A DNA stretch of 64,000 nt from Planctopirus ephydatiae (lineage in GTDB: Bacteria; Planctomycetota; Planctomycetia; Planctomycetales; Planctomycetaceae): the NCBI RefSeq assembly GCF_007752345.1, contig NZ_CP036299.1, forward strand, positions 2,743,001 to 2,807,000, in the 5' to 3' direction. Positions 1 to 64,000 of the stretch are shown here, piece after piece. The notes beneath the pieces were generated by a model that did no database searches, had not been told where the DNA came from, and worked only from the letters and a program-made list of their open reading frames with translations. Positions within the stretch are counted from its first letter, which is position 1. Every line of letters begins with the position of its first letter. A program made the position numbers and the translations under genes.

Positions 1-8113: not shown

Positions 8114-8509
8114 GTGAGTGACGAGCCGAAGAAAATCAAGCAAGTAATTTGCGTAAGGCACGACCTGAACATGAGGCGTGGTAAGCAGATCGCTCAGGCC
8201 AGTCATGCTTCGATGTCCTTCATTTGCCGTCGATTGCAGACTTGCGCTTCGATTACTCTGGACGACTTTTCCGAAGTTGAGCGTGCTTGGCTGACAGGAG
8301 CTTTTGCCAAAGTCTGTTGCCGAGTGGACAGTGAAGAAGAATTGATGGCCATCTACGAGAAGGCGCAAGTGGCTGGCCTCGAAGTTCACTTGATTACCGA
8401 CAGCGGTAAGACCGAATTCCACGGTCAGCCAACTCGCACTTGTTTGGCGATTGGCCCTGACGAATCCGAAAAGATCGATGTCATTACAGGGCATCTGAAA
8501 CTACTCTGA
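8114..8509 (+). CDS. Peptidyl-tRNA hydrolase, Pth2 type
   Basis: 131 residues with the Pth2 signature: KQVICVRHDLNMRRGKQIAQ near the N-terminus (the usual K-x-G-K-xx-AQ context), ASHASMSF, GLEVHLITDSGKTEF and TCLAIGP near the C-terminus. Pth2 cleaves peptidyl-tRNA to recycle tRNA. It is the archaeal/eukaryotic form and is sporadic in bacteria and phages, where Pth1 is standard. The GTG start is preceded by GAGGGGAGAG. It is the only plus-strand gene among minus-strand orphans, which fits separate acquisition. Confidence 0.85.
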   Translation: MSDEPKKIKQVICVRHDLNMRRGKQIAQASHASMSFICRRLQTCASITLDDFSEVERAWLTGAFAKVCCRVDSEEELMAIYEKAQVAGLEVHLITDSGKTEFHGQPTRTCLAIGPDESEKIDVITGHLKLL

Positions 8510-8527
8510 TAGCTGCTTCACGCCCGG

Positions 8528-10006
8528 TCAGGCTGCAACCTCTTTTCTGCTGCCTGACCGAGCAAGCTTGACCGACAATTCCAACAGGAAATCCTGAAAG
8601 TCACGGGAATTGTCAGTGGCTTCGGTCACGAAATGTGCAACCTCTTCGAGTGCTACCTTCAGCAGGCGATTCGAGAGAGCATCACGCCCAGCCACCACCG
8701 ACGCCGAACCCGCAAGGTCGGCATTGATGAAGACCTCGCCTTGTCGGTAATAGCCGTTCAGCATGGTTCCTCCGTCCAAAATAGACGAAAAGCACTTCAC
8801 GACCGGCTTCTCTTTGCCGTTGGTCAAGCGAACTTGCTGGAGAAGCTCCCAGACCAGATCAACCGCAGCCTGAGCATCGGGCGACGCTTCGGTGATATCT
8901 CGTCCCGAAAGTTCATCAACGGAGAGAACGCTGGCTGGCGTTTGCAGACCGTATCGGCTGGCTGCGTTGACCAAGCCTTCGGGAGCCTTCACAGGCTTGT
9001 ACCCCTTCCTCTCAAGCTGATCGGCGCTGCCTTCTCCAGTCAGAACGGCATCATCACCGGCGACTTGAAGGAACGCTTCTTGCCAATTCTTCTGACGTAG
9101 CTGATCGGCTTCGTTGTCCCGATACGACGGCTGCAACGAGTAAGTATCGAAACTGAATTCCCACACCGGCTTGTCTGAGTTCAGCAGGTGATTGAAGAGG
9201 ATTGCCAGAGTCGATTTCTCGGCACCGGCCAAGGCTCGCCCGCAATGGTGACGAACGTCCCAATCAGACGCTTTGCGGGCTTCGTCGATTGTCAGATCGT
9301 CGAGGTTGTAATCGAAGAGGCTTTCGGTGTCGGATGACTCGAACTCACGAACTCGAACACCACGACGGTAAATGACCGCCGCCTTTCGATCACCAAGATT
9401 GCGGTTACGCTTCGGCAGAATCGCCTTCGATAGCGATTCCGGTTCACTGAAGTGCAGGAACCATTTGCCCAGATCGTTGTAAAACTGAAGCACATCGGCA
9501 TTGAGGGGGACAAAGACACGGGTGTGATCCCGCTTGGCCCGAACCTGAGCTTCGTCCACGATCTCGATCTTCACGCCCGACCAATCACCACGTTCACGGA
9601 TTGAACGATCAATGGCGTTCGACACGAATTCACGCAGGGCCAACGAGACCTCGTTCCAATCTTGCTTGCCATAGTCGAGAACGAATCCCAAGTCTTCCGT
9701 GCTGGAACGGTTCACTCCATTCGCATCGACGCCGCCGTACCTCACAACCAGACGGGCAAACTGCTTCTCAGCCAGACCATCGCCAACGGTCTGCGGCTTC
9801 GTGCCAAATTCCAGCTTGAGAGTTCCGGCGAACACGACCGGGTTCAATTCGTTGCGGAGCAGCACCGCAACTCCGTGCTTCGACCCTGAACCGAAAGTCC
9901 CGATGACACCCTCACGGCTGCTGGTATCAGCCAAGCTCACCCCCAGAACAGTGAACCCTTCGGGAGGACAGACACCGATGTTTTCGATCTTCAAATATGC
10001 GGACAT
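8528..10006 (-). CDS. GHKL-type ATP-binding protein
   Basis: 492 residues. The N-terminal part looks like a GHKL ATPase: GTFGSGSKHGVAVLL near residues 40-55 and an N-box-like LREFVSNAIDRS near residue 140 (E, N and D positions as in Hsp90/MutL/histidine kinases). The C-terminal part ends with ALEEVAHFVTEATDNSRDFQDFLLELSV, a helical element with an H that might bind metal. No kinase domain is present. I chose the ATG at 10006 (MSAYLKIENIG) because the longer frame starts inside the upstream gene. It follows the 91-residue gene by 52 bp and is probably co-transcribed. Function unknown. Confidence 0.65.
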   Translation of the reverse strand: MSAYLKIENIGVCPPEGFTVLGVSLADTSSREGVIGTFGSGSKHGVAVLLRNELNPVVFAGTLKLEFGTKPQTVGDGLAEKQFARLVVRYGGVDANGVNRSSTEDLGFVLDYGKQDWNEVSLALREFVSNAIDRSIRERGDWSGVKIEIVDEAQVRAKRDHTRVFVPLNADVLQFYNDLGKWFLHFSEPESLSKAILPKRNRNLGDRKAAVIYRRGVRVREFESSDTESLFDYNLDDLTIDEARKASDWDVRHHCGRALAGAEKSTLAILFNHLLNSDKPVWEFSFDTYSLQPSYRDNEADQLRQKNWQEAFLQVAGDDAVLTGEGSADQLERKGYKPVKAPEGLVNAASRYGLQTPASVLSVDELSGRDITEASPDAQAAVDLVWELLQQVRLTNGKEKPVVKCFSSILDGGTMLNGYYRQGEVFINADLAGSASVVAGRDALSNRLLKVALEEVAHFVTEATDNSRDFQDFLLELSVKLARSGSRKEVAA

Positions 10007-10058
10007 GGAAACCTCGTGAATGAATTGCTGAAGGGAGAAGGCCCAGCCAAAGGGACGA

Positions 10059-10334
10059 TCAATAATCGCTCGGCAAAAGAATGCAGGTCGAAGAACGATC
10101 TGCTTCGGTGATGACCCAGAGCTTGACGCCCTTGGCGGTGCAGTAGGCGCTGAGCAGTCGCTCGCCGTGAAGAAGGGCGTCGTCGTTGGATTGCTGATCC
10201 TCAGCGTCCACGTCACCCCAATCGCCAGAAATGTGGCGGCGAAGAAACTCGCAGGGAGAATGACCAGATTCGGTCAGTGCGGCCAAGGCATCGGGCGTGG
10301 CAACCGTTTGGCCTAGAGAAAAGCGGGCGGACAT
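10059..10334 (-). CDS. Small conserved plasmid-type protein
   Basis: 91 residues: FSLGQTVATPDALAAL, FLRRHISGDWGDVDAED, GERLLSAY and a C-terminal VKLWVITEADRSSTCILLP. This pattern is recurrent in orphan proteins of plasmids and mobile islands; some databases label it loosely as a restriction-related subunit, for which I see no evidence. The start has AAAGGAG upstream. Motif copy 3 lies 32 nt before the ATG, and the GHKL gene follows. Function unknown. Confidence 0.65.
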   Translation of the reverse strand: MSARFSLGQTVATPDALAALTESGHSPCEFLRRHISGDWGDVDAEDQQSNDDALLHGERLLSAYCTAKGVKLWVITEADRSSTCILLPSDY

Positions 10335-10351
10335 GGTGATCGTCTCCTTTG

Positions 10352-10390
10352 GTTGGAACGACGATCACAGGTACAACTCTACTGAGTTGA
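10352..10390 (-). other. Possible 12-codon leader peptide
   Basis: The minus strand between the motif and upstream DNA has a short ORF MNNLLNSVELYL whose last six codons are the motif itself. It could be a leader peptide; it could also be chance, since the motif is open in this frame. Confidence 0.2.
10367..10387 (-). repeat. Copy 3 of 21-bp intercistronic motif
   Basis: ACTCAGTA-GAG-TTGTACCTGT on the minus strand, ending exactly 32 nt before the ATG of the 91-residue gene. Unlike most copies, no recognisable gene ends here. Confidence 0.85.
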
Positions 10391-10432
10391 GAAGGTTATT
10401 CATGGTCGCATAAGCGAATCGCACGATGGGGT

Positions 10433-10440
10433 GGTAGAAT
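10433..10440 (+). promoter_or_regulatory. Extended -10-like element
   Basis: GGTAGAAT in the gap between the divergent orphans and the MAT gene, overlapping the start of the VIT-like remnant. It may drive the SAM synthetase gene about 160 nt downstream. Confidence 0.35.
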
Positions 10441-10548
10441 AAGGGCCAGTTCACAACGGCTAAGCCGTTCCGTAGTGCGTGGCAAACAGTCGTTGTCGGT
10501 GGTCTAGCGGCGACAGCGGCGTTCGGCATTGCGAAGGCGATTGGGTGA
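10438..10548 (+). pseudogene. C-terminal remnant of VIT/CCC1-type transporter
   Basis: Translating in frame up to the TGA at 10546-10548 gives about 36 residues ending in FRSAWQTVVVGG followed by LAATAAFGIAKAIG. This is the typical last membrane helix of VIT1/CCC1-family Fe/Mn transporters. A TAG stop lies immediately upstream in the same frame and no start or earlier helices are present, so only the tail of the gene survives. It marks a recombination junction between the orphan block and the MAT operon. Confidence 0.6.
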
Positions 10549-10597
10549 CGGTCAGAAGTTGTGAAGTCAGATCAGACTTCAGAAAGGAACCCATCGG

Positions 10598-11809
10598 GTG
10601 TCCAACAATTTCATCGTACTGGAAGACTTGAATCGACTGCCCCTCGCCCAGCAAGGCATCGAGTTGGTGGAGCGCAAAGGCAAAGGGCATCCCGACTCGC
10701 TCTGTGATGCGATTGCTGAAGAAGTGTCGCTCGCCCTGTGTCGGGAGTATTCAGCCGCTTTCGGTCGCATTCTGCACTACAACGCCGATAAGGCGATGCT
10801 TGTTGCGGGCCGTTCTGAACCGAAGCTCGGCGGGGGCAGAATAGTCGAGCCAATGCGGCTCGTATTGGGCGACCGAGCGTCGAGCCGCTGCAACGGCAAG
10901 CAGATCGACGTGGTGGCAATTGCCGAAGCTGCCGTCCGTGACAGGCTACGCCAAAACCTTCGATTCGTGGATGCGGATCAGCACGTTGTCTTCCAGAACG
11001 AGTTGAAGGAGGGTTCGCCGGAACTGACCGACATCTTCGAGCGAGATGTCGTGGGTGCCAACGATACGTCCGCAGCAGTTGGTTACGCCCCGCTAACGGA
11101 GACCGAACGGCTGGTTTTGGAAGCGGAGCGTTGGGTGAACTCGCCCGCAATCCAGCGGCGTTTTCCCGAAGCTGGGGAAGATGTCAAAGTCATGGGAGTG
11201 CGGCAATGTCGTCATCTGAATCTGACGGTCGCTATCGCTTTCGTAGACCGCTTCATTGCCGACGCCCAAACCTATTTTGATCGCAAGGAAGAGATGCGGT
11301 TGGCACTCACGGAGCATCTTCTCGGCTGCTTGCAGACGCTCGACGATGTTTCGGTGCAATTGAACACGCTTGACGACCCGGCCCGTGGGGAAGGAGGCAT
11401 GTATCTCACCGTCCTCGGCACATCTGCGGAAGGCGGCGATTGCGGCCAAGTAGGTAGAGGAAATCGAGTGAATGGGGTCATTCCACTGAACCGACCCATC
11501 AGCAACGAGGCAGCGGCAGGGAAGAACCCCGTAAGCCATGTGGGTAAGATTTACTCTTTGCTGACCCACTACATCGCCAATGAAGTCGTTCAGCGTGTCG
11601 AAGGAGTTGCCGAAGTCTACATTTGGCTGTGCAGCCAGATCGGAAAGCCGATCCAAGAGCCGATGATCGCTGCCTCGCAGGTCATTCTTCGCAACGGTGT
11701 CGGGCTAACGGATGTTGAGCGAGCCGTAAAAACGATCATCGAACAAGAGTTGGCGGGAATTCACGATTTCAGCCGTCGCATTGTCCGTGGCGAATTCTCG
11801 GTTTGGTAA
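10598..11809 (+). CDS. Archaeal-type S-adenosylmethionine synthetase
   Basis: 403 residues matching the archaeal MAT family (COG1812 type), not bacterial MetK. Features include VERKGKGHPDSLCDAIAE near the N-terminus, HYNADKAMLVAG, GGGRIVEPMRLVLGDRA and a C-terminal GKNPVSHVGKIY. It makes SAM from methionine and ATP. Length is normal for the family. The GTG start has AGAAAGGA upstream. Two SAM-dependent methyltransferase-like genes follow on the same strand at 19 bp spacing each, suggesting a local supply of SAM to them. Archaeal-type MATs are uncommon in bacteria. Confidence 0.92.
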   Translation: MSNNFIVLEDLNRLPLAQQGIELVERKGKGHPDSLCDAIAEEVSLALCREYSAAFGRILHYNADKAMLVAGRSEPKLGGGRIVEPMRLVLGDRASSRCNGKQIDVVAIAEAAVRDRLRQNLRFVDADQHVVFQNELKEGSPELTDIFERDVVGANDTSAAVGYAPLTETERLVLEAERWVNSPAIQRRFPEAGEDVKVMGVRQCRHLNLTVAIAFVDRFIADAQTYFDRKEEMRLALTEHLLGCLQTLDDVSVQLNTLDDPARGEGGMYLTVLGTSAEGGDCGQVGRGNRVNGVIPLNRPISNEAAAGKNPVSHVGKIYSLLTHYIANEVVQRVEGVAEVYIWLCSQIGKPIQEPMIAASQVILRNGVGLTDVERAVKTIIEQELAGIHDFSRRIVRGEFSVW

Positions 11810-11828
11810 TCAAGAGGCCACGGAAAGC

Positions 11829-12545
11829 ATGAAATCCAGCACCAACACTGAACAACCAACGCAGCGACTCAATCGACGCCGCCTCGCATTGATTTTTGTG
11901 TCGTGGCCGATTCTTTTCGCTCTCTTGTTGTTCGTGCCTGCGGGTACTTGGACGTGGGGTCGAGGCTGGCTGTTCATGTTGGTGTTTGCCCTGTCTGCCA
12001 TTGCCATCTTTTCCTACTTGTGGCGAGTTAATCCTGAAGTCGTGATCGCCCGAAGCCATTTGCCTGCTGGTGCGAAACGCTGGGACCGCATCTTGGTGTC
12101 TTACTTTTTCTTTCCCACGGTTTGGTCCATCCTTCCTGTGGCGGCTCTCGATGATGGCCGATTTCACTGGTTTCCCGTTCCGTGGTGGGTCTGCGGAATC
12201 GGGTATGCCCTGCTTCTCACCGGAATGGGAATCACTACTTGGGCTGAAAGCGTGAACAAGTTCTTTGAGTTAAACGTCCGCATTCAAACGGAGAGGCAAC
12301 ATATCGTGATTGACACCGGCCCCTACGCCATCGTGCGTCATCCCGGCTATTTCGGCGGACTCTTGACGGCGGCAGGAATGGCGGTTTCGCTTGGGTCATT
12401 GTGGGCGTTGATTCCAGCAGGAATTGGCTCTCTGGTATTGGTCATTCGGACGCATTGGGAAGATCAAACGTTGCAGGAAGAGTTGAATGGCTACCGTGAA
12501 TATGCGCAGCGGGTTCGCAGCAGATTGATTCCCGGCATCTGGTGA
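11829..12545 (+). CDS. Membrane isoprenylcysteine methyltransferase-like protein
   Basis: 238 residues with four to five predicted membrane helices (about 22-40, 45-65, 95-115, 125-145, 180-205). The C-terminal half has the ICMT/PEMT-like motif GPYAIVRHPGYFGGLL and a conserved E near HWEDQTLQEEL, the SAM-binding part of this family. Bacterial members act on unknown, often lipid, substrates. The ATG at 11829 follows GGAAAG and is preferred to a start inside the MAT gene. It sits between MAT and another methyltransferase, as part of one operon. Confidence 0.8.
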   Translation: MKSSTNTEQPTQRLNRRRLALIFVSWPILFALLLFVPAGTWTWGRGWLFMLVFALSAIAIFSYLWRVNPEVVIARSHLPAGAKRWDRILVSYFFFPTVWSILPVAALDDGRFHWFPVPWWVCGIGYALLLTGMGITTWAESVNKFFELNVRIQTERQHIVIDTGPYAIVRHPGYFGGLLTAAGMAVSLGSLWALIPAGIGSLVLVIRTHWEDQTLQEELNGYREYAQRVRSRLIPGIW

Positions 12546-12564
12546 CGACGAAATGGAGTGGACC

Positions 12565-13200
12565 ATGAACCCAACGCTTACCTATGTCGCTATCGCCGTC
12601 ATCGCCACGTTGGCCGCAATATTTATTGGCTGGCGATGGGCGAGCCGGGTCTGGTCGTTGCCGTGTCCATCCTTGATCGCTTGGGCTTTGGAGTCGTCGT
12701 TTTATTTTCGAATCACCGGCACCGAAAAGACGCTCGAACGAATCGGCCTCAAGCCGGGGCAGCGGGTCTTGGAGATTGGGCCGGGGCCGGGGCGTTTGCT
12801 CCTTCCAGCGGCTCAACAAGTCTTGCCGGGCGGCGAAGTCGTGGGCATCGACATTCAACCGGGCATGGTCGAACGGCTCAAGGAACGAGCGGCGGATGCG
12901 AAGATCACAAACCTGACGGCCATACTTGGAGATGCCACGCAGCCCATTGTGCCAGAGGCGAGCTTCGACGTGGTGTTTCTGGTGACGACGCTTGGTGAAA
13001 TACCAGACCGTGCTGCCGCATTGGCGCAGGCATTCCGGGCCTTGAAATCGGGAGGCATTTTGTCGGTCAGTGAGATGCTGCCCGATCCACACTACCAGTC
13101 CAAGGCGACGGTAGTGCGTTTGGCCGAGGCCGCTGGTTTTCAGGTTCAGTCGGTCGAAGGCGGAATGTGGTTATTCACCGCCAATTTCTTGAAGCCGTAG
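12565..13200 (+). CDS. Membrane-anchored class I SAM methyltransferase
   Basis: 211 residues. An N-terminal membrane helix (about residues 5-25) is followed by a Rossmann methyltransferase: motif I VLEIGPGPGRLL near residue 69, acidic residue in VVGIDIQPGM (motif II) and ALKSGGILSVSEML (post-I region). The fold is like UbiE/phospholipid methyltransferases; the anchor suggests a lipid or membrane substrate. GGAG lies 7 nt before the ATG at 12565; an alternative ATG at 12553 lacks a ribosome binding site. Third gene of the MAT operon. Confidence 0.85.
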   Translation: MNPTLTYVAIAVIATLAAIFIGWRWASRVWSLPCPSLIAWALESSFYFRITGTEKTLERIGLKPGQRVLEIGPGPGRLLLPAAQQVLPGGEVVGIDIQPGMVERLKERAADAKITNLTAILGDATQPIVPEASFDVVFLVTTLGEIPDRAAALAQAFRALKSGGILSVSEMLPDPHYQSKATVVRLAEAAGFQVQSVEGGMWLFTANFLKP

Positions 13201-13300
13201 TGCAAGCGGAGACAACTCCCCTGACTTCTGGCGAAACCAAAACGTCTTTTCAGTGTTATAGATACGAATAGATGTCCGTCGCAAAAGACGATTCTCGTGC

Positions 13301-13308
13301 GGTAAAAT
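13301..13308 (+). promoter_or_regulatory. Extended -10-like element before the esterase gene
   Basis: GGTAAAAT, 76 nt before the favoured ATG at 13384, in a 183-bp gap that otherwise holds no feature. Confidence 0.35.
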
Positions 13309-13383
13309 CCAGAAACCATTTATGTTATGCACATACCGAGTATGGTCGGTGCTGACTACCTTCGTGCTTCAGGGAGAGCCAAT

Positions 13384-14319
13384 ATGCGAACACTCTACAT
13401 CCTGATCTTTCTGGCTTCGAGTTTGGGTGTTCTGCCACGAGTTGTTGTGGCCGCTGATATGCTTGGCCCCGGCGATCACACCCGAACGCTCACCGTGGGC
13501 GATCTGAAACGCAACTACCTCGTCCACATCCCGCCCAAGTACGACTCGAAGAAGCCAACGCCGGTGGTCATGGCTTTTCATGGTGGCGGTGGCAACGCCG
13601 ACAGCATGATCGTGTTCAGCGGCCTCAACAAGAAGTCCGACGAAGCAGGCTTCATCGTGGTTTATTCCAGCGGGACCGGGCGACTCGAAAGGATTCTGAC
13701 GTTCAACGGGGGCAACTGCTGCGGCTATGCCATGAACAACAAGATTGATGACGTGGAGTTCACCCGCCAGCTTCTCGATGATCTCGCCAAGTCAGCGAAC
13801 ATCGACCCCAAGCGGGTGTTTGCCACCGGCATGTCGAACGGCGGGATCATGTCGTATTTACTTGCTTCGGAGCTTTCAGATCGCATTGCCGCCATTGCCC
13901 CGGTTGGTGGCCCGATGGGGACCGATACCTGCAAGCCGAAGCGTCCCGTTTCCGTCATCCACTTCCACGGCACCGACGACGAACACGCTCCATTCAAGGG
14001 CGGCAAGGGTAAGGGACCGTCCGGCACTGACTTCTACTCCGTTGAACATTCGATTCAGGCGTGGGTTAAAGCCAATGGCTGTGAGAAGGAGCCGGTCATC
14101 ACTAATTTCCCTGATACGGCCAAAGACGGCACAAGCATCACTCGCAAGACTTACGGATCGGGCAAAGACGGTGCCGAAGTCGTGCTGATCGAGATCGAAG
14201 GTGGTGGGCATACTTGGCCGGGACAGGAGCCACGCCTCAAGGCATTGGGCAAATCCACCAAGAACATCTCGGCGAATGACCTGATGTGGGAGTTCTTCGA
14301 GAAGCATCCGATGAAGTGA
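13384..14319 (+). CDS. Secreted PHB depolymerase/feruloyl esterase-like hydrolase
   Basis: 311 residues with a signal peptide (MRTLYILIFLASSLGV, cleavage after VVAA). The alpha/beta hydrolase core has the oxyanion region AFHGGGGN, nucleophile motif GMSNGG, acid in FHGTDDEHAPF and catalytic His in GGGHTWPG, as in the LpqC/poly(3-hydroxybutyrate) depolymerase family. It probably cleaves polyester or feruloyl esters outside the cytoplasm. The ATG at 13384 has GGGAGAG upstream; an earlier ATG at 13327 would add 19 non-signal residues. A cupin gene follows 18 bp downstream. Confidence 0.88.
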   Translation: MRTLYILIFLASSLGVLPRVVVAADMLGPGDHTRTLTVGDLKRNYLVHIPPKYDSKKPTPVVMAFHGGGGNADSMIVFSGLNKKSDEAGFIVVYSSGTGRLERILTFNGGNCCGYAMNNKIDDVEFTRQLLDDLAKSANIDPKRVFATGMSNGGIMSYLLASELSDRIAAIAPVGGPMGTDTCKPKRPVSVIHFHGTDDEHAPFKGGKGKGPSGTDFYSVEHSIQAWVKANGCEKEPVITNFPDTAKDGTSITRKTYGSGKDGAEVVLIEIEGGGHTWPGQEPRLKALGKSTKNISANDLMWEFFEKHPMK

Positions 14320-14337
14320 TCGATCACAAAGGAGAAA

Positions 14338-14829
14338 ATGTCAATGAACATGACCCACAATCCAACCATTAGACATCCCGGCGAAGGCCGCACCATCGGC
14401 GTCGTAGGAGACGTATACCGCTTCTTGGCGACCGGCGAGGATACAAACGGTAAGTACGCTATGTGGGAAGCCATTGTACCTCCGGGCGGCGGGCCACCGC
14501 CTCACATTCACAGCCGGGAAGAAGAATCCTTTTACATCCTCGAAGGCGAGATCACATTTCAGACCAACGACCAGCAGCTTGTAGCGAAGGCAGGAATGTA
14601 CGCCAACATGCCCGTTGGCTGCTTGCACTCCTTCAAGAACGAGTCTGGCAAACCGGCGAAGATGCTGATCTCGGTCGCTCCGGCTGGTCTGGAACAGATG
14701 TTCTTCGAGGTCGGCCAGCCGCTCACTGACGGAGCCACGACTGCCTTGCCGCCGACGAAGGCAGAGATTGAGAAGCTGCTGGAATTCGCTCCCCGGTACG
14801 GCATCGAGATCAGGTTGCCGGGGCATTGA
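14338..14829 (+). CDS. Cupin-domain protein
   Basis: 163 residues forming a single cupin barrel: PPHIHSREEESFYILEGE (metal-binding H, H and E of motif 1) and MPVGCLHSFKN (motif 2 His). This resembles quercetinase-like small cupins. The metal ligands are intact, so a dioxygenase or sugar-binding role is possible, but the substrate is unknown. AAAGGAGA precedes the start. It lies directly after the esterase gene and is probably co-transcribed. Confidence 0.85.
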   Translation: MSMNMTHNPTIRHPGEGRTIGVVGDVYRFLATGEDTNGKYAMWEAIVPPGGGPPPHIHSREEESFYILEGEITFQTNDQQLVAKAGMYANMPVGCLHSFKNESGKPAKMLISVAPAGLEQMFFEVGQPLTDGATTALPPTKAEIEKLLEFAPRYGIEIRLPGH

Positions 14830-14871
14830 AGTGATCTTGGCGAAACGGAAACCCTTTCGATCCTTCGAGCG

Positions 14872-15381
14872 TCACAACGCCTCGCTCGACGGCACCAGCT
14901 TCACCCGTGTCGAAAGGGCGTGCAGGGCGATCAGGTGCAGAATCTCGCTGACGGTGGTACAGCAATCCGGCAAGATCGTGACGTTGTACTTTTCTGCGGC
15001 CTTCGAGATCGCCGTGTGCGTTACGCAGTTCTGCGTCATCATCCCGCAAACCAGCAGGTCGGTTACGCCGAGCTTGGTCAGAGTTTTCTCAAGGTTCGTC
15101 TTCTCGAAGCTATCGGCGAATTCCTTCACCACCACCGGAGCCTTGGGAGCAGTGGCGAGGATGCTGGGATGAATGTCAGCACCCGGCGTCCCCTCGTTGA
15201 AAAACGGGGCGAGTCCTCCCTTGGCGATATGCTGAATGTGAATCACGGGAACGCCTTGAGCGTTGGCCTTGGCGATGGCCCGTTCGATGTTCTCAAGCAT
15301 GGCATCCGTGTTCCACAAAGGGAACTTGCCTCCGGGAAAGTAGTCGTTCTGAAGATCAATGACCAGTAGTGCTTTTGTCAC
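14872..15381 (-). CDS. Isochorismatase-family cysteine hydrolase
   Basis: 169 residues. The catalytic triad of the family is visible: Asp in LLVIDLQNDY, Lys in APVVVKEFADSF and Cys in LLVCGMMTQNCVTHTA. Such enzymes hydrolyse amide or vinyl-ether bonds (nicotinamidase, N-carbamoyl hydrolases); the exact substrate cannot be told. Length is normal. It converges with the cupin gene and is 21 bp downstream of a small membrane protein on the same strand. Confidence 0.88.
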   Translation of the reverse strand: MTKALLVIDLQNDYFPGGKFPLWNTDAMLENIERAIAKANAQGVPVIHIQHIAKGGLAPFFNEGTPGADIHPSILATAPKAPVVVKEFADSFEKTNLEKTLTKLGVTDLLVCGMMTQNCVTHTAISKAAEKYNVTILPDCCTTVSEILHLIALHALSTRVKLVPSSEAL

Positions 15382-15402
15382 CGTCAGTCTCCGCTTTTGC
15401 GT

Positions 15403-15789
15403 TCATCGAGTTCCGAATAGCTGCCCCCACGGAATGACCCACGGGTAACTCAGCACGATCACAAGGAATACCAACGCAATCCCGGAAGGTACTTCGCTGA
15501 TTTGTCCTTTCAGCAACCGTGGCATCACAAACACCAACAACCAGAGCGACTTGTAGATGACCTGAATCAGCAGCAGTGGAGACATCTGTACGGGAAAGAT
15601 CAAGCCGAGGATCGAACCTAGCAGAATCGCCGTCCACAACGAGCCGAGGATCGTGCGGAACCCTTCGCTCTCCGGGAACTTGTTCTGGCAGGCCAATTGC
15701 CCGCCCCGCTCACCGCCAAGCAGCGTCAGGAGGCCGACCGGGATGAGAACGAGGATGTTGAAGACGTAGGGGAACAACAACGGATTCAT
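15403..15789 (-). CDS. Small four-helix membrane protein
   Basis: 128 residues with four hydrophobic segments (about 8-25, 46-66, 68-88, 103-122). No catalytic motif and no family I recognise. It overlaps the CIA30 gene by 4 nt (ATGA), so the two are translated together. Function unknown. Confidence 0.7.
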   Translation of the reverse strand: MNPLLFPYVFNILVLIPVGLLTLLGGERGGQLACQNKFPESEGFRTILGSLWTAILLGSILGLIFPVQMSPLLLIQVIYKSLWLLVFVMPRLLKGQISEVPSGIALVFLVIVLSYPWVIPWGQLFGTR

Positions 15790-16367
15790 TTCGGCGTTCC
15801 TGCCCGCTCCACCTTGATCGACTCGATCTCCAACTTGAACGGCCCGGCCTTCTTGTCACTCAGCATGAAGCCCAGACCGTTGACAGAAGTTGGCTTGACT
15901 TGCCCGGCATTCTTGACGACTTGCCCGAAAGACGTTGCCTCAAACTTGTCCAAAGGCAATTTGACCTCAATCCATTCATCTTTCTTGGTTTGAAAAACCG
16001 CTCGGTAGTTGTAAGCGATCTGAAATGTCGGCACAGAAAGATTCATGTGGTACTCCCGGCCATCGCCTTTCAGCTTGGCGACCAGCGTATCGCCTTTTTC
16101 CAAACCCAGCTTCTTGGCCTTCGTTCGCACGGAAGCGAAGCCGCCATTATTCTTCAGCGACAGCGTGCCGAAGAATTCCATCGTCTTCGTGTCGGTGATC
16201 TTGAAATTGCCCTCGGAGACGCCGCCCATCACGCCGTCATTGACCGTCTGCCAGTCTTTCGCAGCATCGGCTTTGGTGAAGTCGAATAGGGGCTGCGGCG
16301 TTTCTTCGGCCATCACCGTTGCCACCATTAACAGGGCCACACAGGCTGAAATGTAAGCAAGTTTCAT
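15786..16367 (-). CDS. Secreted CIA30-family protein
   Basis: 193 residues with a signal peptide (MKLAYISACVALLMVATVMA). The mature part matches the CIA30 family (complex I intermediate-associated protein 30): WQTVNDGVMGGVSEG, GTLSLKNNGGFASVR and VNGLGFMLSDKKAGPFKLEIESI near the C-terminus. Bacterial members are beta-jelly-roll proteins of unclear role, not respiratory assembly factors. The start at 16367 is set by the signal peptide; the open frame continues upstream to 16451. Confidence 0.85.
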   Translation of the reverse strand: MKLAYISACVALLMVATVMAEETPQPLFDFTKADAAKDWQTVNDGVMGGVSEGNFKITDTKTMEFFGTLSLKNNGGFASVRTKAKKLGLEKGDTLVAKLKGDGREYHMNLSVPTFQIAYNYRAVFQTKKDEWIEVKLPLDKFEATSFGQVVKNAGQVKPTSVNGLGFMLSDKKAGPFKLEIESIKVERAGTPK

Positions 16368-16401
16368 TTGGTTCTCTCCTGACAATTGTACTGAAGCCAC
16401 G

Positions 16402-16866
16402 TCACGCTGATGACCCACGCTGTAATATCGCCTTTTGGAACAAAGCGTCACAGTCCCGCTCCAACACCCCGCCGATTAGTGTGCAGTTCCACGCTGGGCT
16501 ACGGCGAACGACTTCTTCCGCCAGAATGTCAATTTGCCGCCAGCCCAATCGTTGCAGAGTGCGAATTGACGTGCCGAATACGACCGTTTCGATGCCGGTC
16601 CATAGGATCGCACCTTGGCACATCGGGCAAGGTTCTGCGGTCGTGTACAAGACGAGGCTCTTCCCTCCGACACCGACGCCGGATGAGGCCAGTGTGTTGA
16701 TGGCGTCGATTTCGCCGTGCCACGTCGGGTTGATTGAAGTCTTGTTCCAGCCTTCCGACAGAATTGTGCCGCTGTCCCCATCCACGATCAAAGCCCCAAA
16801 GGGCAGATCGGGAACATTCGTCGCCAGTTCGATGGCCCGCCGCATGTAGAGTTCGTGATCGTTCAT
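16402..16866 (-). CDS. Nucleoside/base deaminase
   Basis: 154 residues of the cytidine/deoxycytidylate deaminase superfamily. Zinc ligands and catalytic Glu are in HGEIDAINT and TAEPCPMCQGAILW. The fold and C-terminal part resemble guanine deaminase or TadA-like enzymes; the substrate cannot be fixed from sequence. It overlaps the upstream 57-residue zinc protein by 4 nt. Confidence 0.85.
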   Translation of the reverse strand: MNDHELYMRRAIELATNVPDLPFGALIVDGDSGTILSEGWNKTSINPTWHGEIDAINTLASSGVGVGGKSLVLYTTAEPCPMCQGAILWTGIETVVFGTSIRTLQRLGWRQIDILAEEVVRRSPAWNCTLIGGVLERDCDALFQKAILQRGSSA

Positions 16867-17036
16867 GCTGCCTTGCCTTCAATCTTCTCTCGACATTCAG
16901 CGCAGGTGTGGAAGCGGGTTCCAGTGCAGCAAACGAGATGTTCGTAGCACATTTTCTTTTCCCCGCACTCCCAGCATTGAGCCAAAACCATCTCTGGCTG
17001 CTCCTGCGGCGGCGTTGCATTCTCAAAAGTATCCAT
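16863..17036 (-). CDS. 57-residue Cys-rich zinc-binding protein
   Basis: Reading from the ATG at 17036 gives 57 residues with eight-residue-spaced Cys pairs: QCWECGEKKMCYEHLVCC and FHTCAECREK, plus a His. The arrangement suggests one or two zinc sites, as in B-box or zinc-ribbon peptides. The last codons overlap the deaminase start (ATGA), so it belongs to that operon. I recognise no named family; it is too short for most ORF callers. Confidence 0.65.
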   Translation of the reverse strand: MDTFENATPPQEQPEMVLAQCWECGEKKMCYEHLVCCTGTRFHTCAECREKIEGKAA

Positions 17037-17065
17037 GACCTATCCCTCGTAATTCCAAAAGATGT

Positions 17066-17683
17066 TCATCCCGTACTCTGGCAAACTTCAGGAAGGGGTG
17101 ACGCCGAATTGACGGCTCTGAACATCGACGCCGCCGAATCTCGACCGAATCGTTTCTGACTCCGACGAACCAGCGGGTAGCCCAAGCGAGTCAAGAAGTG
17201 GTTGGGCCGGGAAAAAGCCAGAATGTCGTACCACACCTTGTCGGTGGCTTGATCCCACTCAATCAGGAACCGCTCTTCACCGCTTTCAACGTGGCCGGGC
17301 AGTGTTCCGTAGGCGAAACCGAACTTGGTGATCGGTCCTTGCTCGTCCACCGTGTAGATGATGCGGCACGAATTGAGCCACCAGAATCCCAAGGTCCATC
17401 CCATGATCGCCACGACTTGGCCGGGTTCCAGCGGAGTCTCTGGCGACCATACTTCCACCCAGCCCAGCCGGAACTGCTCCCACCGTTTCAATGCGGCCTT
17501 GGCGGAATGGAACACGGACTCTCCCGCACCCAATTCAATGCGGGTCCGATCCACGTCGAATCCAGCGGGAGTCGTCGTGGCAGTCGCTCCCACAGCCGGA
17601 TAGCTGAAGTCGTGAGCCGCCTGCCCCGCCACGAAGCGGCGAAGTGATTCGACAGGCGGTTTTTGAAACGACAGCATCCCCAT
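17066..17683 (-). CDS. DUF1990 family protein
   Basis: 205 residues. It matches DUF1990 (UPF0548): FSYPAVGAT near the start, ALKRWEQFRLGWVEVW, PGQVVAIMGWTLGFWWLNSCRIIY, FGFAYGTLPGHVESGEERFLI and SRPNHFLTRLGYPLVRRSQKRF. The family is thought to bind hydrophobic ligands in a START-like or similar fold. I chose the ATG at 17683. It is divergently oriented from the NAD(P)-binding SDR gene across about 115 bp, a frequent partner of DUF1990 genes. Confidence 0.85.
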   Translation of the reverse strand: MGMLSFQKPPVESLRRFVAGQAAHDFSYPAVGATATTTPAGFDVDRTRIELGAGESVFHSAKAALKRWEQFRLGWVEVWSPETPLEPGQVVAIMGWTLGFWWLNSCRIIYTVDEQGPITKFGFAYGTLPGHVESGEERFLIEWDQATDKVWYDILAFSRPNHFLTRLGYPLVRRSQKRFGRDSAASMFRAVNSASPLPEVCQSTG

Positions 17684-17728
17684 CCCTGATCCTATTTGCC
17701 GCTGAGCATGTCGCTCGGTTCGAGAAAC

Positions 17729-17736
17729 GGTAAAAT
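17729..17736 (+). promoter_or_regulatory. Extended -10-like element before the SDR gene
   Basis: GGTAAAAT in the gap between the divergent DUF1990 and SDR genes, 62 nt before the SDR ATG. Confidence 0.35.
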
Positions 17737-17798
17737 GCCATTCTCTTATACTATCCGCAGAACAAACGGTTTCCCAACAGGGAGTTCGAGCGAAGACC

Positions 17799-18737
17799 AT
17801 GCAGCCACCGAAGTCGAATATGTCCGAAGTGCCGACTGCATCGACAGTTCTGCTGACGGGTGCCTCCGGTTATGTCGGCGGTCGGCTGATCCCGTTGCTT
17901 GAACAGCAGCCAGTGGTTCTACGGTGTTTGGCACGTAACCCGGACAAGCTGCGGCCACAGGTCAAAAATTCAACGGAAGTTGTTCGTGGCGACGTTTTGG
18001 AGGCTCCTTCGCTGGACAAGGCGTTGCAGGGCGTTCACACCGCATACTACCTCGTGCATCTCATGTCGGGGTCGCTCGACTTCGAGAAGGAGGATCGGCA
18101 GGCGGCGAAGAACTTCGCTGATGCCGCAAAACGAGCGGGTGTGCATCGCATCATCTACCTTGGCGGTCTGGGGGATGATGCTGATCCAGAATTGTCACCG
18201 CATCTGCGGAGTCGCCACGAGGTCGGTGAGATTCTACGGGAGTCGGGCGTTGAAACGATTGAGTTTCGGGCGGGGATGGTTGTCGGGGCAGGTAGCCTGT
18301 CGTACCAGTTGTTGAAGTCTTTGACGGATCGCCTGCCAGTAATGATTTGCCCGCTCTGGCTCACCACGCCGACGCAGCCCATCGCCATCGACGACGTATT
18401 GGGATATCTGCTTGCGGCCAAGGATTTGCCGAAGGGAGAAAGCCGTATCTTCGAGATCGGTAGCCCAGATGTTGTGACCTACGGCGACCTCATTCGAGAG
18501 TATGCTCGCCAGCAAGGGCTGCGAAGGTGGCTGATTTTCGTCCCGGTGCTGACGCCGTACCTTTCGGGACTCTGGTTGGCTCTGGTCACGCCTTCTTCCT
18601 TCGAGGTCGGTCGTCATCTCATCGAAGGACTGAAGAATCCCACCGTCGTGCGTGACTCGAACGCTTTGGATGTCTTCTCAATTCGACCGATGGGAGTCGA
18701 GGAAGCCATTCGATCTGCGATTGACGGGGCGACCTAA
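17799..18737 (+). CDS. Atypical SDR, NAD(P)-binding protein
   Basis: 312 residues. Rossmann motif VLLTGASGYVGGRLIP near residue 17, with RGDV and YYLVHLMSG later, as in the YbjT/atypical SDR group. The usual Tyr-Lys catalytic pair is not obvious, typical of this subgroup. Longer homologues carry a C-terminal DUF2867 domain that is missing here, and the DUF1990 protein is encoded divergently instead. The substrate is unknown. A second in-frame ATG at 17820 is possible. Confidence 0.82.
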   Translation: MQPPKSNMSEVPTASTVLLTGASGYVGGRLIPLLEQQPVVLRCLARNPDKLRPQVKNSTEVVRGDVLEAPSLDKALQGVHTAYYLVHLMSGSLDFEKEDRQAAKNFADAAKRAGVHRIIYLGGLGDDADPELSPHLRSRHEVGEILRESGVETIEFRAGMVVGAGSLSYQLLKSLTDRLPVMICPLWLTTPTQPIAIDDVLGYLLAAKDLPKGESRIFEIGSPDVVTYGDLIREYARQQGLRRWLIFVPVLTPYLSGLWLALVTPSSFEVGRHLIEGLKNPTVVRDSNALDVFSIRPMGVEEAIRSAIDGAT

Positions 18738-18760
18738 TTGCCAATTTCGAGTCAGCTTTT

Positions 18761-19660
18761 TTACTTTTTGTTTCCCAAGTCCATCGCCAGCTTCTCAACC
18801 GCCACTTCTTTCGCCTTGGCTTCGACTTCAACGGTGATCTTCTTTCGCCGCCAGCAATCAGGGAAATCATTCACGTCGATGAAGTCGTGGTGTCGTTCGG
18901 GCTTTGGGCCGTCCCAGCCTTCAATCGGGCTGGAAAGATGGAACATCGGCTCCCGATCCCATGTCGCCAGAGCCTTCTTCGTGGCTTGTTCGACGCTCAG
19001 GTCATCGGGATGACAGCGGTGATGATGCACGTCATAGACCAGCGGGATGCCGGTTGCCTTGCAGAGTGGCAGCAGGTCAGCGGGCGTGTAGGTCTTGTCG
19101 TCATTCTCGATGGTCAATCGGCTTCGGACACTCGATGAAAGTCGGTCAAGGTTGCGGGCGAAGTCAGCGAGAGCCTTTGGCTTATCGCCGTAGGCACCGC
19201 CGCCGTGAATGTTGATGACATCGGCCCCGATCCACTCGGCCACTTCCGCTTGATATTCAAGCTCCTGCACGGACTTTTCCACCACGTCGAGTCGGGGAGA
19301 GTTCATCACCACGAATTGATCGGGGTGAAAACATGTTCGCAACTTGTGCTTTGTGACGAACGTGCCGCATTCCTTGAAGCGGCGAACGATCTCGTCGCCA
19401 TCGGGCAAATCGCCCACAGAATATCCACAGGCAGGATGCGTTTTGATCGGCAGAATCTGGCTGTTGACCCGAAAGCAGCCGATGCTGTTGTCGGCACAAT
19501 ACTGAAGTGCGACCAGCAAGGCGTCGGCATTTTCCAAACAAAGACGGCTCAACTTTGCCAAGGCATCGGGCCGCTTCATCTTGTTGATGGCTGTAGCAGT
19601 CGTCGTGACAAACTTGATGGGTTGGTCCCGAAACATGCAGCAGAGGCCGAGGCGGATCAT
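18761..19660 (-). CDS. uvsE: UV damage endonuclease (UvdE/UvsE)
   Basis: 299 residues with the UvdE TIM-barrel pattern: MIRLGLCC at the start, FHPDQFVVMNSP, INIHGGGAYGDK, LTIENDDK and YDVHHH. The conserved H, E and D residues bind the catalytic metals. The enzyme nicks 5' to UV photoproducts and some oxidised bases, starting an alternative excision repair. The start is set by the conserved MIRLGLC and by a 4-nt overlap with the TspO gene; a longer open frame upstream covers TspO out of frame. Confidence 0.92.
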   Translation of the reverse strand: MIRLGLCCMFRDQPIKFVTTTATAINKMKRPDALAKLSRLCLENADALLVALQYCADNSIGCFRVNSQILPIKTHPACGYSVGDLPDGDEIVRRFKECGTFVTKHKLRTCFHPDQFVVMNSPRLDVVEKSVQELEYQAEVAEWIGADVINIHGGGAYGDKPKALADFARNLDRLSSSVRSRLTIENDDKTYTPADLLPLCKATGIPLVYDVHHHRCHPDDLSVEQATKKALATWDREPMFHLSSPIEGWDGPKPERHHDFIDVNDFPDCWRRKKITVEVEAKAKEVAVEKLAMDLGNKK

Positions 19661-20061
19661 GGCCTCCCCCAATTCATCGCCGTGATGCTCAGTTGCAGCA
19701 CGGTCGCCAGCGACACCCAAACAAAATACGGCACTTGGGCCACGGCTACCCAGCGGTAGTGCTTCCAGACGGCGACCATCATCCAGATGATCGTGGCCCA
19801 CACGACCAGAATATCCACCGCCACCAGCGGCAGGTTCTGCATTCCAAATTGAATCGGAGTGAAGATCACATTTGCCACGAGATTGATGGCGAAAGGCAAT
19901 GCCACGAGCCAAGGCAGTTTTTTTCTGATCGCCTGCCCAAACACAAACCCAAAGCTGACAAGAATGATCGGGTAGAGAATCTGCCAAATCAGCCCGATGG
20001 TCGCCGGGGGAGGCGTCCACGAGGGTTTGGCGAGCGAGTTGTACCAGTCCATCCACGACAT
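19657..20061 (-). CDS. TspO/MBR family tryptophan-rich membrane protein
   Basis: 134 residues with five hydrophobic helices and the family hallmarks WYNSLAKPSWTPP near the N-terminus and Trp-rich loops before helix 4. TspO proteins bind porphyrins and steroids and modulate responses to light, oxygen or oxidative stress. It overlaps uvsE by 4 nt (ATGA), so porphyrin or light stress and UV repair appear coupled here. I chose the ATG at 20061. Confidence 0.88.
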   Translation of the reverse strand: MSWMDWYNSLAKPSWTPPPATIGLIWQILYPIILVSFGFVFGQAIRKKLPWLVALPFAINLVANVIFTPIQFGMQNLPLVAVDILVVWATIIWMMVAVWKHYRWVAVAQVPYFVWVSLATVLQLSITAMNWGRP

Positions 20062-20322
20062 CGTTCGTACCTTTGCTGTTGAATTCAGTGTGCATTCTGG
20101 CATTGTCTCGGACTTTCGTCACCGGATCACCCGCTCCTGTCCTGCCTCCAATCGTTCCAGCGATTGGGCCTCGCTTCCATGAACACGTTGCCGTTCGCTA
20201 CTGCGTGTGGCGACCGTCTGGTGGCGAGCGAGGCGCAGACTCGGCTTGAATCAGCAAAACCGCTGCCTTTTCAAGTCAAACTCACCTCCGTAGGGAAGTT
20301 CAGAGAGCTTACCGCACAGCAC
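20062..20322. other. Intergenic stretch between tspO and the merR promoter
   Basis: About 260 bp with no coding signal. It holds only a weak hairpin (CAATCG-TTCCAG-CGATTG near 20152) of unknown meaning. Confidence 0.4.
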
Positions 20323-20354
20323 TTGACTCTGTAGTATGGTACGGAGTTTAGAAT
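20323..20354 (+). promoter_or_regulatory. MerR-type promoter/operator
   Basis: A -35 TTGACT at 20323-20328 and a -10 TAGAAT at 20349-20354 are separated by 20 bp, the over-long spacing typical of MerR-controlled promoters. The spacer contains the dyad ACTCTGTA-N6-TACGGAGT (one mismatch), where MerR-family dimers bind and untwist DNA. It lies 25 bp before the MerR gene, so the whole run is probably autoregulated. Confidence 0.8.
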
Positions 20355-20378
20355 GCGTCCGAGAGGAAGGAGTGTGTC

Positions 20379-20828
20379 GTGAGCGCTTTGAAAATTGGCG
20401 AAGTGGCGAAGCGTTCGGATGTCGGAATCGAAACGATTCGGTATTACGAACGTCAGGGCTTGCTGGCAGAACCGGATCGTCGGCCTTCGGGCTATCGGCA
20501 GTATGACGAGTCGGTTGTGTCCCGATTGCAGTTTATCCGACGTGCCAAAGAGCTTGGATTCACACTCTCTGAAATCAAGGAACTGCTTGGCCTTTGGTTC
20601 GACGTGAATACGAAGTGCGTTCATGTGCGCCAGCGAGCCGAGCGGAAGATCAATGATATTGAGGACAAGATTCGGTCGCTGCAACGAATGAAGCGGTCGC
20701 TCAAGAAGATAGTCAGCCAGTGCGAGAACCGAGATGCAGTTAGTGAGTGTCCGCTCTGGCTGGGACTCGACGAACCTCGGAAGAACGCCAACGTTGACGA
20801 CTCCACCAGCAAAAAGAGGAAAAGATGA
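20379..20828 (+). CDS. MerR-family metalloregulator-like protein
   Basis: 149 residues. The N-terminal winged HTH (KIGEVAKRSDVGIETIRYYERQGLL) and coiled dimerisation helix are standard MerR. Cysteines at 80, 115 and 124 keep the 35- and 9-residue spacing of the Hg-binding Cys82/117/126 of classical MerR. However, no mer gene follows: the next gene, overlapping by ATGA, is a quinol NO reductase. Either Hg sensing has been rewired, or these thiols sense NO or another metal. The GTG start has GAGGAAGGAG upstream. Confidence 0.9.
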   Translation: MSALKIGEVAKRSDVGIETIRYYERQGLLAEPDRRPSGYRQYDESVVSRLQFIRRAKELGFTLSEIKELLGLWFDVNTKCVHVRQRAERKINDIEDKIRSLQRMKRSLKKIVSQCENRDAVSECPLWLGLDEPRKNANVDDSTSKKRKR

Positions 20829-23053
20829 AACGATTGTGGATAGCGTTTGTGGCGGTGATGGTCTTGTCATTTCTCGTCCTTGGTTGGATCGGAACACGCA
20901 TCTATTCGGAGATGCCTCCACTACCTAAGCAAGTCGTTGCGACGGATGGCCAGACGCTCATTGGCACTGGCGAGATCACTGCGGGGCAGAATGTCTGGCA
21001 ATCGATGGGAGGTATGGAAGTCGGATCAATCTGGGGGCATGGCAGCTATGTCGCTCCCGACTGGACGGCGGACTGGCTCCATCGGGAGGCGGTCTTCATT
21101 CTTGACCGTTGGTCGAACGCCGATTACGACAGTGACTTCGAAAAACTCGACAACGAGCAACAGGCTCAACTCATCGCTCGCCTGACCAAGCTGTTGCACA
21201 CGAATACCTATGATCCATCGACCGGCACGGTCACGGTTGACCCTATTCGTGTGGAGGCGTTTGAGTCCAATCTCGCCCATTACACTGAGGTCTTCTCGAA
21301 AGGGAACGCCGACTACGCCATTCCTGCGGGGGCGGTCTCCGACCCGGAGCGGCTCCGCAAGCTGTCGGCATTCTTTTTCTGGACAGCATGGGCTGCATCC
21401 ACCGACCGTCCCAATGACATCAGCACCTACACCAACAACTGGCCCCATGAACCGCTGATCGGCAACCGCCCCACCAGTGACACCATCGTCTGGACCGGCG
21501 TGAGCATCATCATGCTGTTGGCTGGTATCTCGGCGATGGCTTGGTGGTATGCCTCGAAGCGAAACGAGGAAGAGGAACCGACACCCCCGGAGACCGATCC
21601 ACTGGCGTTGTGGGAGGCCACACCATCTCAAAAAGCCACCATCAAATACTTCTGGGTCGTGTCGGCCCTGATCCTCGTGCAGATGCTTCTGGGAGTCATC
21701 ACGGCTCACTACGGAGTCGAGGGTGATGGATTCTATGGATTCCCACTCTCTGAATGGTTGCCGTACAGCGTGACCCGAACATGGCACGTTCAGATGGGCC
21801 TGTTCTGGATCGCCACGGCATGGTTGGCAGCGGGATTGTTTATTGGCCCACTCGTGAGTGGTGAAGAACCGAAGGGACAAACGCTAGGCGTAAACGTTCT
21901 GTTTGGAGCTTTGCTGCTCGTCGTGGTTGGATCACTGACGGGCGAATGGCTCAGCATTCAGAACAAGATGACCGATACGGTTTCGTTCTACTTGGGTCAT
22001 CAGGGGTACGAGTATGTCGATCTGGGAAGGGTCTGGCAGATTGGCCTGATGGTCGGACTGCTACTCTGGCTGTTTCTAATGATTCGTGTGCTGCTCCCCG
22101 CCCTGCGGAAAACCGGCGAGACAAGGCAACTCGTTGCTCTGCTTGCCGTCGCCACCGGAGCAATTGCCTTGTTCTACGGAGCCGGGCTGACGTGGGGACA
22201 ACACACGCACTTGTCGATGGTCGAATACTGGCGATGGTGGGTCGTTCACTTGTGGGTCGAAGGGTTCTTTGAGGTCTTCGCCACCACAGTTATCGCTTTC
22301 ATCTTCATGCGGCTCAATTTGATTCGACCGGGCATCGCAGCGGCGGCAGCTTTGCTTTCCGCCACAATCTTCCTGTCGGGCGGAATCATCGGCACCTGCC
22401 ACCATCTCTACTTCTCAGGAACGCCGACCGTCGCACTGGTTTGGGGATCGGTGTTCAGTGCGTTGGAAGTAGTGCCTCTCGTTTTGGTCGGGTTCGATGC
22501 CACCGAAGACCTGCGACGATCCAGAACGTCACCGTGGGTCCAACGGTACAAGTGGCCGATCTATTTCTTCGTGTCGGTAGCCTTCTGGAACATGATCGGA
22601 GCGGGCCTGTTCGGCTTCATGATTAACCCGCCGATTGCCTTGTACTACATGCAGGGTCTCAACACGACGCCGCTCCACGGCCATGCGGCTCTGTTCGGTG
22701 TGTACGGGATGTTGGGCATCGGGCTGATGCTCATCTGTCTGCGTGTGCTGATCCCCGGAAAGGAATGGAAGGACGGCCTGCTGCGTTTCTCGTTCTGGTC
22801 ATTGAACGGTGGCTTGATGGCGATGTGCCTTTTGAGCTTGTTGCCGGTCGGCCTGCTGCAAACGAAGGCTTCCGTGGAACACAGCTATTGGTACGCTCGC
22901 AGCAGCGAATTCATGCAAACCGACCTGATGCAGACGTTACGATGGTTGCGAGTGCCGGGCGACACCGTGTTCTTCCTCGGAGCCGTCGCCCTTGTTCTGT
23001 TCGTGGCCGGTCTCAAGACCGGGCATTCGTTCAAGAGCGAGAAACAGTCATGA
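20825..23053 (+). CDS. norZ: Quinol-dependent nitric oxide reductase
   Basis: 742 residues, the usual length of the fused single-subunit qNOR. An N-terminal periplasmic extension follows the first helix (QNVWQSMGGMEVGSIWGHGSY), then about 12 membrane helices of the heme-copper oxidase fold. Metal ligands are visible in TRTWHVQMGLFWI, VVHLWVEGFFEVF and GTCHHLY. The enzyme reduces NO to N2O with quinol. It overlaps the MerR gene and the ScdA-N gene by 4 nt each, so it is part of a NO-response operon. Confidence 0.95.
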   Translation: MKRLWIAFVAVMVLSFLVLGWIGTRIYSEMPPLPKQVVATDGQTLIGTGEITAGQNVWQSMGGMEVGSIWGHGSYVAPDWTADWLHREAVFILDRWSNADYDSDFEKLDNEQQAQLIARLTKLLHTNTYDPSTGTVTVDPIRVEAFESNLAHYTEVFSKGNADYAIPAGAVSDPERLRKLSAFFFWTAWAASTDRPNDISTYTNNWPHEPLIGNRPTSDTIVWTGVSIIMLLAGISAMAWWYASKRNEEEEPTPPETDPLALWEATPSQKATIKYFWVVSALILVQMLLGVITAHYGVEGDGFYGFPLSEWLPYSVTRTWHVQMGLFWIATAWLAAGLFIGPLVSGEEPKGQTLGVNVLFGALLLVVVGSLTGEWLSIQNKMTDTVSFYLGHQGYEYVDLGRVWQIGLMVGLLLWLFLMIRVLLPALRKTGETRQLVALLAVATGAIALFYGAGLTWGQHTHLSMVEYWRWWVVHLWVEGFFEVFATTVIAFIFMRLNLIRPGIAAAAALLSATIFLSGGIIGTCHHLYFSGTPTVALVWGSVFSALEVVPLVLVGFDATEDLRRSRTSPWVQRYKWPIYFFVSVAFWNMIGAGLFGFMINPPIALYYMQGLNTTPLHGHAALFGVYGMLGIGLMLICLRVLIPGKEWKDGLLRFSFWSLNGGLMAMCLLSLLPVGLLQTKASVEHSYWYARSSEFMQTDLMQTLRWLRVPGDTVFFLGAVALVLFVAGLKTGHSFKSEKQS

Positions 23054-23271
23054 CCGAATGCTCGCCGGAAACTTCTGTCCCTGATTGGATCATCGATCAC
23101 CCCGAAACACGGGCTGTGTTTCAGGAGTTGGGAATCGATTACTCCTGCGGCGGAAAATTGCTGGAGCTTGCCTGTCGGGAGGAGGGGCTTTTAGAGCAAC
23201 ACGTGCTGGCGAAGCTTCACGATGTCAACAATGGCGGAGTCCAAACTGCCATTCAATTATCTCGAAAATAG
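23050..23271 (+). CDS. ScdA N-terminal domain (DUF542) protein
   Basis: 73 residues with only the N-terminal domain of RIC/ScdA/YtfE: VPDWIIDHPETRAVFQELGIDYSCGGKLLELAC. The GIDYSCGG motif is the family signature; the C-terminal di-iron hemerythrin-like domain is absent. RIC proteins release NO or repair NO-damaged Fe-S clusters. It overlaps norZ by 4 nt, which supports a role in NO defence. Confidence 0.85.
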   Translation: MTECSPETSVPDWIIDHPETRAVFQELGIDYSCGGKLLELACREEGLLEQHVLAKLHDVNNGGVQTAIQLSRK

Positions 23272-23287
23272 AAATGCAAAGGCACTT

Positions 23288-23632
23288 ATGGCAATTCCCC
23301 ACGCACAACCGGGCGACGTGATCGACGTGCGGCCATTGGCGAGCAAATTGGCGGCGTCCATAACCAACACGCTCATCAAGACACCAAACGTTGAAGTGAT
23401 TCGCATGGTCCTCTTGGCAGGTAAAGCCCTATCCGAACACAAAGCCCCCGGCGAGATCATCGTACAATGTCTGGAAGGAGACATCACATTCACAACGATG
23501 GGAGCGCCGAAAAGGCTTCTGGCGGGTGACATGCTCTATCTGGCAGCCGGAGAACCCCACGAGCTTGTAGCCGTCGAGGATTCTTCGTTCCTGCTGACGA
23601 TTATGCGACCAGCGGCGAGTCAGCAATCATGA
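23288..23632 (+). CDS. Small cupin protein
   Basis: 114 residues with one cupin barrel: ALSEHKAPGEIIVQCLEGD (motif 1, one His) and LYLAAGEPHELVAVED (motif 2 His). The MAIPHAQPG start is typical of these small cupins and has AAAGG upstream. A longer start at 23222 would overlap the ScdA-N gene. It is within the NO-reductase run; related cupins are often neighbours of nitrogen-oxide genes. Function unknown. Confidence 0.75.
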   Translation: MAIPHAQPGDVIDVRPLASKLAASITNTLIKTPNVEVIRMVLLAGKALSEHKAPGEIIVQCLEGDITFTTMGAPKRLLAGDMLYLAAGEPHELVAVEDSSFLLTIMRPAASQQS

Positions 23633-24801
23633 GTGGCGAAAAAGCAGGATCGATAATTGGTTGGTTATGGAAGATAGGACGCTGGCTCGTCTTGCCGGTT
23701 ATCGGGGGCGGTATCGTCTACCAGATGAACTTTGCGCCAGTGACCGTTCAAGGCGTCTCGCCAACACGTCAAACAATTGTGTCCACAGTGATGGGAACTG
23801 GCACTCTCGAAGCACGAGTTTCCACGACGATCAGCCCCAAAATAGCTGGGCGAATCAGTGAAGTTCTCGCCGATCAAGGGGACACGATTGAAGAAGGTCA
23901 GTTGCTTGTCCAACTCGACGACGAGGAACTTCAACAGCAGGTAGAGATCGCTCAAGCGAATTTGGAAGCGTCGAGGGCGGCGCTGCAACGCTTGATGGCG
24001 GACAAGAATCGGGCCATCGCTGTCTTCGAACAGTCAAAGCGGCATCATGCTCGTATGCAATCGCTCAAAGAGAAGAATGCGACGACTCAGGAAGATGTGG
24101 ATCGAGCAGTTGAATCACTGGCGGTCGCTACAGCGGACGTGAATCGGGCGGAAGCCGCCATTACGGAAGGGCAAAAGTCACTGCTCGCAGCCGAGAAAAC
24201 TCTGGAATATCACCGTGCAAGGCTGGCGGACACGATCATTAAAGCCCCTTTTGGCGGCATTGTCGTTGATCGACAGCGGGAGGCGGGCGACATCGCTGTC
24301 CCCGGCAGTGCAGTTCTGACTGTGATCTCCACCGATATTCTCTGGATTAGTGCGTGGGTCGATGAGACGGAGATGTCGAAGCTGAGCGTGAGCCAGCACG
24401 CCCGGATTGCCTTTCGCTCGCAGCCTGACCACGACTATCCGGGTACCATCATTCGACTTGGCAAGCAGGCAGACCGGGAGACTAGAGAATTTGTCGTTGA
24501 TGTCCAAGTCTCTAAACTACCTGCGAATTGGGCAGTCGGCCAACGGGCAGAGGTCTTCATTGAGACTCAGCGGCAAGATAATGCTTTAACGATTCCGTCG
24601 TCTGCTCTGCACCGTCGAGAAAACGAAGAGGGCGTTTTTGTTATTGAGAATGGTACGGCTCACTGGAAAGCCGTGACGCTCGGTGTGAGGGGACGAGAAT
24701 CTGTTGAAGTTCTTGAGGGACTTTCAGAGTCCGACGTTGTTTTACTGGTTCCGACTGGCCAAACGGTGTTGACCGAAGGACGCAGGGTTCGGACACCATG
24801 A
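23629..24801 (+). CDS. HlyD-type membrane fusion protein
   Basis: 390 residues: one N-terminal membrane helix (about 15-30), biotinyl-lipoyl half motifs (AGRISEVLADQGDTIEEGQLL, then APFGGIVVDRQREAGDIAVPG), a long coiled-coil hairpin between them (about 95-195), and a beta-barrel/MacA-like C-terminus. It is the periplasmic adaptor of the ABC exporter encoded by the next two genes; all three overlap by ATGA. Confidence 0.9.
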   Translation: MSGEKAGSIIGWLWKIGRWLVLPVIGGGIVYQMNFAPVTVQGVSPTRQTIVSTVMGTGTLEARVSTTISPKIAGRISEVLADQGDTIEEGQLLVQLDDEELQQQVEIAQANLEASRAALQRLMADKNRAIAVFEQSKRHHARMQSLKEKNATTQEDVDRAVESLAVATADVNRAEAAITEGQKSLLAAEKTLEYHRARLADTIIKAPFGGIVVDRQREAGDIAVPGSAVLTVISTDILWISAWVDETEMSKLSVSQHARIAFRSQPDHDYPGTIIRLGKQADRETREFVVDVQVSKLPANWAVGQRAEVFIETQRQDNALTIPSSALHRRENEEGVFVIENGTAHWKAVTLGVRGRESVEVLEGLSESDVVLLVPTGQTVLTEGRRVRTP

Positions 24802-26009
24802 ACCTCGCTCTCAAAGATATTCGTCACAACTTGGGTCGCTTCGCCCTAACGACTGTGGGAGTTGGCCTGCTGTTGATGGTGGTGATGGGAATGGGAGGCA
24901 TCTACCGAGGCGTCATTGAAGATGCCACCTTGCTCATCGACCGGGTGGGGGCCGATCTGTGGGTGGTTCAACGGAGTACTAGAGGACCGTTTGCCGAGAT
25001 TTCCCGTGTGCCGCCGAATCTTGTGCATCGTGTGCAGGCAGTTCCCGGCGTCCGCCTAGCCCGTGAGTTCGTTTATCACACAATCCAGCGGGAGCGAGCA
25101 GGTAAGCCGCTGCGGATTGCGGTCATGGGACTGAGTTGGCCTGTTGACAAAGGTGAGTGGTTGCCGCTCACGGCGGGAAGGCATCTTTCGCAGAATCACT
25201 TCGAGATGATCGCCGATGAATCCCTTCGGCTTCCAGTGGGAAGCCAGATCGAACTCGGAAAAGAGACTTACAGCATTGTTGGCACCACGAAGAACCTCAT
25301 CAGTTCCAACGGCGATGGGATTGCTTTCGTGACTGTGCAGGATGCTCAGGCAATTCAGTTCGACGTTCCCGGCGAAGCTGTTCGTTTGGAACGTGCATCC
25401 CGTGAAACACGTGGCGAAGAGTTCGAAGCCGCCATGAAGCAACCCGCACTCCTCGACAACGCTGGACGACCGACAGGGGAACTTCCCGCCGTTGCCCGCC
25501 CGCAATTGAGTGCTGTGATGGTCACGCTCGGTCCCGGTGTCTACGCCGAAGATGTAGAAGAAATCATCGGTGGATGGAGCGATGTCTCGGTGTACACGCA
25601 GGATGGTCAACGGGAACTATTGCTGCGAGGTTCCGTGGAGAAAATCAAAAAGCAGATTGGTCTGTTTCGTGTGCTTCTGACGATCATCGCCGCCATTATC
25701 ATGGCTCTGATTCTGTACACGCTCACGCTCGACAAGATTCACTCGATTGCCCTGCTTAAACTGATCGGAGCGCCCAACAGTGTCATTCTGGGAATGATCT
25801 TGCAACAGGCGCTGCTGCTCGGCGGAATTGGATTTGGTATTGCCTATCTGCTGGGTCAGCGAGTCTTCCCGCTGTTTCCCCGTCGAGTCATTATTACCGA
25901 TGGCGATGTTCTGCAACTCGCTCTCATCGTCTTCGGTATCTCAGTGGCTTCGAGCATATTGGGCATCTGGAAAGCTATGCGAGTCTCTCCCAATGAGGCT
26001 CTATCATGA
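24798..26009 (+). CDS. ABC transporter permease (MacB/DevC-like)
   Basis: 403 residues with an N-terminal membrane helix, a large periplasmic domain (about 40-270) and three C-terminal helices, the FtsX/MacB topology of type VII ABC systems. The C-terminal NEALS near APN and the EXXAL-like coupling region are typical. With the adaptor and ATPase it forms a DevBCA-like exporter; no TolC is seen nearby. Confidence 0.88.
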   Translation: MNLALKDIRHNLGRFALTTVGVGLLLMVVMGMGGIYRGVIEDATLLIDRVGADLWVVQRSTRGPFAEISRVPPNLVHRVQAVPGVRLAREFVYHTIQRERAGKPLRIAVMGLSWPVDKGEWLPLTAGRHLSQNHFEMIADESLRLPVGSQIELGKETYSIVGTTKNLISSNGDGIAFVTVQDAQAIQFDVPGEAVRLERASRETRGEEFEAAMKQPALLDNAGRPTGELPAVARPQLSAVMVTLGPGVYAEDVEEIIGGWSDVSVYTQDGQRELLLRGSVEKIKKQIGLFRVLLTIIAAIIMALILYTLTLDKIHSIALLKLIGAPNSVILGMILQQALLLGGIGFGIAYLLGQRVFPLFPRRVIITDGDVLQLALIVFGISVASSILGIWKAMRVSPNEALS

Positions 26010-26722
26010 ACGCCTCTCAAGACTCGCCGTTTGCGATAGAAGCGGTGCTGTTGACCAAGGTGTATGGCAGCGGCAATACAGAAGTCGTGGCAATGAAAGA
26101 TGCCTCGATGCAAGTCCGGCGTGGTGAGGTCGTGGCTTTGCTTGGCCCCAGCGGGTCGGGAAAGTCAACATTTCTGACCGCAGTCGGACTCATCAATCCG
26201 CCGACTTCGGGACGAGTCATCATTCGGGGGCAACTGGTACTAGACGGGCCAGACGCTAAAGCGAACCTGCTAGTATTTCGACGACAGCATATCGGGTTCA
26301 TTTTTCAGAAGTCGAATCTCATTCCGTTTCTCTCCGCCGAAGAGAATGTGCGGATTGCGATGGAACTCAACGGTGAGTCTCGAAGTGCTGCGGCCAAACG
26401 CTCGATGGAACTACTCGACTATCTCGGTGTTGCAGATCGGGCGAAGAATCTTCCGTCGATGCTGTCAGGGGGACAACAGCAGCGAGTCGCCGTCGCACGG
26501 GCGCTGGCGAATCGGCCCAGCGTGATTCTCGCTGATGAACCCACCGCTGCTCTCGACAGTCACCGTGGTCGGCAGGTGATGGAACTTTTCGCCCAAGTCG
26601 CCCATGACCAGCAGGCAGGAGTCATCGTTGTGACTCACGACCAACGCTCACTGGACGTGTTCGACACGCAATACGAAATGGAAGACGGCAGGTTATTCTC
26701 CCCGAAGGCGGCACACGCTTAG
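26006..26722 (+). CDS. ABC transporter ATPase (LolD/DevA-like)
   Basis: 238 residues with Walker [11 protein letters not shown]-loop QKSNLIP, signature LSGGQQQR, Walker [13 protein letters not shown] and H-loop VTHD. Sequence type matches MacB/LolD/DevA ATPases that drive exporters with periplasmic adaptors. It closes the run that began with the MerR gene; the ABC part may export a toxic product of nitrosative stress, but substrate is unknown. Confidence 0.92.
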
Positions 26723-26820
26723 TTTATTGAGCGTATTCGGGTCGGCTGAATGCACTGCGGGACACGTTCGGATATTCCGTTTCCACTGCTTACCAATTCA
26801 CCCGCTCCGTTGGCCAAGCC

Positions 26821-26853
26821 TTGACTCGCTGTGCCTTACACAATATAGTGTAA
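26821..26853 (+). promoter_or_regulatory. arsR promoter with operator palindrome
   Basis: -35 TTGACT (26821-26826) and -10 TATAGT (26844-26849) with an ideal 17-bp spacer. A dyad TTACAC-N6-GTGTAA (26836-26853) covers the -10, the usual position for ArsR/SmtB repression. Confidence 0.85.
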
Positions 26854-26874
26854 TAGTGTAGAACTGGAGACGAC

Positions 26875-27273
26875 ATGAAGACAAGAACCGAAAAAAACGC
26901 TGATGCCGGTTGCTGCGCCAAGCCCAACTTGAAAGAGCGACCGTTGCTCTCACCGATTCAGGCGGGCGGGTTGGCCGCAGTGTTCAAGGTGCTGGCCAAC
27001 GATACCCGGCTTCGGCTCTTGCACGCCTTGGTGCGGGCAGGCGAACTCTGTGTGACCGACCTTGCTGCCTCGGTCGGCATGAAACCACAGGCGGTATCGA
27101 ACCAGCTTCAACGCCTGTCGGACCTCGGAATCTTGGCGGCTCGGCGGGAAGGTAACAGTGTCCACTACCGGCTCGTGGACTTATGCGTTCGGTCGCTGAT
27201 GGACCAAGGTTTGTGCCTCATGGAAGAAGTTAGCGACCGCAGCCAACGTCGGACGAGGGCTGGCTGCGAATGA
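26875..27273 (+). CDS. arsR: ArsR/SmtB-family repressor
   Basis: 132 residues. The winged HTH is clear (LANDTRLRLLHAL, then PQAVSNQLQRLSDLGILAARREG). A Cys in RAGELCVTDLA is at the alpha-3 sensing position of ArsR proteins, with extra Cys at both termini (GCCAKP, LCVRSL, GLCLME, AGCE). It likely represses the operator just upstream and is released by arsenite or a similar metal. arsC, arsD and arsA follow. Confidence 0.9.
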   Translation: MKTRTEKNADAGCCAKPNLKERPLLSPIQAGGLAAVFKVLANDTRLRLLHALVRAGELCVTDLAASVGMKPQAVSNQLQRLSDLGILAARREGNSVHYRLVDLCVRSLMDQGLCLMEEVSDRSQRRTRAGCE

Positions 27274-27313
27274 AGTGACGAGTTGCCGTGGCAATCGAAA
27301 TGGAGATTTGTCC

Positions 27314-27700
27314 GTGAAAAAAGTCGTGTTCGTTTGCGTCGAGAACTCCAACCGCAGCCAGATGGCCGAGGCGTTTGCCCGGATTCACGGGGCGGGGAAG
27401 GTTGAGGCGCTTAGCGCCGGATCACGCCCATCTGGACGAGTAAACCCGAAGGCAATTGAGGCCATGAAGGAACTCGGCTACGACCTGACCACACATACTT
27501 CGAAAGGGCTGGAAGCATTTAACGGCAAGGAAGTCGAGGTCGCCGTCACGATGGGCTGCGGCGACGAATGCCCGCTAGTCCTCGCCAAGCAACGAGTGGA
27601 CTGGAAGATTCCCGATCCGAGAGACATGACCCCAGAACAATTTCGGGAAGTGCGGAATCTGATCGAAACCAAAGTCAAGGAACTGATTCAAACGCTGTAA
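27314..27700 (+). CDS. arsC: Arsenate reductase, thioredoxin-type
   Basis: 128 residues of the low-molecular-weight phosphatase fold: the P-loop CVENSNRSQ (C-x5-R) near the N-terminus, a resolving Cys pair in MGCGDECP, and PDPRDMTPEQF. It reduces arsenate to arsenite. The GTG at 27314 lies at the beginning of the conserved beta strand; the open frame extends 13 codons upstream without a family match. Confidence 0.9.
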   Translation: MKKVVFVCVENSNRSQMAEAFARIHGAGKVEALSAGSRPSGRVNPKAIEAMKELGYDLTTHTSKGLEAFNGKEVEVAVTMGCGDECPLVLAKQRVDWKIPDPRDMTPEQFREVRNLIETKVKELIQTL

Positions 27701-27725
27701 GTGCGGCGTTGAAAAAGGAGAAGAA

Positions 27726-28121
27726 ATGGCGACTATCCAAGTTTTTGACAAGCCGTTGTGCTGCTCAAGTGGAGTCTGTGGCCCAGACGTTGATCCGGCA
27801 CTCGTGATGTTTTCAGCCGACCTTCAGTGGTTAGAGCGGCAGGGCGTCCAAGTGCAGAGAATCAATCCTGCGCACCAACCAGCCCTATTCGCAGCAAGTG
27901 AGCTTGTGCGAGAAGAGTTGAAACAACACGGAAGCGACTGCTTGCCCGTGGTTGTTGTGAATGATTCGGTTGTCAGCCGAGGCGTCTTTCCAAGTCGCTC
28001 TCAATTGGCGGGCTGGACTGGAATCACTCTCGATTCTCTTCCTGAACTTCCCGTGACGAACACCGGCTGCTGCGGTGACACTGAAGGCAAGAAGCGCTCA
28101 TCGTCCTCGTGTTGCTCCTAA
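27726..28121 (+). CDS. arsD: ArsD arsenic metallochaperone
   Basis: 131 residues: LCCSSGVCGPDVDP holds the three Cys that bind arsenite and pass it to ArsA, and vicinal Cys pairs (GCCG, SCCS) near the C-terminus are those of the longer ArsD forms. AAAAGGAGAAG precedes the start. Between arsC and arsA, as expected. Confidence 0.92.
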   Translation: MATIQVFDKPLCCSSGVCGPDVDPALVMFSADLQWLERQGVQVQRINPAHQPALFAASELVREELKQHGSDCLPVVVVNDSVVSRGVFPSRSQLAGWTGITLDSLPELPVTNTGCCGDTEGKKRSSSSCCS

Positions 28122-28142
28122 CTGCTAGAACTGAGGTTGAAA

Positions 28143-29921
28143 ATGCGTCTCTTGGAACAACCGACACGACTACTGTTTTTCACGGGCAAAGGAGGGGTCG
28201 GCAAGACATCCTTGGCGTGTGCCACGGCGGTTGCACTTGCAGATCAAGGCAAGATCGTCTTGCTGGTCAGCACGGACCCGGCTTCCAACCTTGGGCAAGT
28301 CTTTGGGGTAACGATTGGCGAGCATGACCCCATTGCGATCCCCGACGTTCCCGGCCTATACGCCCTGAATATCAATCCTGAAGCAGCGGCACAGGCGTAT
28401 CGAGATCGGATTGTCGGACCCGTGCGTGATGTGTTGCCTGCCGAGACGATTAAAGGGATGGAAGAGCAGTTATCCGGGGCTTGCACCACAGAGATCGCAG
28501 CCTTCGACGAGTTTACGGGGTTGCTGGCCGATGATGCGGCAACCGCAAAGTACGATCACGTCATTTTTGATACGGCACCCACCGGCCACACGCTCCGGCT
28601 CCTTCAATTGCCAACGGCATGGAGCAACTATCTTGATTCCAATGAATCCGGTGCTTCTTGCTTAGGGCCACTATCAGGCTTGGCGAAACAGCGGCAACAA
28701 TACGCTCATGCAGTTGCACAACTGGCAAACGGAGACGCCACAACGGTTGTGCTTGTCTCACGCCCCCAGAAAGCATCTCTGGTAGAAGCAGATCGCACCA
28801 GTCATGAACTGGCGACTTTGGGCATCGTAAACCAGCAACTCGTCATCAACGGGATCATGCCAGAGAATGGCAGCCACGATCCTTTGGCCGTAGCACTGCG
28901 GGAGCGAGAAAAGGCTGCAATACTCTCCCTGCCTACGGCACTCGTGTCATTGCCGATGGATCAAGTTCCTTTGCAGCCCAGAAACATGGTTGGACTAGCC
29001 GCATTACGGGCCTTTCTTTCTGAGAAGTCGGATGCGTTACCTGCGCCGCAGAGTGCAACACCACCAGTCCCTCTTTCTTTGCCACCGCTGTCTCAATTGA
29101 TTGATGAGATTGAAAAAGACCAGCATGGACTGGTGATGGTGATGGGAAAAGGCGGAGTTGGTAAAACGACTGTCGCTGCTGCAATTGCCGTCGATCTTGC
29201 TGCCCGTGGTCATGCAGTGCATCTGACAACGACCGACCCAGCGGCCCATCTGTCGATGACGGTGGAATCGACGTTTCCCAATCTGGCGGTGAGTCGAATC
29301 GACCCGCAGGTTGAGCGAGATCGTTACCGTCAGCATGTCATGGAGACAAAAGGGCAGAATCTCGATGAGGCGGGGCGAACTCTTCTGGAGGAGGATTTAC
29401 GTTCGCCCTGCACAGAGGAAATCGCCGTGTTTCAGGCATTGTCACGGGTCATGCGGGAGTCCAAAGAGAAATTCGTGGTTGTCGATACTGCACCCACAGG
29501 CCACACGCTTCTCTTGCTCGATGCCACGGGTGCCTACCACCGTGACGTCGTCCGCAACATGCAAGCTGGATCGCATGCGGTCACTCCCATGATGCGGTTG
29601 CAAGACCCGAAGCAAACCAAAATGGTGATCGTCACCTTGCCCGAAACGACTCCTGTGCTGGAGGCCGAAGCGCTTCAGGCCGATTTGCGTCGAGCCGGAA
29701 TTGAGCCTTGGGCGTGGGTCATCAATTCTTCCTTGTCTGCGGCCTCACCAACAGACCCACTGCTTGTCGCACGAGCCGCAGAAGAACGGCAGCACGTCGA
29801 GCGAGTCCAGAAATCCGTCTCACTAGTGGCGATCATTCCGTGGCTTACGCAAGAGCCAACTGGAAGCGAGCGGCTGCTGGAGCTTTCACGATCAAAAGCG
29901 GAATCCTGCGTCTCGACCTGA
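28143..29921 (+). CDS. arsA: ArsA arsenite-stimulated ATPase
   Basis: 592 residues, full length for the pseudo-duplicated bacterial ArsA. Both halves have a deviant Walker A (GKGGVGKTS near residue 17 and GKGGVGKTT near 335) and DTAPTGHTL. Together with ArsD it powers ArsB. No ArsB or Acr3 permease is next to it: the following gene is a recombinase on the other strand. A TTG two codons upstream is an alternative start. Confidence 0.93.
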   Translation: MRLLEQPTRLLFFTGKGGVGKTSLACATAVALADQGKIVLLVSTDPASNLGQVFGVTIGEHDPIAIPDVPGLYALNINPEAAAQAYRDRIVGPVRDVLPAETIKGMEEQLSGACTTEIAAFDEFTGLLADDAATAKYDHVIFDTAPTGHTLRLLQLPTAWSNYLDSNESGASCLGPLSGLAKQRQQYAHAVAQLANGDATTVVLVSRPQKASLVEADRTSHELATLGIVNQQLVINGIMPENGSHDPLAVALREREKAAILSLPTALVSLPMDQVPLQPRNMVGLAALRAFLSEKSDALPAPQSATPPVPLSLPPLSQLIDEIEKDQHGLVMVMGKGGVGKTTVAAAIAVDLAARGHAVHLTTTDPAAHLSMTVESTFPNLAVSRIDPQVERDRYRQHVMETKGQNLDEAGRTLLEEDLRSPCTEEIAVFQALSRVMRESKEKFVVVDTAPTGHTLLLLDATGAYHRDVVRNMQAGSHAVTPMMRLQDPKQTKMVIVTLPETTPVLEAEALQADLRRAGIEPWAWVINSSLSAASPTDPLLVARAAEERQHVERVQKSVSLVAIIPWLTQEPTGSERLLELSRSKAESCVST

Positions 29922-29941
29922 TTGCTTTGTAATCGATGTCA

Positions 29942-30886
29942 TCACCAACTCACTCGTTCTGACCCCGCCGCCAGTTGTTCTTCGGACTTCTGGCTATAGC
30001 GGCTGGTAGTGTTCAGGTTCTCATGTCCAAGGATTTGGGCCAGCGAAACCAGATCGTTCCCATTGTCGGCCAAGAACTGCTTGGCGAATGAATGCCGGAA
30101 GACGTGAGGATGAAGCCGCACGCCAATCAAGGCGCTGTATTTCCGGCACAGTGAACGAACTCCGTCATCGGTAATTGGGCCACGCTCACCGATGAATACG
30201 TTGGGTTCGGCCACGGGCGGGCGAGTTTCGAGATAAACCTGCATCGCCTTGCGTGCAGCCAGTGGCAATGGAACCGTTCGTTGCTTGTTCCCTTTGCCGT
30301 GCCGAAACACCACCGAGCCAGCCCGTTCCAAAATCAAAAGGTCGTTCAGTTCAAGATTCACGAGATCGCTCACACGGCATCCGGTGTAGAGCAGCAAATG
30401 AAAGATCGCTGCTCCCCGAATGTCCTGCCGAAGCTCAATCTCCCGAAGCAATCGACGCACGTCGGCTCGGTCGAGTCCTTTGGGAGCAAGCTGCTGCCGA
30501 CGAAGCTCCTTCACGGCCTTCGCTGGGTTCGATGAGACCACACCCTGCTGAACCGCAAAGTCGAAAAACTTTCGGATCAACACCAGCGCCCGATTGACCG
30601 AGGCGACCGCCTGCTTCTTCTCCCGATGAAGGTAACTGCGGAAGTCTGTCACGTCCCTCGTCGTCACCCTTCTCAGATTGAAAGGTTCTCGATTGGATTC
30701 GGTGAACCAGCGGGCGAACTTCCGCAGGTCATTGACCACTGCCTTTCGGGTGTTCGGGGAGAAGTCATGCTGAGCAAGATAAGTCGCCACGAGGCTCGAC
30801 TCCTGCTCGCCCACGAGCAGTCCCCGGAAAACATTATCGTTCGTATTCTGTCGGTCTTCGGGACGGAAATCGGACATCACCTGCAC
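29942..30886 (-). CDS. Tyrosine recombinase (XerC/XerD-like)
   Basis: 314 residues. N-terminal SAM-like core-binding domain (about 30-120) and C-terminal catalytic domain with R in TGCRVSDL, H-x-x-R in HPHVFRHSFAK, the later H in GHENLNTT and the Tyr nucleophile in SRYS. This is an active-looking integrase, transcribed toward arsA. It may mobilise the downstream cluster, or have arrived near the ars operon with it. Att sites were not identified. Confidence 0.92.
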   Translation of the reverse strand: MQVMSDFRPEDRQNTNDNVFRGLLVGEQESSLVATYLAQHDFSPNTRKAVVNDLRKFARWFTESNREPFNLRRVTTRDVTDFRSYLHREKKQAVASVNRALVLIRKFFDFAVQQGVVSSNPAKAVKELRRQQLAPKGLDRADVRRLLREIELRQDIRGAAIFHLLLYTGCRVSDLVNLELNDLLILERAGSVVFRHGKGNKQRTVPLPLAARKAMQVYLETRPPVAEPNVFIGERGPITDDGVRSLCRKYSALIGVRLHPHVFRHSFAKQFLADNGNDLVSLAQILGHENLNTTSRYSQKSEEQLAAGSERVSW

Positions 30887-30944
30887 ACTCCAAGGGGCTA
30901 ACTCACCAGATAATCGCTCTTATCGTGCCACGTTATTCGGGCAA

Positions 30945-31262
30945 TCATGTTTCACTTCGGACACCGATGGCGACATGAATTCCATTTTCTTTGTTCGCCC
31001 GGTCTGTTTCGGACTCAGGCCAACACACAAAGTCGAGGTAGCCTTCGTCGTTGAAGTGCGGGGACTCCTCACCAAGGTATTCGCACCGGATGTTCCCAAG
31101 TTGGTTGAGCAACACCCGCAGCGTGACGTTCTTTTTCTTCGGCAGGTATCGCTGCCAACTCTCCAGCATGATGACGATCTCGTCTTCTTTGTGTTCGGCC
31201 ATCAACGTCTTCAGGCTGACCGACGAACCCTTGTAATAGTTGCGATACCAGTTGACGTTCAT
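30945..31262 (-). CDS. Orphan protein of the mobile region
   Basis: 105 residues, acidic, with YRNYYKGSSVSLKTLM at the start and an internal RYLPKKKNVTLRVLLNQLG. No family I recognise. It overlaps the HTH protein before it by 4 nt (ATGA) and precedes the recombinase gene, so it could be an accessory factor. Confidence 0.6.
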   Translation of the reverse strand: MNVNWYRNYYKGSSVSLKTLMAEHKEDEIVIMLESWQRYLPKKKNVTLRVLLNQLGNIRCEYLGEESPHFNDEGYLDFVCWPESETDRANKENGIHVAIGVRSET

Positions 31263-31711
31263 TTTCGGTTGTCCTTGGCCTGAAGGTGGATGAACACCAA
31301 ACGCAAAATGGACGACGAATCGACACCATTCAGACCGTTCGGGAACAGCGTGCCGATTGCTTCATTGACCTGAGCGGCGTTGGCGTTCATTCCCAAAGCC
31401 CTGAGTCCCTCGATCAAATCAGCATGACCTTGGACAGGTACAACCTTACTGGCGCTCTTCTTCGCTGACGGCTTGCGATTGATCGGCTTCGCATAGAAGA
31501 GAATCGGCTTGCCATCGATCCCGCAGTTGCGGCGGCGCACTTCGAGGCAGACTTTCTGCATCTCTTGGTTGTAAAATGGACGGCGAGTGGACACGTCATA
31601 CACGGGATATGGAAAGGTCGTGCCGATCAGTTGATAGAACCGACTGCGACCGAGGCCACACATGCGAGCCATTTCTGCCACCGTTACGGCGACTTTCGGT
31701 GTTTCACTCAT
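31259..31711 (-). CDS. Excisionase-like HTH protein with motif-encoded linker
   Basis: 150 residues. Residues 1-80 have a MerR-like/excisionase helix-turn-helix (VTVAEMARMCGLGRSRFYQLI, then RRPFYNQEMQKVCLE). A basic linker follows (RKPSAKKSASKVVPVQG), and a second small helical domain (about 108-150). Part of the linker is encoded by copy 4 of the repeated motif in its open frame (SKVVPV). This looks like two genes fused through the motif. ATG at 31711 has AAAGG upstream. It may control the nearby recombinase. Confidence 0.65.
   Translation of the reverse strand: MSETPKVAVTVAEMARMCGLGRSRFYQLIGTTFPYPVYDVSTRRPFYNQEMQKVCLEVRRRNCGIDGKPILFYAKPINRKPSAKKSASKVVPVQGHADLIEGLRALGMNANAAQVNEAIGTLFPNGLNGVDSSSILRLVFIHLQAKDNRK
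31434..31454 (-). repeat. Copy 4 of 21-bp motif, inside a coding region
   Basis: CGCCAGTA-AGG-TTGTACCTGT on the minus strand, in frame within the HTH gene, with the right 10 bases intact. It is the only complete copy lying well inside a recognised gene. Confidence 0.75.
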
Positions 31712-31729
31712 CGGACAGCCTTTCGACAC

Positions 31730-31738
31730 GTTTTAGAC
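31730..31738 (+). repeat. GTTTTAGAC element upstream of HTH gene
   Basis: GTTTTAGACGTG 19 nt before the HTH start. Matching copies occur at 59472-59480 and, inverted, at 59403-59411. Possible operator or recombinase site. Confidence 0.35.
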
Positions 31739-31775
31739 GTGATTTGGACGCAAAATGGGCATGTTTTGGGGACGA

Positions 31776-32717
31776 TCAGAAGCCAGATTTCAGGCTGGAA
31801 GCGTGCTGATGCCCCAGCGTGGTCAGTTGGCGACGACCTTGGTCATCCTTAATGACCAGCCCCGCACGAATCAGAAACGGTTCCGTCACTTGGCTGATGG
31901 TTCGGCTTGGCAAACCCAGCAGCGACGAAATCACGTTCAGCCGCTTCGGCCCATCGGCAAGGATGGCGATGTACTTCTGCTCGATGGGGCCAAGTCCAAG
32001 ACCATCGACGTTTTCGAGTTGGCAGGCACGGCTCAGGTGTTCTTGCGTGATCGCCGCTTCGCCCAAACTTCGGCAGACCCGATAACAGGCTTGCAGCAGA
32101 CGAAGAGCGAGCCGTGGTGTGCCTCTTGCTCGTTGTGCGATGAGCGGCAGCACCGCTTCATCGATCTCCCATCGCAGGCATTTCGTTCGGTGCTTCAAGA
32201 CCGTGGTCAGTTCATCAACGCTGTAGAACTCGAATCGAAGGACCAAACGCATCCGGTCTCGCAATGGTTGCAGCAGGCAGTATTCATCCGTGGTGCTGAG
32301 CAAGAGCGTGAAGTCGTTCAGCGGCAAGCTCTGCACATTCTTGCCACCGGGTAGCAGCAACTTCTTTTGATCGAGCGCCAGATAGAGGCAGGTCTGGTAT
32401 TCCTTCTTCAATTCGTGGGCTTCGTCGATGTGGATGACCGATTTCTCTTTGGCCAAAAGCAGCAACGCATTCAGGTCAGCAGGAGCAGCGATGCTTTGCC
32501 CCAAGACCTCGTGGAAGTCGGTCGCCATCTCCTGAGCAACAATTGAAGCGGTGACTGATTTGCCAAGACCCGGTGGGCCAACCATCAAGCAGTGATCCAT
32601 GCGCCGATTATCCTGAAAGCAGGCATCGAGCGCCACTCGCACCTGCTCGACCACTGACCTCTGCCCAACGATGTGCGACAAGGACGATGGCTTGATGTCA
32701 TTCACTTCATGGTTCAT
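31776..32717 (-). CDS. RuvB-like AAA+ ATPase
   Basis: 313 residues. AAA+ domain with Walker A GPPGLGKS near residue 48, Walker B IHIDEAHEL, sensor 1 LLLSTTD and an Arg-finger region RDRMRLVLRFEFY, then a RuvB-type winged-helix C-terminus (GLGPIEQKYIAILADGP). It matches RuvB (branch-migration motor) but is shorter and divergent, and no ruvA is adjacent. Likely a mobile-element paralogue for DNA processing. The ATG at 32717 is 32 nt after motif copy 5. Confidence 0.85.
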   Translation of the reverse strand: MNHEVNDIKPSSLSHIVGQRSVVEQVRVALDACFQDNRRMDHCLMVGPPGLGKSVTASIVAQEMATDFHEVLGQSIAAPADLNALLLLAKEKSVIHIDEAHELKKEYQTCLYLALDQKKLLLPGGKNVQSLPLNDFTLLLSTTDEYCLLQPLRDRMRLVLRFEFYSVDELTTVLKHRTKCLRWEIDEAVLPLIAQRARGTPRLALRLLQACYRVCRSLGEAAITQEHLSRACQLENVDGLGLGPIEQKYIAILADGPKRLNVISSLLGLPSRTISQVTEPFLIRAGLVIKDDQGRRQLTTLGHQHASSLKSGF

Positions 32718-32749
32718 GGCGGCTTCCTTGGACGGGCTGTTCTCTTTCG

Positions 32750-32770
32750 ACAGGTACAACTCAACTGACT
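32750..32770 (-). repeat. Copy 5 of 21-bp intercistronic motif
   Basis: AGTCAGTT-GAG-TTGTACCTGT on the minus strand. The TGA stop of the small 55-aa frame lies inside it, and the RuvB-like ATG is exactly 32 nt beyond. Confidence 0.9.
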
Positions 32771-32928
32771 GGCTGGAATCCGAGAGCAGCGAAGGCACGC
32801 TTCAGTGCTTCTTCGCTGGGATAACCGCCACGGTCATCGACGTTCTCAAGCTCACCGCACTCGTTGTCGCTGAGCCAACTGTAGACCTCACCGACCCAGC
32901 CTTCGAACCTACTGACTCTTGGAATCAG
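32761..32928 (-). CDS. Small acidic protein without a standard start codon
   Basis: Reading back from the TGA at 32761-32763, the frame FEGWVGEVYSWLSDN, then a run with ENVDDRGGYPSEEALKRAFAALGF, has a clear coding look. No ATG, GTG or TTG exists upstream in frame before the previous gene. The best candidate is CTG at 32926-32928, which overlaps that gene's TGA as CTGA, mirroring the ATGA/GTGA couplings elsewhere. Alternatively the half motif at 32897-32917 replaced its original start. Confidence 0.45.
   Translation of the reverse strand: MIPRVSRFEGWVGEVYSWLSDNECGELENVDDRGGYPSEEALKRAFAALGFQPVS
32897..32917 (-). repeat. Half copy of the 21-bp motif
   Basis: AGTCAGTAGGTT is conserved but the right half is replaced by coding sequence (FEGW). 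It lies 7 nt after the stop of the upstream gene, the normal position for the motif. Confidence 0.5.
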
Positions 32929-33248
32929 AACCGGGCGGTCAGTCCGACACGTTTGGCGGCACGACGCATTCCTTCAGCATTTACTTGCTTGAACCAGCCA
33001 AGAGCCAGATCGGCAAGCTCGGAGATTGGTCGCCAATCACCGTGCAGCCCGGCCAGCGTGCGAATGCCGGAAGAAAGATTGTTGGCCTGCGTGGCGTAGA
33101 ATTCGGCGAGATTGGCGGGCGTGATCTTGACCGTCGTCTCTTCACCGAAAACGTTGGCAGCTCGGACGGTGAGAAACGTCTTGCCTGCCTTGATGACGAA
33201 TGCGCCCAGCATGTCCTGAGCATCGGTGGTGTAGTCAGCGGTTCGCAT
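32925..33248 (-). CDS. Orphan protein of the mobile region
   Basis: 107 residues: MRTADYTTDAQDMLGAFVIK, FGEETTVKITPANLAEFYATQANNLSSGIRTLAG, WRPISELADLALGWFKQVN. Mixed alpha/beta, no family that I recognise. The ATG is exactly 32 nt beyond motif copy 7; a longer frame from a TTG within the motif is open but unlikely. Confidence 0.6.
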   Translation of the reverse strand: MRTADYTTDAQDMLGAFVIKAGKTFLTVRAANVFGEETTVKITPANLAEFYATQANNLSSGIRTLAGLHGDWRPISELADLALGWFKQVNAEGMRRAAKRVGLTARF

Positions 33249-33280
33249 GATTGTTGTCCTGTGGAGGTTCGTTTTCCTCC

Positions 33281-33301
33281 ACAGGTACAACTCTTCTGAC
33301 T
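33281..33301 (-). repeat. Copy 6 of 21-bp intercistronic motif
   Basis: AGTCAGAA-GAG-TTGTACCTGT on the minus strand. Its first base is the last base of the TAA stop of the ArdC-like gene, and it ends exactly 32 nt before the next ATG. Confidence 0.9.
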
Positions 33302-34233
33302 TACGCCTCTGCCTCTTGCAGTTCCGGCACTTCCACTTTGGGACGGCTGAACTTCAAGATGAATTCGCTGGCCTTTGATGCTTGAGCCGCCGCTTTGAAG
33401 ATGAACTTTCGGTCGTCCTGAAGAGATTTGAGCCACGCCGCCAAGTAAGACGTGTGATTGCTCAGGTCGTCGGAACTCGGAATGTTTGTCTGGCAGCACA
33501 GAAAGCACGCTCCTAATTCTGCGATAAGCTCGCCGAGAGCGTAACTGCCTTCCCAACCAAGTCGAATCTCACTCCAGTGACAAAGTTCGTGGAAGCAAGT
33601 GGCATAGAATTCGTGCTGTGAATCAAACTGAACCCGTTCCGGCACCCGAATGAAATCACCACCGCTGTGATTTGGAAAGCTACCAACAGGCCGAGTATAG
33701 ACAGCCCGATTGCCCCCAAACCGAATGTCTGCAACCGTGGCGGCGATCACCTTCTCAGCTTCGGTGAAGTCAGGGAATTGCGCCGTGGTCTCAGTGCTGG
33801 GACGAAGATGAGCGAGCTTTTCACCCTCAACCTGATCCAGATTGAAGACCGTATAGAACTTCATCAGCGGGAACGATTCGATCTTCTCGTCACCTGCCGC
33901 ATCGATCTTCGTTTTCTTCACCTGACGGAAGAAGACAATGTTCGTTCCCCAATGGCCGGGCTTCACGTTGTCGGGTCGCTTCTTGACCTGACCACCAAGC
34001 TGTTGCCATTGCGGGTATGTCGCCCAATAGCGAGACGTGAACCCGTTGGCTTGAGCAGCGAGATCAAGCAGAATCGGATTGATGCCGCTGTAATTGCGGC
34101 GAGAAACGATATTGGCGGGGGAGCCGCAGTTCGGATCGTTTTTCCAAGGCTTCTTCCACGGGACGATTCCGCTTTGAAGACCTTCGACGATGCGGGCGGT
34201 GATGGTTTCTTGAATCTCTGATTGGCTGGGCAT
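33301..34233 (-). CDS. ArdC-like antirestriction protein
   Basis: 310 residues. N-terminal ssDNA-binding ArdC domain (about 1-125; ITARIVEGLQSGIVPWKKPW, RRNYSGINPILL, GHWGTNIVFF) and C-terminal zincin-like metallopeptidase domain with HELCHWSE and a downstream E in GELIAELG. ArdC proteins protect incoming DNA from restriction, typically on conjugative elements. The ATG at 34233 has AAAAAGGAG upstream. Motif copy 7 is 34 nt upstream. Confidence 0.9.
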   Translation of the reverse strand: MPSQSEIQETITARIVEGLQSGIVPWKKPWKNDPNCGSPANIVSRRNYSGINPILLDLAAQANGFTSRYWATYPQWQQLGGQVKKRPDNVKPGHWGTNIVFFRQVKKTKIDAAGDEKIESFPLMKFYTVFNLDQVEGEKLAHLRPSTETTAQFPDFTEAEKVIAATVADIRFGGNRAVYTRPVGSFPNHSGGDFIRVPERVQFDSQHEFYATCFHELCHWSEIRLGWEGSYALGELIAELGACFLCCQTNIPSSDDLSNHTSYLAAWLKSLQDDRKFIFKAAAQASKASEFILKFSRPKVEVPELQEAEA

Positions 34234-34267
34234 TGCAGGCTCCTTTTTGGTTGAGCAACTGCAATGC

Positions 34268-34288
34268 ACAGGTACAAGGCTACTGACT
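34268..34288 (-). repeat. Copy 7 of 21-bp motif, left arm of a palindrome
   Basis: AGTCAGTA-GCC-TTGTACCTGT on the minus strand. The TAG in the motif is the stop codon of the DUF2256 gene. It is separated by 5 nt from an inverted copy (34294-34314). Confidence 0.9.
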
Positions 34289-34468
34289 TTCCGAGTCAGT
34301 AGCCTTGTACCTGTCACTTTTCAGAGTGAAAGATTTGGACTTCCTTCGGCACCCATCCGAGCAATACCGCACCTGTTCCCAGACCTTGGCCCACTTCTTT
34401 CGCCAAGAGAATGGGCGGTTGCAGACCGGGCAAATCTTCGTCGGCAGGTTTGGCTTCTTGTGGGTCAT
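34280..34468 (-). CDS. DUF2256 zinc-ribbon protein
   Basis: 62 residues. The [32 protein letters not shown] stretch is the DUF2256 signature, with four Cys that likely bind zinc. Genes of this family often lie near photolyase/cryptochrome genes. The C-terminal tail ([11 protein letters not shown]) is encoded by the inverted motif pair, and the stop is the motif's own TAG. Confidence 0.85.
34294..34314 (+). repeat. Copy 8 of 21-bp motif, right arm of a palindrome
   Basis: Plus-strand AGTCAGTA-GCC-TTGTACCTGT, perfectly complementary to copy 7, including the variable middle. No plus-strand gene lies downstream; it is within the DUF2256 coding region. Confidence 0.9.
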
Positions 34469-34503
34469 CGCTACTCGCACCGTCAAGGCTCAGTTGCGAT
34501 GTC

Positions 34504-34707
34504 TCACGTGCCGACTAGCACGATCAAGTATCCCATCAGCGAGATGCCGCCGATCAACGAAACCCAACCGGCGATAACGGCGATTCTCCCCGCCAAGCGG
34601 TTATGCAGCGGGCAACTGGTCGCCTTCATCTGGTAGCGGAAGACTCCCACGCCGATCAGCATCAGTGCCAGAGCGATGGCAGCAATGAACAATCGGAAAT
34701 CAATCAC
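34504..34707 (-). CDS. Small two-helix membrane protein
   Basis: 67 residues with two membrane helices (about 5-25 and 43-64) joined by a basic loop containing SCPLHNRLAGR. No family known to me. The GTG start overlaps the end of the hydrolase gene by 8 nt, so translation is probably coupled; an ATG at 34725 is the alternative. Confidence 0.6.
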   Translation of the reverse strand: MIDFRLFIAAIALALMLIGVGVFRYQMKATSCPLHNRLAGRIAVIAGWVSLIGGISLMGYLIVLVGT

Positions 34708-35164
34708 GGACTTGGCTCTCCTCACATGCCTTGAGCATCGCCGCCAATGACTGCGGATCAGCCAATCGATGATCGCTGCCGGTTTCGATCAGCGTTGCGC
34801 CGCTGCTTCTGACCAGTTCTTCCGAGTCGGCAAAAGGAATGATCTCATCAGTTCGGCAGTGAAGGATCACCGTGCCGGGTTTGACCTTCGTGGCCGATCC
34901 CCAATTCTTCCAAGCCGGGCAGAGCAAAATGAGCTTGGCGATCCCGCTGTTGATGTTCATGGCGACCGAACCGCCCCTCGAAGAGCCAACGACGACGTGA
35001 GGCTGGCAGCGGTCGAATGCGTCTTGGGCTGCGGCAAGAGCGGCGGGAAAGTCGTCGTCATCAAGGGCTGGGTTGATGACCTGATGGCCATGCTGAATCA
35101 GAAAGCTCGGTTTCAAGCCGCCCGGAACACTGTGCCAGCCGTGGAGGAAAAGAATGGTCGCCAT
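34700..35164 (-). CDS. Alpha/beta hydrolase, RBBP9/YdeN-like
   Basis: 154 residues. Compact serine-hydrolase fold: LFLHGWHS near the N-terminus, nucleophile motif VVGSSRGGS, acid in HCRTDEIIPF and His in ETGSDHRL. Small members of this type have unknown substrates. Motif copy 9 lies 49 nt upstream of the ATG, abutting the stop of the nuclease gene. Confidence 0.8.
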   Translation of the reverse strand: MATILFLHGWHSVPGGLKPSFLIQHGHQVINPALDDDDFPAALAAAQDAFDRCQPHVVVGSSRGGSVAMNINSGIAKLILLCPAWKNWGSATKVKPGTVILHCRTDEIIPFADSEELVRSSGATLIETGSDHRLADPQSLAAMLKACEESQVRD

Positions 35165-35213
35165 TTGCGGATCGGTCTTTCAAAGGTTGCCATGTCGGTG
35201 GGAAATATCCCAG

Positions 35214-35234
35214 ACAGGTACAACCGTACTGGCA
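35214..35234 (-). repeat. Copy 9 of 21-bp intercistronic motif
   Basis: TGCCAGTA-CGG-TTGTACCTGT on the minus strand, directly after the TAA stop of the secreted nuclease gene and 49 nt before the hydrolase ATG. Confidence 0.85.
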
Positions 35235-35879
35235 TTACCCCCCACAGATGCCACAGGGCTTGCCCTCATCAGCCCCACAGAGCCGTCCCTTCTTGGTCTT
35301 CTGGAAATGCTCGCAGCGTTCGTTGTGCCGAACGCCGGATGACGTATTCAGCCAGTACGACAACTTCTGGTCTTTCGCCTCACCGGGGGCAACCTCCGGT
35401 GTCCTTTGCCTTGCCCGGTAGTCCCACGGCGCAAGTGGAGTAGCGTCGGCCCACAATCCCCGCTTCGCTTTAAGAGCAGCGTCTTCGAGTTTGGCCAGCC
35501 GCTCTTCGTCGTTGTATTTTTTGAAGTGCCACGCCCATCCGTCCTCAACCATTTTCGCATTGGCGTCCGAATCGCCAACGATCACGATGCCGAGTGTGCG
35601 ACCGTATTTGTCCGTGCCGGTCTTCTTCACGTTGACGGTTTTGCCCGCCACGATTTCAGCCAACGCTTCCTTGGACTTCTTGCCGTAGCTCTGCCCGGAT
35701 TCCGGGGCGTCGATTCCTTCGAGCCGAACCGTGACCGAATCTTTATTCACCAGCACCTTGATCGTGTCGCCATCCGTGACGCCGATCACCTTGCCGGTGA
35801 ATTCCTCAACAACCTTCGGCGGTGCGGCGAGTACCAGCCCCGCAAGGAGCAGAATGGCGGTGGTAGTGGCGAATCGCAT
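35235..35879 (-). CDS. Secreted thermonuclease-like (SNase) protein
   Basis: 214 residues with a signal peptide (MRFATTTAILLLAGLVLA). SNase fold: GKVIGVTDGDTIKVL, VRLEGIDAPESGQSYG (catalytic Arg and Asp) and DKYGRTLG. A Cys-rich tail (CEHFQKTKKGRLCG, CGICGG) may bind metal, as seen in host-attack or nuclease-like domains. It degrades DNA/RNA outside the cytoplasm. ATG at 35879 set by the signal peptide. Confidence 0.88.
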   Translation of the reverse strand: MRFATTTAILLLAGLVLAAPPKVVEEFTGKVIGVTDGDTIKVLVNKDSVTVRLEGIDAPESGQSYGKKSKEALAEIVAGKTVNVKKTGTDKYGRTLGIVIVGDSDANAKMVEDGWAWHFKKYNDEERLAKLEDAALKAKRGLWADATPLAPWDYRARQRTPEVAPGEAKDQKLSYWLNTSSGVRHNERCEHFQKTKKGRLCGADEGKPCGICGG

Positions 35880-35894
35880 GGTCGTGTCCTTCAA

Positions 35895-37040
35895 TTAAAT
35901 CACCGCCCGGTACAACACCGGCTCAAGCTGGCAAAGCTCCCGCAGCGATCCGTGCAGAATGTAGAGCCGTGGTGAACGCCCAAAGTCGAAGACCCGGAAC
36001 AATTGGTACTGCTGGGGAATATCTTCGGAGCAACGGACTTCATTCGACGTGACGTAAAACGGGAAGAACTTGCCGAGGCCGGTAGCCTTCACTTCCAGCA
36101 TCCGTTCGGAATCGTCCGCTTCATCAAATGAAATGATGTCGAAACCCAACCCGTCGCCGATGTCCTGTGAGGCCCAAACCACTTTCTGGGCCAGATCATC
36201 CCGACCGGCAAGCAAGAGGCGATACTTCTCAAGTTCAAAAACGAATTGCTCACCGAGCTTCCCAAGTTGACGATTTGCAGCGTCTCGTTCGGCAAAGTCC
36301 ATCTTGCGGACCTTGCGGGTGAGCCACGGCTTTCCAGTAACCGAGGGTGCGAAAATCTTTTCTGGCGGGTCTTCGATGACTTCATCGAAGTTCGGCTTGG
36401 TGATTAGCTTCGGCTGCGTCGGGTTCAAGACGGGTGCCGACGCCATTTGCTGCAAGAAGCCGGGCCGCTGATCCAAGAGGGCTTCGACTTGCGTGGCAAG
36501 GATCGACTGGTAGTTGCTGCGGGGCTTGTACCCTTCGATGTACGGCAGGCCCAATTCCACCAGCACGCCGCTCACGTTCTGGTGCTTGAACTCGATGGAA
36601 CCTTCGGATCGCCCAGAGAGTTGCGGGATGAGTGACTTGCGATGCTCAGACTTCTTGTAGGTTTTGCCAAGCAATTCCGATTCAAGCATGTCGAAGTAAT
36701 CGGCCACGATGAGGCGCACTTCGTTCTCGGACCAGTCCTTGCCGGTCTGCGTTTCTTTTTCTTCGTCGGCCTTCTTGACGACGGTGAAGCCGAGCTTTCT
36801 GAGAACGAAGTTGGCTTGACCCGGTGCTTCACCGCCGCTGAACTCTTCCGGCTGAAGCATTCGTTCGATGGAGTACCGGCAGGCCAACCCGACGACGGCC
36901 TTGGGAGCGTACCGCTTGTTATCGTGGACAAGTTCGTAGCCGGTGGGCTTGCCAAAGTGATGGTCGATTCCAGCATCAAGGTCGGACAGCGTTCGGAGAA
37001 CGTGTTCCCTCGTCAGTCCTGCTGGAATGGATTGGGGCAT
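35895..37040 (-). CDS. Putative restriction nuclease, McrA-N/DUF3883
   Basis: 381 residues. The N-terminus (GLTREHVLRTLSDLDAG, then KRYAPKAVVGLACRY) matches the ScoMcrA-type DNA-sulfur/methyl-recognition-associated N domain. The C-terminus is DUF3883-like with a plausible PD-(D/E)XK site: GLGFDIISFDE followed by MLEVKAT (D, E-x-K). The middle is likely helical linker. It is downstream of the tandem helicase, 37 bp away, on the same strand, and probably acts with it as a nuclease against foreign DNA. Confidence 0.75.
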   Translation of the reverse strand: MPQSIPAGLTREHVLRTLSDLDAGIDHHFGKPTGYELVHDNKRYAPKAVVGLACRYSIERMLQPEEFSGGEAPGQANFVLRKLGFTVVKKADEEKETQTGKDWSENEVRLIVADYFDMLESELLGKTYKKSEHRKSLIPQLSGRSEGSIEFKHQNVSGVLVELGLPYIEGYKPRSNYQSILATQVEALLDQRPGFLQQMASAPVLNPTQPKLITKPNFDEVIEDPPEKIFAPSVTGKPWLTRKVRKMDFAERDAANRQLGKLGEQFVFELEKYRLLLAGRDDLAQKVVWASQDIGDGLGFDIISFDEADDSERMLEVKATGLGKFFPFYVTSNEVRCSEDIPQQYQLFRVFDFGRSPRLYILHGSLRELCQLEPVLYRAVI

Positions 37041-37077
37041 GGCGGTTGACTTTCAGCAACGAACGACTGAGTAACTT

Positions 37078-40000
37078 TCATGAGGCTTCGTCTGGAATCG
37101 GTTCTTCATGCGGCAATTCCTGTCCGACCGCCAAGAGAGTAACTCCGAAGTCTTGGAGACGCTGAAGAACCCGTTGCCGTGGTGCTTCGTTTCCAAAACA
37201 CGCAAATGGTTTGCCGTTTCGCTTGAAGCAGAAAAGCGGCTCGGCAATCAGTTCACCGTTCTTCGTCACCAACGGCTCCTGCGAAAAATGGTGTCGGTTC
37301 CAAAGTTCCACCAACCATTTCCGATGCTCATTGCCGATCATGGCGAGAATATCCACAAGATCATCTTGCGGGCTGATCTCTGTCTCGATTGACGGTCGCT
37401 CGTGCAGGTTGTCGAGGCACTCTTGAATGACGCCGTACAGCTTCTTGGCGTGCTGATTGTTCATTCGCTGGGCGAAGAGCGTGAGAATCGACCTCGCCCG
37501 TGTCATCGCCACATATAAATTGTTGGCGAGAATACCAACGTCATTCGCCGTGTATTGGTCGGCAGCGGGAACGATGACGACTTCCGCATCGTATCCTTTG
37601 AACGAATGCGATGTCGTGGCCAGTAGCATATTGCTGCTGCGTTCAAAAGGACGATTCGTTTGAACCGACATCTCGACGCCGATCTCAGCGAGCTTAGGTG
37701 CGACCTGCGTTTCCAATCGCCATTTTATGTTCGAACTGTTGTAGAGCAGGCAAATGTCGGATGGCTGGACACCCTCAGTCTGAATTAACTCACGGCAGTA
37801 TTCAGCAATCGCCTCGAATTCTTGATCGAGGTTTACGAATTGGCGAAAGGATGGCTTTGGCCCGTCGATCTGGTTGAACCGCACCGTCCACCAGTCTTCT
37901 CCATTTCGCTGTGTCTTTTCGATCAACCCTCTCGAAACAAGCTCCTTGTGATCCGGGCTACTATCGGGTGGCTGAAGTCGGTACAGAACGTTAAGTGCGA
38001 ACTCAGTGATGGGCTTCGTGCTGCGAAAGCTTTCCTTCATCACCGTGGACCGACCACGCATGTCGAGACCCAAATCAGACCAAGTGGGAGTTCCTCGTCG
38101 GTAGATGTTCTGGGCATTGTCGTAGAAGATGTTCACCGAGCGACTGTTGCCATCGTTCTCGTCCTTCTGACGCACAATTGCCGAAAGCAGTTTGAGCGTG
38201 TTTGGTCCCATGTCCTGAGCTTCGTCGATAAACAACGCATCGCACCGAGGAGCAATTGCAGCGACCGGCTTCTTGGCGAGATACGCAGCGGCAGCATCAT
38301 CGTACTCAAACTGGAACGAACTCATCGACAAGCCGACTTCGGGGAGCAAGACATCAAGAATCTCTCGAACATGTCGCAAAGTCACCCGATCCCACGGGAA
38401 CGACCTGCCGCCTGATTCTTTTTCCCATGCCGACTCAATCGAGTCCCCGATGAGAGATTGCAAAGAACGATTCGCAAACACAGCCCAAATTCGCAAATTT
38501 GGCTGGTCGCCAAGTCGCTTAGCCGTTTGCATGAGCCAGTGCGCCAAGACAACCGTCTTTCCGCTGCCTGCCACGCCACGGACAAGACGAGGCTTGCCAT
38601 CGAGTTCCAGACCGCAAAGCCGCTCCTGTTCATTGGAGAGAACGGGACGAAGTTCCTTCCGCTTGGACAACTGTGTTCCCAATGAGTTTGGATCGGTATT
38701 GGGTTTGCCGCTCGGAGGTAGATACAGCGTCCTGACCGGCACTTCCTCCCAACTAACTTTCTGACCTCGTTTGCGAAGCACTCGTGGAGCAAGGTGCTTC
38801 AGCAACGGTCGCAGATACGGTTCTTCCATCTCGGCTCGACTGGCGAGCATGATGATCGATTCTCGTGATCGGCTCAAAGCGACATTCACAAGACGTTTCC
38901 ATTCGTCGTAAGGCCAACTGTAACTCCCGGCGTTGACTGAATCGAAAATCACAATGTCGGCCTCTGATCCTTGCTGACTATGTACGGTCGAGGCAGACCA
39001 AGAGGCGATATTGTTCTTGGCGAAGAGCGCAGCAATGTCCTTGGCCTGAGCTTTGAACGGCGAAATGAACAGCCCCTTTGCTTTGCGAAGCGTAGGGTCT
39101 TCAAAGAGCTTTGCCAAAACCTTTGGTGTGGCTACTCTAACCCAGCTTCGGTTTCCCGGTCCTCTCTCGGCTCGGATGGTCGGTAACTCCTCGCCATCAT
39201 CGTCCAGCACATACCAGATTGTGCGGGGTTGCCCTTGAAGCACCATCGGCAGATTGTAGCTTCGTTGATGGACATCCTCTGCTGTGGTCAGAAACCCGTC
39301 GTATTGATAAGTCGAAACGACCGAACAAACGTCAGCGTGCATTCGCCGTTGCTCTTGAAGAACGTGAACGCCATTTTCATGAGTCGAGATACTCTGTAGA
39401 TGGCTAAGGCCGCTGTTCGCCAACCACGTCATTTGACTCGTCGGCAGGATGCGGCTAATCCGGCTTATGGGAGCCAACTGTTTCGAGTCACCCACCAGCA
39501 CGACTCGTCGGCTGGCGAGCAACGAGAGGGCGGCGACTGCGGCCCGTGAAATCAGCCCTGCCTCATCAATGAAGATTGTTGTGAAGGGAGCGGTTCCGGT
39601 TTCGATGCCGGTTTTGACTTCTTCACAGTTCAGGAAAGTCGTTGCCCGAAATGCCGTACCTACAACGACTCGAATGTCACTATCCAAGAAGTTGCGGCGG
39701 GCGCTGTCCCGCATTTGCAGACGCAGTTCCTTGATCTGCTTCCGAATAACCGCCTTGTCTTCTGGCCGATCAGATCGAGCAAGTTCGTCGGCCAATCTAT
39801 CGATCTCAGCGAGGAACTCAGTCTCCGTACCTCGAAGCATCATCGTCAGTTGGTCACGCTCGAACTGCTCTAGCGATGCCCCCTTGCCAATTCGAAGGAG
39901 CTTGCCCTCCTCAAGATCACGGGATGCGACTGACTTGGCAGCACGTCCGATTGCAATAGCAGCAGCGTCCGTCGCTCGGTTTGTCGTCGAAACAACGAGA

Positions 40001-40728
40001 ATGCGTTCGCTGCTGTCCGCCAGAATGTTGGCAACTTGATGTCCGGTGGTGTACGTCTTCCCGGTTCCGGGTGGACCCCAGAGAACGCTCCATGATTTGC
40101 GCCACCAATCGCTCAGCTTTGGCAGACCAACCGTAGCAATGTCATTTGCATCTGGATGAACGCCACCTTCTGTGGCCAACAGGCGATCCGGTAGAAGTGG
40201 GCGCACCTTGTCAAACGCCGGTTCGTGAAACACCGAGTTGAGGAATGCAAGAAACTCAAATGGGCGAACGTAAAACGAACCCTTTCGTGGTGGGTGTTCA
40301 GGGTCCGTGCTACAGACGAAGATTCGGCCCGTTGCTTCGTCAACCTCCAGAATCTCTCCAGTCCAAAGGATCGAGTCATCGATCTCTGTCTCGTCTCCAT
40401 GTTTCTCGAATAGTGGCTTCTGGTCCTCAACATCCTCCTTCATGACCAGTGGCCGAAATGCCACAGCCCCTTCCCAAGTCCAGTCGAACTCGACGGAATG
40501 CCCGATCTGCAAAATGAAAATCGTTCCTGTTTCCGACTCGGACAATACTTCGACTCGTCGGCATCGAAGGCGTTTCCATTTCACAGAATCTCGGAACTCA
40601 CGCTTCACAGCTTCTTGAGCATCCACGAGTAGCGAGGCATCTCCGGTCGGCAAATTCAGATTGACCTTGAAACGTGCTGGCACGTAATCGAAGTCTTCAT
40701 CGGAGTTGTCGGAAGAAATGGCGCTCAT
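37078..40728 (-). CDS. Tandem SF1 helicase fusion (Upf1-like plus UvrD-like)
   Basis: 1216 residues with two complete helicase cores. The first has Walker A GPPGTGKT (218-225), DEAG (388-391), GDSKQLAP and HSQQGSEADIV (583-593), as in Upf1/Dna2-like SF1B. The second has Walker A GVAGSGKT (718-725), DEAQD (835-839), HSFKGYDAEVV and YVAMTRARS, as in UvrD/Rep-like SF1A. About 200 N-terminal residues precede the first core and no nuclease motif is visible. Such a fusion is unusual. It is in an operon with the McrA-N nuclease and divergent to an XRE regulator. Confidence 0.85.
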   Translation of the reverse strand: MSAISSDNSDEDFDYVPARFKVNLNLPTGDASLLVDAQEAVKREFRDSVKWKRLRCRRVEVLSESETGTIFILQIGHSVEFDWTWEGAVAFRPLVMKEDVEDQKPLFEKHGDETEIDDSILWTGEILEVDEATGRIFVCSTDPEHPPRKGSFYVRPFEFLAFLNSVFHEPAFDKVRPLLPDRLLATEGGVHPDANDIATVGLPKLSDWWRKSWSVLWGPPGTGKTYTTGHQVANILADSSERILVVSTTNRATDAAAIAIGRAAKSVASRDLEEGKLLRIGKGASLEQFERDQLTMMLRGTETEFLAEIDRLADELARSDRPEDKAVIRKQIKELRLQMRDSARRNFLDSDIRVVVGTAFRATTFLNCEEVKTGIETGTAPFTTIFIDEAGLISRAAVAALSLLASRRVVLVGDSKQLAPISRISRILPTSQMTWLANSGLSHLQSISTHENGVHVLQEQRRMHADVCSVVSTYQYDGFLTTAEDVHQRSYNLPMVLQGQPRTIWYVLDDDGEELPTIRAERGPGNRSWVRVATPKVLAKLFEDPTLRKAKGLFISPFKAQAKDIAALFAKNNIASWSASTVHSQQGSEADIVIFDSVNAGSYSWPYDEWKRLVNVALSRSRESIIMLASRAEMEEPYLRPLLKHLAPRVLRKRGQKVSWEEVPVRTLYLPPSGKPNTDPNSLGTQLSKRKELRPVLSNEQERLCGLELDGKPRLVRGVAGSGKTVVLAHWLMQTAKRLGDQPNLRIWAVFANRSLQSLIGDSIESAWEKESGGRSFPWDRVTLRHVREILDVLLPEVGLSMSSFQFEYDDAAAAYLAKKPVAAIAPRCDALFIDEAQDMGPNTLKLLSAIVRQKDENDGNSRSVNIFYDNAQNIYRRGTPTWSDLGLDMRGRSTVMKESFRSTKPITEFALNVLYRLQPPDSSPDHKELVSRGLIEKTQRNGEDWWTVRFNQIDGPKPSFRQFVNLDQEFEAIAEYCRELIQTEGVQPSDICLLYNSSNIKWRLETQVAPKLAEIGVEMSVQTNRPFERSSNMLLATTSHSFKGYDAEVVIVPAADQYTANDVGILANNLYVAMTRARSILTLFAQRMNNQHAKKLYGVIQECLDNLHERPSIETEISPQDDLVDILAMIGNEHRKWLVELWNRHHFSQEPLVTKNGELIAEPLFCFKRNGKPFACFGNEAPRQRVLQRLQDFGVTLLAVGQELPHEEPIPDEAS

Positions 40729-40764
40729 GCAACGTGACTTTGTGGATGGAGTAAACCTTCGGTG

Positions 40765-41103
40765 CTATCGATTGCGACGCTTTTTTCCAATCTCCGTCAT
40801 CAACTTGTCGAGAGTCTTGTCATCGCAATTCGCCAATGCCCCGAACACGTCGGGCCGCTGAAGAACACGCCGCCGTATTCGCTCCGGCACCCGCTCGGCA
40901 AGGACGGTCAATTCTTCTTCGTCGGCTTCAAGAGCATCGGCCAGTCGGTGGATCAAGGCATCGCTGGGGTAGTCCCCGAAATTGAGCCGACCGTTCTCGA
41001 CACGGCTCAGGTACGTGAACCCCACATCGACTTTTTCGGCCAACACCCGCAGGCTCCAACCCTTGGCGTGCCGAAGTTCTCGAACACGTTCGCCAAATGT
41101 CAT
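40765..41103 (-). CDS. XRE-family transcriptional regulator
   Basis: 112 residues. N-terminal HTH (FGERVRELRHAKGWSLRVLAEKVDVGFTYLSRVENGRLNFG) followed by a C-terminal helical part that might bind a ligand or dimerise. Divergent to the UvrD-like gene (about 107 bp) and upstream of the tandem helicase, so it probably controls both arms of the locus. ATG at 41103 starts the HTH; the longer frame covers the divergent promoter. Confidence 0.88.
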   Translation of the reverse strand: MTFGERVRELRHAKGWSLRVLAEKVDVGFTYLSRVENGRLNFGDYPSDALIHRLADALEADEEELTVLAERVPERIRRRVLQRPDVFGALANCDDKTLDKLMTEIGKKRRNR

Positions 41104-41210
41104 TTCTGCTTCGCTTTCCGTGGTCGCTGCTGGTTGCTGCTTGCCCCCCAATATCGTAGGATGTTTGCAGTCCTTAGACAACATAGAGGGCCGCAGATCG
41201 GCGAGCAGTA

Positions 41211-44030
41211 ATGACGACCAAGTTGACAATCGCAACAGTCGAAGAATCTCCGCAAACCGGGGGTAGCGGGTCGTCGTTTGTCTTGTCCCCTGAGCAAGAA
41301 AAAGTCGTCAACCACCGTGGCGGGCATCTTCAGGTGATTGCCTGTGCCGGTGCCGGAAAAACCGAAGCCATCTCCCGAAGGGTGGCATCGCTGATCCTTG
41401 ACGGGGCCGAGCCTTCCCAGATCATCGCCTTCACGTTCACGGATCGGGCTGCTCAGTCACTCAAGACACGAATCACGAAGCGGATCGCTGAAGCCAAGGG
41501 ACCGGCATTCTTGGATCGCCTCGGCCCCATGTTCGTGGGGACGATCCACTCGTACTGCCTGCGAATGCTTCAGGATCACGTTCCCGAATTCGGCAACTTC
41601 GACATTCTGGACGAGAACCGACTGGCGGGACTGCTTAGCCGGGAACACAAGCGGCTCGAACTCAGCAAGTTGGGGAACCAGCACTGGCGACCGATCTTCG
41701 ACTTTCTGCGCAACGCCGACGTGGTGGAGAACGAACTGATCGACGGTGGGTTGATGAAGGGTACGCCGTTTGGCGACTGCTACCTCGCCTTCAAGCAAAC
41801 CCTTTACCGTTATCATTTCCTAACCTACGGCCTGTTGATCTCAGCGGCGGTGAAAGCCCTTTCCCGACTGGAAGTGGCTAATCGGGTCCGAGCCAATCTG
41901 CGATACCTGATCGTGGACGAGTATCAAGACGTGAACCCGGCTCAGGAAAAACTGATTTCGCTTCTGGCTCAAGACCCCGTGCAGTTGTGCGTGGTCGCTG
42001 ACGATGACCAGTCGATTTACCAGTGGCGTGGTTCCGACGTTTCCAACATGCTCGACTTCAGGAAACGCTATTCCCCGGCGACCTCGCTGACGCTTTCCGT
42101 GAATCGCCGCTGCCGCCCGAAGATCATCAGTTCGGCCAACGCCTTTGCAACATCCATTGCCCCTCGGCTCACGAAGAAAATGGAACCGCACCGGCAACCG
42201 GGCGGACCTGAAGTTCATGGCTGGGCCGCAGAAACCGATGCAGCCGAAGCAGTCACGATTGCAGATACCATCGAGCGGCTAAGGGGAGAGGGGTTTCGGT
42301 ATAAGGACATCGCCATCCTTTACCGCTCTGTCCGAACCGCCTCACCGCCCTTGATCGAAGAATTCAAGAAGCGGGACATTCCCTTCCGCTGTGCCGGGCG
42401 CACGGGCCTGTTCCTTCAACCCGAAGCCTCTGCCCTTGGAAAGCTCTACGCCTTACTCAGCGGCAACGAGTGGAAGAGCGAACGCTACGGTGAATCGCAA
42501 TCGGTTGACCTCGATGATGTGGACCACGAGTTCGCCGCCGCCTTCAACGAAGGGGAAACGATTCCCGACCTTCGCCCGTACTTACAAGACTGGCAGGCGA
42601 TGGTCAAGGACAACACGGCTCAGGTAAACCTTGTCCGTGATTACTACCGTCTCTTGCGGCTGGTCGGCGTCAATACTCTTGATCTGGATGATCCCGCCGA
42701 TTCCGCCCGCATGGGGACGCTGGCCCGCTTCTCGCAAATCCTTGCCGACTTTGAACACGTCACTCGCCGGGCAAGGTACGTTGACGAGCAAGGTCAGCAA
42801 ATCTTTCGTGGCGGGCAAGACCGGGGCATCTACTTTTACCAGCGGCTCTACAACTACCTTCAGTATTACGCTCTCGATGCCTACGAAGATTTTGAAGGGG
42901 AAGACACCTTCGATCTGGATGCCGTGGACATCCTGACGGTGCATCAGTCGAAGGGGTTGGAATGGCCCGTGGTGTTCTTGCCGAGCTTGGTTGAGGGCCG
43001 GTTCCCCTCACGCTACGCCGGTCAGTCTCAGGATTGGCTGTTGCCCGAATCGGTTTTCCCCGCCTCCGTTCGCAAGCGATACGAAGGCAGCGATACAGAG
43101 GAACGCCGACTTTTCTATGTTGCGCTCACCCGTGCTAAGGATGTGGTTTACCTCTCCCGCTTCCGCCGCAAGACGAACAAGTTCAAACCGTCGCCGTTTC
43201 TCTTGGAGATTGTTGGCTCTGACCCTGAACTCGCCGAACAACTTCCCTTGCCGCCGACATTCACGCCTTCTGCGGAATCTGGCGATGAGTTGCCCACCGT
43301 GTCCTTTTCTGAACTGGCTTCCTACGAAGGATGCCCGCTCAAGTACCGATTCAGTTCGTCGCTGGGCTTTCAACCGCAACTGGTGGCTGAACTCGGTTAC
43401 GGTCGTGCCATCCACCACATTCTGCGGCACATTGCCGAGGCAACGAAGGCCAAGCAACAACTTCCTACGCTTGAAGAAGTCGAGAAAGTATTCGCCAAAG
43501 AGTTCTACCTTCCCTTCGCCAACAACGCCGCATTTCACAACTTGCTCGACCGGGCCAGATCGCTCGTCGGCAAGTACCTCTCGGATTACAGCGGCGAATT
43601 GCTTCGGGTCTGGGAAACGGAACGGCCTTTTGAATTGCACTTGGAAAAGGGCGTAGTGAATGGCCGGGCCGATGTGATCCTCGACCGTGAAGGTGGTGTC
43701 GTCGGCAATCTTGGGATCGTGGACTACAAGACAGCGAACGATGCAAAATCGGACGACGTGTTCGCCTTTCAGTTGGCGATTTACGCCGCTGCGGGGCGTG
43801 GTGAAGGGTTGGACGTGAAAGCGGCTTACCTTCACGCTCTGAAGGAAAGTGTCAGAAAAAACGTGCCGGTTGATAACGTGGCAATCAGTGTGGCACGCAA
43901 GCGGGCGGACACATTGATCGAAGGGATCGTAGCCGCTGAGTTCCCGCCACGCCCTGAATTGTCTAAGTGCAAGGTGTGCGACATGCGGGCCATTTGCAAA
44001 CACGCTCAATGCAGCAAGTACGACCTTTGA
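41211..44030 (+). CDS. UvrD-like helicase with PD-(D/E)XK nuclease
   Basis: 939 residues. SF1A helicase core with Walker A ACAGAGKT (44-51), DEYQDVNPAQ, QSIYQWRG, VHQSKGLEW and YVALTRAKD. The C-terminal third is a RecB/AddB-like PD-(D/E)XK nuclease: GRADVILDRE, GIVDYKT, and a four-Cys arrangement (SYEGCPLKYRF and CKVCDMRAIC, i.e. C-x2-C-x5-C) that in AddB and Cas4 binds a 4Fe-4S cluster. A single-chain helicase-nuclease, first gene of the plus-strand run. Confidence 0.9.
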   Translation: MTTKLTIATVEESPQTGGSGSSFVLSPEQEKVVNHRGGHLQVIACAGAGKTEAISRRVASLILDGAEPSQIIAFTFTDRAAQSLKTRITKRIAEAKGPAFLDRLGPMFVGTIHSYCLRMLQDHVPEFGNFDILDENRLAGLLSREHKRLELSKLGNQHWRPIFDFLRNADVVENELIDGGLMKGTPFGDCYLAFKQTLYRYHFLTYGLLISAAVKALSRLEVANRVRANLRYLIVDEYQDVNPAQEKLISLLAQDPVQLCVVADDDQSIYQWRGSDVSNMLDFRKRYSPATSLTLSVNRRCRPKIISSANAFATSIAPRLTKKMEPHRQPGGPEVHGWAAETDAAEAVTIADTIERLRGEGFRYKDIAILYRSVRTASPPLIEEFKKRDIPFRCAGRTGLFLQPEASALGKLYALLSGNEWKSERYGESQSVDLDDVDHEFAAAFNEGETIPDLRPYLQDWQAMVKDNTAQVNLVRDYYRLLRLVGVNTLDLDDPADSARMGTLARFSQILADFEHVTRRARYVDEQGQQIFRGGQDRGIYFYQRLYNYLQYYALDAYEDFEGEDTFDLDAVDILTVHQSKGLEWPVVFLPSLVEGRFPSRYAGQSQDWLLPESVFPASVRKRYEGSDTEERRLFYVALTRAKDVVYLSRFRRKTNKFKPSPFLLEIVGSDPELAEQLPLPPTFTPSAESGDELPTVSFSELASYEGCPLKYRFSSSLGFQPQLVAELGYGRAIHHILRHIAEATKAKQQLPTLEEVEKVFAKEFYLPFANNAAFHNLLDRARSLVGKYLSDYSGELLRVWETERPFELHLEKGVVNGRADVILDREGGVVGNLGIVDYKTANDAKSDDVFAFQLAIYAAAGRGEGLDVKAAYLHALKESVRKNVPVDNVAISVARKRADTLIEGIVAAEFPPRPELSKCKVCDMRAICKHAQCSKYDL

Positions 44031-44042
44031 TGAGAGACATGG

Positions 44043-47000
44043 ATGGCCAGCAAACGGAAGATTTTGGAAGTGTTGACTCGCACGGGCCTGCTGGACATTG
44101 CACGGCACTACGAGATCACCGGACTGACGGCTCAAAGCAAAGCGGACATCGTGGATGCTCTGGCCGGAAGTCGAACAGTTCAACCGGAAGAGTTCCTGAC
44201 CCTGTTCGGACGAGACGATCTCAAGGGGATTTGCCAAAGCCTTGGACTGGATGAGTCTGGGCGAGAAAAGCAAGTCCTGATGGACCGGCTGATGGGACGG
44301 GAATCCGAAACCAACGAACCACAAGCAACGGCAAACGATACGAGGCAAGCGATGGCAAAGAAGAAGCCCAAGACCGCTGTGGATGGCCTGAATGTCGAAG
44401 ACTATCGGCATTCCGGGGCAAAGCGAAAGAACAACCCGCCTGCCAAGATCGCCTCCGAGGGTACTGTCCCGGCGATGCCGAAGATCGAGTATTCGTACAG
44501 CCCACGCCGTCCGCCGGTTCTGCGATTCGATCCCACGGGCAAGGCGGATCAATTGCCTGAATTGCTTGAGAAGGCAACCAAGGAACCGCTGACCAAAGAA
44601 GAAGCCCAGATTCTTGCGGAAGCACTGCGCACACAGGCTCCGTGGCTAGAGTGGGCGGGCAAAAAAGAACTTGAGTCGAAAAGCTTCGCTGTCGATCCTG
44701 TGGCCCTGCATATCCATGAGCGCATATCGGCTCAGGCAATTCTCAAAGTTGCCGCCCGCCAAGACGTGGAACGTACTCTCTTCAGCGACCCGGAGCAGGA
44801 GTATCACGAGGCCGTTCAGTTCTACAAGCACGAAATTGACTGGACCAACCGACTAATTCTTGGGGACAGTTTGCAAGTGATGGCGTCCTTAGCTTACCGA
44901 GAAGATTTGGCGGGCAGAGTGCAGATGATCTTCATGGACCCACCTTATGGCATCAAGTACGGAAGCAACTTTCAGCCGGAGTTGGGTAGAAGAAACGTCA
45001 AGGATAATGACGCAGACTTCACTCGTGAATTGGAGATGGTGAAGGCATATCGAGATACTTGGCATCTCGGCCTTCACTCCTATTTGGTCTACTTGCGTGA
45101 ACGGCTGATGGCCGCAAAACAACTGCTTGCGGACACGGGAAGCATTTTTGTCCAAATTGGCGATGAAAACGTACACCGAGTTAGAGTGCTTCTCGATGAA
45201 GTGTTCGGCCCAAACAACTCTTTTGCACTCATTAGCTTCAAGAAGACCCTGCCACTTGGGGCCTCAGGGCTTCCCAGCATCACTGACTTTATTCTGTGGT
45301 ACACGAAGGATCGTGAGAAAGCTAAGTTTCAGTCGCTATATGAATCAAAGCCACTTGGAAGCGGGACCGGGTACACATGGATTCTCGACCCGTCAACCGG
45401 TCACAGACGCAAGATGACCACTGAGGAACGGCAATCACCAGAGTCGATCAAGGATGGGTTGCAGCCGTTTTTTGCCGACAATTTGCTTTCGTCAGGCTAC
45501 ACGCCGTCATGTTTCTATGATATCCCATTCGAGGATCGGGTATTTCCGAGTCAAAAGTATAGCTGGAAGACGAATCAATCTGGCATTAAGCGGCTCGGTC
45601 AAGCAGAGAGAGTAATCGCACCCGGAAAGTTGCCGAACTACATTCGGTATTTCGAGGATTTTCCAGTTCAAGTTATTCACAATCTGTGGAACGACACTCA
45701 TGGTGCATCTGATCCACTATATGTCGTCCAAACATCAAACAAGGTGGTTGAGCGATGTATGTTGATGTGTACTTCTCCAAGTGACCTTGTTCTTGATCCG
45801 ACCTGTGGCAGTGGAACCACCGCTTTCGTTGCAGAACAGTACGGTCGCCGTTGGATCACGATTGACACGAGTCGTGTGGCTGTCGCAATTGCTCGACAGC
45901 GGCTATTGAGTGCAAAGCACGACTACTACCGGCTAAGGGATGAATCGGCAGGAATTGTTGGTGGATTCACTTGTAGGGCAGTTCCCCACATTACACTACG
46001 CAGCATCGCCCAAAACCAAAACCTCGACCCGATCTTCGCCAAGCACGAACCAATTCTTGATGTAAGACTCACGACGTGCAATGAGTCCCTCTCGAAGGTC
46101 ACTCAAGAGATTCGCCTCAAGCTCGACACCAAGTTGATGGATAAGCTGCGGAAAGAAGGAAAGCGGTCTGTAACAGACGCCGACAATCGCCGTTGGCAAC
46201 TTCCGAAGAAGGGTGAGAAGTTCGAGCATTGGACTGTCCCCTTCGATACCGATCCTGACTGGCCCAAGGAACTTCAGCAGGAAGTCAGCGAATATCGCAA
46301 GGCGTGGCGAACCAAGATGGATGAAGTCAACGCCTGCATCGCTGCCAACGCCGCCCAAGAGGAACTTGTTGACCAACCAGAAGTTGAAAGGGGAATTGTT
46401 CGTGTCAGCGGTCCATTCACCGTGGAAGCTGTCCAACCGCCTGAGCGTTCTCTTGGTGTGATGGAGGGCATGTTTGACGGTGGGCCAGAAGAACTGGAAG
46501 ACTCATTTGAAACGATGAACATCGAATCCTACCTCGACCAAATGACACGTCTGCTCAAGCTCGACGGTGTGCGATTCCCCAACAACAAGGAAATGGCTTT
46601 CGGTCGGATTGATCGGCTCGTCGGTCAGTCTGGTGGTTTACACGCTGAAGGGAGATGGTTGCTCAAGGGCGGAACCGACGACGACCCAAATGGCAAGGCC
46701 AACGTCGCAGTGGGCTTTGGGCCACAGTATGGACCGATCACGGCCAAGCAAGTCGAAGACCTGATTCGTTCGGCAAGTCGCCGGGGCTACGACGCTCTTG
46801 TTGTGGCTGGGTTTAGTTTCGATGGACCGGCTCAAGCGGCCATTGAAGAAGCACAGCATCCTAAGCTCCACATCCACATGGCTCACATTCGCCCTGACAT
46901 CAACCCCGGCATGGCGGGCCTGTTGAAAGACCAAAAGGGAAGTCAACTCTTCACGGTATTTGGTCAACCCCGTACTCGGGTCGAAGGACCGGATAAGAAA

Positions 47001-47330
47001 GGCGATTACGTCGTCCACATGGAAGGCGTGGACATCTACGATCCGGTTGCCAACACGATCCGCAGCACCGAGGATTCCAAGGTTGCGGCGTGGTTCGTGG
47101 ATGGTGACTACGATGGTCGAACATTCTGCATCACCCAAGCGTTCTTCCCCGACAAGTCGGCGTGGGAGAAACTCGCCAAGGCGTTGGGTGGGGTCGTGTC
47201 AGAAGAAGCCTTTGAGAAGATGTCAGGAACCATCTCACTGCCGTTCCCAGCGGGCAAGCATAAGTGCGTGGCCGTAAAGGTAATTGACCCACGAGGCAAC
47301 GAGGTCATGCAAATCCATCGGATTGGTTGA
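44043..47330 (+). CDS. Beta-class DNA adenine methyltransferase (type III Mod-like)
   Basis: 1095 residues. Two SAP/Rho-N-like repeats at the N-terminus (about 1-85) that may bind DNA. The catalytic part has DPPYG at 299-303 before the SAM site DPTCGSGTT at 585-593, the beta-class order of type III Mod enzymes. A C-terminal extension of some 400 residues is unusual and has no domain I recognise. It precedes the SF2 helicase gene, and is most likely the modification component. 12 bp spacing from the UvrD-like gene. Confidence 0.88.
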   Translation: MASKRKILEVLTRTGLLDIARHYEITGLTAQSKADIVDALAGSRTVQPEEFLTLFGRDDLKGICQSLGLDESGREKQVLMDRLMGRESETNEPQATANDTRQAMAKKKPKTAVDGLNVEDYRHSGAKRKNNPPAKIASEGTVPAMPKIEYSYSPRRPPVLRFDPTGKADQLPELLEKATKEPLTKEEAQILAEALRTQAPWLEWAGKKELESKSFAVDPVALHIHERISAQAILKVAARQDVERTLFSDPEQEYHEAVQFYKHEIDWTNRLILGDSLQVMASLAYREDLAGRVQMIFMDPPYGIKYGSNFQPELGRRNVKDNDADFTRELEMVKAYRDTWHLGLHSYLVYLRERLMAAKQLLADTGSIFVQIGDENVHRVRVLLDEVFGPNNSFALISFKKTLPLGASGLPSITDFILWYTKDREKAKFQSLYESKPLGSGTGYTWILDPSTGHRRKMTTEERQSPESIKDGLQPFFADNLLSSGYTPSCFYDIPFEDRVFPSQKYSWKTNQSGIKRLGQAERVIAPGKLPNYIRYFEDFPVQVIHNLWNDTHGASDPLYVVQTSNKVVERCMLMCTSPSDLVLDPTCGSGTTAFVAEQYGRRWITIDTSRVAVAIARQRLLSAKHDYYRLRDESAGIVGGFTCRAVPHITLRSIAQNQNLDPIFAKHEPILDVRLTTCNESLSKVTQEIRLKLDTKLMDKLRKEGKRSVTDADNRRWQLPKKGEKFEHWTVPFDTDPDWPKELQQEVSEYRKAWRTKMDEVNACIAANAAQEELVDQPEVERGIVRVSGPFTVEAVQPPERSLGVMEGMFDGGPEELEDSFETMNIESYLDQMTRLLKLDGVRFPNNKEMAFGRIDRLVGQSGGLHAEGRWLLKGGTDDDPNGKANVAVGFGPQYGPITAKQVEDLIRSASRRGYDALVVAGFSFDGPAQAAIEEAQHPKLHIHMAHIRPDINPGMAGLLKDQKGSQLFTVFGQPRTRVEGPDKKGDYVVHMEGVDIYDPVANTIRSTEDSKVAAWFVDGDYDGRTFCITQAFFPDKSAWEKLAKALGGVVSEEAFEKMSGTISLPFPAGKHKCVAVKVIDPRGNEVMQIHRIG

Positions 47331-47361
47331 TTGGTCACGCACGAAAGCCGAGGAGTTCCCC

Positions 47362-50300
47362 ATGAGCGATACACAAAAACAAATTCCGATCCAGCCCGTC
47401 GATAAACCCATCATTTGTTCGCCCTATACGGAGCCGGATTACTTCTGGTTTTACGACAAAGCCACTGGCAAGGCGACGAAGACGAAAGGCCGCAGGCAAG
47501 CCGGGTACTGGTACAAGACTGAGCAATTCGGCACGAAGGAAAAGTCTCTCTTTACGGACCTTGATCCCGAAGAGAACTTCGACGACTTGCCACTCATCAA
47601 CCTGTTGCGGGAAGACGTTCGCCGCTGGAGAGAATCTGACTACCGGGGTGCCACGAACGTCACCAAGGAACTTCTGAAGTGGTGGACTAACCCGGATCGC
47701 AGTCGCAGGCTCTTCTTCTGCCAGTGCGAAGCGGTTGAGACGATGATTTATCTGGCCGAGATGCGAATCCCCGGCAGGACTTCCAAGACGGGCTTCAAGA
47801 AGTTTGCCCTGTCCGATGAAAACCTACAGCGGTTGCTCAAAGGTCAACGCCCCCAGCCGGAAGGCGAAGTCGAGCTTGATCGGTTCGATGGAAAAACCAA
47901 GAAGGTCAATCCTTTTCAGAATCTCGCCACCGCCAATTTCTTTCCGACGCTCGTGGATTTGCCGTGGGATGCTGACCTGCTTCCGTTGCGGCGTATGGGC
48001 TGCAAGATGGCAACAGGGTCAGGCAAAACCGTTGTGATGGCGATGCTCATCTCGTGGGCCTTTTGCAACCGGGCCGTGAACCCCAATAGCACCGAGTTCC
48101 CCAACGCCGTTCTTATTTGCTGCCCCAACTTGACGGTCAAAGAGCGACTTCAGGTTCTTCGCCCCGATAACCCAGACAATTATTTTGCCGCTTTCGACCT
48201 CGTGCCGGTCAACTTGCGGCCACATTTGCACAAGGGAAAGGTTCTTGTCGAGAATTGGCACTGCTTCGGTCACGAGTCCGAACACAAAGAGGGTGATAAG
48301 AGCTACGCCGTCGTCAATAAAGGACCAGAGACGCCAGAGACTCTTGCTCGGCGGGTTCTCGGTGATCTCTACGACCACCTTCCGATCATGGTCCTGAATG
48401 ATGAGGGGCATCACTGCTGGCGACCTGCTCCACCGGACAAACAGGTGGAAAATGTCGATACATCCCGCAAAGGGAAGAAGCGTGTAGACGTAACCGATGA
48501 CGATCCCAAGGAGTTTAAGGAGGAAGAGAACGAAGCCCGTATATGGCTTCAGGGTTTGGACTGGATCAACAACTGCATGGGTAAGGACAAACGTGGCATC
48601 GCTTATTGCTTCGACCTATCCGCTACACCGTTCTACATCAAGGGGAGCGGGTTCTCTGAAGGGCAACCCTTCTCTTGGCTTGTGAGTGACTTCGGGCTTG
48701 TCGATGCTATCGAATCCGGGATCGTCAAGATTCCACGTTTACCTGTGATAGACGATCAGGAGAAGAAGGACGAAGTTGGACGGCCTGACCCAAAATACTT
48801 CCGCCTCTGGAAACACATCAACCAGAGTCTTCAGCCGAGCGAAAAGTTTGGCAGTGGAAAGCCGAAGCCGGAACCCTGTTACCGTGAGGCTGAGGGGGCG
48901 CTCAAGCAACTCGCCGGTCAATGGCACGAGAAATACCGACTGATTGAGGAAGCCAACCCAAATCAGGAAAAAGTTCCCCCTGTACTGATCGTGGTCTGCG
49001 ACAACACGGAAATTGCCGACTACTTCTACCGTAAGATTAGCGGCGAGTCCGAATCCGACGTTGTGACGCTCGAAGACGTGGAGGACGTGGAAAACGAAGA
49101 GGCCGAGGAAGAGGAAGAATCGACATCCAAGAAGGGTAAACCAAAAAAGCAAACTGTCTACGGTGAGTCGGCCATCCTGCCGGAATTTGCGAACAACCCC
49201 AAACGCAAGTACACGATCCGTATCGACGTAAAGATGCTGAAGGATGCCGAGTCCGAAGACCCGACAAAAACAAAACAAAAGGCAGCAGAGGACTTGAGGC
49301 GAGTGGTGGCCACGGTAGGCAAGAGGGGCGAGCCGGGAGAACACATCCGCTGCGTGGTGTCTGTCGCCATGCTGACCGAGGGCTGGGATGCCAACAACGT
49401 CACCCATATTCTCGGCGTGAGGGCCTTTGGCAGCCAACTCCTGTGCGAACAAGTGGTGGGCCGTGGCCTACGCCGCATGAATTACCACCCTGAACCTGAT
49501 GAAGACGGAAAACTCCTTCTTCCTGCTGAATACGTGGACGTGTACGGTATCCCGTTCTCGGTGATCCCGTACAAGGGGCGAGCGCAGGATCAGGCTGCAC
49601 CGGAGGACAAGCCCAAGAATCGCATTTGGGCCATGCCGGATCGGGAAGAACTGGAAATCCGTTTCCCAATTGTCGAGGGCTATATTCCCAAGCTGACGAA
49701 GGGACTGCTTCGTTGCAAGTTCGACGATATTGAGACACTGAACATCGATCCCAAGGTGGAGCCGACAGCGACTTACTTACGGCCTGCCGCTGGATACGTG
49801 GATTCACACCAAAACGAAAAAGTGCCGTTTGAATATGTGCAGCAGGACCGGGAGGGTTACTACGCACAGACTCACTTCCAGTCGATTCTCTTCCAGATCA
49901 CACAGAAACTCGTGGACGATTTTCAATCACCAACGGCCCCTAACACCGACAAAACAAGTCGTGTTATGCGACTGCAATCCCGACACCAACTGTTTCCTCA
50001 GATTTTTACGTTCGTTGAACAGTTTGCTCGGTCGAAGGTGGAATACAACGGAGCCAATCCAAAGGAATTGGGACTGCAAAAATACTTGACGCAGGCTGTG
50101 GCAAAGCTCCGGCGAGCAATTTATCCCGACGAGCATTCTGGTGAACCACCACTTGTTCCGATTCTCAACAGCTACCGTCCGGTCGGTTCGACCAGTGGCG
50201 TTGACTTCACCACGACTAGACCAGTCGTGTCTTCGTCGAAGAGCCACATCAATGCGGTCGTAATCGACTCTGGATTTGAAAAGGATGAATGGGAGAAGAA

Positions 50301-50676
50301 GGCGGTGGACGTGATGGAGTCCCCTGCGGCAGCGTCACTCGTACTCAATTACGCCCGCAACGACCATCTCGGACTCGTCGTTCGCTACGAATACCTCGAT
50401 CTGGAATACAGCTACAGCCCTGATTTCATCGTCCGCCTTGCAAACGATTTGTTTCTGCTTCTGGAAATCAAAGGATACGAGAGAGACAAGGCAAAGAACG
50501 ATGCGAAGCATGAGGCTGCACGTCGTTGGGTGTCAGCAGTCAACAATCTCGGCGACTTTGGCCGCTGGGAGTTTCGCCCCTGCTACGACCTTGAATTGCT
50601 TCTGCCGCTCTTGGGAGAGCTTGTCGGTCAGCAGGTGCCGGTCACAAGCTTGAAGTCCGAAGACGACCTTTTCTAA
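47362..50676 (+). CDS. SF2 helicase-endonuclease (type III Res-like)
   Basis: 1104 residues. SF2 core with Walker A MATGSGKT (216-223), DEGHH (347-351), SATPFY, then TEGWDANNVTHILG and QVVGRGLRRM. C-terminal PD-(D/E)XK motif with Asp1021, Glu1035 and Lys1037 (SPDFIV, LLEIKGY). The combination is type III Res-like and follows Mod-like gene, with a highly charged region near 575-600. ATG at 47362 is set by GAGGAG upstream. It probably cuts unmodified DNA after translocation. Confidence 0.88.
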   Translation: MSDTQKQIPIQPVDKPIICSPYTEPDYFWFYDKATGKATKTKGRRQAGYWYKTEQFGTKEKSLFTDLDPEENFDDLPLINLLREDVRRWRESDYRGATNVTKELLKWWTNPDRSRRLFFCQCEAVETMIYLAEMRIPGRTSKTGFKKFALSDENLQRLLKGQRPQPEGEVELDRFDGKTKKVNPFQNLATANFFPTLVDLPWDADLLPLRRMGCKMATGSGKTVVMAMLISWAFCNRAVNPNSTEFPNAVLICCPNLTVKERLQVLRPDNPDNYFAAFDLVPVNLRPHLHKGKVLVENWHCFGHESEHKEGDKSYAVVNKGPETPETLARRVLGDLYDHLPIMVLNDEGHHCWRPAPPDKQVENVDTSRKGKKRVDVTDDDPKEFKEEENEARIWLQGLDWINNCMGKDKRGIAYCFDLSATPFYIKGSGFSEGQPFSWLVSDFGLVDAIESGIVKIPRLPVIDDQEKKDEVGRPDPKYFRLWKHINQSLQPSEKFGSGKPKPEPCYREAEGALKQLAGQWHEKYRLIEEANPNQEKVPPVLIVVCDNTEIADYFYRKISGESESDVVTLEDVEDVENEEAEEEEESTSKKGKPKKQTVYGESAILPEFANNPKRKYTIRIDVKMLKDAESEDPTKTKQKAAEDLRRVVATVGKRGEPGEHIRCVVSVAMLTEGWDANNVTHILGVRAFGSQLLCEQVVGRGLRRMNYHPEPDEDGKLLLPAEYVDVYGIPFSVIPYKGRAQDQAAPEDKPKNRIWAMPDREELEIRFPIVEGYIPKLTKGLLRCKFDDIETLNIDPKVEPTATYLRPAAGYVDSHQNEKVPFEYVQQDREGYYAQTHFQSILFQITQKLVDDFQSPTAPNTDKTSRVMRLQSRHQLFPQIFTFVEQFARSKVEYNGANPKELGLQKYLTQAVAKLRRAIYPDEHSGEPPLVPILNSYRPVGSTSGVDFTTTRPVVSSSKSHINAVVIDSGFEKDEWEKKAVDVMESPAAASLVLNYARNDHLGLVVRYEYLDLEYSYSPDFIVRLANDLFLLLEIKGYERDKAKNDAKHEAARRWVSAVNNLGDFGRWEFRPCYDLELLLPLLGELVGQQVPVTSLKSEDDLF

Positions 50677-50712
50677 GTCACTGGCGTGGCTTGCAGGGAG
50701 ACACAAGGGCCA

Positions 50713-51879
50713 ATGGCATTACTCGACCTATGGAACGCCGACCGCCAACAAATCACCGGCAAACGCATCGACCAACTGATTGCGTTTGCCGGGGAGGGGC
50801 GACTTCGTGATGGCAACACCACGTCAGAAGAGTTTCGCACGCTGTTGAAAGCGGTTTCGAGCGATGTGATCGGCCAGTGGTTGAATGAATGCCTTGAGAA
50901 TCGGTTTACCGACTTCGGATTCGTCCTGCAAGATACGGTCAATGAGGTTGGTCGCCGCTTGGGATTTGATGTGACGCACGGCGTTTATCGGAGTCACAGC
51001 AACGAAGGTTACGACGGACTCTGGCGGATTCCGGGTGGGCGAGCGATCTTGGCCGAATCCAAGAGTTCGACATCCTACAGCATCGCCCTCAATCGGATTT
51101 CGGAGTATCGCAAGCAAGTCGCCCCACAACTCGGATTGCGACCGGAAGACATTTCCATCCTCATCGTCGTCGGCACTGAGGATACGTCCGAATTCGAGGC
51201 TCAGGTCCGGGGTTCTCGGTTTGCTTGGGACATTCGGATTCTCGGCGTGCAGGCACTCTATCGCCTGCTCAAGTTGAAAGAAGCCTTGGATGATCCCAAA
51301 GTTGAGCGCCAGATTCAGGAAATCCTGTTTCCACAAGAATTCACCCGGCTGGATCGCATCATCGACTTGGTGTTTGCCACCGCCGAAGATGCTCAAGACT
51401 TTGAATCAACTGAGGAAGAGGTCGAGGTTGATGATTCCGCACCAGAGAAGCCGAGAGCAAACTTCCACGCCGCAATCCTTCCCCGGCTGGAAAAACACTT
51501 CGGCCAGCCATTGGTGAAGCGATCTCGCTCCCAATGGGCCACACCTGACGATGCGTCGCTGGTGTCATGTCAGGTTTCAAAACACTTCGACAAGGGCAAT
51601 GCCGATTTCTGGTTTGGGCTGAAGCGAACATCACGAGAGACGCTTCAGAAACACAAGAACGCATTCTGCGCCTTTGGCCTTGGATCGCCGGATAGGGTTG
51701 TCGTGCTACCCATGTCGTTCTTGGCCCCACACGTTGATAGCTTTTTCACGTCGCCAGATAAAGAGGGCGGAATCCTGCATTGGCATGTTCGCTTTGTGAA
51801 TACCAATACGGGCGTAGCCATGTTGGTTGACCGAGACAGAAAGCAGTTGGATGTGACCAAATATCTGCTGAAGGAGTAG
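50713..51879 (+). CDS. Separate PD-(D/E)XK restriction-like nuclease
   Basis: 388 residues. YDGLWRIPGGRAILAESKSS gives Asp101, Glu115 and Lys117, a compact PD-(D/E)XK site. N-terminal part is helical; a second, C-terminal module (about 255-388, WATPDDASLVSCQVSK, FWFGLKRTS) has no family I recognise. A third nuclease beside those in the helicases is not part of ordinary type III systems. ATG at 50713 follows AAGGGC-type weak SD; the earlier start at 50686 is less likely. Confidence 0.75.
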   Translation: MALLDLWNADRQQITGKRIDQLIAFAGEGRLRDGNTTSEEFRTLLKAVSSDVIGQWLNECLENRFTDFGFVLQDTVNEVGRRLGFDVTHGVYRSHSNEGYDGLWRIPGGRAILAESKSSTSYSIALNRISEYRKQVAPQLGLRPEDISILIVVGTEDTSEFEAQVRGSRFAWDIRILGVQALYRLLKLKEALDDPKVERQIQEILFPQEFTRLDRIIDLVFATAEDAQDFESTEEEVEVDDSAPEKPRANFHAAILPRLEKHFGQPLVKRSRSQWATPDDASLVSCQVSKHFDKGNADFWFGLKRTSRETLQKHKNAFCAFGLGSPDRVVVLPMSFLAPHVDSFFTSPDKEGGILHWHVRFVNTNTGVAMLVDRDRKQLDVTKYLLKE

Positions 51880-51935
51880 CAGCAGTTTCTGTTGGCAAAC
51901 ACTTCAACGACAAAGCGTGCTTTTAGGAACTTGCG

Positions 51936-53756
51936 ATGAAACTCTCTCGCCTGCGAATTCAGGGATTTCGGACCATCGAGCGTGGGCTTGATTGTCGGCT
52001 CACCCCCCTGACTATCTTTACTGGCCCGAACAATTCAGGAAAGTCGGGCATCATCCGGGCGTTGGACCTCTTCTTCAACAACAAGGGCGATCCCACTTCC
52101 TGTATCCCTCACATCCGAACAAACCCTGATGCAGCCGAACGCCAAAAGCGATACACGATTCAAATCACTGTCTGGTTTTCCGAACTTCCTGCTGACCTAT
52201 CTACGAAATACGCCTCGTACCTCAATCGGCAGCAAGAGTTGCCAGTTCGACTTCGCTTTTATCCAAAATCGACTACTCTGGAATACCTGCTATTCTCGCA
52301 GGGTAGCGTCCGCAACGGCGTGAAAGACGGCACGGCGTCCAAGTCAATTCATGCCGACATCTGCAATCATCTTATTCTGCGTGTTATTCCAGAGAGCCGT
52401 GATATTCAGCGTGAGTTTCGGACTGAGCTTGGCGAAGCGTATGCAGCCCTGAAGGATTCTGTCGTACAATCAGCAACAAGCAAAGCTGCACGAGCGGCGG
52501 CAGAACTCCATGATGCACTGAACGATATTCTTGACAAAGAACTGACAAAGCGACTGAATCGCAATATGGGGAACGTTATTCCCGATCACGCTTTCAAGAT
52601 CGGGACGCTCTCCAAAAGCGAATTCGCAAAAATCGTCATGCAAGAGTCGCTTGCTCGCTATCCCATTTGTGCCGAAAGCCCAGATGGGGATGAGTTTCCG
52701 CTCGAACAGATCGGTGCGGGATTCCAGAGCAACGTGCTTATTGCGCTTCACCGTGCCGTTGCGGCTCTGGCTGGCAAACAACTCTTGCTGTGCGTTGAAG
52801 AGCCTGAAATTCACTTGGACCCAACCGCACAGCGACGAGCCTACCATGAATGGCACCGAGTTAGCCGAGAAACCAATGAGGTCGAACAGATTCTCATTAC
52901 GTCGCACTCGGCATTTATCGTTAATGAAGCACGACCTGAAGAGCTTGTCGTTGTTCGGCGTGATGAACGCAACAGGACGATTAGTTCTCAGCTAACGTCC
53001 GAGTTCCTTGTCAAGCACGATGTGGTCCACCTTCGGCTCAAGGTTCTCGGCCTGCGAAACAGCGACATATTTTTCTCGACAGGTGTAGTGCTGGTTGAGG
53101 GTGACTCTGACGCAGTTGCCATAAGAGGATGCCTTGATCTTCTTCAACGAACGTCGGGCAATGGCAATGCACCGGCAGGAATCGGTTTGTCGATTATTGA
53201 GTGCGGTGGAATGAAGTCAATCGTTCCACTGGCCAGAGTAGTGAGGGAACTTGGGATTCCTTACGTCCTTGTGTTCGACCGAGATTTCCTTCAGCAGACG
53301 GATTCCACATCAGGGGCCGAACGCACCTATCACGCAACGGCTGCGGCCACATTTGATGACCTAGAAGAAGTGTGTGACACTCCGACTCAGTTTGCGACGA
53401 TGAAGGCTGCTGTTTCATCCCGTTTCGCTGCGGGGGCGACTGCGGGGTATCCACTGGCCATCAATAGAGAACTCATTCGCCATCGCATACTCACCATGCG
53501 GACGGAACACGAAACTGATTTTATTGATGAGAACACTGCTCCGCATGTCGCATTGGTCGTGGGTTACTCAATTCCCGCTGGTCAGGACATTGCGGCAACC
53601 GTGGATCACCTAAAGAGGAATCACCGCAAGCAAATCAAGCAGGCGACAAACACGGCTCGTGTCCTAGCCACGATCACGGACAAAGCACAGTTGCCTAGTG
53701 TCTACGCCCGGCTGTGCAAGGACATTATCAAGACCCTTTATCCAGCTTCGCCGTGA
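51936..53756 (+). CDS. OLD-family ATPase with TOPRIM nuclease
   Basis: 606 residues. ABC-like ATPase: Walker A GPNNSGKS (30-37), Walker B EEPEIHLDP (288-296), and H-loop TSHSAFIV. C-terminal TOPRIM domain with Glu388 (VLVEGDSDA) and Asp448/450 (VFDRD). This is the OLD nuclease type, the class found in P2 Old and in defence systems such as Gabija GajA. No GajB-type helicase follows, but a UvrD-like protein is encoded at the start of the run. Confidence 0.9.
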   Translation: MKLSRLRIQGFRTIERGLDCRLTPLTIFTGPNNSGKSGIIRALDLFFNNKGDPTSCIPHIRTNPDAAERQKRYTIQITVWFSELPADLSTKYASYLNRQQELPVRLRFYPKSTTLEYLLFSQGSVRNGVKDGTASKSIHADICNHLILRVIPESRDIQREFRTELGEAYAALKDSVVQSATSKAARAAAELHDALNDILDKELTKRLNRNMGNVIPDHAFKIGTLSKSEFAKIVMQESLARYPICAESPDGDEFPLEQIGAGFQSNVLIALHRAVAALAGKQLLLCVEEPEIHLDPTAQRRAYHEWHRVSRETNEVEQILITSHSAFIVNEARPEELVVVRRDERNRTISSQLTSEFLVKHDVVHLRLKVLGLRNSDIFFSTGVVLVEGDSDAVAIRGCLDLLQRTSGNGNAPAGIGLSIIECGGMKSIVPLARVVRELGIPYVLVFDRDFLQQTDSTSGAERTYHATAAATFDDLEEVCDTPTQFATMKAAVSSRFAAGATAGYPLAINRELIRHRILTMRTEHETDFIDENTAPHVALVVGYSIPAGQDIAATVDHLKRNHRKQIKQATNTARVLATITDKAQLPSVYARLCKDIIKTLYPASP

Positions 53757-53766
53757 CTGGATTGAG

Positions 53767-54024
53767 ATGACCGCTGACCTCCCCATCGAATCCCTGCGCA
53801 ACCTCGGCCCCAAGAGCGGCCAATGGCTTCGTAAGGCCGGGATCACCACGATTGCCGAGCTTGAACGCCTTGGCCCGGTCGTCGCCTTCCGCCTCGTGAA
53901 GCAACACCAGCCCAAAGCCAGCCTGAATCTGCTGTGGGCGATGGCGGCGGGGTTGAAGGGGAAAGACTGGCGTAAGCTGACCGCCAAGGAAAAGGATCGG
54001 CTGCGGAAGGAAGTGGAAGAATGA
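53767..54024 (+). CDS. TfoX C-terminal domain protein
   Basis: 85 residues: SLRNLGPKSGQWLRKAGITTIAELERLGPVVAFRLVK, the TfoX_C helix-hairpin-helix-like domain without the N-terminal half. In stand-alone form its role is unknown. It overlaps the cupin gene by 4 nt and starts 10 bp after the OLD gene, so it may be transcribed with the defence run. Confidence 0.85.
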   Translation: MTADLPIESLRNLGPKSGQWLRKAGITTIAELERLGPVVAFRLVKQHQPKASLNLLWAMAAGLKGKDWRKLTAKEKDRLRKEVEE

Positions 54025-54335
54025 CAAACAACCTCTTCTCCGACATTCCTGCCAAACTGCCCGAAGAGCTTTTCACCACGCTGCTCGAAGCTCCGAACAT
54101 CCGTATCGAACGGATCGTTTCCCACGGCCACGCTTCACCGGAAGGCTTCTGGTTCGATCAGGATCATCATGAATGGGTTCTCGTGCTTCAGGGAGCAGCA
54201 CGACTGCAATTCGAGGACAACACCCTCGAAATGAAGCCGGGCGATTTCATCAACATTCCGGCGCACACGAAGCACCGAGTCGAATGGACGACGCCGGATG
54301 AACCGACGATTTGGCTGGCGGTGTTCTACGGCTGA
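54021..54335 (+). CDS. Cupin-domain protein
   Basis: 104 residues: HASPEGFWFDQDHHEWVLVLQG and GDFINIPAHTKHRVEWT give the two cupin motifs with His/Glu ligands. Single-domain cupin of unknown substrate, common in bacteria. Translationally coupled to the TfoX_C gene. Confidence 0.85.
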   Translation: MTNNLFSDIPAKLPEELFTTLLEAPNIRIERIVSHGHASPEGFWFDQDHHEWVLVLQGAARLQFEDNTLEMKPGDFINIPAHTKHRVEWTTPDEPTIWLAVFYG

Positions 54336-54387
54336 CGGATTGCAAAGTGACAATCTGTCAAAGTGTCAAAGGTTTGTGCTGGAAAAC

Positions 54388-54416
54388 AAAAAAGCCCCGG
54401 TGAAGGGGCTAATTTG
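54388..54416 (-). terminator. Terminator for the minus-strand gene
   Basis: AGCCCC-GGTGAA-GGGGCT stem, with a TTTTTTGTTTT tract on the minus strand. It lies 56 nt beyond the stop of the zinc-ribbon gene and also faces the end of the cupin gene, so it may act in both directions. Confidence 0.7.
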
Positions 54417-54465
54417 AACGGCTTCCGAAACGTAACCACGTCGGAGAAGTGCGTCTCTGATTGGG

Positions 54466-55146
54466 TCAGTCCCACCAGACCCGCAGGAGCTTGTGCTTTT
54501 CTGATGCCCCAAGCATTAGTGCGGTACGTTCTGCTGGAACCCATTCAAGCTCAGCGGGACACCATCCAGCCGCCAGTTCCCATAAGTCATCGAGTTCACT
54601 GGAATCATAAATGGGAGCCACAAAGTCGAGCGGATGTGTTGGCTCAGGTGCATGATCCTTTGCCAGAATTAGCAGAGTGTCAGCATTCCAGTCACCATGT
54701 TTTATGTCACGCAACGTAATTGCAGGGTCATCGTCGAATCTTCCGAAGATGAACCCGTCCCACAATCTAGCGTTCTGCTTCAAGTCACGAGCGACCTCAA
54801 AGCCATCGAAGCAATTGCGGATTCCCGTCGCAAAAAGGAGGTCGAACTGAGCGTCTTGCGGGTGGCGGCGAATGGCTTCAAACGTCTCGGCGACCGCCTC
54901 ATCAACGGCATCACGCATCTTCCAGTCTGCCTCCTTCGTGATTGCCAGCATTTCAGGCAAGTCGTCGCCAACGGGTTCCACGTCAGTCTCAACTCCCGTC
55001 CATGCCGAGTTCTTCGGATCATGGTCGGTGCAATCGCAGGTAATCCGCTGCTGCCCGCAGGCAGAACAGCGCTCAATATCGCATTCGTTTTCATGGAGTT
55101 GGCCAATCGCCACTCCGCAGTCAGGGCAGGTATTAATTGCAGTCAT
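54466..55146 (-). CDS. Zinc-ribbon orphan protein
   Basis: 226 residues. N-terminal double Cys motif ([24 protein letters not shown]) typical of a zinc ribbon, then an acidic domain with two Trp-rich patches and no named family. Plasmid-type hypothetical. ATG at 55146 has GAAAGGAAAT upstream. Confidence 0.65.
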
Positions 55147-55319
55147 AGGGTCATTTCCTTTCAATGTTCTAAGTTGGCGACAAGCAGGACGGGGAAGGAG
55201 CCTCGACGAGAGACTCCCCTGATCCCGGCTCAACAGATTCCCATCGCCATGCCGAACGACGATGGGACAGTCGGTGAGTATGCTGCTGCTGATTCCTAGA
55301 GCGTGGAAGCGCCCTACGC
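55147..55319. other. Short gap with no clear feature
   Basis: 173 bp between two minus-strand orphans. Nothing beyond the ribosome binding site of the downstream gene is recognised. Confidence 0.3.
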
Positions 55320-55664
55320 TCAGAGGTTAATCGTTGCCAAGTGACCGCATTCCGACTCTTCCAGAGTCACTGTCGAATCGTCGAAAATCGTCAACTGATA
55401 ACGGTAGGCAAGGTCTTCGTGCGTATTCTGGCACGGCACGATTCTGGGCATACATCGTTTATCAAGCGATTGGCAGATCAAAAGTGCCGCCAGTTTCTCA
55501 GCGTCCAACCCGTGGCCAGTGTTCGTGAGTGTTTCATAGGCTTCCTTTACACCCGCTACTAAATCGGGTGTTACGACATCGGGATACCCATCACAATGTC
55601 GGTAAAGCTTCGCCCGAATACGACCGTCATTTGCACACACAGCAATTTCACATCTCGTTGACAT
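55320..55664 (-). CDS. Orphan protein of the mobile region
   Basis: 114 residues: [64 protein letters not shown]. The pattern (Arg-His-Cys-Asp-Gly-Tyr-Pro near residue 22) recurs in small phage and plasmid proteins, but no function is known to me. It precedes the zinc-ribbon gene. Confidence 0.6.
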
Positions 55665-55676
55665 GTTATTTCCTTC

Positions 55677-55946
55677 TTGTTTTCCCCAGCCGTCAGCCTG
55701 AGCAAAACGAAAGCGGGGATTTCATCACCGGCTGTCCCGGTGGCGGCTGCATCGAAGGCAAGCCGGGAACGCAAGAAGCTGCACTACTGGCAGGAGCGTT
55801 CGGTTGAAGAAGGTCGCAGAGAGTTGCGAAAGTGGCAGGTAGTTAAGAAGGTTGTCGAAGGTTGCAATCAATTTATCACGGATGGCAAAAAACGAAATAG
55901 CAAAAACGATGCTGGATGCGAAAAGTGGTTTTGCAGAAGGCAGTGA
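55677..55946 (+). CDS. Doubtful basic small ORF
   Basis: 89 codons from a TTG. Residues 28-75 are very basic and helical (SRERKKLHYWQERSVEEGRRELRKWQVV), compatible with a nucleic acid-binding peptide. No ribosome binding site is obvious, and the gap could equally be non-coding. Confidence 0.25.
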   Translation: MFSPAVSLSKTKAGISSPAVPVAAASKASRERKKLHYWQERSVEEGRRELRKWQVVKKVVEGCNQFITDGKKRNSKNDAGCEKWFCRRQ

Positions 55947-55970
55947 TTGATAAGCTTGGCTCAGTCCCAG

Positions 55971-56078
55971 CAAACAAAACATGTTTCTGAGATTTCAGAA
56001 ACAACAAATATAAAATGGCGACATTAAGGTAGGTGCATTAAGACCAAGGAAAGCAAAAACATGTTTTTGAGATTCTGG
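55971..56078. repeat. Direct repeat pair with ACATGTTT core
   Basis: CAAAACATGTTTCTGAGATT at 55975-55994 and AAAACATGTTTTTGAGATTC at 56056-56075, about 80 bp apart, in the gap after the ParB-methyltransferase gene. The second copy contains the palindrome AAAAACATGTTTTT. Confidence 0.45.
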
Positions 56079-56080
56079 GT

Positions 56081-57547
56081 CTATCGGTTGGGGAACAACT
56101 TTACTGTCGTGCCTGCTGCTGAAGCCGCTGCCTCGCAATACTGTTGATCGATGTCGATGCCGATGGCGTTGATGCCGAGCTTGTTCGCAGCCTTTAGCCC
56201 ATTCACGCCGCAGAACGGATCGAGAACCACGCCTCCCTCCACGCAGCCAGCCAGCTTCAAACATCGCTCGGCAAGTTCAGGCGGAAACGTGGCTGGGTGA
56301 TTTGCTCGTTCATCGCCCCGGTGAACTGTTTCAAAGGGAATGAACCAAACATCGCCAGCGCAGCGTACATCATCGCCGTCCCCTGAACGCACTGCATTGT
56401 TCTGATCGACGTAAGGAACCCCAATCGCTTTACGGTCGAGCTTCGCTGTTCCATTCTTCGAAAAGTGGAACACGAAGTCCCAATTCCGGTTGAGGTATCG
56501 ATCACCGGGGATAGGGGTGAAGTGGCCCTGCGAATCGTCGTTCATCGAGATCGACTTCACCCACACGATTTGATTCTGGAGGGTGAAGTATTTGCCAGCG
56601 AACTTCGCCATGTCGAGAGCAGTCCAAGGATGCCTCGGTGAATGCCCGACGATCAGGAAGAGTGAGCCGTTAGAAGTCAGCACCCGATGGAATTCTTTGA
56701 AGACCTCATCGAGCCACGCCTCATATTCGGATTGGTCACGATTGTCGTCGTAAGTGCCGTAGTTCACGCCACGGTTGAAGGGTGGGCTGGTGCAGATCAC
56801 GTTCGCCCATCCATCCACGATCTGTGACCGCATCAGCTTTAACGAGTCGCCACACCAGACCTCGGTCGAATTGGTGAAGAACCCTTCGTCGGCATCTGCT
56901 GCTGGCTCCTTCTTCGGCAACACCTGTCGGATCAGCCGATTGAACTTCTCGTCGGGCTGCTTCTGCTTGGCAGCGAAGAAGCTTTCACGCTGAAAGGAAT
57001 CGAGCTTCGACAGTCGAGCGGCTTCGGTGACGGTGAGGCTCCCGACTTTGACCTGTTCGACCAGTTCGGGTGCTTTGCGGCTGATGCTCTTCACTTGCTC
57101 GACATAGGCCGAGTTTGTGCCTGTGAGCTTGGCTGCAATTTGACTCGCCTTGCCACGTTTTGCTGTTGAGGTAGCCAATCGTATTGGCGACCTTTTTCCA
57201 CGCCCGGTCGATAGTCGCTGCCGCTCCTTCGCCTCGGCCTCCAGCATAGGCAACATTTCAAGCGCCAAGACGGCTTTTTGGCTGCCCGTCAGGTGCCTGC
57301 GATGCAGGTTGGCAGAGATCGCCCATTCCAGCGGTGAGCCAGTGCCAGCCCATTCCTCGAACCGTGGCTCAACCCCGGCGATTTCGCAAGCTTTCAGCCG
57401 ATTGCGGCCATCCAGAATCAGCTTGTTGTGAGTGGTGATCGGGTGGAGCAGTCCCCGCTCCCTGATGTTCTCGGCGAGAGCCTGAAGTTCCTGCTCACCA
57501 AGCGGCGGAAACAGCAGGCAAGCCGGGTGAAATCGCCATTTCGTCAT
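56081..57547 (-). CDS. ParB-domain DNA methyltransferase
   Basis: 488 residues. ParB-like N-terminal domain (about 1-110; ALAENIRERGLLHPI, ILDGRNRLKACEIAG) and HTH segment (KASQIAAKLTGTNSAYVEQVKSIS), then a beta-class methyltransferase: TSPPFN before a SAM site LDPFCGVNGL. The latter replaces the usual FCGSGTT, an unusual change. Phage and plasmid genomes often carry such fusions. ATG at 57547; the open frame further upstream overlaps the motif copies. Confidence 0.85.
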   Translation of the reverse strand: MTKWRFHPACLLFPPLGEQELQALAENIRERGLLHPITTHNKLILDGRNRLKACEIAGVEPRFEEWAGTGSPLEWAISANLHRRHLTGSQKAVLALEMLPMLEAEAKERQRLSTGRGKRSPIRLATSTAKRGKASQIAAKLTGTNSAYVEQVKSISRKAPELVEQVKVGSLTVTEAARLSKLDSFQRESFFAAKQKQPDEKFNRLIRQVLPKKEPAADADEGFFTNSTEVWCGDSLKLMRSQIVDGWANVICTSPPFNRGVNYGTYDDNRDQSEYEAWLDEVFKEFHRVLTSNGSLFLIVGHSPRHPWTALDMAKFAGKYFTLQNQIVWVKSISMNDDSQGHFTPIPGDRYLNRNWDFVFHFSKNGTAKLDRKAIGVPYVDQNNAVRSGDGDDVRCAGDVWFIPFETVHRGDERANHPATFPPELAERCLKLAGCVEGGVVLDPFCGVNGLKAANKLGINAIGIDIDQQYCEAAASAAGTTVKLFPNR

Positions 57548-57566
57548 CTCCCTGCTCCTGTCCGAT

Positions 57567-57749
57567 TTGTGTCCAAAGTCAGTTGATTTGTACCTGTTCT
57601 TGTACGTGACGGCAACGGTCAGAACCAACATAAGACTCAACCCGGAAATGACTTTCGTTGATCGAGGGGAAGAGTCAGTAGGGTTGTACCGGTGTCGTTC
57701 AGAAGTTTCCGGCGGCTCGATGACCAGCATGGTGCTGGTTCCAAGCTAA
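57567..57749 (+). CDS. Doubtful ORF spanning two motif copies
   Basis: 60 residues; both motif copies (57577 and 57673) are in the same frame (SVDLYL, SVGLYR) and exactly 96 nt apart. No ribosome binding site. More likely the leader region of the 57787 gene. Confidence 0.2.
   Translation: MCPKSVDLYLFLYVTATVRTNIRLNPEMTFVDRGEESVGLYRCRSEVSGGSMTSMVLVPS
57577..57597 (+). repeat. Copy 10 of 21-bp motif
   Basis: Plus-strand AGTCAGTT-GAT-TTGTACCTGT, in the gap between the divergent ParB-methyltransferase and plus-strand genes; 29 nt from the former's ATG but in the reverse orientation. Confidence 0.85.
57673..57693 (+). repeat. Copy 11 of 21-bp motif
   Basis: AGTCAGTA-GGG-TTGTACCGGT, one change in the right half. 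It lies 93 nt before the ATG of the 57787 gene and 96 nt after copy 10. Confidence 0.85.
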
Positions 57750-57786
57750 GCAAGCCGCCCATCACCAAAAGAACGGGAGCAACCCC

Positions 57787-58509
57787 ATGAACGAACTGAG
57801 CGTTTACCAACCGGAAGTGATTGTGGAAGTGGATCAGGGCGAAGGGACCGGATCGCTGAGCGATCTGATGCAGGCAGCGAAGCAACAAAACGACCTTGCC
57901 TTGGGTGCGTTCAAAAAGTCAGTCGAGCATCTCTGGTATATGGGCAAGCTCCTCTCCGAAGCGAAGGCAAAGCATCGTGTCCTGAAGAAAGAAAAGGGGA
58001 AGGATCAACCAAACTGGAATGTGGTGCTTCAACAGTTCGGAATTTCGGTTGCCAGCGATAACCGGGCGCAGCGTGTCTACGAAAACTGTCCGGTGCTGGA
58101 ACAGATCAGCGGCCTGTCGATCACTCAGGCGTATGAGGCTGCCGGGATTCCGAAGACGGCATCGAAAACGAATCCGTCTGTGGCTTCACCTGTGACCACC
58201 GAAGAAGCGGCGGCGGCGACCAACAGTGACAGTAGTGGCGACAACTCCGGCGTCGCATCACCGGATACGGATGAAGAAGTCGCCGACGAGGATTTGTCCG
58301 AAGACGACGACGATCAGGTGGATGAACGCACATACGTCGAAATGCTGCGTGACATCGCCACAAACATGGATTTGCTGCGGGAAGCTCATCACACCGAAGA
58401 CTTGAGCGGTGAAGAGATCAACGCCGTTCTGTCCAAAGTCGAGCTGATCGCTCAATACGCCCTTGAAATCAAGATGCGTCTTGAAGAAGGCATTGACGCT
58501 GCGGCGTGA
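57787..58509 (+). CDS. Orphan protein with acidic linker
   Basis: 240 residues. N-terminal half is helical (LMQAAKQQNDLALGAFKKSVEHLWYMGKLLSEAKA), resembling DUF3102-like phage/plasmid proteins; a low-complexity Ser/Asp/Glu-rich linker (about 140-180) and a C-terminal helix follow. No catalytic motif. Preceded by motif copies 10 and 11. Family assignment tentative. Confidence 0.55.
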   Translation: MNELSVYQPEVIVEVDQGEGTGSLSDLMQAAKQQNDLALGAFKKSVEHLWYMGKLLSEAKAKHRVLKKEKGKDQPNWNVVLQQFGISVASDNRAQRVYENCPVLEQISGLSITQAYEAAGIPKTASKTNPSVASPVTTEEAAAATNSDSSGDNSGVASPDTDEEVADEDLSEDDDDQVDERTYVEMLRDIATNMDLLREAHHTEDLSGEEINAVLSKVELIAQYALEIKMRLEEGIDAAA

Positions 58510-58568
58510 TCTTCCGACTTCCATTCCAACTTTCCGCCTTCACTTTCACAAAACAAAGGATTACCAAT

Positions 58569-59147
58569 ATGTCCCTGAAAACTCAACGTTCACAACTTCA
58601 ACAACTGATCGAAGAGGTTCTTGAAGCAGCACCCGATGACGAAACCAGAAATCGTCAGCGTCCAGTGACTCAGAAGCTTTTCAACTACTTCAAGCAGTTA
58701 AAGGAGCAGGTCAAGGTGACTCCTGAAGAGCTTGAAGCAGAAAAGAAAAAACTTGGGGCGTTAAACGCAGAGTTGTCCGATGCAAGATCAGCGCTTGAAA
58801 AACAGAAAGATGCTAATGCGACTATGAGCGCCAAGGCGAACGCCATGAGAACGGTGATTGGACAAATGCGAAGCTGCATTCGCCTCAGCGGAGTTATGAC
58901 CGTCTTCAATGCTCTAAAGTCAGCACAGGCCTTTCGCCTCCATGAAGAATTGTCGCAAGAATACGAATCTGCATCTCAAGAGAATATGTTCTCAATGGCG
59001 CTGGCAGAAACGTGCGATAGTGATGACTGTCAACTTTGGCTCAGAGAACTGTCAATCAACATTTATACTTCACATTTACAAGACGAACTCACCAATGAAG
59101 CTCCAGACATCGCCACTATCTACAAGAACAAACTAAACGGAGCCTGA
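58569..59147 (+). CDS. Coiled-coil protein
   Basis: 192 residues, mostly helical; a coiled coil (about 45-95; TPEELEAEKKKLGALNAELSDARSALEKQ) is flanked by short helices. No catalytic motif and no family I recognise. ATG at 58569 has AAAGGA upstream. Next to the acidic-linker protein, probably co-transcribed. Confidence 0.6.
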   Translation: MSLKTQRSQLQQLIEEVLEAAPDDETRNRQRPVTQKLFNYFKQLKEQVKVTPEELEAEKKKLGALNAELSDARSALEKQKDANATMSAKANAMRTVIGQMRSCIRLSGVMTVFNALKSAQAFRLHEELSQEYESASQENMFSMALAETCDSDDCQLWLRELSINIYTSHLQDELTNEAPDIATIYKNKLNGA

Positions 59148-59193
59148 AACACTTTCACGTTTTCCTGAAATCGTTCCAGAAACCCGGACCAAG

Positions 59194-59236
59194 CCCAACA
59201 ACAAGGCAAGTTTCACCCACATTCCTTGTTGTTGGG
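59194..59236 (+). terminator. Terminator-like hairpin after coiled-coil gene
   Basis: A perfect 13-bp stem CCCAACAACAAGG / CCTTGTTGTTGGG with a 17-nt loop, 47 nt after the stop codon. No long T-run follows. Confidence 0.5.
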
Positions 59237-59402
59237 TTAAGTCCTTCTTGCAAAGGCATTTAGGCAGCGCATTCAGCGTGTGGCGTTGCCTGCTTTCTGG
59301 TCAACGGGCTGCACAACGAAGAGGCTGGCGCAGCGAACTGGTTACGAGCAGGTATAAGAGCGACAATCTCGACCGGAATCTTGGCAATCGCTCCTAAGAC
59401 AC

Positions 59403-59480
59403 GTCTAAAACCAACGATCTCCCCGAAAACGAATCGGAACAGCCTTGAACACCCAATCGTTCGTTTGACGGCGTTTTAGA
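59403..59480. repeat. Inverted GTTTTAGAC pair
   Basis: GTCTAAAAC at 59403-59411 and GTTTTAGAC at 59472-59480, each followed outward by a TG-rich extension also seen at 31730-31738. Confidence 0.4.
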
Positions 59481-59513
59481 CATGGTTTTGGCGCATCGTG
59501 GCATTCATCATTG

Positions 59514-61217
59514 TCAGTCTGGATCGAAGACCGGCATCCCCAATGCTTGTCTGGTCTCCGCCGTCAACACAAACGATTTTCCCAGATGCAGTACAGGTGA
59601 GTAATCTTCCTTGATGAGCAGAATGCCCATTTCTCGGAGCATGGTGTAGTGTTGTCGCTGCGAATGGTTGCTGAATCCCATTTTCTTCAGCGACTCCACT
59701 CCTAATCTGGTTTCTCCACCCTCATTTCGTATGTGGTTTATCAGCTTTACCAGCTTGGTATATGTCTTTTCCTTGGCACCAGTATTCTTCAGAGCTTCCC
59801 GAATGCGTTGTTCCATGTCTCTTGGTAAGGGTGATTCATCATTGGAAGGCACCCATATTTCAGGACTTCCTTTTTCACTTTTGTCTTTTCGAGAAACAGA
59901 ACAACATACAGTAAGCCTAACAGGAGAAGAGGAGACAGGAGAAAGAAGAAGCGGAGCCAAGAACCACTGCTCGGTGTATTGACCTCCACTTCTTTTATCC
60001 CTGATTCTGGCAAAACAGCTTTTTGCAGATTCAGTAACGTCGGTGGCCGAACGGACAATTCGTTTTACATGACTGAGAACCTCGTCCGGCTTGTGATCGA
60101 TCAACCGAGTGATATACTCGTTGTGCTTGTGCAGACAGAACTGTTGAAGAAGAGCAACCACCTTTTCGAAGCGATCATTCTCTTCCATTTCCCACAGTTC
60201 CACGAAATATAGCCACTTTGCCAAAGCAAAGACGACTTCCGCCATTGAATCATGTTCCAGCAACCCATGAATGGCCCAAGTGCGACAGTTCTTGACCCAT
60301 GTACCTGAATCCGAAGTTGTAATAGCGCTGCCGGGAGAGATTAGCGCTGCCTCGGCCAATTGCACAGAGTCACATGATGATGCAACTGAAGACGTGACCA
60401 CGTCGTGACCGAGATTGGCCAGAGTAGTCAGCATGTCCTGAATCTGCTTGTCAGAAAGGCGGCGCTCTTCAAGGACTGCCCAAAAAGTGTGCAGGTCATC
60501 ATCGGTTGGATTCATCCCGGCAAGCGGGTCTTTCAGCGGAACCCCACCGTATTCAACTAAATCGTTGATGACTCGTGCTTTGCCTTTGCATTCCAACGTC
60601 GCCTTCAAGCCACGTCGTTTTCCTTCCGCCTGAACGCATCGAATCAAGTTGTGCCACAGTTCGTTCGTGGCCAGAGTGGTCAGCCATCCCTTGTCCAGAA
60701 CTAGAAACCCGTGAATACCTCGCTTTGAAGGACAAGTTACCGGGTGCCAGCCAGTCAGTTCCTCGAAAAGTTCGAGCGCCTCGGTCGCATTCTGCTTGAT
60801 GGCTTCGGGGGAATCTGACTGATGATCGTCGATGTCCAACCCAAGCAGGGTCGATCTGCCAGTCGAGCCTGTCCAATAGGCGACCTTTCCGATACCGAGC
60901 AGGTGGTTGGCCACCTGATACTGCGCCTTCTTTCGCAGAAATATCGGCTTCCTCTCCGGCTGCGGGCGAATTGCCTCCCATTCATCCAGTGGATCGATGA
61001 TCTTCGGGGCCGATGGCTCGAATTGTTGCCGGTGAAGTTGCACGTAGGCAATCGTATTCATCGGAATCTTGTCCAAGCCACCGCCCTTGGGATTGGTGAA
61101 GTTCTCCAATCTCTCAGAATGAAAGCGAAGACCTTCCAGCGTGAAGTTGGCCCCCAGCTTTGTCAGTTTTTTCTGGCTGACCCGATACAGGCCATGTTTA
61201 GACACTGCTTGCGGCAT
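59514..61217 (-). CDS. AEP-like primase/replication protein
   Basis: 567 residues. Motifs of archaeo-eukaryotic primases: LLGLDIDDH (hhhDhD) near residue 125 and PSKRGIHGFLVLD (s-x-H) near 160, followed by a third acidic region. The N-terminus is basic; C-terminal part has DNA-binding-like helices (SLKKMGFSNHSQRQHYTML). Such proteins start replication of plasmids and phages. No helicase domain is fused. Adjacent to HTH genes and a hairpin-rich block that could be the origin. Confidence 0.7.
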   Translation of the reverse strand: MPQAVSKHGLYRVSQKKLTKLGANFTLEGLRFHSERLENFTNPKGGGLDKIPMNTIAYVQLHRQQFEPSAPKIIDPLDEWEAIRPQPERKPIFLRKKAQYQVANHLLGIGKVAYWTGSTGRSTLLGLDIDDHQSDSPEAIKQNATEALELFEELTGWHPVTCPSKRGIHGFLVLDKGWLTTLATNELWHNLIRCVQAEGKRRGLKATLECKGKARVINDLVEYGGVPLKDPLAGMNPTDDDLHTFWAVLEERRLSDKQIQDMLTTLANLGHDVVTSSVASSCDSVQLAEAALISPGSAITTSDSGTWVKNCRTWAIHGLLEHDSMAEVVFALAKWLYFVELWEMEENDRFEKVVALLQQFCLHKHNEYITRLIDHKPDEVLSHVKRIVRSATDVTESAKSCFARIRDKRSGGQYTEQWFLAPLLLSPVSSSPVRLTVCCSVSRKDKSEKGSPEIWVPSNDESPLPRDMEQRIREALKNTGAKEKTYTKLVKLINHIRNEGGETRLGVESLKKMGFSNHSQRQHYTMLREMGILLIKEDYSPVLHLGKSFVLTAETRQALGMPVFDPD

Positions 61218-61284
61218 TTGAGCGACGATTTCCCACAGAATTCAAGACGAAGTGCTTCCTGCGAGTAATTTTACCACGCTATTC

Positions 61285-61569
61285 CTACTTGTGAACTTGA
61301 TCCTGCTTCTTGCTCAGCCGGTCACGCAACAATGGAACGATCTGGCGTTCGTTCCATTTGTATTGGGGCCACGGACCACTACGATCAACCTCAGCGAGCT
61401 TGTTCTTGAACGCATCATTTGTTGGTCGCTTGTCCTGTCTCACACCAATCTCGTCCAATAGTCTTCCGACCACATGGGATGACACACCAACTCGAATTCC
61501 TAAATCTCTCTGAATCAAATACGGACTCTCGTCCCTCCACTGCTGTGCTTGTTCTTCTACGTCACTCAT
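61285..61569 (-). CDS. Small HTH-like protein
   Basis: 94 residues: LIQRDLGIRVGVSSHVVGRLLDEIG is a plausible helix-turn-helix; a basic C-terminal helix follows. It overlaps the excisionase-like gene by 8 nt (ATGAGTGA) and precedes the primase gene. Probably a replication or transcription regulator of the element. Confidence 0.6.
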   Translation of the reverse strand: MSDVEEQAQQWRDESPYLIQRDLGIRVGVSSHVVGRLLDEIGVRQDKRPTNDAFKNKLAEVDRSGPWPQYKWNERQIVPLLRDRLSKKQDQVHK

Positions 61570-61774
61570 CGTTTTCCTTTCCGGCGCATTCGCCAATTTC
61601 GGTTTTTAGTTTTCCGGCAATCGTTTCGATCTCTGGCCTCGTCCATACACGGACATTGCCCACACGCAGGGCCGGTTCGGAGACCTGCCTGCTGGTGATG
61701 AGATAGACGATGCGGTGCGGGGCGACATCAAGCAATGCTGCCACGTCTTTCAATGTGTAAAGGTCTGTCTGCAT
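61562..61774 (-). CDS. Excisionase-like HTH protein
   Basis: 70 residues with a MerR/excisionase-type winged helix: YTLKDVAALLDVAPHRIVYLITSRQVSEPALRVGNVRVWTRPEIE. AGGAGG lies just before the ATG. Xis-type proteins direct recombinase toward excision, or repress. In an operon with the small HTH and primase genes. Confidence 0.75.
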   Translation of the reverse strand: MQTDLYTLKDVAALLDVAPHRIVYLITSRQVSEPALRVGNVRVWTRPEIETIAGKLKTEIGECAGKENDE

Positions 61775-61886
61775 AAATCCTCCTGAAGTATCTATGCAGC
61801 AGCTTTCGTGTTTTGTCGTGGGGAGGAAAAGAAAGGTGGTTTTCTCGTATGGTTCAGCAGTTTGATTCACAAGCGAAAAAGACCGT

Positions 61887-61894
61887 GGTAAGAT
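61887..61894 (+). promoter_or_regulatory. Extended -10-like element upstream of the hairpin block
   Basis: GGTAAGAT, related to GGTARAAT at four other sites. It could start a transcript through the hairpins at 61914-62100. Confidence 0.3.
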
Positions 61895-61913
61895 CCATAC
61901 CAGAGATATATGA

Positions 61914-62100
61914 GCGACTGCTGCCAGTCGCCACTTCTTTATTCAAGTGCTGACCGCTGGATACAGCACGGCCTGCATCGCAGGCTCCTACACTTCTTGA
62001 CGTTACTGCCGCACGAATCATCGGATTCGTGAGTAGGTCTGCACAGACTGTGCGACGAATGGCGTCGTCGCTTAATTCACGAGTGACCTTGCTGACAAGG
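61914..62100 (+). other. Array of short hairpins
   Basis: Six or more unrelated perfect hairpins occur within 190 bp: GCGACTG/CAGTCGC (61914-61931), GTGCTG/CAGCAC (61947-61969), GCCTGC/GCAGGC (61971-61985), CACGAATC/GATTCGTG (62012-62031), GCGACGA/TCGTCGC (62052-62071, competing with GCACAG/CTGTGC at 62041-62053) and CCTTG/CAAGG (62087-62100). No open frame or repeat unit links them. It may be a structured RNA, an origin or a transfer/integration site; motif copy 12 follows directly. Confidence 0.55.
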
Positions 62101-62103
62101 GAA

Positions 62104-62124
62104 AGTCAGTAGGGTTGTACCTGT
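62104..62124 (+). repeat. Copy 12 of 21-bp motif
   Basis: Exact consensus on the plus strand, 4 nt after the hairpin array and 56 nt before the ATG at 62181. A TTG in the motif opens an 18-codon leader ending just before the ribosome binding site. Confidence 0.9.
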
Positions 62125-62180
62125 GTGAAAGAATCCGAGTTCGGAGTCTGTCACACCCATTTTCATGAAAGGAAGATCAA

Positions 62181-62279
62181 ATGATCGGAATTCTCGGCGC
62201 AATTGTCGCTGGCTCCTTGTCCGAGTGTTTGATCGCCGACAAGGGCGATTCAAATGAGCAAGACAGCAATAAGTATTGA
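62181..62279 (+). CDS. 32-residue small protein
   Basis: MIGILGAIVAGSLSECLIADKGDSNEQDSNKY: a hydrophobic N-terminus and polar tail; could be a small membrane peptide. AAAGGAAG is well placed before the ATG. It overlaps the next gene by 26 nt. No family recognised. Confidence 0.5.
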   Translation: MIGILGAIVAGSLSECLIADKGDSNEQDSNKY

Positions 62280-62481
62280 TCGACAAGCAGCGATCCCCGA
62301 TGAGCTTCCCGATGGTTGCCCGGAGTGGATTGATCGGGAACTGTTGACGGAGACGCTCGATGCGTGGCAACCGTTGGCTGGCAAGAACTTGTCGGACACC
62401 GAGGCCATCGAGATTCTTCAGCGATGTGGGAACCTGTTTGAAGTTGTTGGGATGGTGACGAACCGGGAGGACAACGAATGA
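62254..62481 (+). CDS. 75-residue protein before the recombinase
   Basis: Acidic, with LPDGCPEWIDRELLTETLDAWQPLAGKNLSDTEAIEILQRCGNLFEV. The helical pattern suggests a compact domain. The ATGA overlap with the serine recombinase gene indicates coupling, perhaps as recombination directionality factor or antitoxin. No family known to me. Confidence 0.6.
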   Translation: MSKTAISIDRQAAIPDELPDGCPEWIDRELLTETLDAWQPLAGKNLSDTEAIEILQRCGNLFEVVGMVTNREDNE

Positions 62482-63935
62482 AAGACAAATATATTGGTTT
62501 CGTGCGTGTCAGCAGCCGGGAGCAGGAGCGAGAAGGGTTTTCGCTCGACGTTCAGGAAGAGGCTCTTCGGAAATGGGCCAAACAGAACGGCGGCGAGATC
62601 ATCCAGATGTTCCGCATTGCGGAAACTGCAAGCAAGAGGGACAAGCGGAAGACCTTCAATGAGATGCTGGCCTACGCCAAGAAGCACGCTCATGAGGTTG
62701 ATGGCGTCTTGTTCTACAAGATCGATAGAGCCGCCCGGAATCTGTCGGACTATATGAAGCTTGAAGAGCTTGAAGAAAAGTACGGCCTTCGTTTCATTTC
62801 CACGTCGCAGCCTATTGACGATCAGCCTGCGGGGAGGATGGCACGTCGGATGTTGGCCAGCATTGCAGCGTTCTACACAGAACAGCAATCAATCGACGTT
62901 AAGGATGGAATGAACAAACGGGTCGAGAACGGTCTTTTTGTGACTAAGGCACCCTACGGCTATAAGAACGTCAAGGTGGATGATCGCAGGCTGATTACCG
63001 TAGAACCGGAGAAGGCCAGCAACGTCAAACGAATCTTTGAGTTGTTTGCATTTCATAGCCTGACCATCGAACAGGTCATCGAAACGATGGCCGAGGAGGG
63101 GCGTGTCTACGTCAGATCAAAGCCTAAGTGGAGCTACTCTAAGGTGTATGCCATCCTGTTGGATCGTTCGTATGTCGGCGAGGTTCGATATCACGACGGC
63201 TGGCATCGTGGCACGCACAAACCCCTCGTCGATTCAGTGACTTGGAGCCGGGTGCAGTTCCTACTTGGCCAGACGACCTATCGTGCGCACCAGATGGTCT
63301 ACGCTGGTGAACTGATCCGGTGTGGGCATTGCGGCAGTCCCGTGACTGGCGAAGTGAAGACGAAGCAGACGAAGAAGGGCGAGAAGTCCTACACGTACTA
63401 CCGCTGCACCAAGTACCACGTCGGCAATCATCCCCGAATCCGCCTGACGGAAAGCGAATTGGATGAGCAGGTCTTGGCGATGATCGGACGGATGAAGGTC
63501 GAGAGTCCTCAGTTACGAGCATGGTTTCAGATGGCGTTGAAAAGACGGGAAAGCCAACGTCATTCAAACTCCGTGCAGCGGGTGGAGGAACTGAAGCGGC
63601 AGTTGTCCCTCGCCGAAGGCCGAATCGAAGAAGCTCTCAACATGCGGCTTGCGGGCGATCTCGACGAAGCGAAATACGACAAGAAACGGACGGAACTTGA
63701 ACAGAAGCGGGATCAACTGCGAGCGTTGATTGCTTCATTGCGTGAGGCCGATGTCGATGAAGCCACGGATGCAGTCCATGCCGCTGACGTTTTTCGGCTC
63801 ATCGAGAAGAGATGGGCTGATGCCGATTATCCCGTCAAACGGCGCATCTTGGAGACGATCTTCAACGGCTTTGTTCTAACCGACAAAGTTCTTGTGCCAG
63901 ACAACGGGACACCGTTAGGACAACTTTCCGCCTAA
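62478..63935 (+). CDS. Large serine recombinase
   Basis: 485 residues. Resolvase domain with catalytic Ser12 in RVSSREQ, followed by the recombinase domain (APYGYKNVKV, then WSYSKVYAILLDRSYVGEVRYHD), a zinc ribbon (IRCGHCGSPV and a single later Cys, YYRCTKYH) and a long coiled coil (about 355-420). This is the large serine integrase type that joins attP and attB without supercoiling needs. A 52-bp inverted repeat lies just downstream. Confidence 0.92.
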   Translation: MKDKYIGFVRVSSREQEREGFSLDVQEEALRKWAKQNGGEIIQMFRIAETASKRDKRKTFNEMLAYAKKHAHEVDGVLFYKIDRAARNLSDYMKLEELEEKYGLRFISTSQPIDDQPAGRMARRMLASIAAFYTEQQSIDVKDGMNKRVENGLFVTKAPYGYKNVKVDDRRLITVEPEKASNVKRIFELFAFHSLTIEQVIETMAEEGRVYVRSKPKWSYSKVYAILLDRSYVGEVRYHDGWHRGTHKPLVDSVTWSRVQFLLGQTTYRAHQMVYAGELIRCGHCGSPVTGEVKTKQTKKGEKSYTYYRCTKYHVGNHPRIRLTESELDEQVLAMIGRMKVESPQLRAWFQMALKRRESQRHSNSVQRVEELKRQLSLAEGRIEEALNMRLAGDLDEAKYDKKRTELEQKRDQLRALIASLREADVDEATDAVHAADVFRLIEKRWADADYPVKRRILETIFNGFVLTDKVLVPDNGTPLGQLSA

Positions 63936-63943
63936 GCGTTGAC

Positions 63944-63995
63944 GGCCAGCAAAACACCGGGAAAATGCAATTGTTATCCCGTTGTTTCGCTGGCC
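63944..63995. other. Long inverted repeat after the recombinase gene
   Basis: GGCCAGC/GCTGGCC outer arms and AAACACCGGG/CCCGTTGTTT inner arms (one mismatch) around a 16-nt AT-rich centre. It lies 8 nt after the stop codon. It may be the transcription terminator or an att site of the serine recombinase. Confidence 0.55.
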
Positions 63996-64000
63996 TTCTT

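Follow-up and report, generated by a model that had tools for sequence, protein, structure and literature searches.

The stretch of Planctopirus ephydatiae DNA analysed here (64,000 nucleotides, referred to as the window) carries two divergent sets of genes, and every gene listed by an earlier sequence-only reading was recovered as an open frame at its coordinates. On the plus strand lie UvrD-Cas4, a helicase-nuclease of 939 aa (41211-44030), Mod, a beta-class N6/N4 DNA methyltransferase of 1095 aa (44043-47330), and Res, an SF2 helicase of the BPTD_3080 family with a C-terminal PD...ExK motif (47362-50676). These three genes, which we call the core, are separated by gaps of 12 and 31 bp. They are followed on the same strand by a putative PD-(D/E)XK nuclease of 388 aa (50713-51879), whose ATG lies 36 bp past the end of Res, and after a further 56 bp by an OLD-family ATPase-TOPRIM protein of 606 aa (51936-53756), with no gene in between. 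With so little space after Res, the nuclease could be transcribed together with the core. The minus strand encodes an XRE-type regulator of 112 aa, read from its translation (40765-41103) and divergent from the core operon, a tandem SF1 helicase of 1216 aa in which an AAA_11/AAA_12 core precedes a UvrD-like core (Pfam; 37078-40728), and a DUF3883/NOV_C protein of 381 aa (35895-37040). Directly after the latter we find an SNase-domain gene (35235-35894; PF00565, 1.5e-23) that the earlier reading does not mention.

The XRE gene was said to lie between the two sets; NCBIfam HTH models match this minus-strand frame at scores below their cut-offs, and the plus-strand frame that overlies it has no match in Pfam or PADLOC. 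A gap of 107 bp separates the regulator from the start of UvrD-Cas4, and a short inverted repeat spans the gap beside the XRE gene. The promoter scan gave 3 hits versus a chance mean of 7.9, i.e., below chance, and the terminator scan 22 versus 20.4, i.e., near chance. The PADLOC listings also name MADS, Mokosh, PD-T4-1 and TmtA as partial matches.

UvrD-Cas4 joins PF00580, PF13361 and PF12705 in a single chain: the UvrD helicase (SF1A) carries a PD-(D/E)XK nuclease of the Cas4/AddB type, Cas4-like by pfam12705. Its match to Cas_Cas4 (PF01930) is low at 23.6 bits (Pfam cut-off 22.7). Among 13 aligned UvrD-Cas4 sequences the cysteines C708, C920, C923 and C929, the D838-x-K840 pair and Q854/Y858 are invariant, and the Walker A and DE(Y/F)QD motifs are kept as well; the four-cysteine cluster is predicted to be of the Fe-S type. 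Profile searches with the protein recovered AddA, AddB and RecB chains, and in viral contigs it gave three partial matches of 25-35% identity.

Mod matches methyltransferase models (N6_N4_Mtase PF01555, 1.2e-28 in Pfam; PADLOC MTase_III, 9.5e-162) in which DPPY precedes DPTCGSGTT, the motif order of the beta class, and it matches EcoP15I Mod at 7.5e-10 over residues 269-426. A SAP match of 22.8 bits falls under the Pfam cut-off of 23.9. The long C-terminus (residues 690-1095) was modelled at a pLDDT of 76; the model suggests a PD-(D/E)XK-like domain at about 830-955, which appears to lack catalytic residues, and a last domain (about 974-1095) that models as a beta-sandwich. Compared with EndoMS-type nucleases the model reached VIA-align Z scores of 9.6-10.0 (rmsd 2.4-3.4 over 101-110 residues), and Z of about 8 with other restriction enzymes. 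Since unrelated beta-sandwich proteins reach Z 8.3 with the last domain, this is moderate evidence for a PD-(D/E)XK-like fold. A sequence search of the PDB with the C-terminus returned nothing better than E 0.26, and Foldseek found no match to the model at E<=0.001.

Res scores 908.7 bits against the NCBIfam model NF046055 (BPTD_3080), above the curated cut-off of 800; the name BPTD_3080 was not found in the open-licence PubMed Central literature. The protein measures 1104 aa from its ATG and 1130 aa from a TTG at 47284. Its helicase motifs and the PD...E residues are kept in all 10 aligned sequences, and the Lys of ExK in eight of them, the other two having Ser. Similarity to EcoP15I Res is weak (E 0.052 in a profile search), and the PADLOC REase_III match (2.7e-10) extends over 45 residues.

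The sequence-only reading had grouped the RecB-like UvrD with Mod and Res, and co-occurrence across several phyla bears this out. Mod is within view in 65 of 80 loci of Res relatives, and the three core genes occur together in four arrangements: UvrD-Cas4-Mod-Res (L056, L064, L069, L076, L130, L150 and L142, where only the start of Res matches), Res-Mod-UvrD-Cas4 (L103, L123, L126), Mod-Res-UvrD-Cas4 (L172) and a divergent form (L145, L171). Conversely, each of the 11 opened loci found by way of UvrD-Cas4 has a DNA methyltransferase no more than about 6 kb away; UvrD-Cas4 is linked to several methyltransferase classes, on plasmids too. When the sample is confined to Mod-Res loci with at least 3 kb on either side (n=38), UvrD-Cas4 is present in nine and absent from 29, and it is thus an optional part. 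A different UvrD helicase of 692 aa accompanies Mod-Res in other loci and is not in the window; one of three copies scanned has a RelE-like (HigB) match below cut-off. Both helicases together were seen in none of the 38 loci versus about 1.7 expected by arithmetic, an exclusion that is not statistically firm. UvrD-Cas4 fusions were treated in a 2017 paper by Hudaiberdiev et al. Its text (PMC5704561) names type III Mod and Res as their commonest neighbourhood and predicts a role in defence, without tests, and the three-gene combination is therefore not new.

The downstream nuclease, readable also as 397 aa from a GTG at 50686, gave no hit at E<=0.001 against Pfam, PADLOC or NCBIfam, and its single-sequence structure model (mean pLDDT 41.7) is too poor for use. 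Its putative assignment to PD-(D/E)XK rests on the motif GYDGLW...ESK, which reads GFDGLW...EVK in one distant homologue, 28% identical. OLD combines AAA_15 (PF13175) with OLD-like_TOPRIM (PF20469) and matches PADLOC Old at 1.6e-37 and PDB 6p74 at 1.7e-24. On the minus strand, the DUF3883 half of the supposed McrA-N/DUF3883 nuclease stands (PF13020, 2.9e-16), whereas the McrA-N half has no Pfam match; the protein also matches the PADLOC candidate PDC-S36 at 4.1e-100.

Based on these data we propose that the core is probably a BPTD_3080-class restriction-modification operon, similar to type III, that is equipped with UvrD-Cas4 and situated in a larger defence island in which the minus-strand set, the nuclease and OLD are passengers. 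We observe here that the three core genes are linked and that they contain their catalytic motifs; the steps that follow are suggested by protein class, motifs and analogy. Mod would methylate the recognition sites, probably at adenine, and so mark self. By analogy with EcoP15I, Mod and Res would together recognise unmethylated foreign DNA, the SF2 motor of Res would move or signal along it and the C-terminal nuclease would cut. UvrD-Cas4 could then load wherever the DNA is broken or unwound, and degrade it in an ATP-driven manner resembling AddAB or RecBCD, turning single cuts into irreversible destruction. The nuclease and OLD would be separate passengers of the island, though they may share the core transcript. 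If confirmed, this would be a restriction enzyme with a RecBCD-like degrader of its own, independent of that of the host, and the window offers a copy with all three core genes open on one contig. A search of titles and abstract openings in open-licence PubMed Central found no experimental test of a restriction-coupled UvrD-Cas4, and the term itself was found there only in the 2017 prediction (PMC5704561).

The sequence-only reading had proposed one new system comprising all of these genes. We reject this, since in the loci and genomes compared the nuclease, OLD and the minus-strand genes do not recur with the core, apart from two DUF3883-domain cases given below. A narrower version would unite the five plus-strand genes of this lineage in a single compound system, where Mod-Res, or the DNA ends left by UvrD-Cas4, would set off the nuclease and OLD as additional effectors; it draws on the shared strand and the close, uninterrupted spacing. 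Moreover, a distant relative of the nuclease precedes a gene for an HmaC/DUF499-type ATPase by 18 bp, likewise a defence-like setting, and same-strand defence-type genes trail the core elsewhere (NYN and GmrSD_N in L069, a DEAD helicase in L076, a TIR-TPR protein in L103), so that a variable effector slot is possible. However, the window nuclease occurs in none of the 80 Res loci, and OLD was found beside no Mod-Res pair among them, its sole match (L094) being weak, on the opposite strand and with no Mod in view. Relatives of the nuclease are restricted to one other of 392 genomes, with none in the plasmid collection and two pattern matches in viral contigs, neither of them confirmed; no other relative of OLD at E<=1e-25 was found in 226 genomes, and its distant matches in 151 plasmid records never cover 80%. 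We hence regard the five-gene system as quite improbable. The same question arises for the divergent layout about one XRE gene, which would suit a single XRE-controlled system with the SF1 helicase, the DUF3883 protein and the SNase protein as further effectors. DUF3883/NOV_C does appear twice near Mod-Res: a tblastn search of the 80 Res loci gave one match (L110, 39% identity, upstream of Res), and in L172 a larger Sacsin+NOV_C protein with a DUF3883 domain (Pfam) immediately follows UvrD-Cas4. Our home-made NOV_C profile is too insensitive for a count, as beyond the window it hit L110 alone and missed L172. Yet 1207 plasmid records contain matches to the DUF3883 protein, no XRE gene was seen near Mod-Res elsewhere among the matches listed, and the full-length relatives of the SF1 helicase, present in two other of 226 genomes, have no match to other window genes in the surrounding 19-20 kb (in plasmids, 42 records match and none covers 80%). 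Apart from the two single DUF3883-domain cases the minus-strand set is not linked to the core by co-occurrence, contrary to the earlier grouping, and control of both operons as one system is highly improbable.

A further reading concerns UvrD-Cas4 itself. Mod-Res could be an ordinary restriction pair and UvrD-Cas4 a repair enzyme that safeguards the host chromosome once Res has cut it; RecB- and AddB-like domains work in recombinational repair, the text of PMC5704561 discusses an ancillary, RecB-like role, and the protein is optional. Its association with several methyltransferase classes, on plasmids as well, suits an attack on foreign DNA at least equally, and we consider the repair role unlikely. 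It is conceivable, if rather doubtful, that the locus represents a modular BPTD_3080 Mod-Res platform, in which Mod bears a dead nuclease-fold domain that docks a partner or grips DNA, the motor is exchangeable between UvrD-Cas4 and the RelE-like UvrD, and the nuclease and OLD have been captured into the same transcript. The C-terminus of Mod and the alternative helicase are concrete points for testing.

The BPTD_3080-class operon with UvrD-Cas4 can be set against several known systems. Type III enzymes cut in an ATP-dependent manner at a fixed distance from asymmetric sites that are unmodified and arranged head-to-head. The operon resembles EcoP15I in its related beta-class Mod and its SF2 Res with C-terminal PD...ExK, and differs in the weak similarity of Res, the long Mod C-terminus with its modelled PD-(D/E)XK-like fold and the extra UvrD-Cas4 subunit. 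The hallmarks of BREX are pglZ and brxC and those of DISARM drmA and drmB; that these are missing, as the sequence-only reading had held, agrees with the Pfam lists of eight frames and with the PADLOC matches listed. Like AddAB and RecBCD, UvrD-Cas4 has a UvrD motor and a RecB-family nuclease with a cysteine cluster, but in one chain that is encoded alongside a restriction system. OLD, like the family of PDB 6p74 and Gabija GajA, consists of ATPase and TOPRIM; unlike in Gabija, no GajB-type UvrD gene directly adjoins it: the next frames are a cupin and two without Pfam match, and the UvrD gene, which carries a nuclease, lies four genes upstream. The 692-aa helicase of other loci resembles ArmD of ARMADA (PMC12458937) by described domains, not alignment, but is absent from the window, and in Pfam the YprA-type metal-binding domain matched none of the eight window proteins scanned. 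With the fusions of PMC5704561, compared by its text and legends, our protein shares both the architecture (UvrD with pfam12705 Cas4-like) and the Mod/Res neighbourhood; the modelled PD-(D/E)XK-like fold of Mod and the alternative helicase near Mod-Res are new details of this analysis.

The core of this region comprises three linked plus-strand genes, a UvrD helicase fused to a PDDEXK_1/Cas4-like nuclease (UvrD-Cas4, 41211-44030) and the N6_N4 methyltransferase Mod (44043-47330), both identified by domain matches, followed by the Res-like helicase-nuclease (ATG at 47362, end at 50676), identified by its match to the BPTD_3080 family; their products carry the motifs of the families in which they fall. 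Two more genes follow on that strand: the first (50713-51879) encodes 388 aa with a PD-(D/E)XK-like motif, the second (51936-53756) an OLD ATPase-TOPRIM protein. A small XRE gene (40765-41103, minus strand) sits between this run and a divergent one encoding a tandem SF1 helicase (37078-40728), a DUF3883/NOV_C protein (35895-37040) and an SNase-domain protein (35235-35894). Farther out, on the minus strand, lie an ArdC-like antirestriction gene that includes a zincin domain (33301-34317), a RuvB-like gene (31776-32798) and a tyrosine integrase (29942-30886). The region is therefore probably an island that is mobile or was acquired, and 29942-34317 is likely the edge of a mobile element. An ArsD/ArsA arsenic-resistance pair adjoins these three genes, and the minus strand carries another N6_N4 methyltransferase gene (56081-57730, 549 aa), outside the two runs described above. 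The source genome is a single contig of 5.2 Mb.

With the NCBI model of the BPTD_3080 family restriction endonuclease, Res reaches 908.7 bits (cut-off 800). Of 392 genomes in the phylum, 97 hold relatives of it at E<=0.001, counting partial and distant ones. Ten aligned Res sequences show little or no variation in the main SF2 helicase motifs and in the C-terminal PD...E, and the ExK Lys is retained in eight of them and replaced by Ser in two. Mod matches type III Mods, EcoP15I Mod among them, as well as PADLOC MTase_III. UvrD-Cas4, whose solved relatives include UvrD, PcrA, AddA and RecB, shows Walker A, DE(Y/F)QD, D-x-K, Q/Y and the four Cys in each of the 13 sequences aligned. In a predicted model of the last 406 Mod residues (30 sequences used, mean pLDDT 76), residues ~830-955 align to EndoMS-type nucleases (2vld, 5gkj, 5gke) with Z of 9.6-10.0, and the model aligns to AspBHI, PaqCI, MspJI and FokI with Z of about 8; Foldseek alone gave no match for it at E<=0.001. 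Because the strand on which ExK is expected reads AVGFGPQYG, this nuclease-like domain is probably inactive.

Scanning species genomes with the Res alignment yielded at least 508 confirmed relatives; the 80 best were retained and their neighbour genes scored by tblastn. Mod was in view at 65 of these 80 loci, and 38 showed Mod plus at least 3 kb on each side. UvrD-Cas4 accompanied nine of the 38, the identical nine found among all 80; they include L073, where genes intervene and the locus edge cuts the UvrD-Cas4 gene. Another UvrD helicase, about 692 aa long, was present at seven of the 38 and ten of the 80 (L110, L111, L114, L116, L117, L118, L120, L121, L131, L133), and the two helicases were never seen together, in the 38 or in the 80. 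One of three scanned 692-aa helicases gave a RelE-like match, below cut-off.

UvrD-Cas4 itself is rare, being found in 4 of 392 phylum genomes, its own included (E<=1e-60), in 2/148 and 2/150 genomes from two further groups, counts that each take in the centre genome (profile, E<=1e-150), and in seven plasmid records at E<=1e-40, six covering at least 80% of the protein. We opened 11 loci (L142, L143, L144, L145, L171, L172 and plasmid matches H31, H32, H33, H35, H36), leaving out H34, from the strain of H35, and H37, with 40% of the query covered. A DNA methyltransferase adjoins UvrD-Cas4 or lies within about 6 kb in all 11, which for such a rare gene we judge likely to exceed chance. The partners at L172 are relatives of the window Mod and Res, and L142, L143 and L144 hold a window-type Mod, the Res match being its start only in L142 and the contigs stopping inside Mod in L143 and L144. 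Athalassotoga has another type III Mod-Res (PADLOC 1.3e-134 and 1.4e-131), L145 and L171 have a methyltransferase and a ResIII gene, Haloferax has a short methyltransferase, and Nitrosomonas plasmids have a DNA methyltransferase with a TnsA-N-domain protein, not a type III Res. A Spirosoma plasmid carries relatives of the Nitrosomonas set, the two kinds of plasmid together making up L160, L161 and L162.

The sequence-only reading had joined the genes of both runs, without the SNase-domain gene, which it does not mention, into one candidate new defence system. The linkage of UvrD-Cas4, Mod and Res recurs in other loci and this part holds, but among the best 80 of at least 508 Res loci the 388-aa nuclease is found at none and OLD at one (L094, 82 bits, opposite strand, Mod not in view), and these two are not conserved together with the core, with which they may share a transcript. 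The nuclease has one relative among 391 other genomes, 18 bp upstream of an HmaC/DUF499-type ATPase gene; there (L146:4545-12803) it is grouped with that ATPase and an AAA_21 protein, possibly another defence cluster. A search of 226 genomes gave no further OLD match at E<=1e-25, and plasmids gave distant ones only. Co-occurrence at the loci searched did not bear out the proposed link of the minus-strand genes to the core, apart from single DUF3883 cases. Two full-length relatives of the tandem SF1 helicase turned up in a search of 226 genomes, and no other window gene has a match near them; of the eight neighbouring frames scanned, two had no match and the others are a DUF1800 protein, two kinase-TPR proteins, a peptidase, a phosphoesterase and a HEAT protein. 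Across 104 loci (80 from the Res scan, 20 around genome-search matches, 4 from plasmids) the highest score for this helicase was 186 summed bits (L044), full-length relatives giving ~1000. The DUF3883 protein matched at one of the best 80 Res loci (L110) and is widespread on its own, since 1207 plasmid records match it.

Elsewhere the genes following the core vary: a HEAT protein (L056), NYN and GmrSD_N proteins (L069:13607-18399), a DEAD helicase with a weak DUF559 match (L076:12196-15771), a TIR-TPR protein (L103:18968-22162) and, in L172, where the order is Mod-Res-UvrD-Cas4, a 1077-aa Sacsin-domain and NOV_C/DUF3883 protein directly after UvrD-Cas4 (5185-8418). This variety is consistent with a defence island, and a variable effector slot is possible. 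A LexA-like Peptidase_S24 C-terminal domain is present on Res of the UvrD-Cas4 loci L064:9941-13576 (33.1 bits) and L076:8575-12186 (32.9; cut-off 23.3) and absent from the window Res; the L069 Res has a similar tail in alignment, without a Pfam match. Such a Res possibly marks a link to DNA damage.

We propose that Mod would mark self, that Mod-Res would sense and cut unmethylated sites and that UvrD-Cas4 would degrade the DNA ends as AddAB/RecBCD do. The main rival, in which UvrD-Cas4 serves repair, we regard as unlikely. PMC5704561 describes UvrD-Cas4-like fusions as a single-origin group with a predicted defence role, type III Mod and Res being their commonest neighbourhood and Dcm and Vsr a second context. 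Among open-licence PubMed Central papers the term UvrD-Cas4 was found in that one alone, and titles and abstract starts gave no experimental follow-up. Since this context is reported there and no follow-up was found, the window core is an additional example of a UvrD-Cas4/Mod/Res context already predicted in print and of an apparently untested kind. The 692-aa UvrD helicase of other Mod-Res loci, for its part, resembles ArmD, a protein of ARMADA, as PMC12458937 describes it.
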